Assembly (NCBI RefSeq): GCF_009914315.1
Contig: NZ_CP042596.1
Location: forward strand, 2,604,001-2,668,000
Source of the DNA: Granulicella sp. WH15
GTDB taxonomy: Bacteria > Acidobacteriota > Terriglobia > Terriglobales > Acidobacteriaceae
Direction: 5' to 3'
Length of the DNA: 64,000 nucleotides
A program made the position numbers and the translations under genes. The notes under the pieces are model-generated. The model was not told where the DNA came from and did no database searches. It saw only the letters and a list, made by a program, of their open reading frames with translations. Every line of letters starts with the position of its first letter. The first letter of the stretch is position 1. Positions 1 through 64,000 of the stretch are shown here, piece by piece.

Positions 1-726
1 CTGCAAAAGCTTCTGGAATTGTGCCTGCTCCTGAGGATCGCCCGCCTGAAGGCGACCATGCGAAAACTGTAATCCGTTTCCCTCGGCAACGCACCTCTCT
101 GCTCGCCGATTCATTTGATGGACACGTCCCTTTCCATCTACGAGAAGCGCTGCAACGGACATGGCTTCCATGACGGCTTCAGAAAAGAGACTGACAGATC
201 GGATTGAGGTAATTTTGCTGCGAAGCGCCAGGACTATCTTCAGGTGAGGCACCAGCATCTCCAGCAACTGCTCAGATTCCTTTGTCATAGATGGATGGTT
301 TTTGCTTCTCCATAGCGATAAACCTTCCGTTTGTGCGTCGCTGAAGTTACAGAGCAACAGGGTCATGTACTCCATGTCGTACTCCGACAAGAGGTCGTTG
401 TAGAATTCCGTCTTTCGTACGGCTGCGTGATCGACCAGCTCTGTGCCATGATTCACGCCCAACGCTGGAAGCTTCGCGAGTCCTGGCCGGAACGGATCAG
501 ACGATCCGTATTGCTCGCTATATAGCCGAAAGAACTCGGCATCATGGCTTTGTCCCCCGCCCGCAAGGATGACATTGCCCTTCTCCTGATATGCCCCCAT
601 GACATAGCCGCAGGAACTGCTAGTCAGATGGCAAAGTCTGTCGAGGAACCGGTTCCACCTTTCAGGCTCCAGTTGCGCGCCGTACAGGTCCGCCAATAGC
701 GAGGACAACTCTGTGGCCGAGGTCAT
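1..726 (-). CDS. LuxR-type regulator, N-terminal part (runs off the window)
   Basis: An open frame starts with ATG at 726 and is still open at base 1, giving 242 residues without a stop. The N-terminus reads MTSATELSSLLADLYGA. The body resembles the sensor half of helix-turn-helix LuxR-type regulators: an early aromatic and Cys-containing segment, then a PAS-like stretch around residues 180-225 (AALLVDGKGRVHQMNRRAE). That stretch normally leads into a C-terminal LuxR HTH, which would lie outside the window, so the DNA-binding domain is not seen. The gene lies outside the integrated element, on the chromosomal side of the tRNA-Leu 3' half. Family assignment is by recalled pattern only. Confidence 0.6.
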   Translation of the reverse strand, partial: MTSATELSSLLADLYGAQLEPERWNRFLDRLCHLTSSSCGYVMGAYQEKGNVILAGGGQSHDAEFFRLYSEQYGSSDPFRPGLAKLPALGVNHGTELVDHAAVRKTEFYNDLLSEYDMEYMTLLLCNFSDAQTEGLSLWRSKNHPSMTKESEQLLEMLVPHLKIVLALRSKITSIRSVSLFSEAVMEAMSVAALLVDGKGRVHQMNRRAERCVAEGNGLQFSHGRLQAGDPQEQAQFQKLLQ

Positions 727-973
727 TCTCCGTCACCGATCCTTTCTTTGACCTTATGGGTTCTACCGCGATGATAAATGTCGGGCCTAGCTATAGAAAC
801 GAGCCAAGTCAAACTGGTCCGCGCAATACAGCAGCCAATCGCCTAATTATTGAGCCTGCAAGTGTCTGGTCCCTTTTCTTCACTTGCTAACGCATCGCAC
901 ATACTTTGGGCACAGTTCGGGCACAGAAAAACGCATCCGAAGATGCGTTTATTTCCTAAAGCATTGATTTTGT

Positions 974-1031
974 TGGTGCCGGGAGGGGGGTCGAACCCCC
1001 ACGAGGTTGCCCTCGGCGGATTTTGAGTCCG
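974..1031 (-). pseudogene. 3' part of split tRNA-Leu(CAA)
   Basis: Read on the minus strand this holds the anticodon loop CTCAAAA, the 3' side of the anticodon stem, the variable arm (CCGAGGGCAACCTCG), the T arm (GGGGGTTCGACCCCC), the acceptor 3' strand TCCCGGC, discriminator A and an encoded CCA. The 5' half is missing here: the sequence diverges from tRNA just before CGGACTCAAAATC. The missing half lies at 30574-30614 on the same strand, and its acceptor strand GCCGGGA pairs perfectly with TCCCGGC. The gene therefore looks cut by the element between them. Confidence 0.88.
1019..1031 (+). repeat. attachment-site core repeat, left end
   Basis: GATTTTGAGTCCG, identical to 30574-30586. It corresponds to the anticodon loop plus flanking stem bases of tRNA-Leu(CAA) on the minus strand. 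On the chromosomal side (974-1018) the tRNA continues. On the element side (1032 onward) it does not. Confidence 0.85.
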
Positions 1032-1406
1032 TAGAAGCCTCAAGTTCATCCGCCCAGAATCATGTCGATACAGCAACTTACGAAACATCATCGTTCAGTT
1101 CCGTGAGGTTGTTTGAGGGTCTGTGAGTTCGGTCTGGACAAAGTTTAGACAAAGTCCATCGAACCCTTCCCTCGACTGTAGAGACATCATATCAAACAAG
1201 TCAAACCAGCAGAGAACAACCGCTGGCCGTTTGTCAACGTAGAACCATAGCCTGAGTCGCTTCGAGCTTATGGAATCGGTCCGGCCCATCGCTCGAATGA
1301 CAAGGTCATAGCTAAAGGTAAGGATGGTGTCGTCATTTATGATACTCGCGCGAACGCTGGCCCTATCAGGGCCGCGCTCATCGAGCGAATGGTAGGATTA
1401 CGCCGT
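1032..1406. other. Non-coding left end of the element
   Basis: I see no convincing gene. Short open frames across 843-1289 overlap the tRNA remnant or have no recognisable content. The stretch ends where the PagL-like gene stops at 1407. Confidence 0.5.
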
Positions 1407-2165
1407 TTAGTTGAGCGATCGACCAAAACGAAACGTCACGGCGAGGGCCTGACTATCGACCCCGGGATTGTCGTAACCCAGATAGGCATTTGAGAGATGA
1501 TGAAGCCGATACTCAATTGCTAACGATCTGTTGTGGTTCTCAAAGAGTTCGACTCCAGCACCGAACTCGAACGTAAAGTTAAAAGACGACGAGTTGTTGA
1601 CGGGAATATCCCTGTTGGACACTAAGAAGCCGAGATGGGAATCGATCAAAGGCTGAACTTTCTTTTTGGGCGCAAAGTTCACCCTAAACCCTGCGGGACT
1701 TGCACCACCCATGTATGTCCATCGAGTGCCGCAGGAGCGAGAAAAGGTGTACCCCTGATTGCCCGGCTGAGGCACCGTAAAGACGCCAGGGACGCAGATG
1801 TTATAGATCGGACTGGTGGTGGCATTGACAACGTTCGTGTTGAGGATGACATCGGTGGCTACCTGATCTTGAAGAAATGCAGCCGGTAGGACACCCATTT
1901 CATAGAAAACGCTAGCGTGAGGCGTCCAGTTGAACCAGTGTGGCGCGTTGAAGCGGCGTGCGTACTCAACTCCGGTGTTCACGAACTGCCGTTTACGGGA
2001 GACGCCCCATTCGATATGACTCGAGGTATGCGAGTATTCGGAAAACAAGGAGAAGGAATTGAGGCGCGAGTATTGAATCGGTACTTGCGCTAACAGGTTG
2101 GGTGCCAACATACTACCGATCATCACGACACCGACGCTAAGAGGGAGCTTGATCCGCATGAGCAT
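1407..2165 (-). CDS. PagL-like lipid A deacylase (acyloxyacyl hydrolase family)
   Basis: 252 residues with a signal peptide (about residues 1-26, ending LLAQ) and alternating beta-barrel character. Near the C-terminus is the family signature EYRLHHLSNAYLGYDNPG, with His223 and Ser225 in the H-x-S arrangement of PagL and an acidic/Asn-Pro-Gly segment just after. PagL proteins are outer-membrane beta-barrel esterases that remove the 3-O-linked acyl chain of lipid A. The protein is longer than Pseudomonas PagL (about 150 mature residues), with an extra Cys-containing loop around 110-150, as in many environmental homologues. It is the leftmost gene of the element, transcribed toward the att site, so it is cargo that could remodel the host's lipopolysaccharide. 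Catalysis is inferred from the motif. Confidence 0.72.
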   Translation of the reverse strand: MLMRIKLPLSVGVVMIGSMLAPNLLAQVPIQYSRLNSFSLFSEYSHTSSHIEWGVSRKRQFVNTGVEYARRFNAPHWFNWTPHASVFYEMGVLPAAFLQDQVATDVILNTNVVNATTSPIYNICVPGVFTVPQPGNQGYTFSRSCGTRWTYMGGASPAGFRVNFAPKKKVQPLIDSHLGFLVSNRDIPVNNSSSFNFTFEFGAGVELFENHNRSLAIEYRLHHLSNAYLGYDNPGVDSQALAVTFRFGRSLN

Positions 2166-2849
2166 CTAGGATTCGGTCCGAAACAAAGCTAGCTTGTGGG
2201 TTACACGGGCGGAACTTCGATTCATGGAAATGCTCCGTGGTTGATTCCATAATGGGCTGAGTGAGCGAAATTGTAGCACGGGTAAGTCAGAGTTCCGGTC
2301 TGCGAGCTACCCACCTATGAGAGAACATTTTCCAGCGCGTTGCTTCGCTTTCTACGGACTCACGTCGTTTCGAAACATCCTTAACCATTCGTTGAACGTT
2401 AGTAAGCGAGTCGACGTTCCTGGCTGAAGCTCTTTGTCAACACTCGGGACTGTGCTGTTAGGTACAGCTATCAACGATCGTGGTGAAAATGTCGCAGAAC
2501 GGTTAGACGACCTGAGGGATTAGCGATCGTTCGATGCAAACCTTGACGGGCGATCAGACACATGATATCCACTTAGACAAGCTTCCAGGCCATCAGCATA
2601 ATCGCATTCCCTTCGTGGCGCGCGTGCGCATCGACTAGTCTCCTATAGAGCAGCAAAGGAGGTTGAAAACCGGATTGAGCCTGATGGATGGTCAGACACC
2701 AGATTCAACCAATCAAAATATCGAACCATGTCTGTCATACCTTCCGAATCGCTTATGTGGTCGATTGCGTGATGCTCCTAGCTGGCCTCATCCAGCACGG
2801 GTATTTCATGTGTTTGGACCGGAAACATTCTTAGAGAGTTGGAGGCACT
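2166..2849. other. Divergent intergenic region, no gene seen
   Basis: About 680 bases between the divergent PagL-like and sedolisin genes. No open frame here has recognisable content. It must hold both promoters, but I could not pick convincing -35/-10 pairs. A GGAGG ribosome-binding site at 2841-2845 lies just before the sedolisin TTG start. Confidence 0.5.
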
Positions 2850-5800
2850 TTGCTTCGCATAGTGGTCGCTGCAGCCATTTTCGTAGTAGCGCCTGCCTTC
2901 GCATTCGCGCAATCGCCGATCAGCACCAGGGCTAATAACTTGGTACTGATGCCGGATCACGTACCGGAATATGTCACAAGTGCACAGGATCAAGGTCCTA
3001 CAGCAGACAACACTCCTATACCAAACGCAGCGATATTGCTTGCCCGTTCTCCGGAACAAGATGCGGCGCTTCAGATTCTGTTGCAGGAACAGATGGACAA
3101 GACCTCTCTTAACTTTCATCGCTGGCTGACTCCTGAAGAGTTTGCGAGTCGATTCGGCGCATCGGAAACGGCTATCGAAATTGTTTCCGGGTGGCTCCAC
3201 GCCAACGGATTCTCACCAACGGTCTCCCGCAGCAAGATGTACGTTTCCGTCTCCGGGAATGCCGCGCAATTCGCGACGCTATTTCACACCACCTTTCATA
3301 CGTTCGCTCTGCACGGGCAGAGCGTCTATTCGGTGACCATTAATCCCAGCGTCCCCGTCGAGGTTGCCCCATTTATACGGTCTATCAACGGATTGACGCA
3401 GCATCCGGACATGGCGAAAGCGGCAACTCCGCATCGGCTTTCTATTCGTCCTGACGGCACGAGTTCGAGCGGCGCACACTACATTACGCCGGCTGACTTC
3501 GCGGTTATCTATGATCTCAATCCGGTCTACAAGGCCGGATATTCCGGTGCCGGCCAAAGCATCGCGATCGTTGGCCGCTCCCGTGTCTCCAACTCTGACG
3601 TCCAGAACTTTGCTCTGGCCACGAATCTGACTCTCTCTAATCCTCAGGTGGTACTTCCGCCTGGCAGCATTGATCCCGGCGAGACAAATAACGGCGATCA
3701 AAATGAAGCAACGCTCGATGTTACCCGTGCGAGTAGCGTTGCCCCAGGGGCGTCGATCTCCCTCGTTATCAGCTCGGCGGCAAGTGGCGGCTATGAGTTG
3801 GCTATGCAATATGTCATCGACAATCAAGCCGCTTCAATCATGTCAGTAAGTTTTGGAACCTGTGAAGCCAGCGCAGGGGGCCCCAGCACAGATTTCTACA
3901 ACGCCCTTCTTACACAGGGCGCAGTGCAAGGCATCACCACATTCATCAGCGCCGGCGACGGGGGTGTCGATGCGTGCGAAGGACCTGATTCAGTTCCAAG
4001 CACGACCCAAATTGCAAGCATCAATCATCTCTGCGCCAGTCCGAATGTGATCTGTGTCGGAGGGACGCAGCTTAATGATACGGCCAATCCCTCACAGTAC
4101 TGGAACGCAGCTAATGGAGCGGGACACGAGTCGGCAATTGGATACATCCCGGAAGGCTCATTCAACGAGCCGATCAATTTAGGAACGGGGGCGACCCAAA
4201 TCTTTGCGGGTAGCGGCGGAATCAGTACATTTATTCCGGCGCCAAGCTGGCAGACGGGCATTCCGATTAGTAGCGGTGGTTTCCGTATGGTTCCGGACAT
4301 ATCCTTCTCCTCTTCCGGACACGATGGTTACTTCATTTGCCTCACCTATCTGGGATACCCCTGCGTTGCAAACTCCCAGGGAGTGACGGAGCTTTACACG
4401 ATTGCAGGAACGTCGGCCGCCGCCCCCTCGATGGCCGGGATTCAGGCGCTGCTCAACCAGCAAGAAAACGCAAAACTGGGAAATATCAATCCGACTCTCT
4501 ACAGCCTTGCGGCGAACCCGGCGAACGGCGTATTTCATGACGTCACGATCAGCTCAAGCGAAGTGACCAACTGCACCGTAGGCACCCCCTCTTTGTGCAA
4601 TAACTCAACGCCTTCTTCCACGTCGCTGCAAGGAGGCGAACCGGGATATATCGTAGGAACCGGATATGACCTTGCTACCGGCTGGGGCTCGATGGATATC
4701 TATAAGCTATTTCAGAGTTGGGGCAACATCTCGAAGCTCGCGGTTGCGACGGTCGACCTGACTCTTTCACAGACACTTGTTTCGGCTGGCCAGAACGTCA
4801 TCTTGACGGCCTCTATGGAGTCCGCGAGTCCCGTTCCCACGGGTACGATTCAGTTCATGGTCGACGGCCAAACAATTGGAGGACCGATTCCGCTCAACTC
4901 GACAGGCGCATCGCTGACGTATCTGGTGATCGGAACGGCACAAATCAATAAGGTTCAAGCGGTATATTCCGGGGACAGCACGTATGCAGCGGCAGTCTCC
5001 GGGACCATGCAGTTTGTGATCACTCCCCTTGGATCTCCTGGCTTCAACGTGACAGCAACTCCCATCCAGATCGGCGCTCCAGGGGATTCCGGAACATCAT
5101 CCGTCACAATCTCATCCACGAATGGCTTCAGTGGCACGGTCACTTTAGGCTGCATTACCGAACCGGGACTGTCCCTTGGTTCCTGCGTGTTCAGCCCAGC
5201 GTCGTTCACTTTGGGTGCTACGCCGGTTCAGTCGGCGCTCAAGCTCACCTCAGTTGCGCCATCTTTACGTCCGGCAGGCGCGGCCCAGGCGTCGGCCACG
5301 AAACCTCGCGATCCCTTGCTCGACGAACTTCCACAAGGGCTTGCACTGAGCTTGCTCGGTTTTCTGTTTATTCCTCGCAGAAGGTTCACAGACCTTCGTA
5401 AGCAAATTGCGCCGTTGGCTTTAATCTCGATTCTCGGCGCTTTCCTGGTTGCCTGCGGACATACCGAAACGACAATTACCGTCGTCTCGGCACTCAATCC
5501 CGGGACAACACAGGTGCCGATCAGCTTCCAAGCCATCGTCGCAGGTTCGCCGGGAGGCGCTGCTCCGACTGGCTCCGTGCAATTTCTCTCGAACGGTCTA
5601 ACGATCGGCGCGCCCGTCAGCCTGACGAACGGCGCGGCAACTTACTCGCAAACATTCACCACAGGCGGGACCTATGCAATCTCCGCTCAGTATCTTGGCG
5701 ACTCCTCCAACCGGGCTTCCCTTTCTTCCGCGATCAACGAATTTATTTCTTACAAAAATACTGGAACCGCGCCTGGCACCTATTCGCTCTTGGTACAAGC

Positions 5801-5852
5801 CACGAGCGGTATGTCGTCGCAAACAGTTCCAGTGACCGTTACGGTGCAATGA
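2850..5852 (+). CDS. Secreted sedolisin-family (S53) serine-carboxyl peptidase with Ig-like repeats
   Basis: 1000 residues. Signal peptide about 1-20, then a pro-kumamolisin-type activation domain (about 30-185) and an S53 catalytic domain (about 205-630). The sedolisin Glu-x3-Asp pair is visible as E286 and D290 (NGDQNEATLD). Asp370 (ISAGDGG) fits the oxyanion Asp, and Ser522 lies in GTSAAAPSMAG. HDVT (about 563) and GYDLATGWGS match the C-terminal calcium-site region. The tail has bacterial Ig-like repeats (PTGTIQFMVDG and PTGSVQFLSNG) with a hydrophobic segment between them (LALSLLGFLFIPRRR ... ALISILGAFLVAC). The start is TTG at 2850 with GGAGG five bases upstream. Sedolisins are usually acid-active endopeptidases. 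Large Ig-tailed versions are common in acidobacteria. It is cargo on the element. Confidence 0.88.
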   Translation: MLRIVVAAAIFVVAPAFAFAQSPISTRANNLVLMPDHVPEYVTSAQDQGPTADNTPIPNAAILLARSPEQDAALQILLQEQMDKTSLNFHRWLTPEEFASRFGASETAIEIVSGWLHANGFSPTVSRSKMYVSVSGNAAQFATLFHTTFHTFALHGQSVYSVTINPSVPVEVAPFIRSINGLTQHPDMAKAATPHRLSIRPDGTSSSGAHYITPADFAVIYDLNPVYKAGYSGAGQSIAIVGRSRVSNSDVQNFALATNLTLSNPQVVLPPGSIDPGETNNGDQNEATLDVTRASSVAPGASISLVISSAASGGYELAMQYVIDNQAASIMSVSFGTCEASAGGPSTDFYNALLTQGAVQGITTFISAGDGGVDACEGPDSVPSTTQIASINHLCASPNVICVGGTQLNDTANPSQYWNAANGAGHESAIGYIPEGSFNEPINLGTGATQIFAGSGGISTFIPAPSWQTGIPISSGGFRMVPDISFSSSGHDGYFICLTYLGYPCVANSQGVTELYTIAGTSAAAPSMAGIQALLNQQENAKLGNINPTLYSLAANPANGVFHDVTISSSEVTNCTVGTPSLCNNSTPSSTSLQGGEPGYIVGTGYDLATGWGSMDIYKLFQSWGNISKLAVATVDLTLSQTLVSAGQNVILTASMESASPVPTGTIQFMVDGQTIGGPIPLNSTGASLTYLVIGTAQINKVQAVYSGDSTYAAAVSGTMQFVITPLGSPGFNVTATPIQIGAPGDSGTSSVTISSTNGFSGTVTLGCITEPGLSLGSCVFSPASFTLGATPVQSALKLTSVAPSLRPAGAAQASATKPRDPLLDELPQGLALSLLGFLFIPRRRFTDLRKQIAPLALISILGAFLVACGHTETTITVVSALNPGTTQVPISFQAIVAGSPGGAAPTGSVQFLSNGLTIGAPVSLTNGAATYSQTFTTGGTYAISAQYLGDSSNRASLSSAINEFISYKNTGTAPGTYSLLVQATSGMSSQTVPVTVTVQ

Positions 5853-5913
5853 AATGCCCCCGACCTTGATTCGCTTCACCGAAATCTAATCTCAAGAATA
5901 GAGGGACGATCTT

Positions 5914-6297
5914 ATGGGTTCGAAACGAAGCATGGCCTCAAAGGTGAGACAAACTCAACTCCACCGGATTCAATCAGCAGACGCCATCATTCGAAAAAAA
6001 GCTGACTTCGCGTCGATTTTGCCAGCTGGGGCGGGCGTTCAAAACCGCGTTATTGCGGTCGTCCAGCAATGGGCGAGGATGGCCGCTCCTCCGGACATTC
6101 AGAAAGTGCTGGAAGGTCTCTGGGTGCTCAGCGGACAAGTGGGAGCATTTTATGACTCGAACGCGAACGATTTCACCGGTGCAGATCTTCTCGTTCAGGC
6201 CATGAACACCGAGTTCATCGCCTTAAACCTGCAACGGGTCGACCTGAATCCTCAAGGTGCTATCAAGACGGTTGACGATCTGGCGGCTGACGCATGA
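5914..6297 (+). CDS. Unknown protein, coupled to the exported protein downstream
   Basis: 127 residues, ATG start, largely helical, with a basic N-terminus (MGSKRSMASKVRQTQLHRIQ) and no clear signal peptide. I recognise no domain. The stop overlaps the start of the next gene by four bases (ATGA), so the two are probably translationally coupled and functionally linked. A stretch around residues 60-75 (PPDIQKVLEGLWVLSGQ) is amphipathic. It starts 61 bases after the sedolisin stop, so it may be read from the same transcript. Confidence 0.5.
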   Translation: MGSKRSMASKVRQTQLHRIQSADAIIRKKADFASILPAGAGVQNRVIAVVQQWARMAAPPDIQKVLEGLWVLSGQVGAFYDSNANDFTGADLLVQAMNTEFIALNLQRVDLNPQGAIKTVDDLAADA

Positions 6298-8081
6298 GCG
6301 AACGGAAGAACGCGTGGATTTATGCCTCCGCTTTAAGGCGGCAGACAAATCGGCGAAACGTCCTGATCGTGACTCTGCTTTCGACGATCTTTTCAAGTAC
6401 AGCTTCATCGAACGCGCAGTCCCCGACGGGCGCGTGCCAGGCAACGGATTACAAGATTCTGACCAACGGCGCCCTTGCGGTGAAGTGTCTTCATAGCGTA
6501 ACGGTGGCGGGTAGAACTGCCAGCATCGGTCCGCCTCCTCCAGCGACTGGAGCTGCGACTGTTTTTGAGGTAGACATAATCACAGTCGATAGTAGTTGGT
6601 TGTTGATCACCCCATCCGCTGCCGCTGGCCCCTTCTCATTCGTTCCAACGCAGAAGTATGCCCTTACCCTTACCTACCTGGCGCCGGATGCCCAAAACCC
6701 TGCGAATCTGGTGGCGACTGCGGAAACACCGTTGGTTCTCGATTTCAGCAACACCTTCACGGTTCGAGGCAGCAAGATCAGCACTCAGCCACAGCATTTC
6801 ATCTTCGAATCTCATATCGGACTTACAGATTCGGGGGGAAGCCTCCTGCAACAGGCAAATCCAGGCGACGTCCCACACCCCAACCAGGCTTGCTCGCTGC
6901 TCCTCGAAAACACCTCTCAGAGGGATGTCTCGGTTGGCGGACATTGTTACGAATTAAAGCCTGTTTCTAAGCTTTCGGTTGCAGCTATGCAGAACATCGA
7001 TCCACAGTGGGTGGGAAGAATTGACGTAGACCTGGTGGGAGTTTCACTGCTGAAGTCAACCCTGATACCGATGGGCTTACCTAGCGGTGCGGCGAAATAT
7101 AGCAACGTGTTTGGAATCGGACCGAAGATTGATCCCAAGTCACGGATCAGCGCCCAAAAAGCTCCAGCGACAAAAGATGCTTCGGCATATTACTTCAATG
7201 TCAATTATGCAGCTGGGACCGGGACGGCACCCGGCTGGGAGTTAGATGGCAAGGTCGCTCCCGTTTTGGCGATGCGCGATGGGTTTACGATCGGACCGTC
7301 CGCAACAGCGAATGTGGGAGGCAACAAAGTTCCCGGCCAGACCTATACGGATTCGATAGATCTTGGCGGTACTGTACAGAGATATTTTCAGCCTGGGATA
7401 AGCAGCAAAAAGCCTGCTAAAAATCAAAGTAAATTCCGGAGACGTTTGAGCCTGGTTCTTCCTCTCCTCGCTCTAAACGGTACAGTCACCTATGAGACTG
7501 ATAAGGAGTTTGATCGAGATAATCTTATTGGGGCAGCAACTGTTAAATATTATTTCGCCCACTCAAACAACACTCAGTCCATTCAAACTCTTAGGAACTT
7601 CTATAAGAAGATAGCCCCCCTATCGGACGGAGATGCAGCTAAGGTGCAACTTGCTGACATTCGTGTGCCACCGTTCGGGTATGAATTCGATTTCCACACA
7701 GGAATTGAAGCAGGGAGGGCGATTCGGGATAAGACCGTCACTGCCACATCTGGCAAGGCCAGCCTCGTTTTGCCGGAATACTCCATCTTTCGCATAGTGC
7801 CGCAGGTTCACAGTATTTTGCAATTCTGGAAAATTAGCACGGAAACTACTGTTGTTGGTCGCTATCTTGTAGCGACAGAAAACACCATATTGCAGACGAA
7901 GAGCAACGCACTCCATCTCGAGCACCTTCAGACCTGGAGAGCTCTATGTACCGCAACGGCAACCTATTCCGATAGTTCCGCCAGTCACGTCGGCCTGACG
8001 ATCAAGTACACGAACGGCTTCGACGCACCGACGTACGCTAGGGTCAATTCAATACAAGCAGGTCTTTTAATAAAATATTAG
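6294..8081 (+). CDS. Unknown exported protein, beta-rich C-terminus
   Basis: 595 residues. Basic N-terminus followed by a hydrophobic signal-like stretch (RNVLIVTLLSTIFSSTASSNAQS, residues about 21-43) with a plausible cleavage site after SNA. The first ~190 mature residues contain beta-sandwich-like text (TVFEVDIITVDSSWLLITP). The C-terminal half alternates polar and hydrophobic residues and ends in aromatic-rich strands (GLTIKYTNGF ... AGLLIKY), suggesting an outer-membrane barrel or surface protein. No domain recognised. It is translationally coupled to the gene before it. Right after its stop, in another frame, begins a MobF relaxase remnant, so this gene's 3' end is a recombination junction. 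Confidence 0.5.
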   Translation: MSERKNAWIYASALRRQTNRRNVLIVTLLSTIFSSTASSNAQSPTGACQATDYKILTNGALAVKCLHSVTVAGRTASIGPPPPATGAATVFEVDIITVDSSWLLITPSAAAGPFSFVPTQKYALTLTYLAPDAQNPANLVATAETPLVLDFSNTFTVRGSKISTQPQHFIFESHIGLTDSGGSLLQQANPGDVPHPNQACSLLLENTSQRDVSVGGHCYELKPVSKLSVAAMQNIDPQWVGRIDVDLVGVSLLKSTLIPMGLPSGAAKYSNVFGIGPKIDPKSRISAQKAPATKDASAYYFNVNYAAGTGTAPGWELDGKVAPVLAMRDGFTIGPSATANVGGNKVPGQTYTDSIDLGGTVQRYFQPGISSKKPAKNQSKFRRRLSLVLPLLALNGTVTYETDKEFDRDNLIGAATVKYYFAHSNNTQSIQTLRNFYKKIAPLSDGDAAKVQLADIRVPPFGYEFDFHTGIEAGRAIRDKTVTATSGKASLVLPEYSIFRIVPQVHSILQFWKISTETTVVGRYLVATENTILQTKSNALHLEHLQTWRALCTATATYSDSSASHVGLTIKYTNGFDAPTYARVNSIQAGLLIKY

Positions 8082-8332
8082 CCACGTGGATTGCCAAGAA
8101 CGGAAGGATGACCATTCGTATGGACGACAACAAGGAGAAAACAGTCGTCTTTGATCCACGCGAGATGCGATACTTCGACTACGGCGAGGTCGCGACTTCG
8201 CGCGATTCGCAAGGTCTAACCGCAGAACGAGTCTTGGTGAATGTAGACACAGGTGTTCACCCCGAACACATCAATACAATTGGTCTCGTACTCAAAACAG
8301 GGTTGGTGTACAAACCGAAATTGGACTTCTAG
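8081..8332 (+). pseudogene. Remnant of a MobF (TraA/TraI-type) relaxase helicase domain
   Basis: The frame reads (A)TWIAKNGRMTIRMDD, then FDPREMRYFDYGEVATSRDSQGLTAERVLVNVD. This aligns with the MobF-type protein at 27192-28751 (GGNLKLRMDSGREVEF ... LDYGYAVTSHSSQGQTADRVLVHVD), the motif region of the RecD-like helicase. The similarity begins upstream of the first ATG (8108) and stops at about residue 60 of the remnant, followed by unrelated residues and a stop. It is a short isolated piece, not a working gene. It is distinct in sequence from the longer copy, so it comes from a second relaxase gene. Confidence 0.75.
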
Positions 8333-8373
8333 AGAGTTTCGTCATTCCTCTTTACGTAAGGCGAGGGCACTTC

Positions 8374-8814
8374 ATGCCAGACTTAGACCTTCCTCTTCTT
8401 CGACTAGACGCTAAAGCTAGAGACGCTTTCGACCTCATGCGACATCGGTCAACATCTGGGGTGGTAGGCCATGTGGATGACAGATATTGGCTCTTCGCGG
8501 CCTGGCAGGTAGTAACAGCGCTATCTGACAATCCCTCGGTGAATCTCAGTGACATCAGGCCACTTAGAGAAATGCATCCAGATCGTAAAAGCCGAATCTT
8601 TGACGAGGCAGGGATTTCGGGACATCGAATTTCGCTAGCCGGCCAGCCGCAAGGCGATCTTGTAAGTCACTTCAGAATCGACGAAGTCACGTTTGCGATG
8701 CTCGAGGGTAGCCCGCACGATTGCTATTGCAGAGTTGATGGCAAACCCGTACCTGACGGTCAGACAGGCACGGATTGCCCGGACGGCCACCATAATTCGG
8801 TGCGGTGCGCATAA
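8374..8814 (+). CDS. Unknown protein with C-terminal Cys module (cassette gene 1)
   Basis: 146 residues, ATG start. N-terminal and middle parts are unrecognised. The C-terminal ~35 residues read SPHDCYCRVDGKPVPDG and continue with DCP...H...VRC, i.e. C-x-C-x(~15)-C-x(~9)-C. The next gene ends in the same module (SPVDCYC ... KPV ... NCP ... TVRCC), so the two are related. Four conserved Cys suggest metal binding or a disulfide knot; there is no signal peptide, which favours metal. First of five closely spaced genes (8374-11761) ending in a CpaB-like and a LecA-like protein. No function is known to me. Confidence 0.6.
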   Translation: MPDLDLPLLRLDAKARDAFDLMRHRSTSGVVGHVDDRYWLFAAWQVVTALSDNPSVNLSDIRPLREMHPDRKSRIFDEAGISGHRISLAGQPQGDLVSHFRIDEVTFAMLEGSPHDCYCRVDGKPVPDGQTGTDCPDGHHNSVRCA

Positions 8815-8865
8815 TCTTTCTTTAAGCTGGCCACTTATTTCACGAAAACACGGTGTTGATGAACT

Positions 8866-9357
8866 ATGGAAATGACTTCGGTCCCTCTAGCGATGTTCGA
8901 TCTTTCCTTGCGAAATGCCTTTGCTGGCCTGAAACAGGCTGCTCGTTCCGCATTGGTTTTCGCCGATGGTCAGTCCTATTCGTTATTCTTCGCAGCGGAC
9001 ATAGCCATTGCTATTGCAGAACGAAGCTCCGATACACTGAGCGGCGTCGAAAGGCGAACAGCCCTCATAAGCCTGCCCCTTTTCGAATTTCCCCGGGGGT
9101 TTCTGGATTTTCGTGACACCGGCTTAGCTGCTCGTGTCGAACATTTCCTTGATAGTCAGAAGCAGCGCTACGCTTTAGTCGCAATTTCAACTGCGAATGC
9201 GCTAATCGTCAGCCGTCAAGAAACCGACATGTTTGCAATTCAAGCGAGTCCGGTCGATTGTTACTGCACTGCAGATCGGAAACCGGTGTCGTCAGGGGTC
9301 TCAGGTGGTAATTGCCCACATGATTACAGCCATATGGGTACCGTTCGCTGCTGTTAG
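8866..9357 (+). CDS. Unknown protein with C-terminal Cys module (cassette gene 2)
   Basis: 163 residues, ATG start. The N-terminal 120 residues are mixed alpha/beta (SALVFADGQSYSLFFAADIA; YALVAISTANALIVSRQ) and could be a small sensor-like fold, but I recognise no family. The C-terminus repeats the module of the preceding gene: SPVDCYCTADRKPVSSG, then NCPHDYSHMGTVRCC. It lies 52 bases after cassette gene 1 and 15 bases before the membrane protein. The shared tail on otherwise different bodies suggests the tail is the interaction or metal-binding part and the bodies differ in specificity. Function unknown. Confidence 0.6.
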   Translation: MEMTSVPLAMFDLSLRNAFAGLKQAARSALVFADGQSYSLFFAADIAIAIAERSSDTLSGVERRTALISLPLFEFPRGFLDFRDTGLAARVEHFLDSQKQRYALVAISTANALIVSRQETDMFAIQASPVDCYCTADRKPVSSGVSGGNCPHDYSHMGTVRCC

Positions 9358-9372
9358 CCTCCTTTGTCGACT

Positions 9373-10710
9373 ATGCTAAGCGCCCTACTCAACTCGATCC
9401 AAAGCAGCCTCGGTTCCAGGGGCTTTCTCGTGGGCAGTCTTTTTCCTGTCCTTATTTTTGTCGTTAGTAACGGAGCATTCCTATATCGGGCCAGCGATAG
9501 CTTCCGCGCATGGCTCAAGACCTTCGAAGCGTTAACTCAGCAGGCCACCCTTGTGACCCTGATCCTCGCGGTGATGGTTGTGTCTGCATATGTCTTGTCT
9601 GGCATCTCGTCCGTTTTGCTTGAGATCCTGGAAGGTAAACACTGGCCTGTGTCCTGGTTCAATCGCTTGTCGTATCGGTTCCAGCGGATGAGGCTCCGAT
9701 CGCTTAAGAAAGCTTACTGGGATTGTTTCCTCGCATTCGATGCTGTGAAATTCGGATTGGAAGGAGATCCCAGCAAGAGCATCCCCGGCTGGGTCGAAAA
9801 GCTAGACAATTCAAAAAAAGCCCTGGCAGCGGCGGCAATCCGGCCTACACCGTCTCCATATCCCACCAACGCGTGGCAGCGCCTCACGTACAGATGTCGA
9901 CCAAGCTTTCCCAAGCCAGTCATCTCGGCTATGTTAAAGATTCGAGGTTGTCGAGAAGCTGGGTTACCAATTCCAGCGTCTTTGCTCGAGGCGGCGGTTG
10001 ACGGACTGGCTCCCGTTCTCAGTTCGGGGACCGACAGTTCCGAGAGCATGAGCACCCTTAGTGAGGACTGCGATTACCTGATCGAATCGATTTACTTCTC
10101 GCGTGATCGGTACCAGGCGGAAAGAATTCGCCTTTTCAACCTCCGGCGATTCTTCTATCCAGTGGATCTAGATGCCGACAAGGAACAATCCGCGATTATT
10201 CTGGCTCCGACAAGAATGGGCAATATCGGTCGTACGATGCGCAGCTATGCCCAGAAACACTATGGATTCGATCTCGATGTTCTCTGGACTCGCCTTCAGA
10301 ATGCGAGTCAATCATCGGACAAGTTCTACACTATTCTTCAAGACGCAAAAGTGCAGCTCGATTTCTTCGTAGCCACGACATGGTTCGCTGCGATAACGAC
10401 GCTGACTTGGTGTGTGCTACAGGTAGCTGTTTTCCGCGTGGCCATAGACTTCGTTTACACGGCTGTCGCCGGGCCTATCATTATTCTCATCGCATATCGG
10501 TTGAGCTGTCGGAGTTACGGGATTTTCGCCGACCTGATGCGCAGTTGTGTCGATCTTTTCCGGTTCAAGGTTCTAACCGATTTGCATCTGCCTCTTCCGT
10601 TGGGTTTAGAGGAGGAAAAGAAAGCCTGGCAAGATCTCGCAAACGTGATGGGATATGAGAATCTGCGAGGCGACGGTGGTCGACCCATCTCGGTAACGTA
10701 TAAACATTAA
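9373..10710 (+). CDS. Unknown integral membrane protein (cassette gene 3)
   Basis: 445 residues from ATG 9373 (a TTG at 9364 is also possible; neither has a clear ribosome-binding site). Two hydrophobic segments near the N-terminus (FLVGSLFPVLIFVVSNGAFL; ATLVTLILAVMVVSAYVLSG) and two near the C-terminus (about residues 340-395) flank a ~240-residue soluble middle. That layout is typical of membrane-anchored scaffolds. The soluble part has many basic residues after the second segment (RLSYRFQRMRLRSLKKAYW), indicating a cytoplasmic side. No family recognised. It is followed after four bases by cassette gene 4, so they are almost certainly co-expressed. Confidence 0.6.
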   Translation: MLSALLNSIQSSLGSRGFLVGSLFPVLIFVVSNGAFLYRASDSFRAWLKTFEALTQQATLVTLILAVMVVSAYVLSGISSVLLEILEGKHWPVSWFNRLSYRFQRMRLRSLKKAYWDCFLAFDAVKFGLEGDPSKSIPGWVEKLDNSKKALAAAAIRPTPSPYPTNAWQRLTYRCRPSFPKPVISAMLKIRGCREAGLPIPASLLEAAVDGLAPVLSSGTDSSESMSTLSEDCDYLIESIYFSRDRYQAERIRLFNLRRFFYPVDLDADKEQSAIILAPTRMGNIGRTMRSYAQKHYGFDLDVLWTRLQNASQSSDKFYTILQDAKVQLDFFVATTWFAAITTLTWCVLQVAVFRVAIDFVYTAVAGPIIILIAYRLSCRSYGIFADLMRSCVDLFRFKVLTDLHLPLPLGLEEEKKAWQDLANVMGYENLRGDGGRPISVTYKH

Positions 10711-10714
10711 ACAG

Positions 10715-11332
10715 ATGACCAGTGCCCTCAAAATCGGCTGCATCACGGTGGTTCTCAGTTTCTGGGCGGCTATTGTGGTTTTCGGTTACCAGAGCATCAA
10801 ATCCCATCCTCACGCAGTCAAGACTGCACCAGCGACCGCTAACTCGCCCACCTGCAAAACCAACGAGCAGAAAAAGCAATTGAGCGGCATCGTCGCTAGT
10901 CGCGGCTTTGCTCTCAATCACCTGATTCGTGAACAAGACCTAAACTGGGGCTTGCCGCATTCAAAGAGTATTCAAACGACCGACTTTGTGAACCATTATT
11001 CCGCGTGTGCAATCAAGGAGGGGGAAACGGTGCTCGGTTCGGAAGTACTTCTACTGCCCCGCATTGATCCTGCTCCTGGACATGTTGCTTTTCCCTTTGG
11101 CCTTCGGGACATTCGGATATCACAGGCAGCAGATGTTGGCACCAAGATCGATCTATGGGACCACAATGTGCTCCTTGCGCAGAATGTTTCAATTCTCGCG
11201 ATTCAGTGCGGTGCAAACGATCCAGTCAGCGACTGTATGGCAATTCTGGAAATCGCCCCAGAGCAACTCTCGCGGTTGCAGATTGTCGAACTAACGTCAA
11301 CAACCATCCTATTGCGACAAAACAAACCGTAA
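10715..11332 (+). CDS. Membrane-anchored CpaB/RcpC-like (SAF-type) protein (cassette gene 4)
   Basis: 205 residues. One N-terminal membrane anchor (about 8-26), then a SAF-like segment (ASRGFALNHLIREQDLNWG) and a C-terminal part resembling the RcpC/CpaB domain of Flp/Tad pilus assembly proteins: LRDIRISQAADVGTKIDLWD, LLAQNVSILAIQ, AILEIAPEQLSRLQIVEL. In Tad systems CpaB sits in the periplasm near the secretin, but no other tad gene (secretin, ATPase, pilin) is nearby, so the domain has probably been reused here. It is four bases downstream of the membrane protein and 12 bases upstream of the LecA-like gene. Assignment rests on pattern, not alignment. Confidence 0.55.
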   Translation: MTSALKIGCITVVLSFWAAIVVFGYQSIKSHPHAVKTAPATANSPTCKTNEQKKQLSGIVASRGFALNHLIREQDLNWGLPHSKSIQTTDFVNHYSACAIKEGETVLGSEVLLLPRIDPAPGHVAFPFGLRDIRISQAADVGTKIDLWDHNVLLAQNVSILAIQCGANDPVSDCMAILEIAPEQLSRLQIVELTSTTILLRQNKP

Positions 11333-11344
11333 GTCGAGGCTATT

Positions 11345-11761
11345 ATGACGGAACCGATATGGACACTCATACAGCTCAAAACTGCCGAAATTCCAGCCAA
11401 ACCTGCTGCCATCTGGACTTTGGTTTGTGACTACGTCAAAGGACCGCTTAAGTTGAAAGTCGAGGCAAAGGGTATATGGGACTACTCGCCTAGCAAGGAG
11501 TGTGGACCGGACGGTTCACGACAAGGTGGCTTTCCAGCCAACGCGCTAAACCCATCTGCCCCATTGGGCGCACTGATTGGGAAAATCGGAGGAAGTACGG
11601 CAGATAAGCCTTTATCCTCCTTTGTGATTGGGACCTACACCGTGATTGCAGTTGATGACAAGACGGAGGGGCCGCTGTACTTCACGATGAACGATCAAAT
11701 CGAGCATTTCGACGATCATGATAAGTTCGTCACCGTAGTTGTTCAACAAGCTCGCGGATAG
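11345..11761 (+). CDS. LecA/PA-IL-like lectin-fold protein (cassette gene 5)
   Basis: 138 residues, ATG start with GAGG upstream. It can be lined up with the Pseudomonas galactophilic lectin PA-IL: KLKVEAKGIWDYSP with GPDG after it; LGALIGKIGGS matching the GALVMKIGNSG region; and LYFTMNDQIEHFDDHDKF at the place of the calcium/sugar loop (NDVPGTYGNNSG). The loop residues differ, so galactose or calcium binding cannot be assumed. There is no signal peptide. It is the last gene of the 8374-11761 cassette, perhaps giving it a carbohydrate- or ligand-binding part. Confidence 0.55.
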   Translation: MTEPIWTLIQLKTAEIPAKPAAIWTLVCDYVKGPLKLKVEAKGIWDYSPSKECGPDGSRQGGFPANALNPSAPLGALIGKIGGSTADKPLSSFVIGTYTVIAVDDKTEGPLYFTMNDQIEHFDDHDKFVTVVVQQARG

Positions 11762-12198
11762 TAACCGTACCGGATGCACAGGTTGCGATCCACCCATTGC
11801 CCGAAAAGACGACTCTAACGCGTTGCCGGAGCGTCATCGTCGCGAATCAGTCATAAGTGGATCGTCCAGTTGTAGCCTGTTTGCTCGTTACTCCTCCATA
11901 ACCTCCTCGACAAAAAGAGGCGAAGCCGGGTCCTCAGTTATCTGAAAATTACTGAGGCCAACCCCAACCAAACGGTAGAACTGTTTGGGTCCCGACTCTA
12001 TACCACCATTTGGGAAGCGCGCTCGGGCGGGCTGTTTAACGTCAAACCGTTGTTTAGGATGAAGGAATTGTCGCGGCACTGGCGCGATAATTGGTCACCG
12101 AGTAATCGGTCGCTCAGCTACCGATCGGAGGGTCAGCGATGGCTAGATATCACCAATCTTCCAAAACTCAAGACAGAATAAATTGCAAACGGACGAGC
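11762..12198. other. Intergenic region between convergent genes, no gene seen
   Basis: About 440 bases between the LecA-like gene and the ImmA-like gene, which point toward each other. Short open frames (11739-11945 plus; 11888-12079 minus) have no recognisable content. I saw no clear intrinsic terminator. Confidence 0.45.
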
Positions 12199-12762
12199 CT
12201 AGGCGTGTCGTCGTGCATATTGGATATTCACGCCACTAGTGTGCATCCGGTAGTTCAGCATCTTAGAACTTACCGAGTATTGTTCACACACCATTTCATT
12301 AGACCAACCTAGTTGCCGAATACGCAGAAGGGTCGCTCGCGGCAAAAGCAAGCAGCCTGATAGCCAATTGGCTTGCTCCTCTTGATCCGCATCAAAATGT
12401 CTCAGGACAAGTCTGCTTTTGGGATCGATATAAACGGTTCCCGGGACATGCTCCATTAAGAGATGAGCGACCTCGTGCATCAAGTCGCTGTTCTGTCGAC
12501 CTTCTGAATGCGCAGGGTTGTAAACGATCAACGGAGGTCTGGTGGAGATCGTAATTGCCGACCAAATGTCTTCATGCTCAGACAGCAACCGCTGGCACAC
12601 ATCAAATGGCAACGCTGGCAAATCCCGCGGGGTAACAATAGTTGCCTTCAGATCTTCAGCCAATGCGCGAGCTCTCACAGGTTCCCAGGGCTGCATGCCG
12701 CGCTGCCGACGTGTCGCTTCGGCAGTTTGCTCGCACCACGTTTTGAATCCTCTCTTGAACAT
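12199..12762 (-). CDS. ImmA/IrrE-family metallopeptidase
   Basis: 187 residues. The zinc-peptidase motif HEVAH is at residues 96-100 (SDLMHEVAHLLMEH), and a downstream acidic stretch (DQEEQANWLSGCLLLPR) carries the third ligand region and the family's conserved LLLPR. ImmA/IrrE peptidases typically cleave a partner XRE repressor to switch on mobile-element genes or stress responses. The partner is the gene immediately upstream: its TAA is directly followed by this ATG. The protein lacks its own HTH, so the two genes together make the usual HTH-plus-ImmA unit. Confidence 0.85.
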   Translation of the reverse strand: MFKRGFKTWCEQTAEATRRQRGMQPWEPVRARALAEDLKATIVTPRDLPALPFDVCQRLLSEHEDIWSAITISTRPPLIVYNPAHSEGRQNSDLMHEVAHLLMEHVPGTVYIDPKSRLVLRHFDADQEEQANWLSGCLLLPRATLLRIRQLGWSNEMVCEQYSVSSKMLNYRMHTSGVNIQYARRHA

Positions 12763-13104
12763 TTAGCTTTTCGAGCCTGCGAACGCCTGCGCTGCCAGAA
12801 TCAGGGCGGCAAGATCCTGTGCAGCCTGAAGGCTGTAATGGGCGTCTGCCTTGAAATGAACTGCTGCGACCGCCGTTGGCGAACTAGCGGCTGGTTGGGC
12901 CTCGATATCGTCGATTTCGAGGATATCGGCGGGATTCAGTTTTAGCACGGAACACAGCTTGCCAAACGTCTCAATATCGGGGAGTTTGCCACGTTCAATT
13001 CTTGAGAGTGTTGCGGCGCTGATACCAATCTCGCGTGCAAATTCGCGTACACCGCGCTCACCGCGCTTCTCGATCAGCAGCTTGCTGAGTTTGAGAATAT
13101 TCAC
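12763..13104 (-). CDS. XRE-family repressor paired with the ImmA-like peptidase
   Basis: 113 residues. The N-terminal HTH_3 domain (residues about 4-60) is clear: VREFAREIGISAATLSRIERGKLPDIETFGKL. The C-terminal half is Ala-rich and probably the site recognised by the peptidase. Start is GTG at 13104 with GGAG seven bases upstream. That ribosome-binding site lies within a perfect 16-bp palindrome (13108-13123) that could be its own operator. Expected role: repression of nearby element genes until the ImmA-like partner cleaves it (inference from family). Confidence 0.85.
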   Translation of the reverse strand: MNILKLSKLLIEKRGERGVREFAREIGISAATLSRIERGKLPDIETFGKLCSVLKLNPADILEIDDIEAQPAASSPTAVAAVHFKADAHYSLQAAQDLAALILAAQAFAGSKS

Positions 13105-13107
13105 ACC

Positions 13108-13123
13108 GTTTCTCCAAAGAAAC
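13108..13123. promoter_or_regulatory. Palindrome over the XRE gene's ribosome-binding site
   Basis: GTTTCTCCAAAGAAAC: six-base arms with a CCAA centre, immediately upstream of the GTG start of the XRE gene and containing its GGAG on the minus strand. It may be an autoregulatory operator or an RNA hairpin hiding the ribosome-binding site. Not tested. Confidence 0.35.
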
Positions 13124-13325
13124 GAGTTGCAGCTATTGACAGCCTATCAGGCTTGGGTCTAGATTTGAAATTAGGCTTACGAGATACATGTTGCATACTT
13201 GAAACATATCACCTGCCGCGCCTACTGTGGAAGTACACGGGAAGATTCTGCCATGAAGCCAGTCCTCCCTCCAAGCTACCGTGGGCAAAAAAATAACCGC
13301 TGCAAAGACTAAGGGAGAAGAGATT

Positions 13326-13544
13326 ATGGCTACCGTCTACGTTGAAGCTCGGCCCAAGGGCCGCTCTGAAGGCTCGCACATTGATGACTATGTGGTCGAG
13401 ACCCAAGGCGATCACGTACTTGGCACTTTTACCACTCAGAAAGCCGCCATCGATTGGGCGAAAGCAAACGGCCATTCTCCTCATGTTGCTCGTGTCAGGC
13501 ACCTGAACGACAAGAAGCGACCTGATCACTGGCGCGCGGTCTAG
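13326..13544 (+). CDS. DUF2188-like small protein
   Basis: 72 residues from ATG 13326, preceded by GGGAGAAGAG. An in-frame GTG at 13281 is possible but less well supported. The text DYVVETQGDHVLGTFTTQKAAIDWAKANG followed by HVARVRHLNDKKRPDHW matches the pattern of DUF2188 proteins (a short beta-rich unit ending in a basic arginine/lysine strand). These are small cytoplasmic proteins of unknown role, common on mobile elements. Divergent from the XRE gene and followed by a small membrane protein. Confidence 0.6.
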   Translation: MATVYVEARPKGRSEGSHIDDYVVETQGDHVLGTFTTQKAAIDWAKANGHSPHVARVRHLNDKKRPDHWRAV

Positions 13545-13576
13545 TGAACTCACACTCATCTGCGATTGGAGGCACC

Positions 13577-13735
13577 ATGAATGCAGCGAACATCACGCAC
13601 GGGCTAAAGTTGGCCGGCGGAAACACAAGGATGTGGGTGGGAGTGTTGGTTATTGCGATCGCGTTTGCAGTCGCACTCCACTGGCTTGCGAAAGAGGAGA
13701 ATAGACAGCATATTGAGCGTGGGCTTTTCGACTAG
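13577..13735 (+). CDS. Small single-span membrane protein
   Basis: 52 residues from ATG 13577, chosen because GGAGG lies five bases upstream (GGAGGCACCATG). One hydrophobic helix (MWVGVLVIAIAFAVALHWLA) sits between a short polar N-terminus and a charged tail (KEENRQHIERGLF). No family recognised. Directly after the DUF2188-like gene and probably co-transcribed with it. Confidence 0.55.
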   Translation: MNAANITHGLKLAGGNTRMWVGVLVIAIAFAVALHWLAKEENRQHIERGLFD

Positions 13736-13846
13736 GAACCACTGCTGAGTGGCGCGCGGTTGGTAGCGACACAGATCGAAAGCTTCTCACGCCTTGTTGA
13801 TCGCGCTCAGGTACCGTCAAAGCAAAAAGTAACAGGAGGAAATCAG

Positions 13847-14068
13847 ATGAAAGAGCCAGGATTGGATGGGCGCCACCGTGACAAGACTCCGCCTAAAACG
13901 GGCGAGATCCAACAGAAACGAAGCGACACCTTGAATCAGAACTTAAGCAAGCCAATTCCACAGTTCCGGTCAGATGCCACTCTCGGAAGGATGCGCGAAG
14001 AAACTGGCAAGGTGAGTGAAGAAGCAGTTCGAAGAGCTGCCCGAATCTTGCGTCCCGATAAGGGCTGA
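13847..14068 (+). CDS. Small charged protein common on mobile elements
   Basis: 73 residues from ATG 13847, chosen because AGGAGG stands seven to eight bases before it. The sequence is polar and basic (MKEPGLDGRHRDKTPPKTGE; LGRMREETGKVSEEAVRRA) with no hydrophobic core, suggesting an intrinsically extended protein. I recall similar short proteins on proteobacterial and acidobacterial elements, but they have no assigned function. Confidence 0.5.
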   Translation: MKEPGLDGRHRDKTPPKTGEIQQKRSDTLNQNLSKPIPQFRSDATLGRMREETGKVSEEAVRRAARILRPDKG

Positions 14069-14285
14069 AGCCATCGGGTGCAATCATTCTACCGACACCT
14101 ATGAAGTCGGCTTGCGTTTCCTAATGTGCTGCATGCGGCAGTAGATGTGGGGACCGCTGCCGTTGTAGGTCAAAGGTTTTGCCTAAGATTTACTGATTTC
14201 CTTCACTTTTGGGTGCTCAAGAGGGTGCCGAAAAGTAGCCTAGTATTTACGCACCAGAAGTCTGGATCAATTACTTGTCTTCGGC

Positions 14286-15542
14286 TTAAGGTTCAAAGGC
14301 TGGTGCCATCAGATCTTGCTCCGCTTTTGGAATGTGCAATTTGTTTGCTGCACTACGCCAGCTACGGACTGCCTTTTGAACTCGCTGCAACACGTTGTCA
14401 GCCTGTTGAGTCGTCAGGCCGTAATCTTTATAGGCGGCCATCGCAATCTCGACATCACAAGCTGTTTCGACTTCATTGATCGCCAAAGTCAATTCCGTGC
14501 GGTCGACCGACGGGTTCATGTCGTAGGCAGGGGAAAGCCGGATACCCTGCTCACCGATGAAAAAGCCATGATTGCGCAGATGATCGTCTGTATTGTGAAT
14601 CAGGATATTGAAGAGAACTCGGCGAAAGAGTTGTTCACAATCGGGTGCTGTGTCGGCGCCTCTTGACTGCAGGAGATCAATAAGCTCCAGATAGCTTGCA
14701 CCAGGCTCGCCGTCTTTATGCTGTGTGAGCGTCATGGCAGAGACAAAGGCGAGTCGTCCCCCGTGCGCAGTGCGATCAAATCTCTTTACTAGAAAAGTTG
14801 TGTAGGGGCTTTCCTGAAGTCGAAGCGGCCGTGCTTCAGGAACAATAATGCCCGCTTTCAGAGCAAGTTGGTGCGCCACCAACTCCCAGCCTCCGATGTC
14901 ACGTGTGTCCTGCCGGCTTGGAAATTTAGCGATACATAGCGTGCCCTTCTCATCTCGCACCGAGGCTTTCGGTCGCGCACCACCCAGCGAAGTTCCAGGA
15001 GCAAAGAGCTGAGTGAGCCATCTCTCATACTCAGGATGTTCTTCCTCGTTGATGTGCTGTTCAAATTGGAGGCTGGCAGCTTGCAGTTCCCGGAGCGAAG
15101 TGATCGGAGGAGCGGCCAGATGCTCATCGCTATCGATGAACGCGCCATCAGGTGGCACACGGAAGCGTAACGCTCCTAGCCGGGTCTCATCATGCACGCC
15201 CAACAGAAAATCCCATTCTGTTAAGGTGCGTGCCCTTCGCTGTTCTTGCCGTGCGCGTGAATTTTCACGGCGCTGCATTAGCACGCGTCCCCATCGATCG
15301 GGAGACGAATCCAGAAAAATGCCGAAGTTCGCCCTGTCGGACGCTGGGTATTGATGGCCTGCCACAAGGGCAAGATCCGGATCAAACGCAAAGGTCTCTG
15401 GACCGGTCAGCCACGCCTCGTCATAGTTGAAAGAGAAGATTTCCCCTGACCGGCTTTGCTGGCAGTGAAGCTCTCCCATCAGGGCCGGCTGCCCAAAACG
15501 TTCGAGATCGACATAGACTTGAACGGTATCGAAACGAGTCAT
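14286..15542 (-). CDS. hipA: HipA-like Ser/Thr kinase toxin
   Basis: 418 residues, in the range of HipA (about 440). Visible landmarks: the Gly-rich ATP loop SLGGARPKAS (about 185-194), the ATP lysine in LCIAKFP (K206), the catalytic loop ILIHNTDDHLRNHGF (about 313-327, with Asp and Asn in place) and the metal-binding Asp341 in SPAYDMNPS. HipA kinases phosphorylate a translation factor, classically glutamyl-tRNA synthetase, causing growth arrest. The start overlaps the upstream HTH gene by four bases, the usual hipBA layout. All key catalytic residues seem present, so it is probably active. Confidence 0.85.
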   Translation of the reverse strand: MTRFDTVQVYVDLERFGQPALMGELHCQQSRSGEIFSFNYDEAWLTGPETFAFDPDLALVAGHQYPASDRANFGIFLDSSPDRWGRVLMQRRENSRARQEQRRARTLTEWDFLLGVHDETRLGALRFRVPPDGAFIDSDEHLAAPPITSLRELQAASLQFEQHINEEEHPEYERWLTQLFAPGTSLGGARPKASVRDEKGTLCIAKFPSRQDTRDIGGWELVAHQLALKAGIIVPEARPLRLQESPYTTFLVKRFDRTAHGGRLAFVSAMTLTQHKDGEPGASYLELIDLLQSRGADTAPDCEQLFRRVLFNILIHNTDDHLRNHGFFIGEQGIRLSPAYDMNPSVDRTELTLAINEVETACDVEIAMAAYKDYGLTTQQADNVLQRVQKAVRSWRSAANKLHIPKAEQDLMAPAFEP

Positions 15543-15904
15543 GCATTCCTCGGTTCGTTCTCGGCAGGTTTCTCCTCGGCTAATTTAGTGGATGTCCGTT
15601 TTGGTGCGCGGCGTTTCGGAGTAAGCCCCGCGTCCTGCAACTTGCGGCCCAGAACATCATCGACAGCCAACTGCGCGAAGTCATTTTCCAGTCGCAGGAC
15701 CTGCATCACCCGAGCGTAGACACCCAACGCGACACCTGGATCGCCTTGTTCCACCTTCGAGAGCGTTCGTCTCGTGATGCCGGCGCGCTGAGCGACGGTT
15801 TCGGACGAATACTTCCGCCGCAGCCGGGCAAGCTTGAGGTTCGCGCCGAAGCCTTCAAGCAGGCGCGCCATTCGAGGGAGTATGGCTGGAATCATCCTTC
15901 CCAT
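15539..15904 (-). CDS. hipB: HipB-like XRE antitoxin
   Basis: 121 residues. HTH_3 domain in the first ~75 residues: LKLARLRRKYSSETVAQRAGI, then TRRTLSKVEQGDPGVALGVYA, followed by a LGRKLQDAGL tail and a basic/Glu-rich C-terminus. The -GDPGVALGVYARVMQVL- pattern is typical of HipA-partner antitoxins. It should bind and neutralise the kinase and repress the operon. Upstream (15905-15955) is a distinctly AT-rich stretch on the minus-strand promoter side. Confidence 0.82.
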   Translation of the reverse strand: MGRMIPAILPRMARLLEGFGANLKLARLRRKYSSETVAQRAGITRRTLSKVEQGDPGVALGVYARVMQVLRLENDFAQLAVDDVLGRKLQDAGLTPKRRAPKRTSTKLAEEKPAENEPRNA

Positions 15905-16140
15905 AACAAGAATTATTGTACTAAATTACATGGAAAATGGTTATTTTATTTCCCTCTGTAAAAGATTGGCGCACTCGCACTCTTCAAACTTCTCGTGCGC
16001 GTCCTTCAGATGCTGACCCCACGATCCGCGAACATCCATTACCGACACCGAAGCCCACAGGCGCCTTGGATTGAGGATTTTTGGTGGTGTGAACTAAACG
16101 CAAGTCGAGTTGCATCTAGTGACGCTATGTGTAAGTCGAC

Positions 16141-16539
16141 TTGCCGTCCCTCATCCGGGATGATGTCGTAAACCTCATTTTGAAGCGGAAGAACGGGTCT
16201 GAAAAGTCCACCCTAATGAAGGCTCTTCTTGACCACATTCCCATGAACGAAAGGCTGGTCGTGATCGAGCAACCGGCTGAGTTGAACATCTCTCATCCGA
16301 ATGCCGTCCGCTGGGAGGCAGTAGCAGCGATCCCAGGACAGGTTACTGTGTCCTTGGATAATGGATCGAGTGCGACCTACGCCCCCCGACGGCTTCGCGG
16401 GGTAAATATTTACAATGAAACCTCCCGCGAATTTGCCACTGGCGAGCACCTGCACTTCACAGCAGTGAGCAAAAAGCTCGGAGTTTCGAACCGCGACCTG
16501 GGAACAATAGTGAACCTTTGCCATTGGCTACTAGGTTAG
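16141..16539 (+). pseudogene. Chimeric remnant: VirB11/TrbB-like ATPase piece fused to MobF relaxase piece
   Basis: 132 residues from TTG. Residues about 14-62 (KRKNGSEKSTLMKALLDHIP; ERLVVIEQPAEL; HPNAVRWEA) match the VirB11/TrbB/CpaF secretion ATPase around Walker A, though the P-loop reads NGSEKST instead of GGTGSGKST. Residues about 66-123 (VTVSLDNGSSATYAPRRLRG; FATGEHLHFTAVSKKLGVSN) match the SH3-like part of the MobF-type protein at 27192-28751 (LTVKRHGGEELSYDPRRLQGV; FAQGDRVQMTAPYH). Two unrelated transfer genes are joined in frame, then cut off. It cannot be a working ATPase or relaxase. Confidence 0.72.
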
Positions 16540-16599
16540 AACCCCAAAGGGGTCGAGTATGTAGTTCCCTAAAAAAGGGTCCTGTTAGGCTGTAGCCCT

Positions 16600-16874
16600 A
16601 TGACTGACAACATCAACCCCGATTCTGAAACGATTGCCGAGCAGATCCACATCACCTCAGCTGCCAACAATGCGGCAGCAACGAACTCACTATTCCAGAT
16701 TCGGCGGATATGCATGTTATTTGTTCCGCATGTAGTGCCGATTGTGGAAGGTGGGGCGACATACAGGCCGCAATGAACAAAGCCGTTACAGAGAAATTTG
16801 AAGAATCGCTCTCGGACATGCTCTGTGAGACTTTTGATGGATCGAACGGCATCACCTTCAAGAAGACCGAATAA
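16600..16874 (+). pseudogene. Frameshifted small zinc-ribbon protein
   Basis: ATG at 16600 opens a frame (MTDNINPDSETIAEQIHI). From about 16655 the protein-like sequence continues two bases out of phase: SCQQCGSNELTIPDSADMHV, then ICSACSADCGRWGDIQAAM, ending FDGSNGITFKKTE at the TAA 16872-16874. Two Cys pairs (CQQC and CSAC) and the GRWGDI segment fit a small zinc-ribbon family seen on phages and elements. A single indel near 16655-16665 would join the frames, so it is a recent pseudogene or a sequence error. Confidence 0.6.
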
Positions 16875-16937
16875 ATCTTTCATCGCAAGATCAATTGTTA
16901 TCACTCCAACGCACGCACTCACTCGTTCTCCAATAGA

Positions 16938-16960
16938 AAACCCTCCACTTGGGAGGGTTT
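16938..16960. terminator. Hairpin between convergent genes
   Basis: AAACCCTCC / GGAGGGTTT, nine paired bases with a five-base loop, followed by GTTTG. It lies between the zinc-ribbon remnant (plus) and a small minus-strand gene, so it may end transcription in both directions. Its left half (16931-16949) recurs at 17260-17278. Confidence 0.55.
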
Positions 16961-17066
16961 GTTTGCAGTGGGCAGGGCTCGATACCTGCTCGTGGGGCTT
17001 GTCCAACAATTTTCGGGAATTAGTCACCCGCTTATCGAAGGGTGTTATTCGCGTGGACCTGAGACG

Positions 17067-17249
17067 CTAAAGTGATTTGAGTACGTCTCTTACCCAATCT
17101 TCATGCTCGGCACAGTATGAGGCTGAAATGGGCATTCCCGGTGGAGTGTTCACGGGAGGACCGACTGTTCTAGTCTCGCCAAATTTTCCAACAAAACCTA
17201 CTGCCTCTGATTCGCAATCACCCTTGCTACATACTCTGTCTGCGGTCAT
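17067..17249 (-). CDS. Small Cys-containing protein
   Basis: 60 residues, ATG start with AAGGGAAC just upstream. Cys residues near the start (VCSKGDCESEAVGF) and a C-x2-H near the end (SYCAEHEDWVRDVL) could make one zinc site. The middle is Pro/Gly-rich (GPPVNTPPGMPIS). No family recognised. It reads toward the hairpin at 16938-16960. Confidence 0.45.
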   Translation of the reverse strand: MTADRVCSKGDCESEAVGFVGKFGETRTVGPPVNTPPGMPISASYCAEHEDWVRDVLKSL

Positions 17250-17422
17250 TTGTTCCCTTCAATAGAAAACCCTCCACTCAGCCCAAGAACCACGGTCGCC
17301 TCGCAGGAACTAAACCGTAGGATCATTCTTTCGCATCTTCATCACCTGCTCCTATTATATACGTCTTCGAGAACTTCCCGAGATAGCGTTAGCTAACCTA
17401 CAACCCCCCTTGCGGTTTCTTT

Positions 17423-17883
17423 GAGAGAACGTAAGGGGAATCTCTGAAAAGGGAGTCAAGTATATAAATCCCAAACTAAATGACTGGGAAGTCCAGGTCA
17501 TCAACACAGAAATCGCTCGTAAATCCTTTGTCGCCTGGTATAGGAATCCCCAAAGAGCAACTGCAAACTCTTTACGAATTCCATATAAGAATGAAGCTGG
17601 CAAATGGGCGTCTCTCCAAATTGACTTCATAATCGTTTCGAGAAAGGACGATGGCAGTTTGGCAGCTTCAATCATAGATCCGCATGGCGATCACCTGGCC
17701 GATGCAAAAGCTAAGCTTCGCGCGTTAGCCGATTTTTCTGAGACATATAGCTCTCATTTTTTACGTATTCAGTCGATTGCCAAAGTGTCGGACGGAACGT
17801 TACGGCTCTTGGACCTTCTCGATGCGAATGTCAGAGCTGCCGTGCGGTCTTTTGAGGGAGGAAAGGTTTCAGCCCTTTTCTAA
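17423..17883 (+). pseudogene. C-terminal remnant of a DEAD/DEAH-box (type III restriction-like) helicase
   Basis: The frame opens after a TGA near 17420 and runs to TAA 17881-17883. It reads VKYINPKLNDWEVQVINTE, ARKSFVAWYRNPQRA, SLRIPYKNEAGKWASLQIDF and SIIDPHGDHLADAKAKLRAL. This WYRNP...DF...IVDPHG.HL.DA pattern is the C-terminal end of large DEAD/DEAH helicases often associated with restriction or defence loci. The helicase core is gone. A 74-residue open frame from TTG 17659 covers only its last part. Confidence 0.65.
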
Positions 17884-18165
17884 TCAGAGCATTCCAGCCA
17901 ATATAAGTAACCTACTATTTCATTCGTATCGTTTAAGCAACCAATGAGCTACCAGGAAGAAAGACCGAACTGGAAACCGGGGTGTTTTTGCCGCCTTGAA
18001 CAAGGCCTTCACTGTTGGCTGCTTAACCGTATACACGAAGTGAGCTCAATCGACGCTGCAGCCATGCCCTAGTCTTGTCCCTTAGTTTCACGCCAAGCAA
18101 TCGCCCTACGCATGAAACGCCACGCCGCGCTCCGGCCTGTGTCTCGGCGATGCCGAGGCACAGGG

Positions 18166-18378
18166 TCAGAACGTCTTGAGCCCCATTTCTCGAAGGAACC
18201 GCGAGGGCTGCTTCTCGTAGCCGAAATAATTCTGCGATCTTGTCAACGTCAGACATTTCCTCGTTCTCGTCACCGCAACGAAGCAGTTTCTACGTTCTTC
18301 CTGCATTTCGAGACTAAGGGCGCCCTTCTTCGTGCTCTGATATGAAGGCAAAATATCTTCTGGCGTTTCGTGGAGCTC
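18166..18378 (-). pseudogene. C-terminal remnant of a UvrD-type helicase
   Basis: Minus-strand reading gives ELHETPEDILPSYQS, LSLEMQEERRNCFVAVTRTR and KQPSRFLREMGL up to TGA at 18166. EEERRNCFVAVTR is UvrD/Rep motif VI, and PSRFL-EMG is the usual tail. There is no helicase core upstream, so only the last ~70 residues survive. Confidence 0.65.
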
Positions 18379-18583
18379 GCTGAAACGGTTCGAACGAGAA
18401 GGGTTGATCTCTCTTGATTCATTGCTCAGCTTGGCGATGGTATTGGGCCGCCTCGACGATTTCGACTCTCTGGCCCCAGAGAGTCATCCAAGTGGAATTC
18501 CTCAATCGCTCGACGCGTTGTTGGCGCAACCGAAAAGTCGCCGCAGAGCGACAGGAAAGCAAAGACGCAATCAGAGCTACTAA
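18352..18583 (+). pseudogene. C-terminal remnant of an XRE-type antitoxin
   Basis: The frame after a stop near 18349 reads EGKISSGVSWSSLKRFEREG, ISLDSLLSLAMVLGRLDDFD and DALLAQPKSRRRATGKQ to TAA at 18581-18583. The SLKRFEREGLISLDSLL-then-LGRLDDF pattern is that of HTH antitoxins of HipA-type pairs, with the first half of the HTH missing. It overlaps the UvrD remnant on the other strand by about 25 bases. Confidence 0.42.
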
Positions 18584-18627
18584 AGCGCTTGGGATTGCTT
18601 TATCTCGACGCGCATGATCAGCCGTCG

Positions 18628-19788
18628 CTAGATCAAGAAAGTGAGCTTGCCGTTCTCATCGATAGAAATATCAGGGATGTTTGAAACAGGGATGTTCAAC
18701 GCATAGCGCGTATGCTTCAGTTCTCCTGAGCGAATGAGAGCGCCAGCGCCCACCAGCCCGGCCAGATCGCGAGTAGTCGTGGCTGGAGCTGTTTCGGCGA
18801 TGATGCTGTACTTCTTCGCACTCATGCCACCCTCAAACCCTTCCGGCCCTTCTCGGAACATCCGCAGCAGAACCTTCTCTTGTCGAGCATTGATACGTCC
18901 TCTCACTTGGTCCAGCAACTTCGTCTTGTGAATGACAAAGTCAATCTCGGCGAACGTTCGGTATTGAGCCTCAAGTGCTATGGCAGAAAACCACCGAAGC
19001 CAAGTCGTGACATCGTTGGTCTTGTTAGCTTCCTCAAGCGCCCGATAGTAGTCCGCATGATGCGCCAGGATCGAACGCGCCAAGGCAACAATGATGGGCT
19101 GCCCGAAACCCTGGACGAGTGCCTTTTCCGCAACCACACGCCCAATACGTCCATTGCCATCTTCGAACGGATGAACTGATTCGAAGTAGAGATGGGCAAT
19201 ACCTGCTCGTGTCAGTGGGGGCAAGGCAGAGGCCATGCCCGGCGCGGTTCCGTTGAACCAATCAAGGAATCGCTTCATTTCCTTGCGCACGCGAGTTGAC
19301 GGAGGAGCCTCAAAATGTACTTTCGGCGCATAGCTGGCTCCGGACACCACCTGCATTGGCTCATCACTCGTGCGATAACGACCGATATCGCGAAGGTCTG
19401 TGCGTCCGGAAACCACCATCCGGTGCCAAGCGAAAAGCTGATTCTCTGTTAGGGCTCCGTCCACGCCTCGATAAAGATCAACCATCAGCTCTGAAATGCC
19501 CTGTTCGGCTGGTTGAACTTTTCGCCGGTCAGAGAGAAAACCGAGTTGTCGTTGGATCGAAGACTGGACGCTCGCTCGATTCAACATCTCACCTTCGATT
19601 TCAGAGGTTGTCAGTGCTTCAACACTCATTGCATCTACGACAAGTTGCTGCCGAGCATCCTCATCAAGATGCTTTGCCGACCCAATCAACACTCCAGCGC
19701 CCCGCAGGAATGCCGCTTCTGCCTTCGCGAAGGTCTTCTCGTTCCACCGAAAATCAGGCCAATCAGACTGTTGCCAGTTCCAAGACAT
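18628..19788 (-). CDS. Fic-family AMP transferase with N-terminal inhibitory helix
   Basis: 386 residues. An N-terminal DUF4172-type domain precedes a Fic domain with the canonical motif HPFEDGNGRIGR at 206-217 (His206 catalytic). The class II inhibitory motif [S/T]xxxE[G/N] is present as TSEIEG at 61-66, so activity is probably self-restrained. The C-terminal ~100 residues (RMFREGPEGF, MSAKKYSIIAETAPATTTRDL) form a winged-helix-like domain common to this architecture. Fic enzymes transfer AMP to target proteins. The gene is divergent from an HTH-like gene, across a short region with three TGATTGATA copies. A decayed copy of its 3' part is at 21272-21405. Confidence 0.85.
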   Translation of the reverse strand: MSWNWQQSDWPDFRWNEKTFAKAEAAFLRGAGVLIGSAKHLDEDARQQLVVDAMSVEALTTSEIEGEMLNRASVQSSIQRQLGFLSDRRKVQPAEQGISELMVDLYRGVDGALTENQLFAWHRMVVSGRTDLRDIGRYRTSDEPMQVVSGASYAPKVHFEAPPSTRVRKEMKRFLDWFNGTAPGMASALPPLTRAGIAHLYFESVHPFEDGNGRIGRVVAEKALVQGFGQPIIVALARSILAHHADYYRALEEANKTNDVTTWLRWFSAIALEAQYRTFAEIDFVIHKTKLLDQVRGRINARQEKVLLRMFREGPEGFEGGMSAKKYSIIAETAPATTTRDLAGLVGAGALIRSGELKHTRYALNIPVSNIPDISIDENGKLTFLI

Positions 19789-19841
19789 GATTGATAGCGG
19801 CCCCCTTTATCAATCATAATATGCCATTCTTGTGATTGATA
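19788..19841. promoter_or_regulatory. Three TGATTGATA boxes between divergent genes
   Basis: TGATTGATA occurs at 19788-19796 and 19833-19841, and its exact inverse TATCAATCA at 19808-19816. The first two form an inverted pair with an 11-base centre. They cover the whole space between the Fic start (19788) and the divergent gene's start (19856), so they are a likely operator controlling both. The first box overlaps the Fic start codon. Confidence 0.6.
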
Positions 19842-19855
19842 GAATGTGGTTATCT

Positions 19856-21148
19856 ATGGTTTCGAGAGAAGAGCTGTACAGCCTTGTTTGGTCAATTCCG
19901 ATGGTAAAGGTAGCTGCGAAGTTTTCAGTTTCTGGGAGCTACATGGCTCGCGTGTGCTCGGCATTGAATGTTCCGCGACCAGACAGAGGTTATTGGGCCA
20001 AGCTTGAAGCCGGAAAAGCTCCAGATCGACCAGTGCTGCCCGAGTCCTCGGTAGGAGAACCACAATTTTGGTCACATAGCGACGGCGAGCCGGCTTCCGC
20101 TGATGCACGGATCGTCACCGTTACATCCGCGCCATCGAAACCTCGAATCGGCCCTACTGCCAAGGGAGTTCATACTTTGATCCATAACGCCAAGCAACAT
20201 TACGAAAGGGGCTACAAGGTTGACGAAGGTCAACTGCTGCGACCATATAAACGGCAGCTCGTTGATGTCGCTGCATCGGCGGCTGGACTCGATAAAGCCT
20301 TGGCGCTAGCGAATGAACTATTCAACGCCTTGGAAAGCAGCGGCCATCGCGTACGTCTTGCGACTTCAATATCCCGTCTTTACCGACCCCATATTGACGA
20401 ACGCGAGGAAGTTCCCAAGTCGAAACACGGTGAACATCCACACAGGAACAGCACCGTGTGGCAACCCGCTGTTCCCACCGTCGCATACATTGGAGACGTT
20501 CCGTTTGGATTGGCAGTCATTGAAATGACTGAGGAAACCGTGATGCGCTATCTGAATGGCCAGTATGTCCGCGAATCGGAATTTAAGGCTAGCAAATCAT
20601 CCCGCTCTCTTATGGGGCATACATGGACAACGACAAAGGCGATTGCATGCGGCCGCCTAAGGTTAATCGTCTATGCCCCGAAACATGACGTCGCGTGGTC
20701 ACTAACCTTCCAAGAAACAGTCCGGCGGTCTCTGTCGCAGGACGTCAAGAAGATCGTGAAATCAATTGAAAACTCCGTCGAAGTCGTCCGCAATGAATTG
20801 GCCGAAGCTGAGAAAAGAGCGGAGGTGCAGAAGCGAGAGTGGGACGAACAGCGTGAACGATGGCGACACGAAGAAGATCAGAGAAAAACTGCCGCCTCGG
20901 AGAAAGAGAGTCGCGACCAGTTAATGCAGGTTATTCAAGCGTGGGCAACAACGGTGAGCATTGAGCAATTCTTCAAAGAGGTTGAAGAACGTGCGGGCAA
21001 ACTCCCATCAGCACAACAAGCACTAATGCAGGAACGACTCCAACTCGCGAGGGAAACCATAGGCACACAGGACCCACTCGAATTCTTTACGTCCTGGAAG
21101 GCTCCGAGAGAACGCTACGTGCCTCTGAGCGAAAAGCCTCATCCATAA
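19856..21148 (+). CDS. HTH-like protein with coiled-coil C-terminus, divergent from Fic
   Basis: 430 residues from ATG 19856; GTG 19832 or ATG 19844 would add a few residues but the third operator box covers the first. The N-terminus (SREELYSLVWSIPMVKVAAKFSVS, then ARVCSALNVPRPDRGYW) is a recognisable family of uncharacterised proteins with an HTH-like start: REELY.LVW...M...A..F..S....ARVC....PRP.RGYW. The middle is unrecognised. Residues ~300-360 are a long charged coiled coil (ELAEAEKRAEVQKREWDEQ). It might regulate itself and fic, but that is inference from position and the shared boxes. Confidence 0.55.
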   Translation: MVSREELYSLVWSIPMVKVAAKFSVSGSYMARVCSALNVPRPDRGYWAKLEAGKAPDRPVLPESSVGEPQFWSHSDGEPASADARIVTVTSAPSKPRIGPTAKGVHTLIHNAKQHYERGYKVDEGQLLRPYKRQLVDVAASAAGLDKALALANELFNALESSGHRVRLATSISRLYRPHIDEREEVPKSKHGEHPHRNSTVWQPAVPTVAYIGDVPFGLAVIEMTEETVMRYLNGQYVRESEFKASKSSRSLMGHTWTTTKAIACGRLRLIVYAPKHDVAWSLTFQETVRRSLSQDVKKIVKSIENSVEVVRNELAEAEKRAEVQKREWDEQRERWRHEEDQRKTAASEKESRDQLMQVIQAWATTVSIEQFFKEVEERAGKLPSAQQALMQERLQLARETIGTQDPLEFFTSWKAPRERYVPLSEKPHP

Positions 21149-21271
21149 TTCCAACGGTCGAGTTGTGATTGGACTCGTCCAAATCAGTCCAAGGACCTTC
21201 TTATAAAGGGCCTCAAGGAGACGGTCAACCTTCGCCATTCCCACCCAGTCGCCAGCAGTCCTGGCCCGAGC

Positions 21272-21405
21272 CGTCCGGCATGACGCTGTACCCCTTTGCA
21301 CTCATGCCGCCCGCAAGCGCTTCAGGCCTCTCTCGAAACATCCGCTGCACTTTCTCATGCTAAGCATTGATATGTCCGCTCATCTGGTCCAGCAACTCCC
21401 CTCGT
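21272..21405 (-). pseudogene. Decayed copy of the Fic gene's 3' region
   Basis: Minus-strand reading gives LLDQMSGHINA, a stop, then HEKV and RMFRERPEALAGGMSAKGYS. It matches the Fic protein's LLDQVRGRINARQEKVLLRM and FREGPEGFEGGMSAKKYS. The DNA similarity to about 18810-18925 is obvious by eye. It has an in-frame TAG and lacks the Fic motif, so it is a relic of a second fic gene or a partial duplication. Confidence 0.72.
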
Positions 21406-21430
21406 GGCTCTGCCCTTCATACGTCTTGGC

Positions 21431-22609
21431 TCAGAGGGTCCGGAGTTGTGTTGGATTCTGAATCATATAGCGCAATCCACTGCGCTCTAACAGCCCGTCG
21501 ACCGCGATGCGCTGCCCAACTTTATGAGCCTCCACAGCTCTAAGGTAGTCCGACGCGTTGAGCGTGACCTTAACCTTGATATCTCCAAGATCTTCGTCTT
21601 CGAAATCTATGACTACGTCTCTGGACTTCGCCAGCTGCATGAGTCTAGATGGGTCAGTTGTATTGCGTAAGTTGATAACACGTCCAACTACTGTCTTCAA
21701 AACCGGTTTATATGTCGCGCGGAGTTTGTCAGCAGCTTCCCGCGAAACTTCGATGGTTTGCGACGAAAACTCGAACGACTCGACCCTTGCCGTCTCAGTT
21801 TGTCGTTGCCACCGACGACTGAAAGCAACCTCAAGGGAAACTTGTCCTCCCGCCTCTTCTATCAGCTTTGCAAGCACATCAAATCCGTTCGCGCTAAGCC
21901 CGCTTTCTGGGTTCAGAGCTACATCAAGATTGTTCTCTTTTTGTGCCTCTCTGATGCTCTCCAACCCGTTTACTAGACGAGCGAGAACCTTGCGTTCAAA
22001 CGGAACGTCTAGCTCAAAGAGTTTGGTTTGAGAGGTTTCAATCAGAAGTGGCGACTGAACGGTAAATCCAAAACTTCCTTTGAAAGTGTGACCGAATAGG
22101 CATCGTTCGCTGTATTCAACGGCTGCCTTTCGGACTCTTCCATAAAAAGCTTTAGGGCTAATTTGTGTGGTTGCTGATGACGCTAGGAGCTCCTGCAAAT
22201 TGCCAACATGCTCAACAGCGGATTGCAATGGGATCGCGTCGTAAGTTAGATATGAATTCGGAATCGCGGACTTTAACAGATCGAAATTTATGAATAGTAT
22301 CTCGGTCGCAATATCATGACGGGATCGATCTTCGACGGCTTCAAGCGTCCTCAACACATCTTGAACTCGTTGCTGGTAATCGGAGGTTTGTGGGTCTCGC
22401 GGAATAATTAGCTCAACGGGATTTTGTAATCCAGAGTAAAAGACGTCATATTTTTTCGCTGCTCCCCATCTCTTAGCGAGGAGCTTCGGTTCAGCCCCCA
22501 GCGCAGGTAGCTCCAGATTCTGTTGAAGACGCCACCCCGTCGATTCCAGATAAGCACGGATCAGGTCGGCGGGAAGCACCGGATTGCGGGTTACGTCAAA
22601 CGGCATCAT
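21431..22609 (-). CDS. Unknown protein coupled to a DUF4365 gene
   Basis: 392 residues, no signal peptide or membrane segment. N-terminal part (LIRAYLESTGWRLQQNLELP; WGAAKKYDVFYSG) looks like a small alpha/beta unit; the C-terminal 150 residues have beta strands (LKTVVGRVINLRN, VIDFEDEDLGDIKVKVTL). No domain recognised. Its ATG overlaps the TGA of the DUF4365 gene by four bases (22606-22609), so they are almost certainly made and used together. As DUF4365 proteins resemble restriction-type nucleases, this one may be the sensor or specificity partner (inference). Confidence 0.6.
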   Translation of the reverse strand: MMPFDVTRNPVLPADLIRAYLESTGWRLQQNLELPALGAEPKLLAKRWGAAKKYDVFYSGLQNPVELIIPRDPQTSDYQQRVQDVLRTLEAVEDRSRHDIATEILFINFDLLKSAIPNSYLTYDAIPLQSAVEHVGNLQELLASSATTQISPKAFYGRVRKAAVEYSERCLFGHTFKGSFGFTVQSPLLIETSQTKLFELDVPFERKVLARLVNGLESIREAQKENNLDVALNPESGLSANGFDVLAKLIEEAGGQVSLEVAFSRRWQRQTETARVESFEFSSQTIEVSREAADKLRATYKPVLKTVVGRVINLRNTTDPSRLMQLAKSRDVVIDFEDEDLGDIKVKVTLNASDYLRAVEAHKVGQRIAVDGLLERSGLRYMIQNPTQLRTL

Positions 22610-23124
22610 AACTGTGCAATCCTCCGATTCCGTTCCTCCACCATTAGCGCTTCTAATGTTTTTGGGGTCAGTATCTGGTCAACGGGAATGCGGATTCTCC
22701 GCGATGTCGTATTTTCAGTTTCTGGTCCATCGGGGACGTGCCAGTAGCAGCAGTTCCTCAATTCGGAAACGTCTTGATTTACACGAAGCCATGTGCTCCG
22801 ATCATTCGGGAGACACAGGAGTATAAGGATCAACGTTGTTTCGGCGGCGGAGCGCGAAACGATGTCGTTGAATGCGGTGGCGTCTAGGTCGTAAACAATG
22901 AAGTCGGCGTCTCGGTGCCAATTTATCGAGGCCTTAAGCTGGAAGTCGAGAGGGAACCCTTCGGCTACAAACCTGTTCCCCCTGCGTTGGACGGAATGGA
23001 AGCGTCCGTCAACACCGTAATCGAGTGGAGGACGGCATTCGGCGATGTAGCCAGCAGCACCCGCAATTGCTTGTATATGTGCAATCGAAAGGCATTCTTC
23101 GGTATGTTGCTCTGTTATTGGCAA
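22606..23124 (-). CDS. DUF4365 protein (PD-(D/E)XK nuclease-like)
   Basis: 172 residues, ATG start. N-terminus TEQHTEECLSIAHIQAIAGAAGY, then PPLDYGVDGRF and, after a spacer, FPLDFQLKAS: this is the DUF4365 signature. The D-x-G-x-D-G...D-F-Q-L-K order fits a PD-(D/E)XK-type active site with Asp and Lys in place. The C-terminal half holds the conserved LILLLCLP-type strand (TLILILLCLPNDRSTWLRVN). DUF4365 genes are commonly seen in defence islands, and their role is not settled. It precedes and is coupled to the 392-residue unknown gene. Confidence 0.75.
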   Translation of the reverse strand: MPITEQHTEECLSIAHIQAIAGAAGYIAECRPPLDYGVDGRFHSVQRRGNRFVAEGFPLDFQLKASINWHRDADFIVYDLDATAFNDIVSRSAAETTLILILLCLPNDRSTWLRVNQDVSELRNCCYWHVPDGPETENTTSRRIRIPVDQILTPKTLEALMVEERNRRIAQL

Positions 23125-23411
23125 ACCGATAGTACTCCGTAGTAATTCCCCGCAATATTATCAGCGCGCATCTACTACTGAGGCCAAGCTACAAATCCAA
23201 GCATGCATGCCCTGATCCGGAAAAGGCGACGTTGTTGCATCTTGGTACCGTCAGACCCGACAATTTGAGCACATGGGCGTCTTACTTCGGACGCTTCTTG
23301 ACATCCGAGACCTGGAGACCCGCGCCAGTGATGAGGCGGCAGCCGTGGATGATAACCACGTCCATGCGCTTCTTCATTGGCGAGGGGCTGGTGATGCCTT
23401 TGGGGGGAAGA

Positions 23412-23498
23412 TGGTGGCCGAGGTCGGACTCGAACCGACATGAGGTTGCCCTCGGCAGATTTTGAGTCTGCTGTGGCTGCCAATTTCACCACTCGGCC
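23412..23498 (-). tRNA. tRNA-Leu(CAA), complete, carried inside the element
   Basis: Minus strand, 87 nt with encoded CCA. Acceptor GGCCGAG pairs with CTCGGCC; anticodon loop CTCAAAA (anticodon CAA at 23462-23464) on a GCAGA/TCTGC stem; long variable arm typical of Leu (CGAGGGCAACCTCG); T arm TCGGTTCGAGTCCGA. It differs from the chromosomal tRNA-Leu that the element has split (acceptor GCCGGGA), so it is not a duplicate of the target. Carrying it could supply the same decoding capacity. No neighbour in the same orientation overlaps it. Confidence 0.92.
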
Positions 23499-23694
23499 AT
23501 GATTAAGATTGTACCGCAGGTACGATGAGCGGGTGCGACCTTGGAGCGTGGATTCCTACCGCGCAGCCGGCGAGCGGAGGCCGGAGCATTAGGAAATGGG
23601 TGCAGCGAGAAACCCAGTGGGTGTCTCCTTGCCGCGCGCCGAGCGCAAGAAAAGCGGTGAGGTTGCAGGTTCGCAACCTCCCGACGGGTCTTAC

Positions 23695-24108
23695 TTAACC
23701 GAGAATGCAATTGCTCGTGAAGGCTTCTCCGTAGCCCTGCAAGCGCAAGTTGTTGTCCCACGTCTCCGCAAACTTCTCCTGCTGCCTCTGCAATTCAAGA
23801 AGAGCCACATAATGATCACGGATGATGGAACGTGAAACCTGCTCGACGGCCACATAGTCATTTCGCCAAGAGTACGGGATCAGGTGTGCGCCTCCCGCGA
23901 GGCCAAGCTCGAAACACATCTCGGGGTCGCGCATAGCATCGCCGCTCTGTTCGCCGTAGTGTGCGACTGACAGCGCAGGCAAACCCAATGGTCCTGACTC
24001 AGGCACCCCTTCAATCACTAACGGCAAATACGGCGGATTCTCAATTCTGATGTAGAGGTTGGGCCGCCAGCCTCCAGCTTTCTTGAGGATGTTGAGAACC
24101 GTCTTCAT
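23695..24108 (-). CDS. DUF6908-like protein, ArdC-linked
   Basis: 137 residues. Text such as YIRIENPPYLPLVIEGV, LSVAHYGEQSGDAMRDPEM and YSWRNDYVAVEQ is the pattern of a small protein family found next to antirestriction and replication genes on mobile elements. I know it as DUF6908; the number is from memory. The stop of the upstream ArdC gene overlaps its start by four bases. Function unknown; the coupling suggests a joint role in establishment of the element after entry. Confidence 0.65.
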   Translation of the reverse strand: MKTVLNILKKAGGWRPNLYIRIENPPYLPLVIEGVPESGPLGLPALSVAHYGEQSGDAMRDPEMCFELGLAGGAHLIPYSWRNDYVAVEQVSRSIIRDHYVALLELQRQQEKFAETWDNNLRLQGYGEAFTSNCILG

Positions 24109-25010
24109 GCCGCCACCTCCGCGAGTTCATCGGTGGCGGCAGCGTCGTTCTTCTCTTCTATGGTCGGCTCCAGCGCAGCAAGGATGACTGCCGCTGTCTT
24201 CTGGATCACTTCCAGCGATTCCGCCAGCAGTGAAGCGTTGCCGTGATACAGGCTTATGTAATCGGCGGATGCTGTACCCGTAACCAACCCAATGGCCTTG
24301 CCCACCACAAAGGCGACGGCCTCAGCCTCTGTCTCGCGCACGGTCTTGGTGGTGGCTGTCCTGCGCTCAGCCTTGTGCAAGAGTTCGTGTGCCGTCTCAT
24401 GCACCAGCGTCGAAAACTCTTCCGCCTTCGATTGTCCGGGGAGGATCGCGATACGTCCGCCGTAGCTCATGCCAAGTGCGGGCGCGATATTGGGGCTATA
24501 GACAAGGGTGATGCCGCGAGAGCAAACAAATGCGGCCAGACGTGCCGAGTTCTCGCCGGGATCGCCGGAGATCTCGCGCATGGATGGCAGGTCTACTCCG
24601 TCCGTCTGCGAGACATCGAAAACGTACGTCGAACGAAAGCCACACAGAACAGCGCTGTTCTGCTTGGTGATATCTCTACTGCCTTCTTCGTCCTTTTTCT
24701 TGCGAACGCCGATGATGGGCGCAAGGATGCGGATGCCTTTTTCGCCCTTCTTCACCGAACGACCTAAGTTCTTCCATGTCCAAAAGCCTGCAACGCGAGT
24801 CGCGTCCGGTCGCTGGCGCGCGATTTCGAGGATGTTGCCAAGTGAATAGTGATGAAACCGGCTCATCGCATTGAGGTAGTCGGTGAGGGCTTCCGAATGC
24901 CCGGCCTCTAGCTGCTCGATGAGAAGCTGTACATTCTCCGCAATAACTTCACGGGCGGTCTTGGGTTGATTGTGGGTGTCGATGGCTTCGTTCTTGGCGA
25001 TGATGTTCAT
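24105..25010 (-). CDS. ardC: ArdC-type antirestriction protein
   Basis: 301 residues from ATG 25010, with AAGGAG upstream; an in-frame extension to 25226 is low-complexity and unlikely to be coding. The N-terminal ssDNA-binding domain (IEQLEAGHSEALTDYLNAMSR; FHHYSLGNILEIARQRP; GFWTWKNLGRSVKKGEKGI) is clear. The C-terminal metallopeptidase-like part has HETAH (ETAHELLHKAERR) and YISLYHGN. ArdC proteins bind single-stranded DNA and protect incoming elements from host restriction. Coupled to the DUF6908-like gene; the IR-rich stretch 25011-25434 lies just upstream. Confidence 0.85.
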   Translation of the reverse strand: MNIIAKNEAIDTHNQPKTAREVIAENVQLLIEQLEAGHSEALTDYLNAMSRFHHYSLGNILEIARQRPDATRVAGFWTWKNLGRSVKKGEKGIRILAPIIGVRKKKDEEGSRDITKQNSAVLCGFRSTYVFDVSQTDGVDLPSMREISGDPGENSARLAAFVCSRGITLVYSPNIAPALGMSYGGRIAILPGQSKAEEFSTLVHETAHELLHKAERRTATTKTVRETEAEAVAFVVGKAIGLVTGTASADYISLYHGNASLLAESLEVIQKTAAVILAALEPTIEEKNDAAATDELAEVAA

Positions 25011-25434
25011 GGCGTCTGCTCCTTGTCGGCATTTGCTTTTGCACTTCCGCGTTGAAACGCGGCATGTACATGCCGAACGCCACCTGGCGAAGGCGGGGGT
25101 AGCAAGGTGCAAGGGAGGGGTCTCCCCACCCGGAGCAAAGCGGAGGGCGAGCGCAGCGAAGGTCTGCACAAGCGAAGCGCGGAAGATTGGGGATGCCCTT
25201 GTCGCCGCGCGGGGGGCAGAGCCCACTAGGAAGGCTTGGCTTCCTTATGCAGTGCGCGTCAGCGCACAGAAACTACAGGGAGGGCGTTGCGGGAAGGAAC
25301 GGCCCGCAGAGGTGGAAGCGGAGAACGCGCAAGCGGTCGAAGCGCGGAGGAAACATCCTCCGAAGAAGAGGAACTCTACGATTCGAAGGTCACCAGACCC
25401 GTACGTTGTGAGCTGCTAGAACCGGCACGTCATC
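25011..25434. other. IR-rich intergenic region between ardC and the next operon
   Basis: No gene recognised; low-complexity, G-rich on the plus strand. Several short hairpins are visible: CCGCGTT/AACGCGG at 25047-25062, the 14-base palindrome GGCATGTACATGCC at 25061-25074, AGGAAG/CTTCCT at 25228-25245 and GTGCGC/GCGCAC at 25252-25267. This could be a control region, an RNA or a transfer origin, and I cannot choose between them. Confidence 0.4.
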
Positions 25435-25713
25435 CTAATCGGCGTTGTTCTGCGTCTTCGCCAGTATCGGCAGTGAGCCGCGCACCGGTTTCTTGATGGG
25501 CTCCAACTCCCCGCGCGCATCGCGTGCCAGGTGGGTAATCTCGAACGACGGGGCACATCTCACTTCAATCAGGATTTCTGTCTTATCCTCAAACTCCACG
25601 ACCAGATATATTTCATGGGATTTCGGATAGGGCTCTTCTAACGCCAATCGACGAATCTGCTTTCCAACAGCTTCGTCCATGACCAGTACAGCGCGCTTTG
25701 CCTTATTTTTCAT
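25435..25713 (-). CDS. Unknown small protein, third gene of a coupled operon
   Basis: 92 residues from ATG 25713, overlapping the end of the XRE gene by eleven bases. Basic start (MKNKAKRAVLVMDEAVG), then two strands (EIYLVVEFEDKTEILIEVRC) and a proline-ended polar tail. Looks like a small alpha/beta protein; not recognised. Position suggests co-regulation with the XRE gene before it. Confidence 0.5.
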   Translation of the reverse strand: MKNKAKRAVLVMDEAVGKQIRRLALEEPYPKSHEIYLVVEFEDKTEILIEVRCAPSFEITHLARDARGELEPIKKPVRGSLPILAKTQNNAD

Positions 25714-26017
25714 CTTGGGCTCCCTTTGCTTCCAACCAAGGTGGCGGACCTGCCATATCCCCGGCGCGCTTATAGAGATCGAACATTTCCAACCCCAGGG
25801 CACGAGCAATCCGGTCCAGCCTTCCAATCGAGTAGTTTGTGTGAAGTTCGTTTGTCTCCAACTTTTTAAGCCATGGAACGGACACCTTGGCCCTACTCGC
25901 AACTTCGCCATGCGTAAGACCCTTATCCGTACGGAATTCACGGACAGCCACGCCGAGGCAGCGATCGTGCTCCATCTCATAGCGTTCTAAAACAGCTCGA
26001 TCCACCGGTTTCTTCAT
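25703..26017 (-). CDS. XRE-family HTH regulator
   Basis: 104 residues. HTH: GVAVREFRTDKGLTHGEVAS and RAKVSVPWLKKLETNE, then IGRLDRIARALGLEMFDLYK, a classic XRE domain occupying residues ~22-85, with a short polar tail. It overlaps the preceding gene by four bases and the following gene by eleven. Likely local regulator of the element; target sites unknown. Confidence 0.8.
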   Translation of the reverse strand: MKKPVDRAVLERYEMEHDRCLGVAVREFRTDKGLTHGEVASRAKVSVPWLKKLETNELHTNYSIGRLDRIARALGLEMFDLYKRAGDMAGPPPWLEAKGAQDEK

Positions 26018-26769
26018 GGGATATCCTCTCTGCCGCTGGCCGATCTCCTCGCCTGAGCTCGATGCGCGAGTTCATTGAACTTCTCCTGCCCAAAAAACCG
26101 TAGTCCGGCATAGAGATTCTTCACGAACCCTGCCTCATTCTTGAAAGCAACTGATTTGCCGCAGAGGTCGATGCCTTCCCGCATGGCCCAGGTATAGGCT
26201 GCACAGGTCATGAGCTGTCTCGCGCGTTCACCACTAATCCCTCGCAGTGCCCCGATATCTGGCGCGGACATGCCGCCATGGACCGAATCGACCAGCATTT
26301 CGTAGGCACGCGCAAAGCGTGCGCGACCTTCAATGGAATCCTGTCGCGAGCGGAGAGGGTGATGAGCACCAAACCAAAGAGGGGGAGTTTTCCTTGGAAG
26401 CCGGGCGGCATACCGTGCACGAAGAACCGCGATTGCAGAAGGATGGGATGGAACACCACGACCAGCGACACGCGAGTGCTCTCTCCACCGGCGATACGCT
26501 CGACTCACTATCCAGCTCACCGCATCCTTTCCCGAAGTCCGCAAACCGAGAGAGGAAGCCCAGGCTTTTGCGAGTACGTGCGCATCAATCATGAGGGCTT
26601 TCGCCACGTCCCTGAATTCGGTCTCCGTCAGGTGGCTCTTTCCGGCGAGGTACCGAGCCAGACAGCGCTCGGTGATGTCGCCGAGCCGCTCGCTAAGTTC
26701 CTGATGGGAGATGTCCCCGCGCAACATTTCAATCTGCAAGAGCAGATGGTGGCGAAAATCCCATTTCAT
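26014..26769 (-). CDS. Putative DNA-binding protein, first gene of the XRE operon
   Basis: 251 residues from ATG 26769, with GGGAGG six to seven bases upstream; an upstream extension lacks support. N-terminal HTH-like segment (DISHQELSERLGDITERCLAR) and a second helix-turn-helix resembling sigma-70 region 4 near residue 195 (MSAPDIGALRGISGERARQLM). Middle is very basic (AVLRARYAARLPRKTP). No named family recognised. Coupled by four bases to the XRE gene. Confidence 0.5.
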   Translation of the reverse strand: MKWDFRHHLLLQIEMLRGDISHQELSERLGDITERCLARYLAGKSHLTETEFRDVAKALMIDAHVLAKAWASSLGLRTSGKDAVSWIVSRAYRRWREHSRVAGRGVPSHPSAIAVLRARYAARLPRKTPPLWFGAHHPLRSRQDSIEGRARFARAYEMLVDSVHGGMSAPDIGALRGISGERARQLMTCAAYTWAMREGIDLCGKSVAFKNEAGFVKNLYAGLRFFGQEKFNELAHRAQARRSASGREDIP

Positions 26770-26889
26770 CGAAGACCTCCCGAGAAGAGACCTATTTGGA
26801 AACAAGGGTTTACGTAAGCGCACGAGGGTGGGTCGCCGCGGCTATAGTTAAACCGGAACTCTAAACTTCAAGGATCGTAGCAAAACTAC

Positions 26890-27168
26890 TTGATAAAAAC
26901 AAGTAATAAATCCGATCAGGCCGATCATTTTCAGGACTGGATTACGCAAGCAGAAGCAGCCCGGATTCGGGACGTTTCTCCGCAAGGCATATCCGACCTC
27001 ATCAGACGAGGACGGCTGCAAACCCTGCTTATCGGCGGGAAGACTTTTGTGCGCCGCTCAGAGGTGGAGGCTTTCAAGCCGACCACTGGCGGCAGACCAC
27101 GGAAAAAACCAGTGGCGAAGAAAGCTGCAGCTAAGAAAACTGCCGCACCAAAGACAAAAGCGGATTGA
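26890..27168 (+). CDS. Excisionase-type HTH protein with a lysine/alanine-rich tail
   Basis: 92 residues from TTG 26890. Residues ~16-60 form a MerR/excisionase-type HTH (WITQAEAARIRDVSPQGISD, LIRRGRLQTLLIGGKTFVRR). The last ~25 residues are a histone H1-like tail (KKPVAKKAAAKKTAAPKTK) that may bind DNA without sequence preference. Divergent from the 26014-26769 gene, in a plausible position for an Xis-type factor of the element, though it is 3 kb from the integrase. Confidence 0.65.
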   Translation: MIKTSNKSDQADHFQDWITQAEAARIRDVSPQGISDLIRRGRLQTLLIGGKTFVRRSEVEAFKPTTGGRPRKKPVAKKAAAKKTAAPKTKAD

Positions 27169-27191
27169 CTCGCCAGCATCACTAGATGCGA

Positions 27192-28751
27192 TCAACTTAT
27201 GCTTAGCCCCTGAGACATTTCGACGGTTGCAGACGGGTTCGCGACGCTCTGCCCTAGATCTTGGCTCCCGATACTTTGAGCTTCCTGAATCGCTGTAGCC
27301 TTTGTCACATCCCGGCTCAGGTCCTGCCCCAGGGTTTTCGCATCGTTCGTATACATCTTCACGTCATACTGCGCCCGCGAAACGGAGACGTACGCCATGC
27401 GGCTATTCAACAGCTCGCCGTGTGCTTGTGAAGAATCCACATGAACCAGCACGCGGTCGGCGGTCTGGCCTTGGCTGCTGTGGCTCGTCACCGCATAGCC
27501 GTAGTCCAGATGCGGATGCTGTCGCGCGTTGAACTCGACTTCGCGGCCCGAATCCATCCTCAGTTTTAGGTTGCCGCCTTTGTCGATCTGCTCGACCGTT
27601 CCCAGCTCTCGATTCGCTAGCTTTTCCGCATGGTACGGCGCGGTCATTTGCACACGGTCACCCTGCGCGAAGCTGCGGTCATGATCGCGGTAGACCGTCA
27701 CGCCCTGCAAGCGGCGAGGATCGTAGCTTAGCTCTTCGCCACCGTGACGCTTCACCGTCAGCGTATTTGTCTCTCGATCTGTGGCCGTGACACGCGCATA
27801 CTCTCCGGCCTCGATACCCAGCGGCTTCGATCCTTTCGAGTAGCGGATCACATCACCCTTGTCATAGTTCTGCGCATGTTGACGATCAGCTCCGCTGATG
27901 TCCTGCCGCGCATACAGCACATGCACGCGATGCTCTTCATTCGATACTCTGCCGTCTGCCTGCATCCTCTGATGGATGGCGCTGTTGATGTCGCGGCGCG
28001 ATTCATTGTCGGGCGAGACGACCAACGTGCTTTCAGGCGAACGCACATACTCACGCGCAATTTCACCGATACGCTCGTGGCGGTCTTCGATCTCCAACAC
28101 GCGGCCCTGGCTATTGAGATTGCCGATGGCCTCGCGCACTTCGCCCCGCGCAAGCTGCTCGACAACCTCTTTCAAGGCAGGGTCTTTCTGCCGGATGATC
28201 TCATCCAACTGCGCCGTTCGCATTCCTGCCTCCTGAAGCTGAGCATACGGTCGGCCAGCTTCGACCGCTTCATGCTGCCGCGTATCTCCGACGAACAACA
28301 CACGATCATGTTCTTTTAGGCGCTCGACAAACGTGTGCATCTGCATGGTGCTTGCCATGCTCGACTCATCGACGACGTAGAGCGTCTTCTGACCATTGTC
28401 CGGCTGCTCGCCGCGTGCAAGATGGCGTTGTAACGTCTGCGTCTCCATGCCCGCTTCGCCCAGCTTTTGCGCGGCTCTGGACGTCGGCGCTAGACCTTCA
28501 ATCTGATATCCCGAACGCTCGGCGGCTTCACGGACAGCCGTTAGGGACGTTGTTTTTCCAAGACCGACTTCATCGGCAAGGATCGCTCCTTTCGACAGTG
28601 GGGAGCGAAAGGCGAAAAGTGCAGCTTCAATCTGATGGGGATTGAGGTCAACCTGTGCGTCAGAGAGTGCGGACGCAAGTTTGTCAACATTGTCCGAACT
28701 GGACCGTTTCGTCAGCTCATGAGCAAAGAGCTTCGCGTGATAAGGCGTCAT
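27192..28751 (-). CDS. Chimera: SNF2-type helicase N-terminus fused to MobF relaxase helicase domain
   Basis: 519 residues. Residues 1-67 (YHAKLFAHELTKRSSSD; DAQVDLNPHQIEAALFAF; LSKGAILADEVGLGKT) match the start of SNF2-type helicases up to motif I. From residue ~67 the text is the RecD-like helicase half of MobF (TraA) relaxases: TSLTAVREAAERSGYQIEGL, APTSRAAQKLGEAGMETQTL, Walker B VVDESS (126-131), then the SH3-like insert and GYAVTSHSSQGQTADRVL. The splice is at the GKT of both P-loops, keeping an intact Walker A. The relaxase nicking domain (N-terminal ~250-300 residues of MobF) is absent, so it cannot initiate transfer. Coupled by four bases to the RHH gene. Confidence 0.75.
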   Translation of the reverse strand: MTPYHAKLFAHELTKRSSSDNVDKLASALSDAQVDLNPHQIEAALFAFRSPLSKGAILADEVGLGKTTSLTAVREAAERSGYQIEGLAPTSRAAQKLGEAGMETQTLQRHLARGEQPDNGQKTLYVVDESSMASTMQMHTFVERLKEHDRVLFVGDTRQHEAVEAGRPYAQLQEAGMRTAQLDEIIRQKDPALKEVVEQLARGEVREAIGNLNSQGRVLEIEDRHERIGEIAREYVRSPESTLVVSPDNESRRDINSAIHQRMQADGRVSNEEHRVHVLYARQDISGADRQHAQNYDKGDVIRYSKGSKPLGIEAGEYARVTATDRETNTLTVKRHGGEELSYDPRRLQGVTVYRDHDRSFAQGDRVQMTAPYHAEKLANRELGTVEQIDKGGNLKLRMDSGREVEFNARQHPHLDYGYAVTSHSSQGQTADRVLVHVDSSQAHGELLNSRMAYVSVSRAQYDVKMYTNDAKTLGQDLSRDVTKATAIQEAQSIGSQDLGQSVANPSATVEMSQGLSIS

Positions 28752-28957
28752 TTGCGAGCCTCACGCAGACTCGGAATCCGTCTGTCGCTGAGATAAACTT
28801 CGACAGCATCGCGCACTATCCATGCAAGCGAAACTTTCTTTTGCTTTGCCTCAGCTTCGAGGGCTAAGTAAAGCTCGGCAGGAAAGCTGATCGACGCCCG
28901 AACAGTTTCAGGGTCAACCTTTATGCCGCTTGTTAGAGGCGATTTGCGTTTCATCAT
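28748..28957 (-). CDS. Ribbon-helix-helix (CopG-type) protein
   Basis: 69 residues. RASISFPAELYLALEAEAKQ followed by KKVSLAWIVRDAVEVYL is a CopG/RHH domain, with a short basic N-terminus (MMKRKSPLTSG). The stop overlaps the chimera's start by four bases. I recall similar RHH proteins directly before SNF2-type helicases, so this gene and the first 67 residues downstream probably belong to one ancestral operon, with the relaxase part inserted later (inference). Confidence 0.68.
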   Translation of the reverse strand: MMKRKSPLTSGIKVDPETVRASISFPAELYLALEAEAKQKKVSLAWIVRDAVEVYLSDRRIPSLREARK

Positions 28958-29068
28958 CTAGACTCCTATGATCGTTCACCACTTTACACCACGATGGTGA
29001 ATGGAAAACAGGAGTAGACCGTTTATTAGTGCTTCACCTATCGTGAGCTGGATGGCCGTGAAACCGCG

Positions 29069-29133
29069 GCACACGCTCGTGTGCAGAGGCGGCACCGGAT
29101 CAAAGCGGGCCGGAGCGGCCCTGATCCGGTGCC
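29069..29133. other. Two nested hairpins between integrase and RHH genes
   Basis: GCACACG/CGTGTGC at 29069-29084, then GGCACCGGATCA (29091-29102) with its perfect inverse TGATCCGGTGCC (29122-29133), enclosing GGGCC/GGCCC (29107-29121). Strong, ordered structure without a gene. Possible transfer origin, integrase binding region or part of a terminator array. Confidence 0.45.
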
Positions 29134-29142
29134 AAAAGCAAA

Positions 29143-29162
29143 CCCGGATGCTTCCATCCGGG
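29143..29162 (-). terminator. Rho-independent terminator of the integrase gene
   Basis: CCCGGATG/CATCCGGG, eight paired bases with a four-base loop. On the minus strand it is followed by TTTGCTTTT. It lies nine bases after the integrase stop, so it should end the integrase transcript. Confidence 0.72.
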
Positions 29163-29170
29163 TAGTGCAA

Positions 29171-30439
29171 CTACATTGCATTTGCCAACAGCTGTGACTC
29201 GACTCGCCGGGGATCCTTCTTTGCCACTTCTTTCTTAGGGCGTGGTCTCATCACATTTATCGCAGAGGCATCGAGCTGAGTCTTCAGGTGAGCCGCATAG
29301 TATTTCTCAATCATCTCTACGCTTGTCCGACAGTTCTTTGCGATCTGGTAGATGTCAGCCCCCTCAAGAAGCCGCAAACAGATATAGGTATGGCGAAGGC
29401 TGTACGCCGTACGCGGTCTGTCGTCACGATCTTTACGTAGTTTTTCTTCGTCAAGAATCTTGTTGAACAAGTCTCGAGACCACTTGGGGAACAGGCGGTC
29501 AGTTGGTCCAGATTGCTGCCATTCGCCGCTTTCCTTGCGGCTTCCTGCTCGTCCCGGTCCACCGTCAGGACGGGGACGAGTCTTCAACCGTTCGAACGGG
29601 CGCACAGCTCCTTCTGTGCTTTTGCAGAAGCCAATACCTCTCTTGCCTCGAACTTCGATTTCTAGGATCGTTTGGCCGCTGCCTTCGTCTTTGATGACCT
29701 TTACGTCACGAAACTGAAGGCGCATCGCTTCATCGGGCCTGAGCCCAGTATTCGCAGAGAACAGAACATAGTCATGAAGTTGTTCTGCTTCCCAGCGGAA
29801 GCGTGGCTGTTTCGGGTGTTGCGCCCGCTTGCGGGTCGCTTCGTAGAGCTGCTTATACTCTTCCGGCGAAAACCATGCGCGGTGAGAAATCTTGGCCGAC
29901 GCCCGATAGGGCGCGGACATGTCCGGCATATGGTCGATCCATCCATGCCGCAATGCCGTTTTGAAAATCTGACGCAGCGTCACGATCTCTTGGTGCATGG
30001 TGCTATGTGCTGGAGGTTTGCCACGGGATGCCTTTGCTTCTTCTAGTCGGTGGATGCGATATTCATTGATTTTGCCCGCAGTGATTTCGGGAAGAACCAT
30101 GCCGCCGAAAAACGGCACGAGATAGCCATTCGTACGCGCATGCTGACCACGCGCATAGGTCGCGTTTCGCTGTCCCTGCGTCATGATGTCGAACTCGCGC
30201 AGGTATAACTTCGCGGCATCGCGGAACATTCTGCCTGTCTTTAACTCGCCGTCGCGGAGCTTACCGCGCAACTGCAAGTACCAGTCTTCAGCGAACTCTT
30301 TTGCTTTCGAAAGGCTGTCTTCTTTGGTTGTTGTGCGCCGATTCCTTCCGGCTAGATACGTCGCGCATTGCCAGCTTGAGCTATTCGGACGTTTGTAGAC
30401 GTGAACCTTGCCACCGAGGATGGTGTGATGTTCGGACAT
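29171..30439 (-). CDS. int: Tyrosine-recombinase integrase of the element
   Basis: 422 residues from ATG 30439, with GGAGG nine bases upstream (a longer frame to 30511 is less likely). N-terminal arm and SAM-like domain (ITAGKINEYRIHRLEEAKAS), then the catalytic domain with Arg in NTGLRPDEAMRL, the second-box Arg-His in YSLRHTYICLRLLEGADIYQ (box-II first position is Tyr, as in many integrases) and the nucleophile Tyr near the end in EKYYAAHL. It sits 135 bases from the right att core, downstream of the tRNA 5' half, as expected for a tRNA-targeting integrase. It probably recognises the anticodon-loop core at 30574-30586. Confidence 0.9.
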   Translation of the reverse strand: MSEHHTILGGKVHVYKRPNSSSWQCATYLAGRNRRTTTKEDSLSKAKEFAEDWYLQLRGKLRDGELKTGRMFRDAAKLYLREFDIMTQGQRNATYARGQHARTNGYLVPFFGGMVLPEITAGKINEYRIHRLEEAKASRGKPPAHSTMHQEIVTLRQIFKTALRHGWIDHMPDMSAPYRASAKISHRAWFSPEEYKQLYEATRKRAQHPKQPRFRWEAEQLHDYVLFSANTGLRPDEAMRLQFRDVKVIKDEGSGQTILEIEVRGKRGIGFCKSTEGAVRPFERLKTRPRPDGGPGRAGSRKESGEWQQSGPTDRLFPKWSRDLFNKILDEEKLRKDRDDRPRTAYSLRHTYICLRLLEGADIYQIAKNCRTSVEMIEKYYAAHLKTQLDASAINVMRPRPKKEVAKKDPRRVESQLLANAM

Positions 30440-30573
30440 GCGAGAGCACCTCCTGACACACCCAAAATACCATGAAAGTGTGGAAGAGTTGTGTAACGGA
30501 AGAGGCAACATTCACTAGAAGCTAAATGGCTTATTTTGAATGGTTTAAGCGGATATCCAATGGTGTCTTGGAC

Positions 30574-30586
30574 GATTTTGAGTCCG
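30574..30586 (+). repeat. attachment-site core repeat, right end
   Basis: GATTTTGAGTCCG, identical to 1019-1031. On the right (30587-30614) the tRNA-Leu 5' half continues; on the left (30573 and below) the element begins without restoring the 3' side of the anticodon stem. Confidence 0.85.
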
Positions 30587-30614
30587 CTGCGTCTGCCAGT
30601 TCCGCCATCCCGGC
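30574..30614 (-). pseudogene. 5' part of split tRNA-Leu(CAA)
   Basis: Minus strand from 30614: acceptor GCCGGGA, then the D arm (TGGCGGAACTGGCAGAC), the anticodon stem GCGGA and loop CTCAAAA, ending at TC. The next element bases (GTCCAAGAC) do not pair back to GCGGA. Joined at the core with 974-1018 it makes an 86-nt Leu tRNA with complete stems. As it stands neither half can fold as a tRNA. Confidence 0.88.
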
Positions 30615-30641
30615 GCTTTATTGATACTACCAAAGGTCTCG

Positions 30642-31682
30642 CTACTGGACGCTGCCCTGCGGACGCATTCTCCGCAGCTCGCTGGCGCAGGAGATCGCCG
30701 TCAGCGCCGCCAGCTTCAGATTGTCCGCGCCCAGCCACAGCCAGAACCTCGTCGAACCCTCAGCGTTCGCCGTCGCCGACCGCACTTGGACCATAATATC
30801 CTCTTGCCCCGCGACGCTGAGATTGCTCGGCGGGTCCGATTCATCCGCCACCACATCCACGTAATCGCCCGCGAGCGCGGCTTCCACCTCCGCGACCGTC
30901 GCAGGCTTGTCCAGCTCAATGAGCACTGAAGCCAGATAGCCATGGAAGACCGGAGCCTGCACCATCTGCAACACCAGCTCCGGCAGCCGCCCTCCCGAAA
31001 GAGCAGCGTAGTGCCGATGGATGCGCCGCTCGTTCCCCCTGATGTCGATCTTCGCCGACTCGCCCAGCGTCGGCAGCAGATTGAACGAGACCTGCGCGTC
31101 GTACTGCTCCTTGGGCAGGTTCTGGAAGGAGAGCAGATTAATCGTCTGCTGATGCAGCTCGTCCATCGCCTCCCGCCCGTGCTGCGACGCCGGTTCAAGC
31201 ACCGTTGCCGCAAAGTTCACCAGCCCAACCCGCGACACCAACCGACTGGCCGTAAGAGCCAGCATCACAGCTACCGGGTGAGCAGGAACCACGGCCGGAG
31301 TCCGCAGATCAGGCTTTGCCGACGCAGCAGCTTGCGGCACCCAGGGCGCTCGCACCAGCACATCCGGCTCGTTCTCGAGCGCGTAGGTCATGTCGACGAT
31401 GCTCGCCCCCGCACGCCGCGCGGCCTGCCAGTGCTTGGCGGCGTCCGCAGCAGAGCCCGCAAAGAAGACAAAGTCCATCCGATCAAAGGAGCCCGGTTCG
31501 ATGCGCTGGATAAACGCGGCCTCATCGCCGGTAGCGGTAATCTGCCCAGCGGCATCATCCTCGTCTTCGAGCAGGATGAAGTCCGAAGCCGCCAGCAGCG
31601 ACTCGTTCAGCTCATCGCCCAGCTCCTTGCCCACGAGCGACGACGCGCCCACCACACCAATGCGATACATTCCGTCTGCCAT
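30642..31682 (-). CDS. Aspartate-semialdehyde-dehydrogenase-like protein without the catalytic Cys
   Basis: 346 residues from ATG 31682 (AGGGAG five bases upstream). N-terminal NAD-binding start GVVGASSLVGKELGDEL, a C-terminal dimerisation domain with FNLLPTLGESAKIDIRGNER and GYLASVLIEL. In true Asd/ArgC the active-site Cys lies in NCST-like or GCYPT-like text. Here the matching stretch is VVPAHPVAVMLAL (about 131-143): no Cys. Such Asd paralogues (for example Usg of enterobacteria) exist with unknown function. It cannot be the Asd that makes homoserine/lysine precursors unless another residue substitutes. First chromosomal gene right of the split tRNA. Confidence 0.72.
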   Translation of the reverse strand: MADGMYRIGVVGASSLVGKELGDELNESLLAASDFILLEDEDDAAGQITATGDEAAFIQRIEPGSFDRMDFVFFAGSAADAAKHWQAARRAGASIVDMTYALENEPDVLVRAPWVPQAAASAKPDLRTPAVVPAHPVAVMLALTASRLVSRVGLVNFAATVLEPASQHGREAMDELHQQTINLLSFQNLPKEQYDAQVSFNLLPTLGESAKIDIRGNERRIHRHYAALSGGRLPELVLQMVQAPVFHGYLASVLIELDKPATVAEVEAALAGDYVDVVADESDPPSNLSVAGQEDIMVQVRSATANAEGSTRFWLWLGADNLKLAALTAISCASELRRMRPQGSVQ

Positions 31683-31840
31683 CCTGCTCCCTTGCACATA
31701 CTGCGCCTGACCTGCGCTTTTACAGATCGGGTTCGCAAACCCGCATCCTGTCAGATTCACTTCGATCGGTAAACGATGCGGTGCGCAGCCAGTTTACGAC
31801 GCTTCCACTTCCCTGCCCCAGGCAACTTTGCCCCGCCCCT

Positions 31841-32677
31841 CTACGCAGCGATACGCCGGTGCTCCCTGCCCCACGAGTAAGCCAGCCGAGCGATCACACC
31901 AGAGACCAAATACCCGAGTGCCAGCACGATCAGAGCGATCTCCGAGAAGAAGGCCAGAACAGCGATCAACGCAGCCAGCAGAATCACGGTCCGGAAGGGA
32001 TGCCGGTCGCCCAGACTGATCTCTTTCCCGCTCCAGAACCGCCAACTGCTGACCATCAGGAAGCCTGTCCCCATAATGAGCAGCAGCCAGACCACGGAGA
32101 TCAGTGGGTTATGGATCGGGCTACCGTTGAAGTAATGGATGACCGAACACAACACCCCGGCGCCAGCCGGAATCGGCATCCCCACAAAGTACTTGCGATC
32201 CGCCCGCCCTGGATTGCGAGGTTGCGGGTTGACGCTGATATTGAACCGCGCCAGACGGCACGCGCCGCAGATCAGGAAGAGAAAGCAGATCACCAGGCCC
32301 AGCGGAACGATCCGCTCACGCAGGTAAGGATAGAGGTCAAGCGGCAACATCCGAAAGCCCCATACATACGCCAGCAGCGCCGGAGCAACCCCAAAGGTCA
32401 CCACATCCGCCAGCGAATCCAGCTCCTTGCCGAAGTCGCTGGTAGTGTTGGTCATCCGGGCCACGCGGCCGTCGAGCCCATCGAAGAGCACCGCAAATCC
32501 AATCGCCATCGCGGCACGATCGAAGCAGGCATCGCCGCCGTTGATCCCCTGCACACTCTGGGTCATGGCATAAAAGCCAAACGCGATATTCCCCGCGGTA
32601 AAGGCCGACGGCAGCACGTACATGCCTCTACTGGGCCGTTGCCGTGCGACCGCATATTCGGGTTCGGGCACCTGCAT
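31841..32677 (-). CDS. pssA: CDP-diacylglycerol-serine O-phosphatidyltransferase
   Basis: 278 residues. The CDP-alcohol phosphotransferase motif D-G-x2-(A/G)-R-x8-G-x3-D-x3-D is visible as DGLDGRVARMTNTTSDFG followed by KELDSLAD. Several hydrophobic helices fit an integral membrane enzyme. It makes phosphatidylserine from CDP-diacylglycerol and serine, the first committed step to phosphatidylethanolamine. The upstream psd gene overlaps its start by one base (TGATG), so the two steps of the pathway are made together. Confidence 0.9.
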   Translation of the reverse strand: MQVPEPEYAVARQRPSRGMYVLPSAFTAGNIAFGFYAMTQSVQGINGGDACFDRAAMAIGFAVLFDGLDGRVARMTNTTSDFGKELDSLADVVTFGVAPALLAYVWGFRMLPLDLYPYLRERIVPLGLVICFLFLICGACRLARFNISVNPQPRNPGRADRKYFVGMPIPAGAGVLCSVIHYFNGSPIHNPLISVVWLLLIMGTGFLMVSSWRFWSGKEISLGDRHPFRTVILLAALIAVLAFFSEIALIVLALGYLVSGVIARLAYSWGREHRRIAA

Positions 32678-33315
32678 CAGGCCCCCACAGGTGCTTCGCC
32701 AACGGGCAGAACCGCCAGTACGGTCGAGCCGCCCTTGACCCTGGTGCCGGTCTTGACCCGCAGCTCGGCCTCAGCAGGCATCAGCACATCGACGCGCGAG
32801 CCGAACTTGATGAGCCCCACGCGCTGCCCGCGCTCTACCTTGTCGCCCGCCTTGACATTGCAGACGATGCGCCGCGCCAGCAGCCCCGCAATCTGCTTAA
32901 AAGCGACCTCGTACCCACCGCCCTCGATCACAATCATGGTCTGTTCGTTGGTCAGGCCGGACTCCGGCTGCATCGCATTCATAAAACCACCAGGCCGATA
33001 CTCCACCGAGGAGACCGTACCGGCGATCGGTGCGCGATTGACGTGGACGTCGAAGACGTTGAGAAAGATGCTGAGGCGCAGCCGCGTGCCGAGCGTGGTC
33101 TCGATCCATTCGGCATCGGTCACGACGCCGTCGCCGGGCGAGACGATCTGACCGGGGCCGGTAGGGATCGTACGCTGCGGATCGCGGAAGAACCAGAGGA
33201 AGAACAACGCAAACAGAACCGGGAGCAGCACCAGCAGCGTGCTGTGGGTAAAGAACCAGGCCACCGCTGCGACCACACCCAGACCTAACGCGTAGAGATA
33301 ACCGTCTTTGACCAT
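32677..33315 (-). CDS. psd: Phosphatidylserine decarboxylase (short form)
   Basis: 212 residues, the usual length of the short bacterial Psd. N-terminal membrane helices, then FFRDPQRTIP, a conserved ISPADG-like stretch here IVSPGDGVV, IFLNVFDVHVNRAP, and the self-cleavage site in IKFGSRVDVLMP, where the chain splits before Ser to form the pyruvoyl group. It converts phosphatidylserine to phosphatidylethanolamine at the inner membrane. Upstream of pssA by one overlapping base. Confidence 0.92.
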   Translation of the reverse strand: MVKDGYLYALGLGVVAAVAWFFTHSTLLVLLPVLFALFFLWFFRDPQRTIPTGPGQIVSPGDGVVTDAEWIETTLGTRLRLSIFLNVFDVHVNRAPIAGTVSSVEYRPGGFMNAMQPESGLTNEQTMIVIEGGGYEVAFKQIAGLLARRIVCNVKAGDKVERGQRVGLIKFGSRVDVLMPAEAELRVKTGTRVKGGSTVLAVLPVGEAPVGA

Positions 33316-33480
33316 AATCAGTTTGATTATACTGCCGTTAAATCAGCGAGGCGGAAACCGGGGAAGCGGAAGAATCTGTCGCTGATCGTTGTTGCTGCTT
33401 CTGAGAAGGCTGGTTTAGCCCCGAAGTATGCTTTCCTCCCCGGCCTCACGATACAGGGTTGAGGAAGCCATATCACCCCA

Positions 33481-33954
33481 TCAAAAAGCCACCCGCATCA
33501 TCACGGCATCATCCGGCGGCTCCTGATAATAATCGCGTCGCCTCCCTGTCGGCATGAACCCCAACTCCGCATAGAGCCGTTGTGGCCCCAGACTGGCAGC
33601 CCGAACCTCCAGGTCCATCACCTCTGCTCCATGCAGCCGAGACCACTCCATCACCGCCCGGCACAGCTCCCGGCCAATCCCCTGCCGCCGGGCCGATGCG
33701 TCTACGGCGACGGTCTCCAGCTCCGCCTCTCCGGCAACCACCCGCGCAGCCGCATACCCGACGACGGTCTCACTCGCAGCCGCCACCAGCAGGCACCGCC
33801 GCATCAACTCGCCTTCCTCTTCTCCCGCAACCCTGCCCGCATACTCCACTTCCGCCCAATGCGGAGCCTCGGGAGTCTCACGATCAATCCGCAAAACCCC
33901 TGCAAGATCCTCCGCCCGTGCGGGCCGTAGCTCTGGAGTGGAAGCCATCCCCAT
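33481..33954 (-). CDS. rimI: RimI-like GNAT acetyltransferase
   Basis: 157 residues. GNAT motifs: ELETVAVDASARRQGIGREL (acetyl-CoA loop with RxxGxG/A) and DLEVRAASLGPQRLYAELGF. Starts directly after the tsaB stop (TGA then ATG). RimI acetylates the N-terminus of ribosomal protein S18 and is often encoded beside tsaB. That neighbour supports RimI over a general acetyltransferase; substrate not proven. Confidence 0.82.
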   Translation of the reverse strand: MGMASTPELRPARAEDLAGVLRIDRETPEAPHWAEVEYAGRVAGEEEGELMRRCLLVAAASETVVGYAAARVVAGEAELETVAVDASARRQGIGRELCRAVMEWSRLHGAEVMDLEVRAASLGPQRLYAELGFMPTGRRRDYYQEPPDDAVMMRVAF

Positions 33955-34623
33955 TCAGGCCGATTCCGCGGCAGCGCGGCGCTCGACCAGCAGCTCAGCA
34001 TCGGTACGACGCAGATAGTTGGCGTCGATGGTCACCACGTCAGTCCACTCCTCTGCCGCGATCCTCTCCACGGCCAGCCGCAAAATCAGGACCGCCCCTG
34101 GCTCCTCGACGAGCCGCAGCCCGTCGACCTCCGGCAGCAGTTCCCTCACTCGGGCCTCGCACGTCACCGGCGTCCGGGAAGCAAGCAGCTCCAACACCTC
34201 TTCGCGCCGCAGCAACTGTTCACTCAGGCACTCACGACCACGATAAAACCCTGCATAAAACTCTCCCCGCCCCGCGTCGAGCAGCGCCAGCGTCTCCCCA
34301 TCCGCCTCCACGCTCGCGGCCACCAGCGCCAGCCGCGAGATCGCGATCATCCGCCCCCCCGTGGCCGCGCAAAGCCCCTTGGCCGCGCTCAACCCGACAC
34401 GCACCCCGGTAAAAGACCCCGGCCCATGCACCACAGCGACCGCGCCCAGCTCGCTCACAGGCCATCCAGCGACCTTGAAGAGCCGATGCAACACCGGCAG
34501 CAACTGCTCAGAGCTGCCCCGTCCAGGCAAGGTCTCAGCCGCAACGACCGGCTGCGGCAACGCAGTATCAGCCAGAGCAGCCGAGCCCTCGGCCCCGCAG
34601 GTATTGAGCAGCAATAACCTCAC
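33955..34623 (-). CDS. tsaB: TsaB, t6A tRNA modification factor
   Basis: 222 residues. ASKHA-fold start MRLLLLNTCGAEGSAAL and the conserved VVHGPGSFTGVRVGLSAAKG. TsaB partners with TsaD and TsaE to transfer the threonylcarbamoyl group to A37 of ANN-reading tRNAs. It overlaps the end of mce by four bases and is followed by rimI. The Sua5/TsaC-type enzyme of the same pathway is at 42508-43524. Confidence 0.92.
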   Translation of the reverse strand: MRLLLLNTCGAEGSAALADTALPQPVVAAETLPGRGSSEQLLPVLHRLFKVAGWPVSELGAVAVVHGPGSFTGVRVGLSAAKGLCAATGGRMIAISRLALVAASVEADGETLALLDAGRGEFYAGFYRGRECLSEQLLRREEVLELLASRTPVTCEARVRELLPEVDGLRLVEEPGAVLILRLAVERIAAEEWTDVVTIDANYLRRTDAELLVERRAAAESA

Positions 34624-35066
34624 TCCGTCACCTCGTCGCTCACCAGCTCCAGCAGCACGCCGCTCGTGCTGGCCGGATGAACAAAAAAATATCGGTGGCC
34701 ACCCGCGCCGACGCGAATCGAGTCACTCGCAAGCCGCACACCCGCCCCCTGCAACCTTACAAACACGGCGTCGATCTCCGCGACGTGGAGCGCGACATGG
34801 TGCAGTCCCTCTCCACGCCGATCAAGAAACCTCCCGATCACCGAATCCTCCACGGTAGGCTCAAGCAGCTCGATACGGCTCTCCCCTACGGAGAACATCG
34901 CGGTCTTCACCCGCTCATGCTCGATGGTTTCCTCCTGAGCAGCGGAGAGACCAAGCATCTCGTAAAAACCCCGCGCCGCCGCGATGCTGCGAACCGCGAT
35001 GCCGAGGTGATCGAGCCTGGGGGGCTGGCCATTTGTATTGATCGCTAAGATATCGGCAACCTCCAT
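34620..35066 (-). CDS. mce: Methylmalonyl-CoA epimerase (VOC family)
   Basis: 148 residues. LDHLGIAVRSIAAARGFYEM with the metal His near the start; SRIELLEPTVEDSVIGRFLD; GEGLHHVALHV; and a terminal GVLLELVSDE carrying the final Glu ligand. These are the metal ligands and layout of methylmalonyl-CoA epimerases, used in propionate and branched-chain catabolism. It is the first gene of the mce-tsaB-rimI set, with a four-base overlap to tsaB. Other VOC enzymes are possible, but the PTxxxxxxRFLxRRGEGLHHV pattern is specific. Confidence 0.88.
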   Translation of the reverse strand: MEVADILAINTNGQPPRLDHLGIAVRSIAAARGFYEMLGLSAAQEETIEHERVKTAMFSVGESRIELLEPTVEDSVIGRFLDRRGEGLHHVALHVAEIDAVFVRLQGAGVRLASDSIRVGAGGHRYFFVHPASTSGVLLELVSDEVTE

Positions 35067-35293
35067 AACCTCTGAATCTCCATCTTAAGTACCTGACGAT
35101 CCCGAGGATACCCGAAGTGGTCGGATCAATCCTATCGCCAGTAGATCGTGCCCGCTTGACAGTAATAGCCACCCACCAGATATTCTCACCACAAAGCAAC
35201 CGTCGTTCCAGCAGCAGATCCGTCTTCAGCCCCACTGAACCGCCAGGCGCGCGCATGGTCCGACCAAAACCTGCCGCGGGAGCATCTTTACTT

Positions 35294-36667
35294 ATGTCGA
35301 CGAACACTGGCGGTCTGTCCCAGGACAGCGGCTCGCCCCATGAAGGCTTCGCCTCCTCCGAACCCGCCACCGGCCATAACATCCGCTGGTTTGTCTGCGG
35401 TCTCCTCTTCCTGGCGACGACGATCAACTACATGGATCGCTCGGTGCTCTCGCTCATCGAGCCGATGCTGCACAACCTGCCCTTCATGGGCTGGGACTTC
35501 TCGCAAGACAACGCGCACCAGAGCGTCTTCAACAACAACTACGGCAACATCATCATCTGCTTCCAGATTGCCTACGGCGTAGGCCTTTTAACTGCGGGCC
35601 GCATCATCGACAAGCTCGGCACCAAGCTGGGCTATGCTCTGGCCATCGGCATCTGGGCGCTCTCGTCCATGAGCCACGCCTTCGTCTTCTCGGTCGCGGG
35701 GTTCTGCATCGCGCGTTTCATGCTCGGCCTCGGCGAGGCGGGCAACTTCCCCGCCGCCATCAAGGCCACCACCGAGTGGTTCCCCTCCGAAGAGCGCGCC
35801 TTGGCCACCGGCCTCTTCAACTCCGGCTCGAACGCCTCGGCCTTCATCGCGCCTCCGCTCGTGGCTTTCGTCACCTACAAGTACGGCTGGCACGCGGCGT
35901 TCATTACCACCGGTTCGATGGGCCTCATCTGGCTGGTCATCTGGCTCTTCTTCCCCTACAACCGCCTGCGCCGCGGAGCCACCCAGACCCAGATCAACCT
36001 CCAGCAGGCGATCCCCGGCACGGCCAACGCGGGCTTCTTCACGCTCTTCCGCGAGCTGTCCAAGCAGCCCGGCCTCTACGCCTTTGCCATCGGCAAGGCC
36101 TTCACCGACCCGGTCTGGTGGTTCTATCTCTTCTACCTCCCCAAGTTCCTGAACGAAAACTACGGCCTCGACCTGAACCACGCCAAGTACCCGATCATCA
36201 TCGTCTACGCCTTCTCCAGCGTCGGCTCGATCGGCGGCGGCTGGCTCTCCGGCCTGCGCATGAAGCAGGGCCACAGCGTCAACGACGGACGTAAGTTCGC
36301 CATGCTCATCTGCGCGATCTGCGTCCTGCCCATCATGCTGGTGCCGATGGCAGGTCACATCTTCCACGGCAACGTATGGCCCGCCATCGCGCTGTTCTCG
36401 CTGGCCACGGCGGCACACCAGGGCTGGTCCGCTAACCTCTTCTCAACCCCCACCGACATGTTCCCCTCCACCTCGGTCTCGACGGTGGTGGGAATCGGCG
36501 GCGCGGCAGGCGCGGTAGGCGGAGCCATCTTCACGTACGTCGTGAAGACTCAGTTCTCCGCGCATCCTCTGCTGATCTTCCTCCTCGGTGGCTTCAGCTA
36601 CATCTCCGCCCTCGCACTCTTCCAGATACTGGTGCCGCGCATCGGAGAGTCCCGAAGCAAAGCATAA
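35294..36667 (+). CDS. MFS sugar-acid transporter (ExuT/GudP type)
   Basis: 457 residues from ATG 35294; upstream in-frame codons lack support. Typical 12-helix MFS. The first helix region FLATTINYMDRSVLSLIEP and GLGEAGNFPAAIKATTEWFP are signatures of the hexuronate/galactonate (ExuT-type) branch. Such carriers import galacturonate, glucuronate or similar acids by proton symport. Followed by a GntR regulator on the same strand, consistent with uptake of a plant-polymer breakdown product. Exact substrate not visible. Confidence 0.85.
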   Translation: MSTNTGGLSQDSGSPHEGFASSEPATGHNIRWFVCGLLFLATTINYMDRSVLSLIEPMLHNLPFMGWDFSQDNAHQSVFNNNYGNIIICFQIAYGVGLLTAGRIIDKLGTKLGYALAIGIWALSSMSHAFVFSVAGFCIARFMLGLGEAGNFPAAIKATTEWFPSEERALATGLFNSGSNASAFIAPPLVAFVTYKYGWHAAFITTGSMGLIWLVIWLFFPYNRLRRGATQTQINLQQAIPGTANAGFFTLFRELSKQPGLYAFAIGKAFTDPVWWFYLFYLPKFLNENYGLDLNHAKYPIIIVYAFSSVGSIGGGWLSGLRMKQGHSVNDGRKFAMLICAICVLPIMLVPMAGHIFHGNVWPAIALFSLATAAHQGWSANLFSTPTDMFPSTSVSTVVGIGGAAGAVGGAIFTYVVKTQFSAHPLLIFLLGGFSYISALALFQILVPRIGESRSKA

Positions 36668-36849
36668 GCAGTGCTTCGTGCTGTCCTCGGGGCAGTATGG
36701 GCAAGTGATCTTCTGAGGACTCCCGCTGGGCGGAAGGCCCATGCTGATAATTTCCCCATATCGCCCCGAGAGCAGTACGAATTACCGTGATAATCTTCAC
36801 GACACCGATAGGAGCGAAAGCCAACTTGCCTCAAGAAACCTTGGACGGA

Positions 36850-37629
36850 ATGACAGGACACAGCCAGCTCACCATGCAGGTAGTCGAGCATGTGCGCGGC
36901 CTGATCGCCAGCGGCGAGCTGAAGCCCGGCGACCGTCTGCCGCCCGAGCGCGAGCTGGCGCGCAAGCTGAAGATCTCCCGCTCCAGCCTGCGTGCGGGCA
37001 TCGGCTTCCTCTCGGCCATGGGAGTGCTCAAGAGCCGCCACGGCGCGGGCACCTTCGTCTCCACCGGCCCTCCGACGCTCGACTCCAACTCCCTGACGGT
37101 GCTGGGCGCATTGCACGGATTCCTCCCCTGGCAGATGTTCGAGGCGCGTCTGGTCATCGAGTCGAACGTGGCCTCACTCGCTGCCGAGCGCGCCACCGGC
37201 GACCATATCACCGAGCTGGCCGAGGAGGTCGCCGAGATGTACGCCTCTCTCGACAACCCGCAGCAGTACCTGATCCACGACGTCCGCTTCCACCGCACCA
37301 TCGCCCGCGCGGCGGGCAACCCCATCCTTGCCGCCCTGATGGAGACCATCACGGCCAACCTCTACGACGCCCGCATGAAGACCGTCCACTACTCGGTCGA
37401 CCTCAAGGAGTCCGCCGAGATGCACCGGGAGATCTACCGCGCCATCCGCTCGCACAACCCCACCGGAGCCATGCAGGCGATGGAGCGGCACCTGAACATG
37501 GCCCGCATGGCCCAGGCCGCCGAGCTGGGCGAGACCTTCGAGACAGCGGCCCCGTCCAGCTCCACCCCGCGCCGCGAGCCGAAGGGCAAAACCACCCCAA
37601 AGTCCTCTGCTTCCAAGGCGAATGACTGA
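36850..37629 (+). CDS. GntR/FadR-family regulator
   Basis: 259 residues from ATG 36850; GTG 36787 or TTG 36826 are alternative starts. Winged HTH: LTMQVVEHVRGLIASGELKP, GDRLPPERELARKLKISRSS, RHGAGTFV, then a helical FCD effector domain (EARLVIESNVASLAAERATG; DVRFHRTIARAAGNPILAAL) whose Asp/His residues bind metal and ligand. FadR-type regulators control carbohydrate-acid use. It lies 182 bases downstream of the MFS transporter and probably regulates it. The last ~35 residues are a Pro/Lys-rich tail. Confidence 0.85.
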   Translation: MTGHSQLTMQVVEHVRGLIASGELKPGDRLPPERELARKLKISRSSLRAGIGFLSAMGVLKSRHGAGTFVSTGPPTLDSNSLTVLGALHGFLPWQMFEARLVIESNVASLAAERATGDHITELAEEVAEMYASLDNPQQYLIHDVRFHRTIARAAGNPILAALMETITANLYDARMKTVHYSVDLKESAEMHREIYRAIRSHNPTGAMQAMERHLNMARMAQAAELGETFETAAPSSSTPRREPKGKTTPKSSASKAND

Positions 37630-37668
37630 ATCCCGCAACCGCCCTGCTAAACTGGCCATGGAACCCTC

Positions 37669-39846
37669 ATGCCCAGCACTGAAAAGTTTTACCTCACAAC
37701 CCCGATCTATTACGTCAACGCGCGCCCGCACATCGGCCACGCCTACACGACCATCGTGGCCGACGTCATCGCGCGCCGCCACCGCCTTCTGGGCCATGAC
37801 ACCCGCTTCCTGACCGGCACCGACGAGCACGGCCAGAAGATCGAGCGCTCGGCCCTCGCCGCGGGCATCCCGCCGCAGCAGTTCACCGACGAGGTCTCCC
37901 GCGAGTTCCGCCAGCTCTGGGACCGCATGGGCCTCACCTACGACGACTACATCCGCACCACCGAGCCGCGCCACAAGATCGGCGCGCAGAAGCTCTTCGC
38001 CGACCTGCACGCCCGCGGCCAGATCTACCTGAGCACCTACACCGGCCAGTACTCGGTCGGCGAGGAGATCTTCGTCGAAGGCCCTCCCGGCGTCCTCGGC
38101 CCCGACGGCCGCCCCACCGAGACCGTCACCGAAGAGAACTTCTTCTTCAAGCTCAGCGAGTACCAGCTTCCGCTCATCGACCTCATCGAGTCCGACGGCC
38201 TGCACATCCAGTCCGAGTCGCGCAAGAACGAGGTGCTCAGCTTCCTGCGCGGTAACCTCGTCGAAGCTCGCGAATCCGGCTCCGCCATCGGCACCTCAAA
38301 GCTCGGCAACCAGTACGTCATCGGCGCACTACGCGATCTCTCCGTCTCGCGCTCGAGCTTCACCTGGGGCATTCCGGTGCCCGAGCCCGCCGCCTCCGAG
38401 ACCCAGCAGAAGCACATCATCTACGTCTGGCTGGACGCTCTGGCCAACTACATGACGGCCGTAGGCTACGGCTCGGACAAGCCCGAAGACAAAGCCTGCT
38501 TCGAGCGTTACTGGCCCGCCGACGTCCACCTGATGAGCAAGGAGATTACCCGCCAGCACTGCATCTACTGGCCCGCTTTCCTGATGGCCGCCAAGCTGCC
38601 CACGCCGAAGTCGGTGACGGCCCACGGCTGGCTGCTCTTCGAAGAGTCGAAGATGTCGAAGTCGAAGGGCAACATCGTCCGCGCCGAAACGGTGCTTGAC
38701 GCCTTCGGCGAGCACGTCTACGGCAAGCAGTTCCCAGACTCGACCAAACACGAGCGCGACCTCTTCTCCGCCGACGTTCTGCGCTACCACCTGCTGCGCG
38801 AGATTCCCTTCGGGCAGGACGGCAGCTTCAGCTTCGACGCGATGATTACGCGCTACAACGCGGACCTCGCCAACGGCTACGGCAACCTCGCCAGCCGCAC
38901 GCTGAGCCTGATCGTCCAGAACCTAGACGGCATCGTCCCGTCCGTCTCTGCTCCGCAAAGCGCAGAAACCGACGCGGTCATCAACGAGCTTCTCAGCTTC
39001 TCCGAGATCGACGCCCACTACGAAAGCTCTCGCTTCGACCAACTGACCCAGACGATCTCCGCCCGTATCAAGACCGTGGACGTCTACCTCAGCAGCCACG
39101 CACCCTGGAAGCTCGCCAAATCGGAAGACCCCGCCGACCTCCAGAAGATGGTCGAGGTTCTCTACACGGCAGCAGAATCCATCCGCATCCTGACCGCCCT
39201 GCTCTTTCCCTTCCTGCCCAACGCTACGGCGAAGGTCTGGGCACAACTGGGCCTCGGCGACATCGAAGCCGCAGCCAGGAACGGCGAGCTGAACAACCTC
39301 GCATGGGGCGGCCTGAAACCCGGCACTCCGCTAGGCACCCTCTCCCCCATCTTCCCCCGCGCCGACAAAGGACTCGCACAGATCATGACCGAAGTAGAAG
39401 CCTCCGCCCCCTCGACCAAGCCCGCCACTGAGCAGCCAGCCGCCGAGACCACACCCGCACCAGCAGTCATCGAAACAGCTCCCGAACCAACCGTCACCGG
39501 CCCAGCCGACGCCTCCCCCCAGATCACCATCGACGACTTCGCCAAGGTCGAGCTGCGCGTAGCCCAGGTGCTCGTCTGCGAGCGCATCCCCAAGGCCGAC
39601 AAGCTGCTGCGCCTCGAGGTCGACCTCGGCTACGAGAAGCGCCAGATCCTCTCCGGCATCGCCGAGTGGTACACGCCCGAGGAGATGATCGGCCGCAAGA
39701 TCGTGGTCATCACCAACCTGGCCCCGCGCAAGATGCGCGGCCTCGAGAGCCACGGAATGTTGCTTGCCGCCTCCGAGGGCGAAGGCGGCAAGCCCGTGCT
39801 CGCCACCTTCGGCGAAGAAATCGCCGTCGGCTCCCGCCTCAAATAA
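37669..39846 (+). CDS. metG: Methionyl-tRNA synthetase
   Basis: 725 residues. HIGH motif in YYVNARPHIGHAYT, KMSKS in SKMSKSKGNIV, plus GTDEHG and a C-terminal Trbp111-type tRNA-binding domain (ITIDDFAKVELRVAQVL through GLESHGMLLAAS) after an Ala/Pro/Thr-rich linker. It charges tRNA-Met. The connective segment reads YTGQYSVGEEIFVEGPPG, without the Cys pairs that bind zinc in many MetRS, so it is a zinc-free type. Essential housekeeping gene, separated by 39 bases from the GntR gene. Confidence 0.96.
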   Translation: MPSTEKFYLTTPIYYVNARPHIGHAYTTIVADVIARRHRLLGHDTRFLTGTDEHGQKIERSALAAGIPPQQFTDEVSREFRQLWDRMGLTYDDYIRTTEPRHKIGAQKLFADLHARGQIYLSTYTGQYSVGEEIFVEGPPGVLGPDGRPTETVTEENFFFKLSEYQLPLIDLIESDGLHIQSESRKNEVLSFLRGNLVEARESGSAIGTSKLGNQYVIGALRDLSVSRSSFTWGIPVPEPAASETQQKHIIYVWLDALANYMTAVGYGSDKPEDKACFERYWPADVHLMSKEITRQHCIYWPAFLMAAKLPTPKSVTAHGWLLFEESKMSKSKGNIVRAETVLDAFGEHVYGKQFPDSTKHERDLFSADVLRYHLLREIPFGQDGSFSFDAMITRYNADLANGYGNLASRTLSLIVQNLDGIVPSVSAPQSAETDAVINELLSFSEIDAHYESSRFDQLTQTISARIKTVDVYLSSHAPWKLAKSEDPADLQKMVEVLYTAAESIRILTALLFPFLPNATAKVWAQLGLGDIEAAARNGELNNLAWGGLKPGTPLGTLSPIFPRADKGLAQIMTEVEASAPSTKPATEQPAAETTPAPAVIETAPEPTVTGPADASPQITIDDFAKVELRVAQVLVCERIPKADKLLRLEVDLGYEKRQILSGIAEWYTPEEMIGRKIVVITNLAPRKMRGLESHGMLLAASEGEGGKPVLATFGEEIAVGSRLK

Positions 39847-39893
39847 ACCAGCTCCCGCCGCGGCGGCGAAAGAGTTAGCCTGGAGAGGTATTC

Positions 39894-40958
39894 GTGAAAC
39901 TGTTCACCGACAGCTCCATGAAAAAGACACCCGAAAGACGTCGCTACCTCTTCGCCGTCGCCGCGGGCTTAATCTACGGCCTCTCACTCCGCCTGATCTT
40001 CCACGGACCGCACCTGATCGGTACACCGCATTCTCCTCCTTACCGAAGCTTCTTCTACCCCGACGACCTCTGGGTGATGACTGCGGGCTTTCTCGTAGTA
40101 GTTCCCTTTGTGATGGGATGGATCGCCATCACCGGCACCACCTCCGATGAGAAGTTCCGCTGGGCGCACTGGATATTCGCTCCCTGGCTCGCGGTTCTGC
40201 TCAGCGATCTCTGTGTACTCTTCGCCGGACTGGAAGGGTGGATCTGCATTATCTTCGCCATCCCGATCACCCTGGCGATCAGCAGCATCGGCGGCATCAC
40301 CGCAGGCCTGCTTGGACGAAACAGGCTCCTCAAGGGACGCTCCACCACAGCGTGCCTCGCCATGCTTCCCTTCCTGCTGGCAGGCATCGAGATGCAGCTC
40401 AACGCTCCCCTCGAGATTCGCACCGTCCAGACCTCCATCCTGATCCACGCACCAGCCTCCAGGGTCTGGGGAAATATCGAGCGTGTTCCCCCGATCAGCC
40501 CCTCTGAGATCCCTCCAACCTGGACCCACAGAATCGGCTTCCCACTTCCCGTCGAAGCGACGCTCGATCACGAAGGGATCGGCGGTATCCGCCATGCTTC
40601 TTTTCAAGGCGGCCTGTTGTTTATCGAGACCATCGACCTCTGGATACCCGGGCAGACGATTGGCTTCAAGATCGCCGCGGACACAGCGCACATTCCGCTC
40701 ACGACGCTGGACGAGCATGTCACGATCGGCGGCCGCTACTTCGATGTCCTCAACGGCGAGTACCGTCTCGAACCTCTGCCTGACGGCGACATCCTCCTGC
40801 ATCTCAGCAGCCAGGAGCGCCTGAGCACCGACTTCAATGCCTATGCCGCCCTCTGGTCGGATGCCGTTATGAGAGATCTGCAGCAGAGCATCCTTCAGGT
40901 CGTGAAAAAACGTTGCGAAACAGATTCCCACAGCACATCTGCTACCCTTAACCCATGA
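39894..40958 (+). CDS. Unknown membrane protein with an SRPBCC-like C-terminus
   Basis: 354 residues. Four or five hydrophobic helices in the first ~170 residues ([60 protein letters not shown]). The C-terminal half has the feel of an SRPBCC/START fold: [19 protein letters not shown] at the start and [19 protein letters not shown] at the end. It could bind a hydrophobic ligand at the membrane. Its end overlaps the purQ start by four bases, but no link to purine synthesis is evident. Confidence 0.6.
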
Positions 40959-41659
40959 AATTCGGCGTACTCGTATTTCCCGGATCGAACTGCGATCACG
41001 ATACCTACAACGTGCTTGAGCAGGTCGCCGGCTATCCCGTCACTTTCCTCTGGCACGCCTCCACCGACCTCGAAGGCTGCGACGCCATCCTCGTGCCGGG
41101 CGGCTTCTCCTACGGCGATTACCTTCGTACCGGAGCCATCGCCAAATTCGCACCCATCATGCAGTCGGTCAAAAAGTTCGCCGCCGATGGTGGCCTTGTG
41201 ATGGGCATCTGCAACGGCTTCCAGATCCTCTGCGAGGCGGGCCTGCTCCCCGGCGCTCTCATGCGCAACGCCAGCCAGCGCTACCTGTGCAAGCAGCTTT
41301 ACCTACGCACCGAGACCAACGACTCGCCCTTCACCCACGGCATCTACAAGGGCCAGATCCTGCGTATGCCCGTCGGCCATATGGACGGTAACTACTTCTG
41401 CGACGCCGAGACCCTGGCGCGGCTGAACGACGAGGACCGCGTGGCCTTCCGCTACGCCAGCGCCGAAGGCTCCACCGAAGCCATCCACAACGCCAACGGA
41501 TCGCTCGAAAACATCGCAGGCATTCTCAACGAAGGCCGCAACGTATTGGGGCTGATGCCGCATCCTGACCGCTCGAGCGAAAGCCTGCTGGGCTCGGCGG
41601 ACGGGTTGCAGCTCTTCCAATCCATGGCACAAACACTCGGCGCAGACGTTTCGGTCTAG
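40955..41659 (+). CDS. purQ: Phosphoribosylformylglycinamidine synthase, glutaminase subunit
   Basis: 234 residues. Class I glutaminase: [13 protein letters not shown] at the start, [16 protein letters not shown], nucleophile Cys in [11 protein letters not shown], and the catalytic His/Glu near [11 protein letters not shown]. It supplies ammonia to PurL for the fourth step of purine synthesis. purL is not adjacent in this window. Overlaps the preceding membrane-protein gene by four bases. Confidence 0.95.
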
Positions 41660-41685
41660 CCAGCCGATGGTACTCTGTCCAAGCT

Positions 41686-42474
41686 ATGTTTGACGTACAT
41701 CATCATCTGCTGTGGGGACTCGACGATGGGTCCAAAGATCTCGCTACCTCGGTGGCGATGGCCAAGCTCGCCGTGGCCGACGGCATCACGCACATCGTCT
41801 GCACCCCGCACTCGAACGGCCAGTACGAGTTCAAGCCGGAGGTCAACGCCGCCAAGCTCGCCGAGTTGCGCGCCGCGCTAGCAGCCGAGAAGGTAAATCT
41901 GACGCTCGGGCAAGGCTGCGACTTCCACCTCTCGTACGACAACATCGTCAACGCCAAGGCCGACCCCGGCCGCTTCAGCATCAACGGCCTCGGCTACCTG
42001 CTGGTCGAGCTGCCGGACTACGGCGTCTCCCGCAACATGACCGAGGTCTTCTACGAGCTGCAACTGGTGGGCCTGACCCCGATCATCACCCATCCCGAGC
42101 GCAACCCGACCCTGCAGGCCGACTACTCGCGCATGGCCGACTGGATGCGTGGCGGTGCGCTGATCCAGGTGACGGCCGACTCCGTGACCGGCAAGATGGG
42201 CAAGGCTGCCGAGAAGATGGCGCACCAGCTACTGGCCAAGCGCTGGGTCCACATGCTGGCTTCCGACGCCCACAACGTCACCTCACGCCCACCGCGAATG
42301 AAGGCAGCTGCGGACATCGTTGCCAAACGCTACGGCGCGGCCTATGCCGAAAGCCTCGTTCTGACCAACCCAAAAGCTATCTTTGAAGGCACGTTGATGG
42401 AGCAGTTGGAGGAGCCCATCGGACTCTATCAAGAGGCCAAGGAACAGAACTGGTGGCAGCGCCTGCTGAACTAG
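41686..42474 (+). CDS. CpsB/CapC-family PHP tyrosine-protein phosphatase
   Basis: 262 residues. PHP-fold metal motifs: MFDVHHHLLWGLDDG at the start, HIVCTPH around 38, ITHPERNP (about 126), and LASDAHN (about 190). This matches manganese-dependent CpsB/CapC phosphatases that dephosphorylate tyrosine kinases of exopolysaccharide synthesis. No exopolysaccharide cluster is seen here, so its partner kinase is elsewhere. Some members act on other phosphoesters. Confidence 0.85.
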   Translation: MFDVHHHLLWGLDDGSKDLATSVAMAKLAVADGITHIVCTPHSNGQYEFKPEVNAAKLAELRAALAAEKVNLTLGQGCDFHLSYDNIVNAKADPGRFSINGLGYLLVELPDYGVSRNMTEVFYELQLVGLTPIITHPERNPTLQADYSRMADWMRGGALIQVTADSVTGKMGKAAEKMAHQLLAKRWVHMLASDAHNVTSRPPRMKAAADIVAKRYGAAYAESLVLTNPKAIFEGTLMEQLEEPIGLYQEAKEQNWWQRLLN

Positions 42475-42507
42475 CAGCAACACACGCAGCATCTAAGGCC
42501 GCCCGCA

Positions 42508-43524
42508 TCAACCGGGCCGGGCAGCTTTTTCGAGACGATCCCGAAGGGCCTCCCCAATACCGGCCATTCTGGGCAAAGGGCAAAGAATAACCTCCGCTCC
42601 AAGCTCATCCAGTTCACGCAACCCTGCAAAGAGACGACTGGCGAGCGCTTCTCCCTCCCCCCAGGGCCCCCACACATAGACAAAAGGAGCCTCACCCGAG
42701 CTCCACCCCTCAGGCAACATCACCCCAATCTTCTTCCCCTCCGCAACCGCAGAAGCTACGGCCTTGGCAAAATCCTCCTCGGCAATTAACCGAAGGCGGG
42801 CACGAGGGGCATAGTGCCGAATCCCCACACCGGGCGACGGCAGGCTCTCGACCGGCTCATCGAGGACCGGAGCCGCTTTATAAAACTGCACCTTCCCCGC
42901 GATGGCTTCGAGCATCTCCAAAGTGACAGCCCCTGCGCGATAGATCGTGATCTCATCCCCAGCCAGCCCCACCACCGTGGACTCCACACCCACAGCCGTG
43001 GGACCGCCATCAAGAACGGCATGGATGCGGCCATCAAGGTCGTCCAGAACATGCTGGGCAGTCGTGGGGCTGGTGTGGCCGAAGCGGTTGGCGCTAGGCG
43101 CCGCAATGGGAACTCCAGCGGAAGCAATAAGAGCCAGCGCAACAGGATGGTTCGGCATACGAACCCCAACTAGCGGACGCCCGGCGGTAACGGCGTCTGG
43201 GATCGCAGCCGTGCGCGGCAACAATAGTGTCAAAGGGCCGGGCCAAAAGGCGTCCATCAACTTCTGGGCCAGCGGGGACACTTCTGCAACCGAGGCAAGC
43301 ATCGCTGAATCAGCGACATGCACAATCAAGGGGTCCCACGAAGGCCGCTGCTTGGCCGCGAAGATCCCGGCGATAGCCGCAGGGTCAAAAGCACTGGCCC
43401 CAAGGCCGTAGACGGTCTCGGTTGGCAGGGCGACGGTGCCGCCGGAGCGTAGAATCCCGGCAGCGCGGGCCAGGTCGGCGGGCTGGTCGGCCCGCAGGCG
43501 AAGAGTAATTCCCTTGAAATCCAC
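42508..43524 (-). CDS. tsaC: L-threonylcarbamoyladenylate synthase (Sua5/TsaC)
   Basis: 338 residues, the two-domain Sua5 length. KRPSWDPLIVHVA-type YrdC start here KQRPSWDPLIVHVADSAM, FWPGPLTLLLPRT, APSANRFGHTSPTTAQHV and ESTVVGLAGDEITIYRAGA are YrdC-domain signatures. The C-terminal domain begins after SPGVGIRHYAPRARL. It makes threonylcarbamoyl-AMP, the donor for the t6A step completed with TsaB (33955-34623) and TsaD/E. Confidence 0.92.
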   Translation of the reverse strand: MDFKGITLRLRADQPADLARAAGILRSGGTVALPTETVYGLGASAFDPAAIAGIFAAKQRPSWDPLIVHVADSAMLASVAEVSPLAQKLMDAFWPGPLTLLLPRTAAIPDAVTAGRPLVGVRMPNHPVALALIASAGVPIAAPSANRFGHTSPTTAQHVLDDLDGRIHAVLDGGPTAVGVESTVVGLAGDEITIYRAGAVTLEMLEAIAGKVQFYKAAPVLDEPVESLPSPGVGIRHYAPRARLRLIAEEDFAKAVASAVAEGKKIGVMLPEGWSSGEAPFVYVWGPWGEGEALASRLFAGLRELDELGAEVILCPLPRMAGIGEALRDRLEKAARPG

Positions 43525-43560
43525 ATCCCATCGTAACCTTCCGGGTCGATATACTCAGGC

Positions 43561-44145
43561 ATGAGCGCCGAGATCGAACTGAAGTTTCCCGTCGACGAAC
43601 CAGCTTCCCTCGCCTCCCGCCTTGAAACCCTCGGCTTCCATCTGGATACGCCGAGAACCTTCGAGCAGAACACCCTCTACGACACCCCCGACCGCAGCCT
43701 GCGCGAGCGCGGCCAACTGCTGCGGCTGCGGAAGTACGGCTCACGGCACATCCTGACACACAAGCGTCACCCGGACGAGGAAGACCCCAGCAGCCAGTAC
43801 AAGGTGCGGATCGAGACCGAGACCGAGGTGGCCGATGGGGCAGTGCTGGCCGAGGTTCTGATTCAGCTCGGCTACGCTCCCACCTTTCGTTACGAAAAGT
43901 ACCGGACGGAGTGGTCCGACCCCGCCCTTCCCGGTGCTCACCTGGTGCTGGACGAGACGCCTATCGGCTTCTACGCCGAGGCCGAGGGGCCGCCGGAGTG
44001 GATCGACCGCACGCTGGCTCAACTCGGCGTCGATCCCGGCCGGTGCCTCACCTCAAGCTACGGGAGGCTGTTCATGGAGTGGAAACAACGCACCAACAGC
44101 CCGGCCGATAACCTTACCTTCGATGAGATTCTGCAACCGGCCTGA
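43561..44145 (+). CDS. CYTH-domain protein (CyaB/thiamine-triphosphatase-like)
   Basis: 194 residues. EIELKFPVDEPASLASRLET carries the E-x-E-x-K start of the CYTH tunnel fold; RERGQLLRLRKYGSRHILTH and RYEKYRTEWSDPA provide the basic and acidic residues that bind triphosphate and metal. Members are class IV adenylate cyclases, thiamine triphosphatases or tripolyphosphatases, and I cannot tell which. It is divergent from tsaC. Confidence 0.8.
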   Translation: MSAEIELKFPVDEPASLASRLETLGFHLDTPRTFEQNTLYDTPDRSLRERGQLLRLRKYGSRHILTHKRHPDEEDPSSQYKVRIETETEVADGAVLAEVLIQLGYAPTFRYEKYRTEWSDPALPGAHLVLDETPIGFYAEAEGPPEWIDRTLAQLGVDPGRCLTSSYGRLFMEWKQRTNSPADNLTFDEILQPA

Positions 44146-44176
44146 GTCTGCGTCACAAACAAGCCGGTTGCATCCT

Positions 44177-44728
44177 CTAAAAGCGGTAGGCCGCACCGAT
44201 GGTTCCCACGGTCGGCGTCAATCCGTTCGGATAAAAGTCGAACCAGTGCTGGAACTCAAGATCTCCCCGGAGGCTGACCCGGCGATTGAGCATATAGTCC
44301 GTCCCTACGCCAACGGCGAAGGCTTTGTAGGATCGAGAAGTGGTTTCCCTATAGACCCCCTGCTGAAACTGAAACCTGCCGATTCCGCCCAGAACCTTGA
44401 CATAGGGGCGAAAGCGCTGCACAGCTATGTGATAGCGCAGGCCCAGCAGATACGAGCTTTCGCCGATATCCTTGGGAGTAAAGAGATCCATGTCGTGAAT
44501 CTCGCCGTCGATTCCGAGGTGCCTGCCGAAGTCGAGCGTGCCGTAGATAGAGCCGCCCTTGATACTGGCTCCGGTGTAGTCCGGATGGCCGAGCGTGATG
44601 CCGACACCGATCTGCCCGCTCATCAAGCGGCTTGCGGTGGGTGATGCCTGCCCGTGCAAGGCAGAGGGCGCGACAGCGAGTGACGACGCGACAAGAGCGA
44701 TGCGGAGCAGGTCCAGGGGCCTGGGCAT
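44177..44728 (-). CDS. Small outer-membrane beta-barrel protein
   Basis: 183 residues from ATG 44728, GAGG eight bases before. Signal peptide IALVASSLAVAPSALHGQA, then repeated amphipathic strands (SIYGTLDFGRHLGIDGEI; YLLGLRYHIAVQRFRPYVKV) and a terminal aromatic (AAYRF), which is the OmpA/OmpX-like barrel end. No enzymatic motif. Convergent with the CYTH gene. Role unknown; the type is numerous in acidobacteria. Confidence 0.7.
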   Translation of the reverse strand: MPRPLDLLRIALVASSLAVAPSALHGQASPTASRLMSGQIGVGITLGHPDYTGASIKGGSIYGTLDFGRHLGIDGEIHDMDLFTPKDIGESSYLLGLRYHIAVQRFRPYVKVLGGIGRFQFQQGVYRETTSRSYKAFAVGVGTDYMLNRRVSLRGDLEFQHWFDFYPNGLTPTVGTIGAAYRF

Positions 44729-45155
44729 TGAGAGCCTCACTTTCAGGTTCAAGTATTTCTGTTGCATAGAGATACGCCCCCCCGGAACGGGCGGCAGAGA
44801 CATGCTGCGACGTCTGAAGTTACCAAAAAAGTTACTTAAGTTATGTGTAGCTTATGGTAATTCGGCGGGCACAACTAACGAAAACTCCGATTAAGACGAG
44901 GCAGATAAACAGGTTAGATGCGGCGAAGACGCTCTCCTTGCTCAAGTCCGGCGAGATTTTGTCGATAAGCATTAAGAGCAGGATTGCCCCGTCTCCAGCG
45001 GGTATGGAAGCGGATCAAGTCTGACAGACGCCGCAGAAGCCCCCCTCTCAGGAAGGATGCCCTGACAAGTGGACCGATCAGCTATTTAGGGGAAACAAAG
45101 GCAGGAAGGAATTGAAACAGGACTGCTACCGGCAGCTAAACGGGGCTAGTTTGGG
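44729..45155. other. Intergenic region, no gene seen
   Basis: About 430 bases. More AT-rich than the genes around it around 44815-44890, with the outer-membrane protein's promoter expected at its left end. No RNA gene, repeat or open frame with recognisable content was found. Confidence 0.5.
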
Positions 45156-45338
45156 TTAGCCTTCTACGACGCGGGCAGGAGCCACGGAAGAGACACGGGC
45201 GGCGCGAACCTGGTTAGCATGGATACGGAAGAGCTCGAAGAGGGAGACGCAGACGCCGTAGGCGATCAGAACCCCGGCGGCGAGCGATGCGAGCACAGCA
45301 CAGACAAGTACGATTGAAGTCACAACCCAGCTCCTCAT
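45156..45338 (-). CDS. Small single-span membrane protein
   Basis: 60 residues from ATG 45338 (an upstream ATG at 45389 adds residues without hydrophobic character). One helix MRSWVVTSIVLVCAVLASLA, then AAGVLIAYGVCVSLFELFRI, followed by a basic tail. No known family. No evidence of coupling to neighbours. Confidence 0.45.
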   Translation of the reverse strand: MRSWVVTSIVLVCAVLASLAAGVLIAYGVCVSLFELFRIHANQVRAARVSSVAPARVVEG

Positions 45339-45560
45339 GGATACAGCTACATCGGTTCTATCGGCAGCAAACAATCCGAGATGAGCCAACGTATAAAGTT
45401 ATTGTCGCAAACCTTTGCATGACACCCCTGTGAATCTTTTCCGGGGGAACAAACCTGGTGTTAGTGAACTCGGTACACTGAGTCACTCAGCGGCATATTT
45501 ACGGTCAAACGGATAGATGCCGTATCCTTAGATTTGGTCGTCTGCTGACCTACGCCGCTT

Positions 45561-48727
<3,167 letters not shown>

Positions 48728-48731
<4 letters not shown>

Positions 48732-49588
48732 CCTCCGAGCTTGCATCTACGCAATCTTCGGAAGAGCCGGTAGCAGCGCCGCCGGTCCATCCCCGTGTGC
48801 CGCACTTCGGCCACGTACTTCTGTTCCTGGTGCTGGCAGCGACGATGCTGTTCGTGGCCCAGGCACTGGTCGTAGCCGCAGTCGGCACCAGCAGCCATGA
48901 CCTCATGGCCCTCGTTCAGAACCAGCGTCTGCAACTGGCGACCATGACGATTGGCTACCTGCTGACGCTCCTCGCGTGCTGGTTTCTCTTCACTCGCATG
49001 TGGGAGCGTCCGTTCCTCGAAGGCATCCAATGGAACGGCGCAACCGCGCTGCGTCATGCACCAAAGTTGATCCCGATCGGCTTCGTGCTGGGCTGGTCGG
49101 TGCAGGCGGTCGAAAGCCTTATCACCCTGCCCAGCTCGATCCCGATGGATGAGTTCTTCAAGAACGCATCAGTCGTGTGGGCGCTCACCGTGTTCGGTAC
49201 ACTACTCGCGCCGATGTTCGAAGAGATCGCCTTCCGCGGCTTTCTCTTCCCCGCCCTGGCGATCGCATGGGACTGGACGCGACTAAAGCGTACGCCCGAG
49301 TCCTACGCGCAGTGGAGATCGACCGACACGCTCAGCACCGAAGCCGTACTCATCAGCGGCTTGGTTTCGAGCGCAATCTTCGCGCTGATCCACGCCGCAC
49401 AACTCGGCTACACCTGGGCCGCCGTGGCTGTGCTCATGGTCGTCTCACTGGCTCTGACGTGGGTGCGCGTGCGGCTCCGCTCGGTGGCGGCATCGGCCCT
49501 CGTACACTCCTGCTACAACCTCTCGGTCTTCATCACGCTGATGATAAGCACCGGCGGCTACAGGCATCTGGAGCGCATGGCGCAGTAG
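48728..49588 (+). CDS. CPBP-family intramembrane metalloprotease
   Basis: 286 residues, about seven to eight helices. Catalytic motifs EEIAFRGFLFP (Glu-Glu and Arg near 168) and the His of FALIHAAQLGYTW are in place. CPBP (Abi) proteases resemble Rce1 and cut or process membrane peptides; their bacterial substrates are mostly unknown. It overlaps uvrA by four bases, probably only for shared expression. Confidence 0.82.
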
Positions 49589-49628
49589 GCACATCGTGCT
49601 GCCTCCCAATGTCCGGTAATCTAGGGGC

Positions 49629-50291
49629 ATGGACATCCGCGAATCGCTCCTCAACCTGATTGCCACGCACTCCTTCAAGCTCGGCGACTTCACCCTGGCC
49701 AGCGGCAAGAAGTCGGACTACTACATCGACTGCCGCACCACCACGCTGCACGCCGAGGGCGGACGCCTGGCCGGGCTGGTCCTGTACGAGCTGATCCGCG
49801 AGCACTTCCCCTCTGCGCAGGCCGTCGGCGGCCTGACCATGGGAGCCGACCCGCTAGTCTCGAACACCGCCTCCGCGAGCGCCTGGGCCGCTGCGGATCA
49901 CGCCGAGATCCTCGCGCTGGCCGAGGAGATGGAGCTTGAGTCCGAGGGCGAAGCAGCCGAAGCCCCGTCCCTGATCCATGGCTTCCTGGTACGCAAGACC
50001 GAGAAGGCGCACGGCACCGGGCGACGCGTCGAGGGCTTTCTCTCCCCCGGAGCCGATGTGGTTATCGTCGATGACGTTTGCACGACCGGCGGATCGACGA
50101 TCCAGGCCATCGAAGCGACGCAGGCCGCGGGCATGAACGTGGTGGGAGTGCTCTGCCTGGTCGACCGCGAGCAGGGCGGACGGGAGAACATCGAGGCCGC
50201 CTCTGCGGGAGCACCGTTCTATGCGGTCTTCACGGCGTCCGATGTTCGCACGGCCCATATTCAAAACGGGAAGGCTTCTGTCAATCTTTAA
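49629..50291 (+). CDS. pyrE: Orotate phosphoribosyltransferase with an acidic insert
   Basis: 220 residues. N-terminal FKLGDFTLASGKKSDYYIDCR, VGGLTMGADPLVS, and the PRPP loop VVIVDDVCTTGGSTIQAI are characteristic. It makes orotidine monophosphate from orotate and PRPP. Between the GADPLVS strand and the FLVRKTEKAHGTGRRVEG strand is an unusual ~30-residue Ala/Glu-rich segment (AEILALAEEMELESEGEA). Normal enzymes have a short loop there. Own start at 49629 with no overlap. Confidence 0.92.
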   Translation: MDIRESLLNLIATHSFKLGDFTLASGKKSDYYIDCRTTTLHAEGGRLAGLVLYELIREHFPSAQAVGGLTMGADPLVSNTASASAWAAADHAEILALAEEMELESEGEAAEAPSLIHGFLVRKTEKAHGTGRRVEGFLSPGADVVIVDDVCTTGGSTIQAIEATQAAGMNVVGVLCLVDREQGGRENIEAASAGAPFYAVFTASDVRTAHIQNGKASVNL

Positions 50292-50409
50292 TCAAGCGCT
50301 CGGCACACTATGGTAACCTCGCTCCATTACTTGTTTCATTTTTGCCGTACTTCTTTGCCTAAAAGCCGCCCACACTTAAAACGACATCCATGCCGACGTA
50401 GCTTCTGGG

Positions 50410-50595
50410 GTGTGCACCGTGAATACCTTCTCAACCGTATGCCAGCTATGCAGCTGCGATGCGCTCCATCGTTCGCACTGGCGCTATTACGACTTGCCAT
50501 TTCTGCTGATCGGATTCATTCCGGTCCGCTGTGGCAACTGCGGGCGACGTTCCCACGTCCGCCGCTCCGCGCTTTCGGCGGTGAGCAGGACATGA
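50410..50595 (+). CDS. Small zinc-ribbon protein
   Basis: 61 residues from GTG 50410 (GTG 50419 also possible). Two Cys pairs, CQLC near the start and CGNC near the end (RCGNCGRRSHVRR), with RSHWRYYDLPFLLIGFIPVR between. This is the pattern of short one-ribbon proteins common in acidobacteria. Function unknown. It lies in the otherwise gene-free 330 bases between pyrE and mtnA. Confidence 0.5.
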   Translation: MCTVNTFSTVCQLCSCDALHRSHWRYYDLPFLLIGFIPVRCGNCGRRSHVRRSALSAVSRT

Positions 50596-50621
50596 GGCGA
50601 ATCGTCTAAACTGAATCAGAC

Positions 50622-51683
50622 ATGATTCCGACCCTCGAATGGCTCCCTGCTGGCGTTAATTTCCTCGATCAAACCAAGCTTCCTCTGGAAGAAACCTACG
50701 TTCTCGCGACCGATTACAAACAGGTCGCCACTGTGATCCGCGACATGATCGTGCGCGGCGCACCGGCCATCGGCGTCTCCGCCGCGATGGGCGTGGCCAT
50801 CGGGATCGACCGCAGCACAGCGGCCACGCTCGTGGAGCTGACTGCCGAGGTCGACGTCATCTGCAAGACGCTGGCCGAGACCCGGCCCACTGCGGTCAAC
50901 CTCTTCTGGGGCATTGACGAGATCCGCAACCTCTACAACGAGATGGTTGCGGCTGGCGCGGCTATTCCAGAGATTAAAGCGGCTGTCGTGGCCAAGTCCC
51001 GCAAGATGTACGACGAGGATATCGACGCCTGCAAGCAGATGGGACGCAACGGCGCGGCCCTGCTGCCCCAGACCGGAACCGTACTAACCCATTGCAACGC
51101 CGGGGCACTCGCGACCTGCGGCTACGGTACGGCACTGGGCGTAATCCGCGCGGCGGTCGAGGACGGACATACCATCGACGTCTTCGCGGACGAGACCCGG
51201 CCCTTCCTCCAAGGCGCTCGCCTGACCGCGTGGGAGCTAATGAAGGACAACATTCCCACAACGGTTCTGTGCGACAACATGGCCGCGTCTCTGATGCGTC
51301 AGGGCCGGATTCAGGCGGTCATCGTCGGCTCCGACCGCATCGCGGCGAACGGCGACGTCGCCAATAAGATCGGCACCTACGGCGTCGCGATCCTGGCCAA
51401 GGAGCATGGAATTCCCTTCTACGTGGCCGCCCCGTGGTCGACCGTGGACATGGCCACCGCGAACGGTGATCTCATCCCCATCGAGCAGCGCAGCGCCCGC
51501 GAGGTCACACACTCGAACGGCAAGCAGATGACTCCGGACGGCGTTGGAATCGAGAACCCCGCCTTCGATGTGACCCCGGCGAAGTACGTCACGGCGATCA
51601 TCACCGAGCTGGGCGTGCTCCGCGCTCCGTACGAGGAGTCCATCAAGCAGATGGCCGAACAGAAAACTCTGGCGACTGTATAG
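50622..51683 (+). CDS. mtnA: S-methyl-5-thioribose-1-phosphate isomerase
   Basis: 353 residues. [39 protein letters not shown] (active-site Cys), [17 protein letters not shown] and [20 protein letters not shown] are MtnA landmarks that distinguish it from eIF2B-like relatives. It converts methylthioribose-1-phosphate to methylthioribulose-1-phosphate in methionine salvage. No other mtn gene is nearby. Confidence 0.93.
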
Positions 51684-51723
51684 AGGGGCGTTCACACGCC
51701 TTTTTAAGGCTTCGCCTAGCATT

Positions 51724-51752
51724 CCCGTTGGTCGGTACTGCCGACCAACGGG
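51724..51752. terminator. 12-bp perfect hairpin after mtnA
   Basis: CCCGTTGGTCGG/CCGACCAACGGG with a five-base loop. It stands 40 bases after the mtnA stop. No T-run follows (GCGCCCTCGG), so it is not a classic intrinsic terminator; it might protect the mRNA end. Confidence 0.4.
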
Positions 51753-51823
51753 GCGCCCTCGGAAGATCATCCTTCCCCTTGCTCCGCCGGGAATCGCACG
51801 AAGTACCGAAGTACGCGATACTT

Positions 51824-52135
51824 GTGGGAGTGTTTCGGACTGTATTCCATCTCCGTGAACGATCGCTGCTGCGCGGAACAGTGCTGGTGCTGGTCAGCCT
51901 CGCAGTCTCCTTTGTGCTCTCGGACTTTCCTCGTAACCGTCCCAACCTGTTCCTGATCCTGCCCGTGCTCTTCTCCGTCATGGGCACCTTCGATACGGTG
52001 CGTTGCATGCAGCGGCGCTGGAACTTCTACCACGCTGGCGTTATCTTATTGATCTACATGGACTTGATGGTGATATGCCTCATCCTGTTCCTACTGCTCT
52101 ACCCCTATGCGCTCTGGCTCTCCCAGACGCACTGA
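51824..52135 (+). CDS. Small integral membrane protein
   Basis: 103 residues from GTG 51824; longer in-frame starts fall in the hairpin region. Two to three hydrophobic helices (TVLVLVSLAVSFVLSD; NLFLILPVLFSVMGTFDTV; AGVILLIYMDLMVICLILFL). No family recognised. Confidence 0.5.
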   Translation: MGVFRTVFHLRERSLLRGTVLVLVSLAVSFVLSDFPRNRPNLFLILPVLFSVMGTFDTVRCMQRRWNFYHAGVILLIYMDLMVICLILFLLLYPYALWLSQTH

Positions 52136-52216
52136 AGTGATACAAAAAACAGTAACTTATTACAGAGGCTGCGATATACTCGCGGAAGCTTTCATTCCAG
52201 ACTGTAGGGGTTCGTT

Positions 52217-52660
52217 ATGTTGAAAGGCTTTCGGGACTTCATTCTGCGCGGCAACGTCGTCGATCTGGCCGTCGCGGTCATCATCGGTGCGGCGTTCGCG
52301 GCCATCACCAACTCGCTCGTCAGCGACATCATCAACCCGCTCATCGCAGCCGTCATCGGCAAGCCCGATTTCTCCGCGATCGTCTGGCATGTTCATCTCT
52401 TCCACGCCGCCCAAGACCTGGCGCCAGGAGCCAAGCCGGACGCAACTGCCGGGGCCATCCAGGTAGGCAAGTTCCTCAACAACGTCATCAGCTTCCTGCT
52501 CAATGCGGCGGTCGTCTACTTTGTCATCGTGCTGCCGATGCAGAAGCTTCTGTCCCGCTTCAAGGCTCCCGAGGCTGTAACCACCAAGGCCTGCGCCCAG
52601 TGCCTGTCTGATATCCCTCTGGCGGCGACGCGCTGCAAGTTCTGCACCCAGCCTGCATAA
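52217..52660 (+). CDS. mscL: Large-conductance mechanosensitive channel with a C-terminal zinc ribbon
   Basis: 147 residues. MLKGFRDFILRGNVVDLAVA, IIGAAFAAITNSLVSDIINP and the second helix (VGKFLNNVISFLLNAAVVYF) are those of MscL, the pentameric channel opened by membrane tension to release solutes. The tail differs from E. coli: C126-x2-C129 and C140-x2-C143 (CAQCLSDIP ... TRCKFCTQPA) form a zinc-ribbon-like unit in the cytoplasm. Confidence 0.93.
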   Translation: MLKGFRDFILRGNVVDLAVAVIIGAAFAAITNSLVSDIINPLIAAVIGKPDFSAIVWHVHLFHAAQDLAPGAKPDATAGAIQVGKFLNNVISFLLNAAVVYFVIVLPMQKLLSRFKAPEAVTTKACAQCLSDIPLAATRCKFCTQPA

Positions 52661-52720
52661 TTCCCCGCTCCGCCTGACGGTAGCGGCTCACCAGCATTGC
52701 AACCGCGAGTCCTACCAGGT

Positions 52721-53359
52721 ATGGAGATGAGACTCGAAACACCAGCCAGCCAGCGCCGGACTCCCTCTTGGGGCGATCCTCGCTGGCTGGTCTTGTCTGG
52801 AACGCTTCATCTTCTGCTGATCGTAGTCCTCGTCCACAGTCACGGACCCCGCGTTGCTGCCACCGACCACCCCGGCGATCGCTTCGGCCATCACATCCTG
52901 CTCACCTACTCCGCGGGTCACGCACCTGCGGCGGAGAAGGCACCCATACCCCACAAGCAGCCTCCTCCCCCACCGGCACACGCCGCGCTCTCCACACCCA
53001 AACCGCCACCACCAGCCCCTGCGGCCTCGTCATCGACCACGGCCGCCAGTACCGAATCCGGCACCTCATCAGACGCGCTAGGAAACGGCAATGTCACAGT
53101 CGCTCTGGTCATCCTGCATCCCCCGCCACAGCCTGATCTCAGCCGTTTACCGTCGGGCACACGCGGCGATGTGATCGTTGACGTCGTGATCGACGCCAGT
53201 GGTCGGATCGTCAAGACGACCATGGCCAGCGGGCTGGGTCACGGCGTGGATGAGACGGTACTTGCGACGATCCAGCAATGGACCTTCCAGCCCGCAACCC
53301 GCAACGGCGTTCCCGTGCCCAGCGAACAGGAGTTGCTCTTCCACTACGAACGCGGCTAG
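52721..53359 (+). CDS. TonB-family energy-transducing protein
   Basis: 212 residues from ATG 52721 (TTG 52697 possible). One N-terminal membrane anchor (WLVLSGTLHLLLIVVLV), a Pro-rich spacer (KQPPPPPAHAALSTPKPPPP), and the TonB C-terminal domain (RGDVIVDVVIDASGRIVKTT; VLATIQQWTFQPATRNGVPV). TonB proteins pass proton-motive energy to outer-membrane transporters. No ExbB/ExbD in the window. Confidence 0.85.
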   Translation: MEMRLETPASQRRTPSWGDPRWLVLSGTLHLLLIVVLVHSHGPRVAATDHPGDRFGHHILLTYSAGHAPAAEKAPIPHKQPPPPPAHAALSTPKPPPPAPAASSSTTAASTESGTSSDALGNGNVTVALVILHPPPQPDLSRLPSGTRGDVIVDVVIDASGRIVKTTMASGLGHGVDETVLATIQQWTFQPATRNGVPVPSEQELLFHYERG

Positions 53360-53367
53360 GCATAAAC

Positions 53368-53400
53368 AACGATGCCGCCCCGATTAGAGGCGGCATCGTT
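53368..53400. terminator. Bidirectional terminator between tonB-like and thiC genes
   Basis: AACGATGCCGCC/GGCGGCATCGTT, twelve paired bases with a nine-base loop, between two genes that end toward each other (53359 and 53421). Confidence 0.7.
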
Positions 53401-53420
53401 AGTTAACGTGCTGCTTGAGG

Positions 53421-54950
<1,530 letters not shown>

Positions 54951-55030
54951 TCAAAGCGTCTCCATGAGCGGAAACGGGACAGTTATCCGATGAGTATACG
55001 CCGCCAATGGGTGCCCGGCATCGCTGGCTT

Positions 55031-55591
55031 CTAGAGGAGCGGAAGCCAGGGCAGACGGAAGACAATGCCGGTGCTGATCGTAAGCATCGAAGAGTTCGGC
55101 GTACCGGGGCCGCTGCCCACTCCGGGCATCCGACCGTAGCCGACCTCAATCGCCCGCCAGTCGATCCGGGGCAGGATCGTCGTATCGACGCCGCCCGCCA
55201 CCTGGTACTCGAACTTGGTGCTGTAGCGATTGGCCGTCAGGTACGAGGTGTTCTTCACCCCGCCCGCGCCAATCGAACCTTGAACATAGGGCTTGAAGGG
55301 CAATAGAGGAGGCTTGACCGCCACGCGAACTCCGCCCAGGATACTCCGGAACCGCTTCTGATCGCTGCCGTACAGGAAATCTCCGCGCAGATCGACCCCG
55401 GCACGCAGCGGACCGAAGTGCAGAAAGTCGTCGTAGACGCCGACGCCTGGGCCATAGAGCCACGTCGTATTCTTGTTGGCGTTGTCGTCGAAGCGGAGCG
55501 TATCCAGCTTGCCGTAGATGCCGATCTGCGCGTGCGCCGCAGCCGTGGAGAGTGAGAGGCCAAGAAGAAATACGAGTCCGCGAAGTTTGAT
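55031..55591 (-). CDS. Small outer-membrane beta-barrel protein, start unclear
   Basis: About 187 residues. Signal peptide LRGLVFLLGLSLSTAAAHAQ, then barrel strands (IGIYGKLDTLRFDDNANKN; YVQGSIGAGGVKNTSYLTAN; TGIVFRLPWLPLL). The best ribosome-binding site (AGGAG, followed by seven bases) leads to an ATC, not ATG, at 55591. An in-frame TTG is at 55660, within the end of the previous gene. Similar to the protein at 44177-44728 in layout, not in obvious sequence. Confidence 0.62.
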   Translation of the reverse strand: MKLRGLVFLLGLSLSTAAAHAQIGIYGKLDTLRFDDNANKNTTWLYGPGVGVYDDFLHFGPLRAGVDLRGDFLYGSDQKRFRSILGGVRVAVKPPLLPFKPYVQGSIGAGGVKNTSYLTANRYSTKFEYQVAGGVDTTILPRIDWRAIEVGYGRMPGVGSGPGTPNSSMLTISTGIVFRLPWLPLL

Positions 55592-55638
55592 GGGGAGTCT
55601 CCTGATAAGTAGGGTAAATCCAAGATATACAACGACGA

Positions 55639-55827
55639 CTACGCCCGGGGAGTATCCCAAACGGCACCTTGCGGACGCGGCAGCTTCTCTCCCAGACATT
55701 CGGGGCAGAGGCAACCGCTGGTTCCCTCCTCCGGAACCGGCAGCGCCGCGGGCAGCTTCATGCACCAGCAATTTCCTTCCGGCTCGCAGACCAGCGCCGC
55801 TCCGCACTGGGAACAAAGAATCTCCAT
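55639..55827 (-). CDS. Cysteine-rich CWC-type protein
   Basis: 62 residues. MEILCSQCGAALVCEPEGN, then CWCMKLPAAL and GCLCPECL: nine Cys, with the characteristic C-W-C. This matches the small cysteine-rich CWC family, probably metal binding. No known role. It lies just before the outer-membrane protein gene on the same strand. Confidence 0.72.
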   Translation of the reverse strand: MEILCSQCGAALVCEPEGNCWCMKLPAALPVPEEGTSGCLCPECLGEKLPRPQGAVWDTPRA

Positions 55828-55874
55828 TCCAGAATTATGAAGGGAATAGCCAAGAGTTGTAGACTGGATGCAAG

Positions 55875-56324
55875 ATGCCGACTCCAGATAACCGCTCCGC
55901 CAAGTTCATCGTCGCCTCCATCCTCATCGCCGCAGTCGTGGGCTGGCTCGCATGGACCGGCGTACGCGATAACAAGAGCTACTACGTGACGATCTCGGAG
56001 TTGCAAGGCATGGGCAACAAGGCTTACGTCCGCCACCTGCGCGTGGCCGGCAATGTCGCTCCGGGAACTATCCGCCAGAGCGGCACCAATGCCACCTTCG
56101 AGTTGCTCGAGCAGGGCAAGAAGCTACAGGTGAGCTACGTTGGTGCAGAGCCGCCGCCGGACACCTTCAAGGACGATGCGCAGGCGCTCGCCATCGGAAC
56201 GTATGGCCGCGACGGCGTCTTCCATGCCACGCAGCTTCAGGCCAAGTGCGCGTCGAAGTACGCTCCAGCAGCGGGAGCGAAGCCCCCGACCTCGGCTGCG
56301 ACAGTTCTTCCCTCCAAGCGTTAG
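55875..56324 (+). CDS. ccmE: Cytochrome c maturation haem chaperone, CxxxY type
   Basis: 149 residues. One N-terminal membrane anchor (IVASILIAAVVGWLAWTGV), an OB-fold (KAYVRHLRVAGNVAPGTIRQ; VSYVGAEPPPDTFKDDAQAL), then LQAKCASKYAP at 122-131. In ordinary CcmE the haem-binding residue is His in HxxxY; here Cys125-x3-Tyr129 takes its place, as described for CxxxY-type CcmE of archaea and some bacteria. It passes haem from CcmC to CcmF. The remaining ccm genes start at 57912, beyond an M20 peptidase gene. Confidence 0.88.
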   Translation: MPTPDNRSAKFIVASILIAAVVGWLAWTGVRDNKSYYVTISELQGMGNKAYVRHLRVAGNVAPGTIRQSGTNATFELLEQGKKLQVSYVGAEPPPDTFKDDAQALAIGTYGRDGVFHATQLQAKCASKYAPAAGAKPPTSAATVLPSKR

Positions 56325-56329
56325 TTCAT

Positions 56330-56381
56330 AAAAAACGGGCTGCCCATGTCTAAGAAGCTAGACATGGGCAGCCCGTTTTTT
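56330..56381. terminator. Strong bidirectional terminator, ccmE/M20 peptidase
   Basis: Arms of 23 bases (56330-56352 and 56359-56381) with a six-base loop, bounded by A6 on one side and T6 on the other. It follows the ccmE stop by five bases and precedes the M20 peptidase stop by two, so it can end both transcripts. Confidence 0.92.
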
Positions 56382-56383
56382 TG

Positions 56384-57832
56384 CTACTTGCTCGTAAGAG
56401 CCTTCAAGTACAAATACTCGAACTCCACCCCGGCATAGAACGACTCGACCCCGATGCGTTCATCCCGTCCATGTGCCCGCACATCGCCGCGATCGACGCC
56501 CATGCCGTTGAATCCGTAGCTCGGCAGCCCCAGCGCCATGGTGTAGATGGAGTCCGACGCGCCCGCCTCCATCGTGGGCATGATCTGCAACCCCGGCCAC
56601 ATCCGCGCGACGGTCGCTTTGAGCGGCGCAAAGACCTGCGAATCGAGCGGAGGCGGCGCGGCCGACTTGCGATCCGGCCCCGTCCCCATGACCATGCCGG
56701 AGTCGGTAACGTACTCCACCTTCAGGCCTGGATCGGCGAAGATGCGGATGAGATCCTGCCGCGTCTCCTCCCCCGAGTGACCGGGCAGGATGCGGCAGTT
56801 GACGTTAGCCTGCGCGCTCCCCGGCAGCGCGTTGGGAGCGTGTCCGCCCGAGAGCATCGTGGCCACGCAGGTCGTGCGGAGCAGCGCGTTGTACTCGGGG
56901 TTGGCCGAGAGCCGTGCGAGCGCGGCGACATCCGGTGTGGGCTGGAGCACGGCCCTCATATCGGCCGCATCCTGCGCGTTCACGACGCTGGCGTAGCTCT
57001 CCAGCTCGGCCCGAGTGACGGGGTTCAGCTCCAGTGGAAAGGGCGAGTTCTTCAGCTTCAGCAGCGCCTCGGCAAGCTGATAAATCGCGTTGTCCGCACG
57101 CGGCAGCGAGCTGTGCCCACCGCGATTGGAAGCCGTCACATGAAAGTCGGCGTAGGTCTTCTCGGTCGCCTCGACCATCAACACCACCGGCTTGGCCGCG
57201 ACCGTCGTAAGTCCACCAGCATCGAGATTCAACACAAAACCAGCGTCCATCAGCTCGCGTCTGTGGGTCAGCAGCCAGTCCACGCCGTTCGACTGGCCGC
57301 CCTCCTCGTCAGCCGTCAACGCGAGAATAAGATCACGATCAGGCACAAATCCCTCGCGCTTCATGCGGATAAAGGCCGTCACCGCCGCCGCGTCGCCGCA
57401 CTTGATATCCTGCGTGCCGCGTCCGTAAAAGTAGCCGTCCTTCTCGGTCAGGGTGAAGGGATCGAGCGTCCAGTCCCCGCGTTTGGCCTCGACGACGTCG
57501 AGATGCACGATGATGAGCGCGGGCTTGAGCGTGCTGCCCTTGCGCCCATGAAAACGCACAACGAGGTTCTTCTTGCGAGCGTTCGGCCCGTCGAGAACGA
57601 GGTCCGAAGCCGCAAACCCCGCGTCGAGCAGGCGCTGCCGCATGGCCTCGGCGGCGGTAGTTACGTTGCCCACTGAGTCTGTCGTGTTGATCTCGATCAA
57701 CTGCTTGAAAATCTCTCGTGAGAGCTGACGCGTGGGCGCATCAAGCGCCTCCTGAGCCTCTGCTTTAACAAAACCCGGCAGCAACAGCGCGGCAACCGCG
57801 CCCAGAACCAACTTACCTACCTTCATCTTCAA
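56384..57832 (-). CDS. Exported M20-family metallopeptidase
   Basis: 482 residues, signal peptide (GAVAALLLPGFVKAEA). M20 di-zinc landmarks: IIVHLDVVEAKRGDW (His, Asp), GRGTQDIKCG, TADEEGGQS (Glu-Glu), NLDAGG and the C-terminal HGRDERIGVES. It resembles exported carboxypeptidase/ArgE-DapE-type enzymes of acidobacteria that trim peptides in the periplasm. It splits ccmE from ccmA on the opposite strand. Substrate unknown. Confidence 0.87.
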   Translation of the reverse strand: MKMKVGKLVLGAVAALLLPGFVKAEAQEALDAPTRQLSREIFKQLIEINTTDSVGNVTTAAEAMRQRLLDAGFAASDLVLDGPNARKKNLVVRFHGRKGSTLKPALIIVHLDVVEAKRGDWTLDPFTLTEKDGYFYGRGTQDIKCGDAAAVTAFIRMKREGFVPDRDLILALTADEEGGQSNGVDWLLTHRRELMDAGFVLNLDAGGLTTVAAKPVVLMVEATEKTYADFHVTASNRGGHSSLPRADNAIYQLAEALLKLKNSPFPLELNPVTRAELESYASVVNAQDAADMRAVLQPTPDVAALARLSANPEYNALLRTTCVATMLSGGHAPNALPGSAQANVNCRILPGHSGEETRQDLIRIFADPGLKVEYVTDSGMVMGTGPDRKSAAPPPLDSQVFAPLKATVARMWPGLQIMPTMEAGASDSIYTMALGLPSYGFNGMGVDRGDVRAHGRDERIGVESFYAGVEFEYLYLKALTSK

Positions 57833-57911
57833 TCTCCAGAAAACTCAGCGCCGTCAAACACCCCATCCACTCAGGAGCCGGGCATCGTGTCCTATACTCG
57901 CATAGGACACG

Positions 57912-58619
57912 ATGCCGACTCTATCCACTGCACCCGCCGTCGAACTCGAAGCCGTCTCGAAGATCTACGGCAGCTTTGCCGCGATCCGCAACGCTACGCT
58001 GACGCTGGCGCAGGGCAGCTGCACGATGGTCCTGGGCGAGAACGGCGCGGGCAAGTCCACGATGCTGCGGCTGATCGCAGGGCTGATCGGCCCCAGTCGT
58101 GGCACGGTGAAGGTCTTCGGCACCGGCATCCAGCAGGTACGCGGGAGCATCGGCTACATGAGCCACGCGCCGATGCTCTACGACGAGCTTTCGGCCATGG
58201 AGAACCTGAAGTATTTCGCTGCGCTGCACACCGCAGCCTCCAGCTCCTGCGCCTGCACGGTCTCGTCGGAGATGGCGCTGCGCGCAGTCGGACTCGATCC
58301 CCATCTTCCCCGCCCCGTCGGCCAGTACTCGCAGGGGATGCGGCAACGGACCTCGCTGGCCCGCGTGCTCCAGACCGACCCCGAGCTGCTGCTGCTTGAC
58401 GAGCCTTTCTCGAACCTCGACGTCGGCTCGGCTCACCAGATGGTCGAGCTGCTGGCCGACTTCCGCACCTGGCCGGTGCGTGGTGGCGGCGGCCGCACCA
58501 TCGTGCTGACCACGCACCTCGCGCAGCTCGCCGACCCCATCGCGGACAGCATACTGACGATGCGGCAGGGCGCGGTGCTTTCGCAGGAGGCCGTGGTTCC
58601 GAAAAGGATTCCCGCATGA
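57912..58619 (+). CDS. ccmA: Haem-exporter ABC ATPase
   Basis: 235 residues. Walker A LGENGAGKSTMLRLI, signature YSQGMRQRTSLARVL, Walker B LLLLDEPFSNLD, H-loop LTTHLA. The order ccmA-ybaK-ccmB-ccmC-ccmD identifies it as CcmA. A Cys/Ser-rich bit (HTAASSSCACTVSS) lies before the signature motif and is unusual. CcmA with CcmB releases haem-loaded CcmE. Overlaps the next gene by four bases. Confidence 0.88.
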   Translation: MPTLSTAPAVELEAVSKIYGSFAAIRNATLTLAQGSCTMVLGENGAGKSTMLRLIAGLIGPSRGTVKVFGTGIQQVRGSIGYMSHAPMLYDELSAMENLKYFAALHTAASSSCACTVSSEMALRAVGLDPHLPRPVGQYSQGMRQRTSLARVLQTDPELLLLDEPFSNLDVGSAHQMVELLADFRTWPVRGGGGRTIVLTTHLAQLADPIADSILTMRQGAVLSQEAVVPKRIPA

Positions 58620-59110
58620 AAGCCCCCAAAATAGATAAAACGAATGCCGCGCGGCTGCTCGATTCGCTCGGACTTCCCTACGAACTGCGCCCCTACGAGG
58701 TGGACCTCGAAGACCTCAGCGCCACCAACGTCGCCAGCAAGATCGGCCTGCCCGCCGAGCAGGTCTTCAAGACGCTGCTGACCGAGACCAACGCCGGAGA
58801 GCACGTCTTTGCAGTCATCCCCGGCGACTCCGAGCTGGACCTGAAGAAGCTGGCCGCCGCCGCTGGTGCGAAGAAGATCGACCTCGCCCCACTCAAGGAA
58901 GTGGAGCCGCTAACCGGCTATCTGCGCGGAGCCGTGACCGTGCTCGCGGCAAAGAAACCCTTTGCCGCCTTCGCCGACGAGACCATCGAGCTACACGACG
59001 TCATCTCCATCTCCGCCGGGCAACGCGGTCTGCAACTGCTGGTCGCGCCCGCCGACTACCTGAAAGCCACCGCCGCCACACTGCACGACCTGACCCGAGG
59101 CGCGGCGTGA
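58616..59110 (+). CDS. ybaK: YbaK/EbsC-type aminoacyl-tRNA deacylase
   Basis: 164 residues. YELRPYEVDLEDLSATNVAS, GLPAEQVFKTLLTE and FAVIPGDSELDLKKLAAAAG are YbaK signatures. These enzymes hydrolyse mischarged Cys-tRNA-Pro. It sits inside the ccm operon with four-base overlaps on both sides, which is odd functionally; the shared topic of Cys handling is only a guess. Confidence 0.88.
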   Translation: MKAPKIDKTNAARLLDSLGLPYELRPYEVDLEDLSATNVASKIGLPAEQVFKTLLTETNAGEHVFAVIPGDSELDLKKLAAAAGAKKIDLAPLKEVEPLTGYLRGAVTVLAAKKPFAAFADETIELHDVISISAGQRGLQLLVAPADYLKATAATLHDLTRGAA

Positions 59111-59781
59111 ACTATCTGCAACTGGTGCTGGCTCACCTGCGCAAAGACCTGCAACTGGAGTGGCGCTCCCGCGATGCGCTCGGCGGAATGTTATTCTTCG
59201 CGCTGCTGGTCGTGGTCGTCTTCTCGCTCGCCTTCGACCCCACCGCGTCCATGTCGCGCCAGATCGCGGGCGGCATCCTGTGGGTGGCGCTGCTCTTCGC
59301 CTCGGTCACGGCGCTCAATCAGGCCTGGAACCGCGAGCAGCGCAACAGCGTCCTCGACGCGCAGCGCATGTCGCCGTCGGCCCCGTCGGCACTCTTTCTA
59401 GGCAAGTCCCTCTCCAACATGATCTTCGTCACGGTGGTTGAGCTGGTGATGGCCCCGCTCTTCACCGTCTTCTATAACCTGCACGTTCTGGGAGAATCCT
59501 GGCTGCTGCTGGCCGTACTCCCTCTGGGCACGTGGGCGCTGGTCGTCAACGGCACCTTCTTCGCCGCGCTGGGGCTGCGCACGCGCAACCGCGAGTTGCT
59601 GCTGCCTCTGGTGCTCTTCCCCATCTCGCTGCCCGCGCTGCTGGCTATGGTGCAGGCCACCACGGCCATTCTGACCGGTGACTCCGACCCCGGCCTGTGG
59701 GTCAAGCTGCTGGTCGGCTACGACCTCATCTTCACCATCATCTGCCTGCTCATGTTCGACGTCATTTTGAACGCCGAATAG
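59107..59781 (+). CDS. ccmB: Haem-exporter permease
   Basis: 224 residues from GTG 59107, six hydrophobic helices. LQLEWRSRDALGGMLFFALL, VTALNQAWNREQRN, and LLPLVLFPISLPALLAMVQA are CcmB text. Works with CcmA at the inner membrane. Confidence 0.9.
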   Translation: MNYLQLVLAHLRKDLQLEWRSRDALGGMLFFALLVVVVFSLAFDPTASMSRQIAGGILWVALLFASVTALNQAWNREQRNSVLDAQRMSPSAPSALFLGKSLSNMIFVTVVELVMAPLFTVFYNLHVLGESWLLLAVLPLGTWALVVNGTFFAALGLRTRNRELLLPLVLFPISLPALLAMVQATTAILTGDSDPGLWVKLLVGYDLIFTIICLLMFDVILNAE

Positions 59782-59828
59782 CGCACACAACCGGCGTCCG
59801 GCAAGCCGATGGGTCTAGAATAATAGCC

Positions 59829-60629
59829 ATGGCGCAGCGCACCGAACTCACCTCCCAGCGCACCAACGGCCCCGGCCGCATCCTCTGGTTCGCGGGCCTT
59901 CTCGCGACCCTGGCGGTCCTCGCCACCGGCTTCCGCCTGGCCATCTTCGTCGCCCCCACCGAGGCCACGATGGGCAACGTGCAGCGCATCTTCTACTACC
60001 ACGTTCCCACGGCGATGCTTTCCCTCGTCTTCCCGTATATCAACCTCGCGGCCTCCATAGCCTTCCTCGTGCTGCGCAACCGCAACCCGCTCTCGGCGCT
60101 GGCCGCAGACGCCTTGGCGCTGGCCTCGGCCGAGGTCACCATCGTCTACACCAGCATCTCGCTGGCTACAGGAATGTTGTGGGGACGCGCCTCCTGGGGC
60201 ATCTGGTGGACGTGGGACGCGCGCCTGACCACCTACCTGCTCCTGTGGCTGCTCTACGTCAGCTACCTGATGACGCGCCGCCTCTCGGCCACCGGCCAGA
60301 CCTCGACGCTCTCAGCCGTACTGGCGGTCTTCGCGGCTGTCGATATTCCGATCACCTACATGTCCATCCGCTGGTGGCGCACCCAGCACCCCGCGCCGGT
60401 CTTCGGCGGCGGCCAGGACTCGGGCATCGACCACTCCATGTACCCCGCCTTCGTCTGGAACATCATCGGCTGGGCCATGTGGGGAGCGGTCATCATGACC
60501 TTCCGCTACGCGCTCGAACGTCGCCGCCAGACCGCCGAGCAGGACGCCGCGCTGGCAGCCATCGAGTCCACGCTGAACACGCAGGACGCGGGCCAATCGC
60601 CCAATCAGGAGCCTCCCTATGCACGCTAG
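59829..60629 (+). CDS. ccmC: Haem-delivery protein CcmC
   Basis: 266 residues from ATG 59829; a longer frame runs back through ccmB and is not credible. About six helices; the WWD haem-binding domain is visible as WGRASWGIWWTWDARLT, with conserved His before (VQRIFYYHVPTAM) and after (HSMYPAFVWNI). It loads haem on CcmE. Overlaps ccmD by eleven bases. Confidence 0.93.
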   Translation: MAQRTELTSQRTNGPGRILWFAGLLATLAVLATGFRLAIFVAPTEATMGNVQRIFYYHVPTAMLSLVFPYINLAASIAFLVLRNRNPLSALAADALALASAEVTIVYTSISLATGMLWGRASWGIWWTWDARLTTYLLLWLLYVSYLMTRRLSATGQTSTLSAVLAVFAAVDIPITYMSIRWWRTQHPAPVFGGGQDSGIDHSMYPAFVWNIIGWAMWGAVIMTFRYALERRRQTAEQDAALAAIESTLNTQDAGQSPNQEPPYAR

Positions 60630-60762
60630 CGACTTCAACTTCGCCACCATGGAGATCCGCCATCTGGTCGCCGCCTACGCCACGGTCTTCATCTTGCAGG
60701 GCGGATACTTTCTGTGGATGGCCCTGAGCTGGCGCAAGCTCAACAACAAGAAAATCTTTTAG
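60619..60762 (+). CDS. ccmD: CcmD-like small membrane protein
   Basis: 47 residues from ATG 60619 to TAG 60762. It begins MHASDFNFATMEIRHLVAA and has one helix (VFILQGGYFLWMALSW) with a basic end (RKLNNKKIF). Size, single span, orientation and position after ccmC fit CcmD, which helps release of haem-CcmE. Confidence 0.75.
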   Translation: MHASDFNFATMEIRHLVAAYATVFILQGGYFLWMALSWRKLNNKKIF

Positions 60763-60900
60763 AAGTGCCCTCACGCCGGATGGGCGGCACTTCGTGCGGT
60801 TCTTCGGGGCGGTATGGTCGGGATGATCTTCTGAGGTCTTCCGTTGCTCGTTAGATGTGCTCTCTTGCAGCCTCTCATCCCGACCGCTAGACTCGCAGGT

Positions 60901-62130
60901 GTGCCTCATCTTTCTCATCGCAACCGCCGCGCCCTTCGCGGCACCCTCCTCTGCCTCCTGCTCCCGCTAGCCGCCTGTAGCCGCAAGGGCTTTCCCAGAG
61001 TGCCCGACGGCTACCGCGAATATGCCTACGTCTCCAATACCGCGGCCAACACAGTCTCTGTGCTCGACCTCGTCTACCTGCGCCCGGAGCGCACGCTCCT
61101 GGTAGGAGCCGGCCCTAGCGGCATGGCCGTCAACCCCGTCCGCAACGAGGTCTACGTCGTCAACACCCAGCCCTCGCAGCCCAACGGCTCGGTCTCGGTC
61201 ATCGACGTCGTATCGAACCGCGTCGTAGCCACCATCCTCGTGCATCGCCTGCCTTACTCCATCGCGGTCGACCCCACAGGCCACCGCGCCTTCGTCGCCA
61301 ACTCCGGCTCGAACACCGTCTCCGTACTCGACCTCGACAAGCGCCGCCTGATCCATACCGCGGCCACGGGCGAGCAGCCCGGCGTCGCCCGCATCTCGCC
61401 GGACGGGCGCACCCTCGTCGTCACCAATCGCGGCAGCAACAGCGTCTCGGTCTACAGCGTGGCGCCGACCGACAGCCCAACCTCCGAGCCCGCGCTGCGG
61501 CTACGCAGCACCTTCGACCGCTGCCCCGGAGCCACCGACGCGGCCATCCTGCCCGACTCGCTGAAGGCCTTTATCGCCTGCTCGAGCGGTCACCAGGTGA
61601 TGGCGATCAGCCTGGCCGCCGCGCCCGATTCGTGGCAGGCCAAGCAGGACTCCGCCGCCACCGCCGACCACTTCCTCACCCTGCTCGACGTCGGGGTCGC
61701 GCCGACACACCTAGCTCTGAAGCCCGACGGCGGCGAGATCTTCGTCAGCAACTTCACCTCGGATTCGATCTCCGAGATCTCCACCTGGACCAACGAGGTA
61801 GGCGGCACCTACGCCATCGGCAGCAAGCCATCGCAGGGCGTCGTCAGCCGCGACAACAGCACGCTGTGGGTCTCGAACTTCGGCGCGGACACCATCTCGC
61901 TCTACAGCGTCGACGACGGCAAGGTGGTTGGAAGCCTGCACACGGGCGCGGCTCCCGACGCACTGGCCTTCTCGGCCGACGAGCACCTGCTACTAGCAGC
62001 GGACGCGCACTCGGGCGACGTAGCGGTGATTCGGACGCAGGGTAAGCAAGGCCCCGCGCTCTTCACGATGCTGCCCGCAGGAGCATCGCCAAGCGCCATC
62101 GTGGTCAAAGCACTCCAACCTAACAAATAA
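60901..62130 (+). CDS. YncE-like beta-propeller lipoprotein
   Basis: 409 residues from GTG 60901. Signal with lipobox LLPLAAC (Cys is the expected lipid site). Seven-bladed YVTN-type propeller: repeated YVSNTAANTVSVLDLVYL, VAVDPTGHRAFVANSG-like units such as AFVANSGSNTVSVLDLDKR, and IFVSNFTSDSISEISTW. Such proteins bind partners or surfaces; no enzyme motif. Transcribed after the ccm genes but with its own start. Confidence 0.82.
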   Translation: MPHLSHRNRRALRGTLLCLLLPLAACSRKGFPRVPDGYREYAYVSNTAANTVSVLDLVYLRPERTLLVGAGPSGMAVNPVRNEVYVVNTQPSQPNGSVSVIDVVSNRVVATILVHRLPYSIAVDPTGHRAFVANSGSNTVSVLDLDKRRLIHTAATGEQPGVARISPDGRTLVVTNRGSNSVSVYSVAPTDSPTSEPALRLRSTFDRCPGATDAAILPDSLKAFIACSSGHQVMAISLAAAPDSWQAKQDSAATADHFLTLLDVGVAPTHLALKPDGGEIFVSNFTSDSISEISTWTNEVGGTYAIGSKPSQGVVSRDNSTLWVSNFGADTISLYSVDDGKVVGSLHTGAAPDALAFSADEHLLLAADAHSGDVAVIRTQGKQGPALFTMLPAGASPSAIVVKALQPNK

Positions 62131-62206
62131 CAATAGAAGTACTTTGAAGTACGGTTCAATCGCCAGGATCGGTGCTTACAAGCGCCAACGGCGCGCTCTA
62201 TACCAG

Positions 62207-62225
62207 CCTGGGGCAAAGCCCCAGG
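62207..62225. repeat. Hairpin between convergent genes (REP-like)
   Basis: CCTGGGGC-AAA-GCCCCAGG, eight paired bases, then AGGGCTGAAGGCCC 24 bases on. I recall similar palindromes between genes of this kind of bacterium. It may be a repeat family or a factor-dependent terminator; no T-run follows. Confidence 0.42.
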
Positions 62226-62279
62226 TAAGTTCCATCATGCGCGAATGAGGGCTGAAGGCCCGACCTATCTTCTTCTCCC

Positions 62280-63221
62280 CTAGCCTTCACTCTCCGCCTC
62301 ACGAGCCAGCCTCAACGTATAACGCGTCGCGGAAAAGTGCGCACCGGCCAACAGCAGCAGCCCCGAGAGAAAAGCCCACATCATCAGCCCAACCGAGATA
62401 TAAAACGGCCCGTAGACTGCCCGAAAATCCAACCACGGTAGCGCCAGCACGTACAGGTACTTGGCCACCTCCCACAGCAGCCCGATCACAATCGCGGTCG
62501 GCAGCACCGCCCGCGCGGGAACCTTGCGGTTAGGCAGAATCCAGTAGATAAGAAAGAACAGCAGGATGCTCGCAATGACCGCGCAGATCTTGAGCACGCC
62601 GTGTCCGATGAAGTTATAAACCACGTTGTCCGTGTGCCCCAGAAAGATCCAACCCATGACGCTGCGCTGCCCGGCGGTCATGGCGATTGAGGCCATAGCC
62701 AGCGCGCCGACAGCCACGGCCAGACCAATCGAGACCACCTGATTGTGCAGATAGCTGCGGTTCTCCTTGACTCCCCAGACCTGGTTCAACGCCACCTCCA
62801 GCGGCAGAAAGACGCCGGTCGAGGAGATCAGCAGCATCACCAGCGAGAAGATCTGCGTACCCTTCTTCGGGTGTGCATTGCGCATCACGAAGTCCTGCCC
62901 GGTGGGCAGCAGGCTGCGCATCAGGTCGCCGACCACGGCCTCCATGGCGCTCGAGTGAAAGACGCGATGGCTGATCGTGAGCAGCAGCACGATGAAGGGG
63001 AAGAGCGACAGGATGACGTTGGCCGCGACGCTAAAGGCGTAGGTGTGGACCTCGGTGCCGGTCATATACTTCGCCAGCGCGACGATCTGCGGCCCCAGCC
63101 CCTGCTCGCGCACGATGGGCCGTACCTCCTCAAGAGGCACCGGCTCAATCGGCACAGGCTGGAGGTCCGCCGTCGCTACGGGCTGAGGTTGAGGGTCCGG
63201 AAGTAAGGAAGGCAAACCCAT
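62280..63221 (-). CDS. YihY/BrkB-family membrane protein
   Basis: 313 residues, about six helices. TYAFSVAANVILSLFPFIVL and GVFLPLEVALNQVWGVKENR, with SVGLMMWAFLSGLLLLAGA near the end, are family signatures. Members were once called ribonuclease BN; their true role is unclear. No neighbours coupled. Confidence 0.85.
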   Translation of the reverse strand: MGLPSLLPDPQPQPVATADLQPVPIEPVPLEEVRPIVREQGLGPQIVALAKYMTGTEVHTYAFSVAANVILSLFPFIVLLLTISHRVFHSSAMEAVVGDLMRSLLPTGQDFVMRNAHPKKGTQIFSLVMLLISSTGVFLPLEVALNQVWGVKENRSYLHNQVVSIGLAVAVGALAMASIAMTAGQRSVMGWIFLGHTDNVVYNFIGHGVLKICAVIASILLFFLIYWILPNRKVPARAVLPTAIVIGLLWEVAKYLYVLALPWLDFRAVYGPFYISVGLMMWAFLSGLLLLAGAHFSATRYTLRLAREAESEG

Positions 63222-63291
63222 CGTGGCAAATCTCCGTGCGCGCCCGCTCGGGGCAGATCAGGGCAGGCCCTTGAAGAGATGCTAGCAGCAG

Positions 63292-64000
63292 CTAGTCCTC
63301 TGTCTCTTTCACGGCCAGCCTGCCCAACGCCCAGGAAGCCGCCTCCGCCAGCACCTCGTCTTCGGCCGCTGCCCACTCAGCCAGACGCGGACGAAATCCC
63401 TGCTCCCCGCTATTGCCCATCGCGATGGCCACATTTCGCCGCAGCCGCTTCAGCTTGGTCCGCTCCAGCGGAGAGCCGCGAAAACGCCGCCGAAACTCAT
63501 CCTGCTCCATCGCCCCCAGCCACTCCAGAGCGGGGTTGATGAGTTCATCCCGCGTCGCCAGCCCCGTCCTCACGCTCACCGGAGCGCGCCGGTTCCACGG
63601 GCACACCTCCTGGCAGATATCGCAGCCGAAGACCTGCCTCCCCATCGGCTCTCGCAGCTCCTCCGCGATGCTTCCCTTCTTCTCGATGGTCAGGTAGGCG
63701 ATGCAGAGCGAGGCATCCATCTGGCGCGGAGCCACCAGCGCGTCGGTCGGGCAGGCGTCGATGCAGCGCGTGCAGCTTCCGCAGCGGTCCGCTGCCTCCT
63801 CCACCGAAAGCCCCGGCCCCAGCGGCAACGAGGTCACGATCACCCCCAGCAGCATCCACGAGCCGATCTTCTGGTTCAGCACGCAGGTATTCTTCCCCAC
63901 CCAACCGACCCCGGCCTTCGCGGCGAGGTCCCTCTCGAGCAGCGGCCCCGTATCGACATAACAGCGAGTCTCGCACTCGGCCACATCATGCAGAGCAGTC
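63292..64000 (-). CDS. queG: Epoxyqueuosine reductase (N-terminus beyond the window)
   Basis: The frame is still open at the window end, so the N-terminal part is missing (an in-frame GTG at 63984 is not the true start). C-terminal ~236 residues: GVGWVGKNTCVLNQKIGSWM, the two 4Fe-4S clusters CGSCTRCIDACPTDAL and CDICQEVCPWNR, and HEAT-like repeats at the end. QueG reduces epoxyqueuosine to queuosine with cobalamin, the last step of queuosine tRNA modification. Confidence 0.93.
   Translation of the reverse strand, partial: TALHDVAECETRCYVDTGPLLERDLAAKAGVGWVGKNTCVLNQKIGSWMLLGVIVTSLPLGPGLSVEEAADRCGSCTRCIDACPTDALVAPRQMDASLCIAYLTIEKKGSIAEELREPMGRQVFGCDICQEVCPWNRRAPVSVRTGLATRDELINPALEWLGAMEQDEFRRRFRGSPLERTKLKRLRRNVAIAMGNSGEQGFRPRLAEWAAAEDEVLAEAASWALGRLAVKETED

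Follow-up and report, generated by a model that had tools for sequence, protein, structure and literature searches.

Integrative elements that break host tRNA-Leu genes and may replace them with a carried tRNA-Leu of the same anticodon

An integrative element of about 29.5 kb splits the host tRNA-Leu(CAA) gene of a finished acidobacterial genome (4.67 Mb, single contig), and the same arrangement, in which an integrase gene adjoins a broken tRNA-Leu gene and the element often carries a complete tRNA-Leu, recurs in many related elements and is no oddity of a single genome. In our judgement the best explanation, which we hold with considerable confidence, is that the integrase breaks the host gene and a carried tRNA-Leu of the same anticodon rescues the cell in trans. 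The tyrosine integrase would recombine inside the anticodon loop of the host tRNA-Leu gene, integration would destroy that gene, and the complete carried tRNA would take over its function. What the DNA sequence itself shows is a broken host gene with no intact host copy left, a carried gene whose anticodon agrees with the broken one, and conservation of that carried tRNA.

A divided tRNA-Leu(CAA) gene and the element within it

The stretch of DNA analyzed here (the window, 64,000 nucleotides) contains the 5' half of the host gene at 30574–30614 (minus strand), which ends in the anticodon loop and is identical at 41/41 nt to the intact gene of relatives. A 13-bp core, GATTTTGAGTCCG, is located at this integrase-side junction (30574–30586, minus strand) and again at the opposite junction (1019–1031, minus strand), beside a first copy of the 3' half (974–1018, minus strand) with a T arm short by one base. 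A second, full-length host 3' half lies ~11.0 kb further left, outside the window (genome C1:2593887-2593949; about 9892–9948 of locus L070). Joined to this distant copy, the 5' half forms a perfect 87-nt tRNA-Leu(CAA) whose sequence is exactly that of the intact gene in two relatives (G021 and G012); joined to the copy in the window it forms 86 nt, the run of C in the T arm lacking one base. The first-pass annotation had described this 86-nt product as having perfect stems, and while the joining stands, the perfect T stem does not. Its two central claims, that the gene is split by a 29.5-kb element and that the break falls in the anticodon loop with no restoration of the gene, are supported by the match to the relatives' intact gene and by ARAGORN and Rfam, neither of which identified a tRNA at either junction or across the split.

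The 5' half adjoins a host semialdehyde dehydrogenase gene (30642–31760, minus strand), which marks the ancestral locus. Relatives have an unbroken tRNA gene downstream of the same dehydrogenase gene (~90 bp off in G069, 1.1 kb in G012), providing the uninterrupted empty site that the earlier reading implied. Moreover, the same 5' half, the same cut base and a similar element end beginning GTC are present at six relatives' loci (L032–L036 and L039), so chance is no concern for the split. An assembly error or a dead relic is highly improbable, given that the genome is a single contig and that other genomes, some from cultured strains, show the same break; we conclude that the split is real. Both halves are still recognizable, as would be expected if separate transcripts of the two were joined in trans or if one long transcript were spliced. 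However, they lie 29.5 kb apart, the 3' half in the window is short by one base, and a complete tRNA is present, which together reduce joining in trans to a negligible prospect.

The element (1032–30573) differs in composition from the chromosome, with 51–57% GC in 4-kb bins wholly inside it and 61–64% in chromosome bins to the right. Its tyrosine recombinase (integrase) gene (29171–30439, minus strand) reads away from the 5' half and encodes 422 aa from an ATG conserved in relatives. The protein matched phrog_1 integrase (E 1.7e-27), returned no match in Pfam or in a PDB sequence search, and has invariant R234, R349 and Y380/Y381 in an alignment of 11 sequences. A tblastn search of 50,697 phage records yielded no match to the integrase at E 1e-10, and viral contigs yielded a single match at 26% identity, leaving a viral origin, as judged by the integrase, unsupported. 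Other genes encode a small protein of 69 aa that is ribbon-helix-helix-like by eye only (28748–28957), an AAA_30/Dda-RecD-like helicase (27192–28751), a protein with an ArdC N-terminal domain (24105–25226), a relative of which adjoins the B-type tRNA in L070 and some relatives' elements, and a DUF6908 protein adjoining the carried tRNA (23695–24108), all on the minus strand. Compared with PHROGs, 10 element proteins gave integrase, helicase, anti-restriction and unknown categories and a weak tail-tape-measure match (E 0.0004). Among 22 element proteins scanned against Pfam (shorter reading frames fell outside the scan), one helicase had a TraI-associated domain, and no relaxase or mating-pair families were detected. 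The element pairs a tyrosine integrase with a short core inside a tRNA gene that is left unrebuilt, and neither junction regenerates the target, as one junction of a classical tRNA-gene genomic island would. The core common to both ends is too short to restore the gene, so integration destroys it.

The earlier reading of a gene broken with no replacement 3' end was right about the break and overlooked a complete tRNA-Leu(CAA) carried ~7 kb inside the element (23412–23498, minus strand; ARAGORN and Rfam). This A-type spare differs from the host tRNA-Leu(CAA), and the TACAAT upstream of it is conserved in six elements, among which the tRNA itself is 97.4% identical and its flanks are 52% and 47% identical. 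A second complete tRNA-Leu(CAA) is present in a neighboring element remnant outside the window. With complete copies in both places the cell still has a tRNA-Leu(CAA) gene, which rules out gene loss without replacement; as there are two element-borne CAA genes, the need for either one alone is not demonstrated. In addition, tRNA-Leu(UAA) may be able to decode TTG.

Across the genus, a sequence pattern representing the intact CAA gene was matched in 57 of 62 genomes. The gene was of host type in 48 genomes and exclusively of element type in nine (this genome included), while five had neither and none had both. Besides G000, split sites that could be followed in full and that enclose a CAA spare were found in G003, G014, G028, G010, G128, G127 and G130, and in G081 the element is reduced to little beyond the carried tRNA.

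Anticodons of broken and carried tRNA-Leu genes in related elements

Our set of loci that encode a related integrase numbers 83 (80 of the 229 relatives from one scan, plus three more), many of which are drafts and related by descent. Judged by record titles, hosts were mainly Acidobacteriota and Proteobacteria, with cultured carriers including Edaphobacter lichenicola M8US30, Granulicella aggregans M8UP14 and Nitrobacter vulgaris Ab1. The integrase adjoined a broken tRNA-Leu 5' half at 69 loci (43 UAA, 26 CAA), and the other 14 showed neither or were unclear. Wherever the carried tRNA was complete, its anticodon equaled the broken one (51/51). For UAA-breaking elements, 34 of 40 assessable loci had a complete intron-bearing tRNA-Leu(UAA), which in 33 started no more than 310 bp from the integrase end; at four more loci the tRNA was cut by a contig end, and two had none. 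A complete CAA tRNA was present at 17/26 CAA-breaking loci.

Roles in translating element genes or in evading tRNA-cutting defenses, of the kind discussed for phage tRNAs in parts of PMC10865867, could also account for a carried tRNA, the match to the broken gene being then coincidental. We consider this very unlikely, since the carried and broken anticodons agree in all 51 complete cases, no more than about 310 bp separates the tRNA from the integrase end in 42 of them, and none of five relatives with an intact target carries a tRNA after the integrase within the DNA examined. Rescue in trans predicts that the carried tRNA would be expressed and would make integration survivable. In the tree set, which takes in five contig-cut rows and leaves out one frameshifted row, anticodons matched in 54/55, and the target had switched at least 8 to 9 times; four independent pairs switched together and none against (p 0.125), too few pairs to decide.

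Several loci depart from the pattern. Two UAA-broken loci had no spare: L276, over the roughly 12 kb that remain before its contig ends (an intact UAA gene is present in its bin), and L333, over the 2.5 kb examined. The CAA-broken L275 (G129) had none in 40 kb. At L284, which is CAA-broken, a UAA intron tRNA cut by the contig end adjoins the integrase, and a CAA spare is on a different contig. An intact UAA gene is also present in G015, and in G131 (L295) a complete CAA gene of host type lies 26 kb away from the broken half. L289 (G089) first appeared to be an exception, but a later scan brought it into line with the pattern.

Predicted group I introns in carried tRNA-Leu(UAA) genes

For rescue in trans to work, the carried tRNA must presumably not itself act as an attachment site. 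Two ways of hiding it from the element's own integrase are suggested: changed anticodon stems in the CAA spares, including that of the window, and, in nearly all UAA spares, a group I intron that would split the core in DNA and be removed only from RNA. Group I intron-bearing tRNA-Leu(UAA) spares on UAA-breaking elements appear to be a new observation; in the titles and abstract openings covered by a literature search, no tRNA-Leu group I intron on an integrase-bearing element was described. The intron sits in the anticodon loop, with the splice point read as after U34. The Rfam group I intron model RF00028 matched all four stretches tested (three UAA, one CAA; E 3e-12 to 7e-8); one match exceeded the gathering score of 50, and the other three fell short of it. 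A gathering-threshold Rfam scan of six UAA loci reported no intron, and the matches came from shorter stretches judged by E-value. ARAGORN missed the UAA spares without intron search and found them with it; odd anticodons that it assigned to some spares were attributed to misplaced splice points and corrected by reading the ends of the exons.

The spliced core equaled the 13-nt target core in 23/33 intron-bearing spares versus 1/16 intronless ones, an association for which the Fisher test treated rows as independent of descent. Alternatively, the intron may have hitchhiked with an old tRNA lineage that already bore it and have no shielding role, a serious contender to which we give somewhat less than even weight. 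Its splice layout, which we take to be that of cyanobacterial tRNA-Leu(UAA), fits such a history, as do the confounding of intron state with anticodon type, the test's disregard of descent, and the 10/33 intron spares whose core differs from the target regardless. Against it stand the contrast in core identity, the sole intronless UAA spare seen (L320, with no 5' half upstream), which has a different stem, and the CAA spare of L316, which also has an intron, one base earlier than in the UAA spares. An exception to the proposed shielding is L310, where an intronless spare retains the target 13-mer.

Taken at its broadest, our proposal is of a cross-phylum element family whose integrases destroy tRNA-Leu genes but cannot act on the spare, its attachment core being divided at the DNA level by a group I intron that is absent from the mature RNA. 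The elements would then carry tRNA-Leu(UAA) introns into bacteria other than cyanobacteria and replace host tRNA genes; we regard this whole picture as an even call. If true, the host's own tRNA gene would give way to a mobile one able to outlive the element, which decays as the spare stays. It would also become possible to test the long-standing idea that introns in tRNA genes block integration, using one integrase and a single site in two versions.

Comparison with known systems

The proposal would extend tRNA-dependent integration from actinobacteriophages to elements of other phyla that lack a clear phage match. Parts of the description of tRNA-dependent lysogeny in actinobacteriophages (Guerrero-Bustamante & Hatfull 2024, PMC10865867), where phage Gaia uses tRNA-Leu(CAA), present a similar breakage rescued in trans by a carried tRNA, a rescue that is here proposed from sequence. 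Unlike those phages, the present elements are found mainly in Acidobacteriota and Proteobacteria, and their UAA spares have a predicted group I intron; a term search of that paper gave "intron" once, within a reference title. The element also resembles classical tRNA-gene islands, as portrayed in portions of the Islander paper (PMC4383910), in that the integrase adjoins the tRNA target and a displaced tRNA fragment lies at the far end. However, such islands restore the target gene, and the present element leaves tRNA-Leu(CAA) broken. In four plasmid relatives of the integrase (49–59% identity), a tRNA 3' fragment was seen by eye beside the integrase in three and a complete tRNA in none.

The tRNA-Leu(UAA) of cyanobacteria and plastids likewise has a group I intron in its anticodon loop, as reviewed in PMC4033280. 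By contrast, the putative intron here is on mobile elements of other bacteria and splits the core on which the neighboring integrase acts, and its splice point is read after U34, whereas that review locates bacterial tRNA introns mostly at position 37/38. Finally, Randau & Soll (via passages of PMC3293823 and PMC4033280) proposed that tRNA introns or splits protect archaeal host genes against integration, and PMC3293823 adds, in the same portion, that an element-brought intron could keep other elements out. Our reading shares the idea of an intron that blocks integration at a tRNA gene, but differs in that the present element would guard its own spare from its own integrase.

A split tRNA-Leu(CAA) gene and the complete copies carried with it

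The Granulicella sp. WH15 genome (G000) is a single contig of 4,673,153 bases, of which the window covers C1:2604001-2668000, and the first-pass annotation of a tRNA-Leu(CAA) gene split by a 29.5-kb element was borne out. Both halves lie on the minus strand: the 5' half (30614-30574) breaks off in the anticodon loop, at a 13-bp core, and a second copy of this core leads into a 3' half (1031-974). The 29.5 kb between the halves is of lower GC (bins of 51-57%, versus 61-64% to the right), and a tyrosine integrase with conserved R and Y residues (29171-30439) adjoins the 5' half and reads inward. Joined to the 3' half in the window, the 5' half gives 86 nt with a T arm one C short, and not the perfect T stem claimed at first; joined to a second host 3' half in the DNA flanking the window on the left (L070), at a distance of 11.0 kb, it yields a perfect 87-nt tRNA, with no difference from the gene in two compared genomes (G021 and G012). 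Judging from sequence, the 3' half in the window seems to be a surplus copy that has decayed slightly, with the full-length 3' half lying outside. A semialdehyde dehydrogenase gene flanks the split, and the uninterrupted gene sought in relatives is present downstream of the same gene in genomes G069 and G012.

The gene had also been described as split without being restored, which missed a complete tRNA-Leu(CAA) inside the element (23412-23498; A-type), most of whose stems are unlike those of the host gene. A second complete tRNA-Leu(CAA) (L070:10112-10198; B-type), accompanied by a helicase fragment and an ArdC-N protein, lies between the two 3' halves in a partly degraded second element just left of the window (L070 9892-20000 plus window 1-974). 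Among 48 tRNA matches in G000, ARAGORN read 41 (30 + 10 + one), and the remaining seven have 71-74 bases, less than a Leu tRNA needs. The Leu anticodons were TAA, TAG, GAG and CAG, plus those of the two element-borne CAA genes; an intact CAA gene of host type was not found in the genome.

Two genes beside the carried tRNA strongly match the candidate defence pair PDC-M02A/B (21431-23124, minus strand; E 2e-68 and 4e-121). Typical mobile cargo includes a Fic-domain protein (SoFic match; 18628-19788, minus) and a HipA-like protein with a helix-turn-helix partner (14286-15904, minus), and a large pro-kumamolisin/S8 peptidase with bacterial Ig-like domains (2850-5852, plus) lies near the element's far end. 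An Acido-Lenti-1 RNA (62181-62225, minus) scores above its gathering score.

Host-type and element-type genes across the genus

The intact tRNA-Leu(CAA) pattern matched in 57 of 62 genomes of the genus. A host-type gene (one that BLAST aligns to the host gene over nearly the whole length) was present in 48 and element types only in nine, and the two occurred together in 0 of the 62. The A-type was found in G000, G003, G014, G015, G028 and G070 (97-100% identity), the B-type in G000, G073 and G081 (100% identity), and a third element type in G010. Among the five genomes lacking a match, G084 and G013 show a split 5' half, a contig end cuts G022, and the other two are G006 and G017. In G003, G014, G028 and G010 the element is whole, has both its junctions and contains a CAA tRNA; in G015 and G070 it is divided among contigs. 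Separately, G072, G071 and G066 carry several 3' halves in runs close to an intact tRNA-Leu(CAA), the pattern expected of classical islands stacked at one and the same gene. At G034:C7:182229 an integrase fragment adjoins the 11-bp core alone, neither tRNA half being present; this may be a secondary site.

Across six elements the A-type tRNA is 97.4% identical; the 61-400 bases upstream share 52% and those downstream 47%. In G081, an integrase-start scrap and a degenerate 3' half are all that remains recognisable (by eye) downstream of the same dehydrogenase gene, and its intact B-type tRNA (87/87) is the only CAA gene found there. In G073, the B-type tRNA adjoins a decayed A-type tRNA. Such conservation and survival would be expected if the carried tRNA had become indispensable.

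Related integrases, a second target and intron-bearing copies

Related integrases are placed likewise in tRNA-Leu(UAA) in G011, G025, G021 and G015 (contig 31), and the broken integrases of G008 and G010 (contig 72) also sit in this gene. In all six, a complete tRNA-Leu(UAA) with a 209-213 nt insert in its anticodon loop (204-271 nt in the wider set) directly follows the integrase. The Rfam group I intron model matched the insert in four of four stretches tested (L199, 45.9; L365, 42.1; L316, 51.1; L341, 44.3 bits), of which only L316 exceeds the gathering score of 50. We read the splice layout as CTT, an intron ending in G, then AAAA, which would give anticodon U followed by AA; ARAGORN likewise assigns TAA to the six.

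In 84,980 species genomes 229 relatives were detected, judged by record titles mainly from Acidobacteriota and Proteobacteria, with many draft bins among them; the 80 retrieved, with G000, G003 and G011, made 83 loci. The integrase was preceded by a broken UAA 5' half in 43, a broken CAA 5' half in 26, and neither or an indeterminate sequence in 14. In L333, L335 and L340 a shortened 3' half that lacks the variable arm comes after the 5' half, and ARAGORN detects no tRNA there. Contigs of three UAA loci (L280, L326, L336) end at or just after the integrase, leaving 40 of 43 assessable. A complete intron-bearing tRNA-Leu(UAA) was present in 34 of these (partly read as N in L308), starting at most 310 bp from the integrase end in 33 and lying 5 kb off on the other strand in L340; it was cut internally by a contig end in four (L292, L302, L304, L339), and none was found in L276 and L333 within the DNA examined.

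At CAA loci, the tRNA beside the integrase was intronless in eight and intron-bearing in one (L316), and a distal CAA tRNA lay in the element in eight (G000, G003, L264, L266, L272, L271, L269, L277). For L295 (genome G131), a complete host-type gene lies at a distance of 26 kb, and we take it for a gene rebuilt at the far junction; L275 (G129) showed no carried copy in 40 kb, the truncated L284 is discordant, and six contigs end too early for assessment. From the UAA and CAA tallies of complete copies, the carried anticodon therefore equals the broken one in 51 of 51 cases. No tRNA followed the integrase in five of five relatives with an intact target (L312, L314, L322, L334, L338; 2 to 10 kb examined). 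On the integrase tree (82 rows), carried and broken anticodons agreed in 54 of 55 cases, with eight or more changes of target; on well-supported branches, four independent pairs change together and none against (p = 0.125). At four far junctions (G128:C46:44421, G025:C3:598233, L344, L345) the element side keeps a partial tRNA 5' half that lacks the acceptor strand, which may be a legacy of ancestral elements that used to replace the 5' half.

As to whether the carried copy is the working one, an intronless UAA gene pattern matched nine of 38 genomes, mostly with UAA-broken loci. In three of the nine (G086, G087, G100) the acceptor 5' strand is missing from the matches, and ARAGORN detects no tRNA; therefore, within the limits of drafts and pattern, 32 of 38 show no intronless UAA gene. 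Complete ones occur in G096, G102, G113, G119, G120 and G107, the last plastid-like in appearance.

Proposed shielding of the carried tRNA and known rescue systems

A carried tRNA with the target's core could act as a site for the element's own integrase. We compared cores over 13 nt around the anticodon, with the target's 3' side inferred by pairing. Once spliced, 23 of 33 intron-bearing copies equal the target core (nine of the 23 over 17 nt), as does one of 16 intronless copies (L310); intron state and core equality are associated (Fisher p = 3e-5, uncorrected for shared descent), and intron state is confounded with anticodon type. The sole intronless UAA copy seen (L320) has a different stem. 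These comparisons suggest two shielding solutions, a changed stem or an intron.

Among bacteria, cyanobacteria, alphaproteobacteria and betaproteobacteria are listed as having group I introns in tRNAs (PMC4033280), and an intron as a guard against integration is proposed for Archaea (PMC3293823). Rescue logic is published for actinobacteriophages, with tRNA-Leu(CAA) among the tRNAs used (PMC10865867), and the authors mention a Lactobacillus prophage as well; a Sinorhizobium tRNA substitution has been likened to it (PMC11476347), and prophages without such rescue are reported (PMC12429752). Our literature search, which covered few subscription journals, found no paper combining intron, rescue tRNA and integrase.
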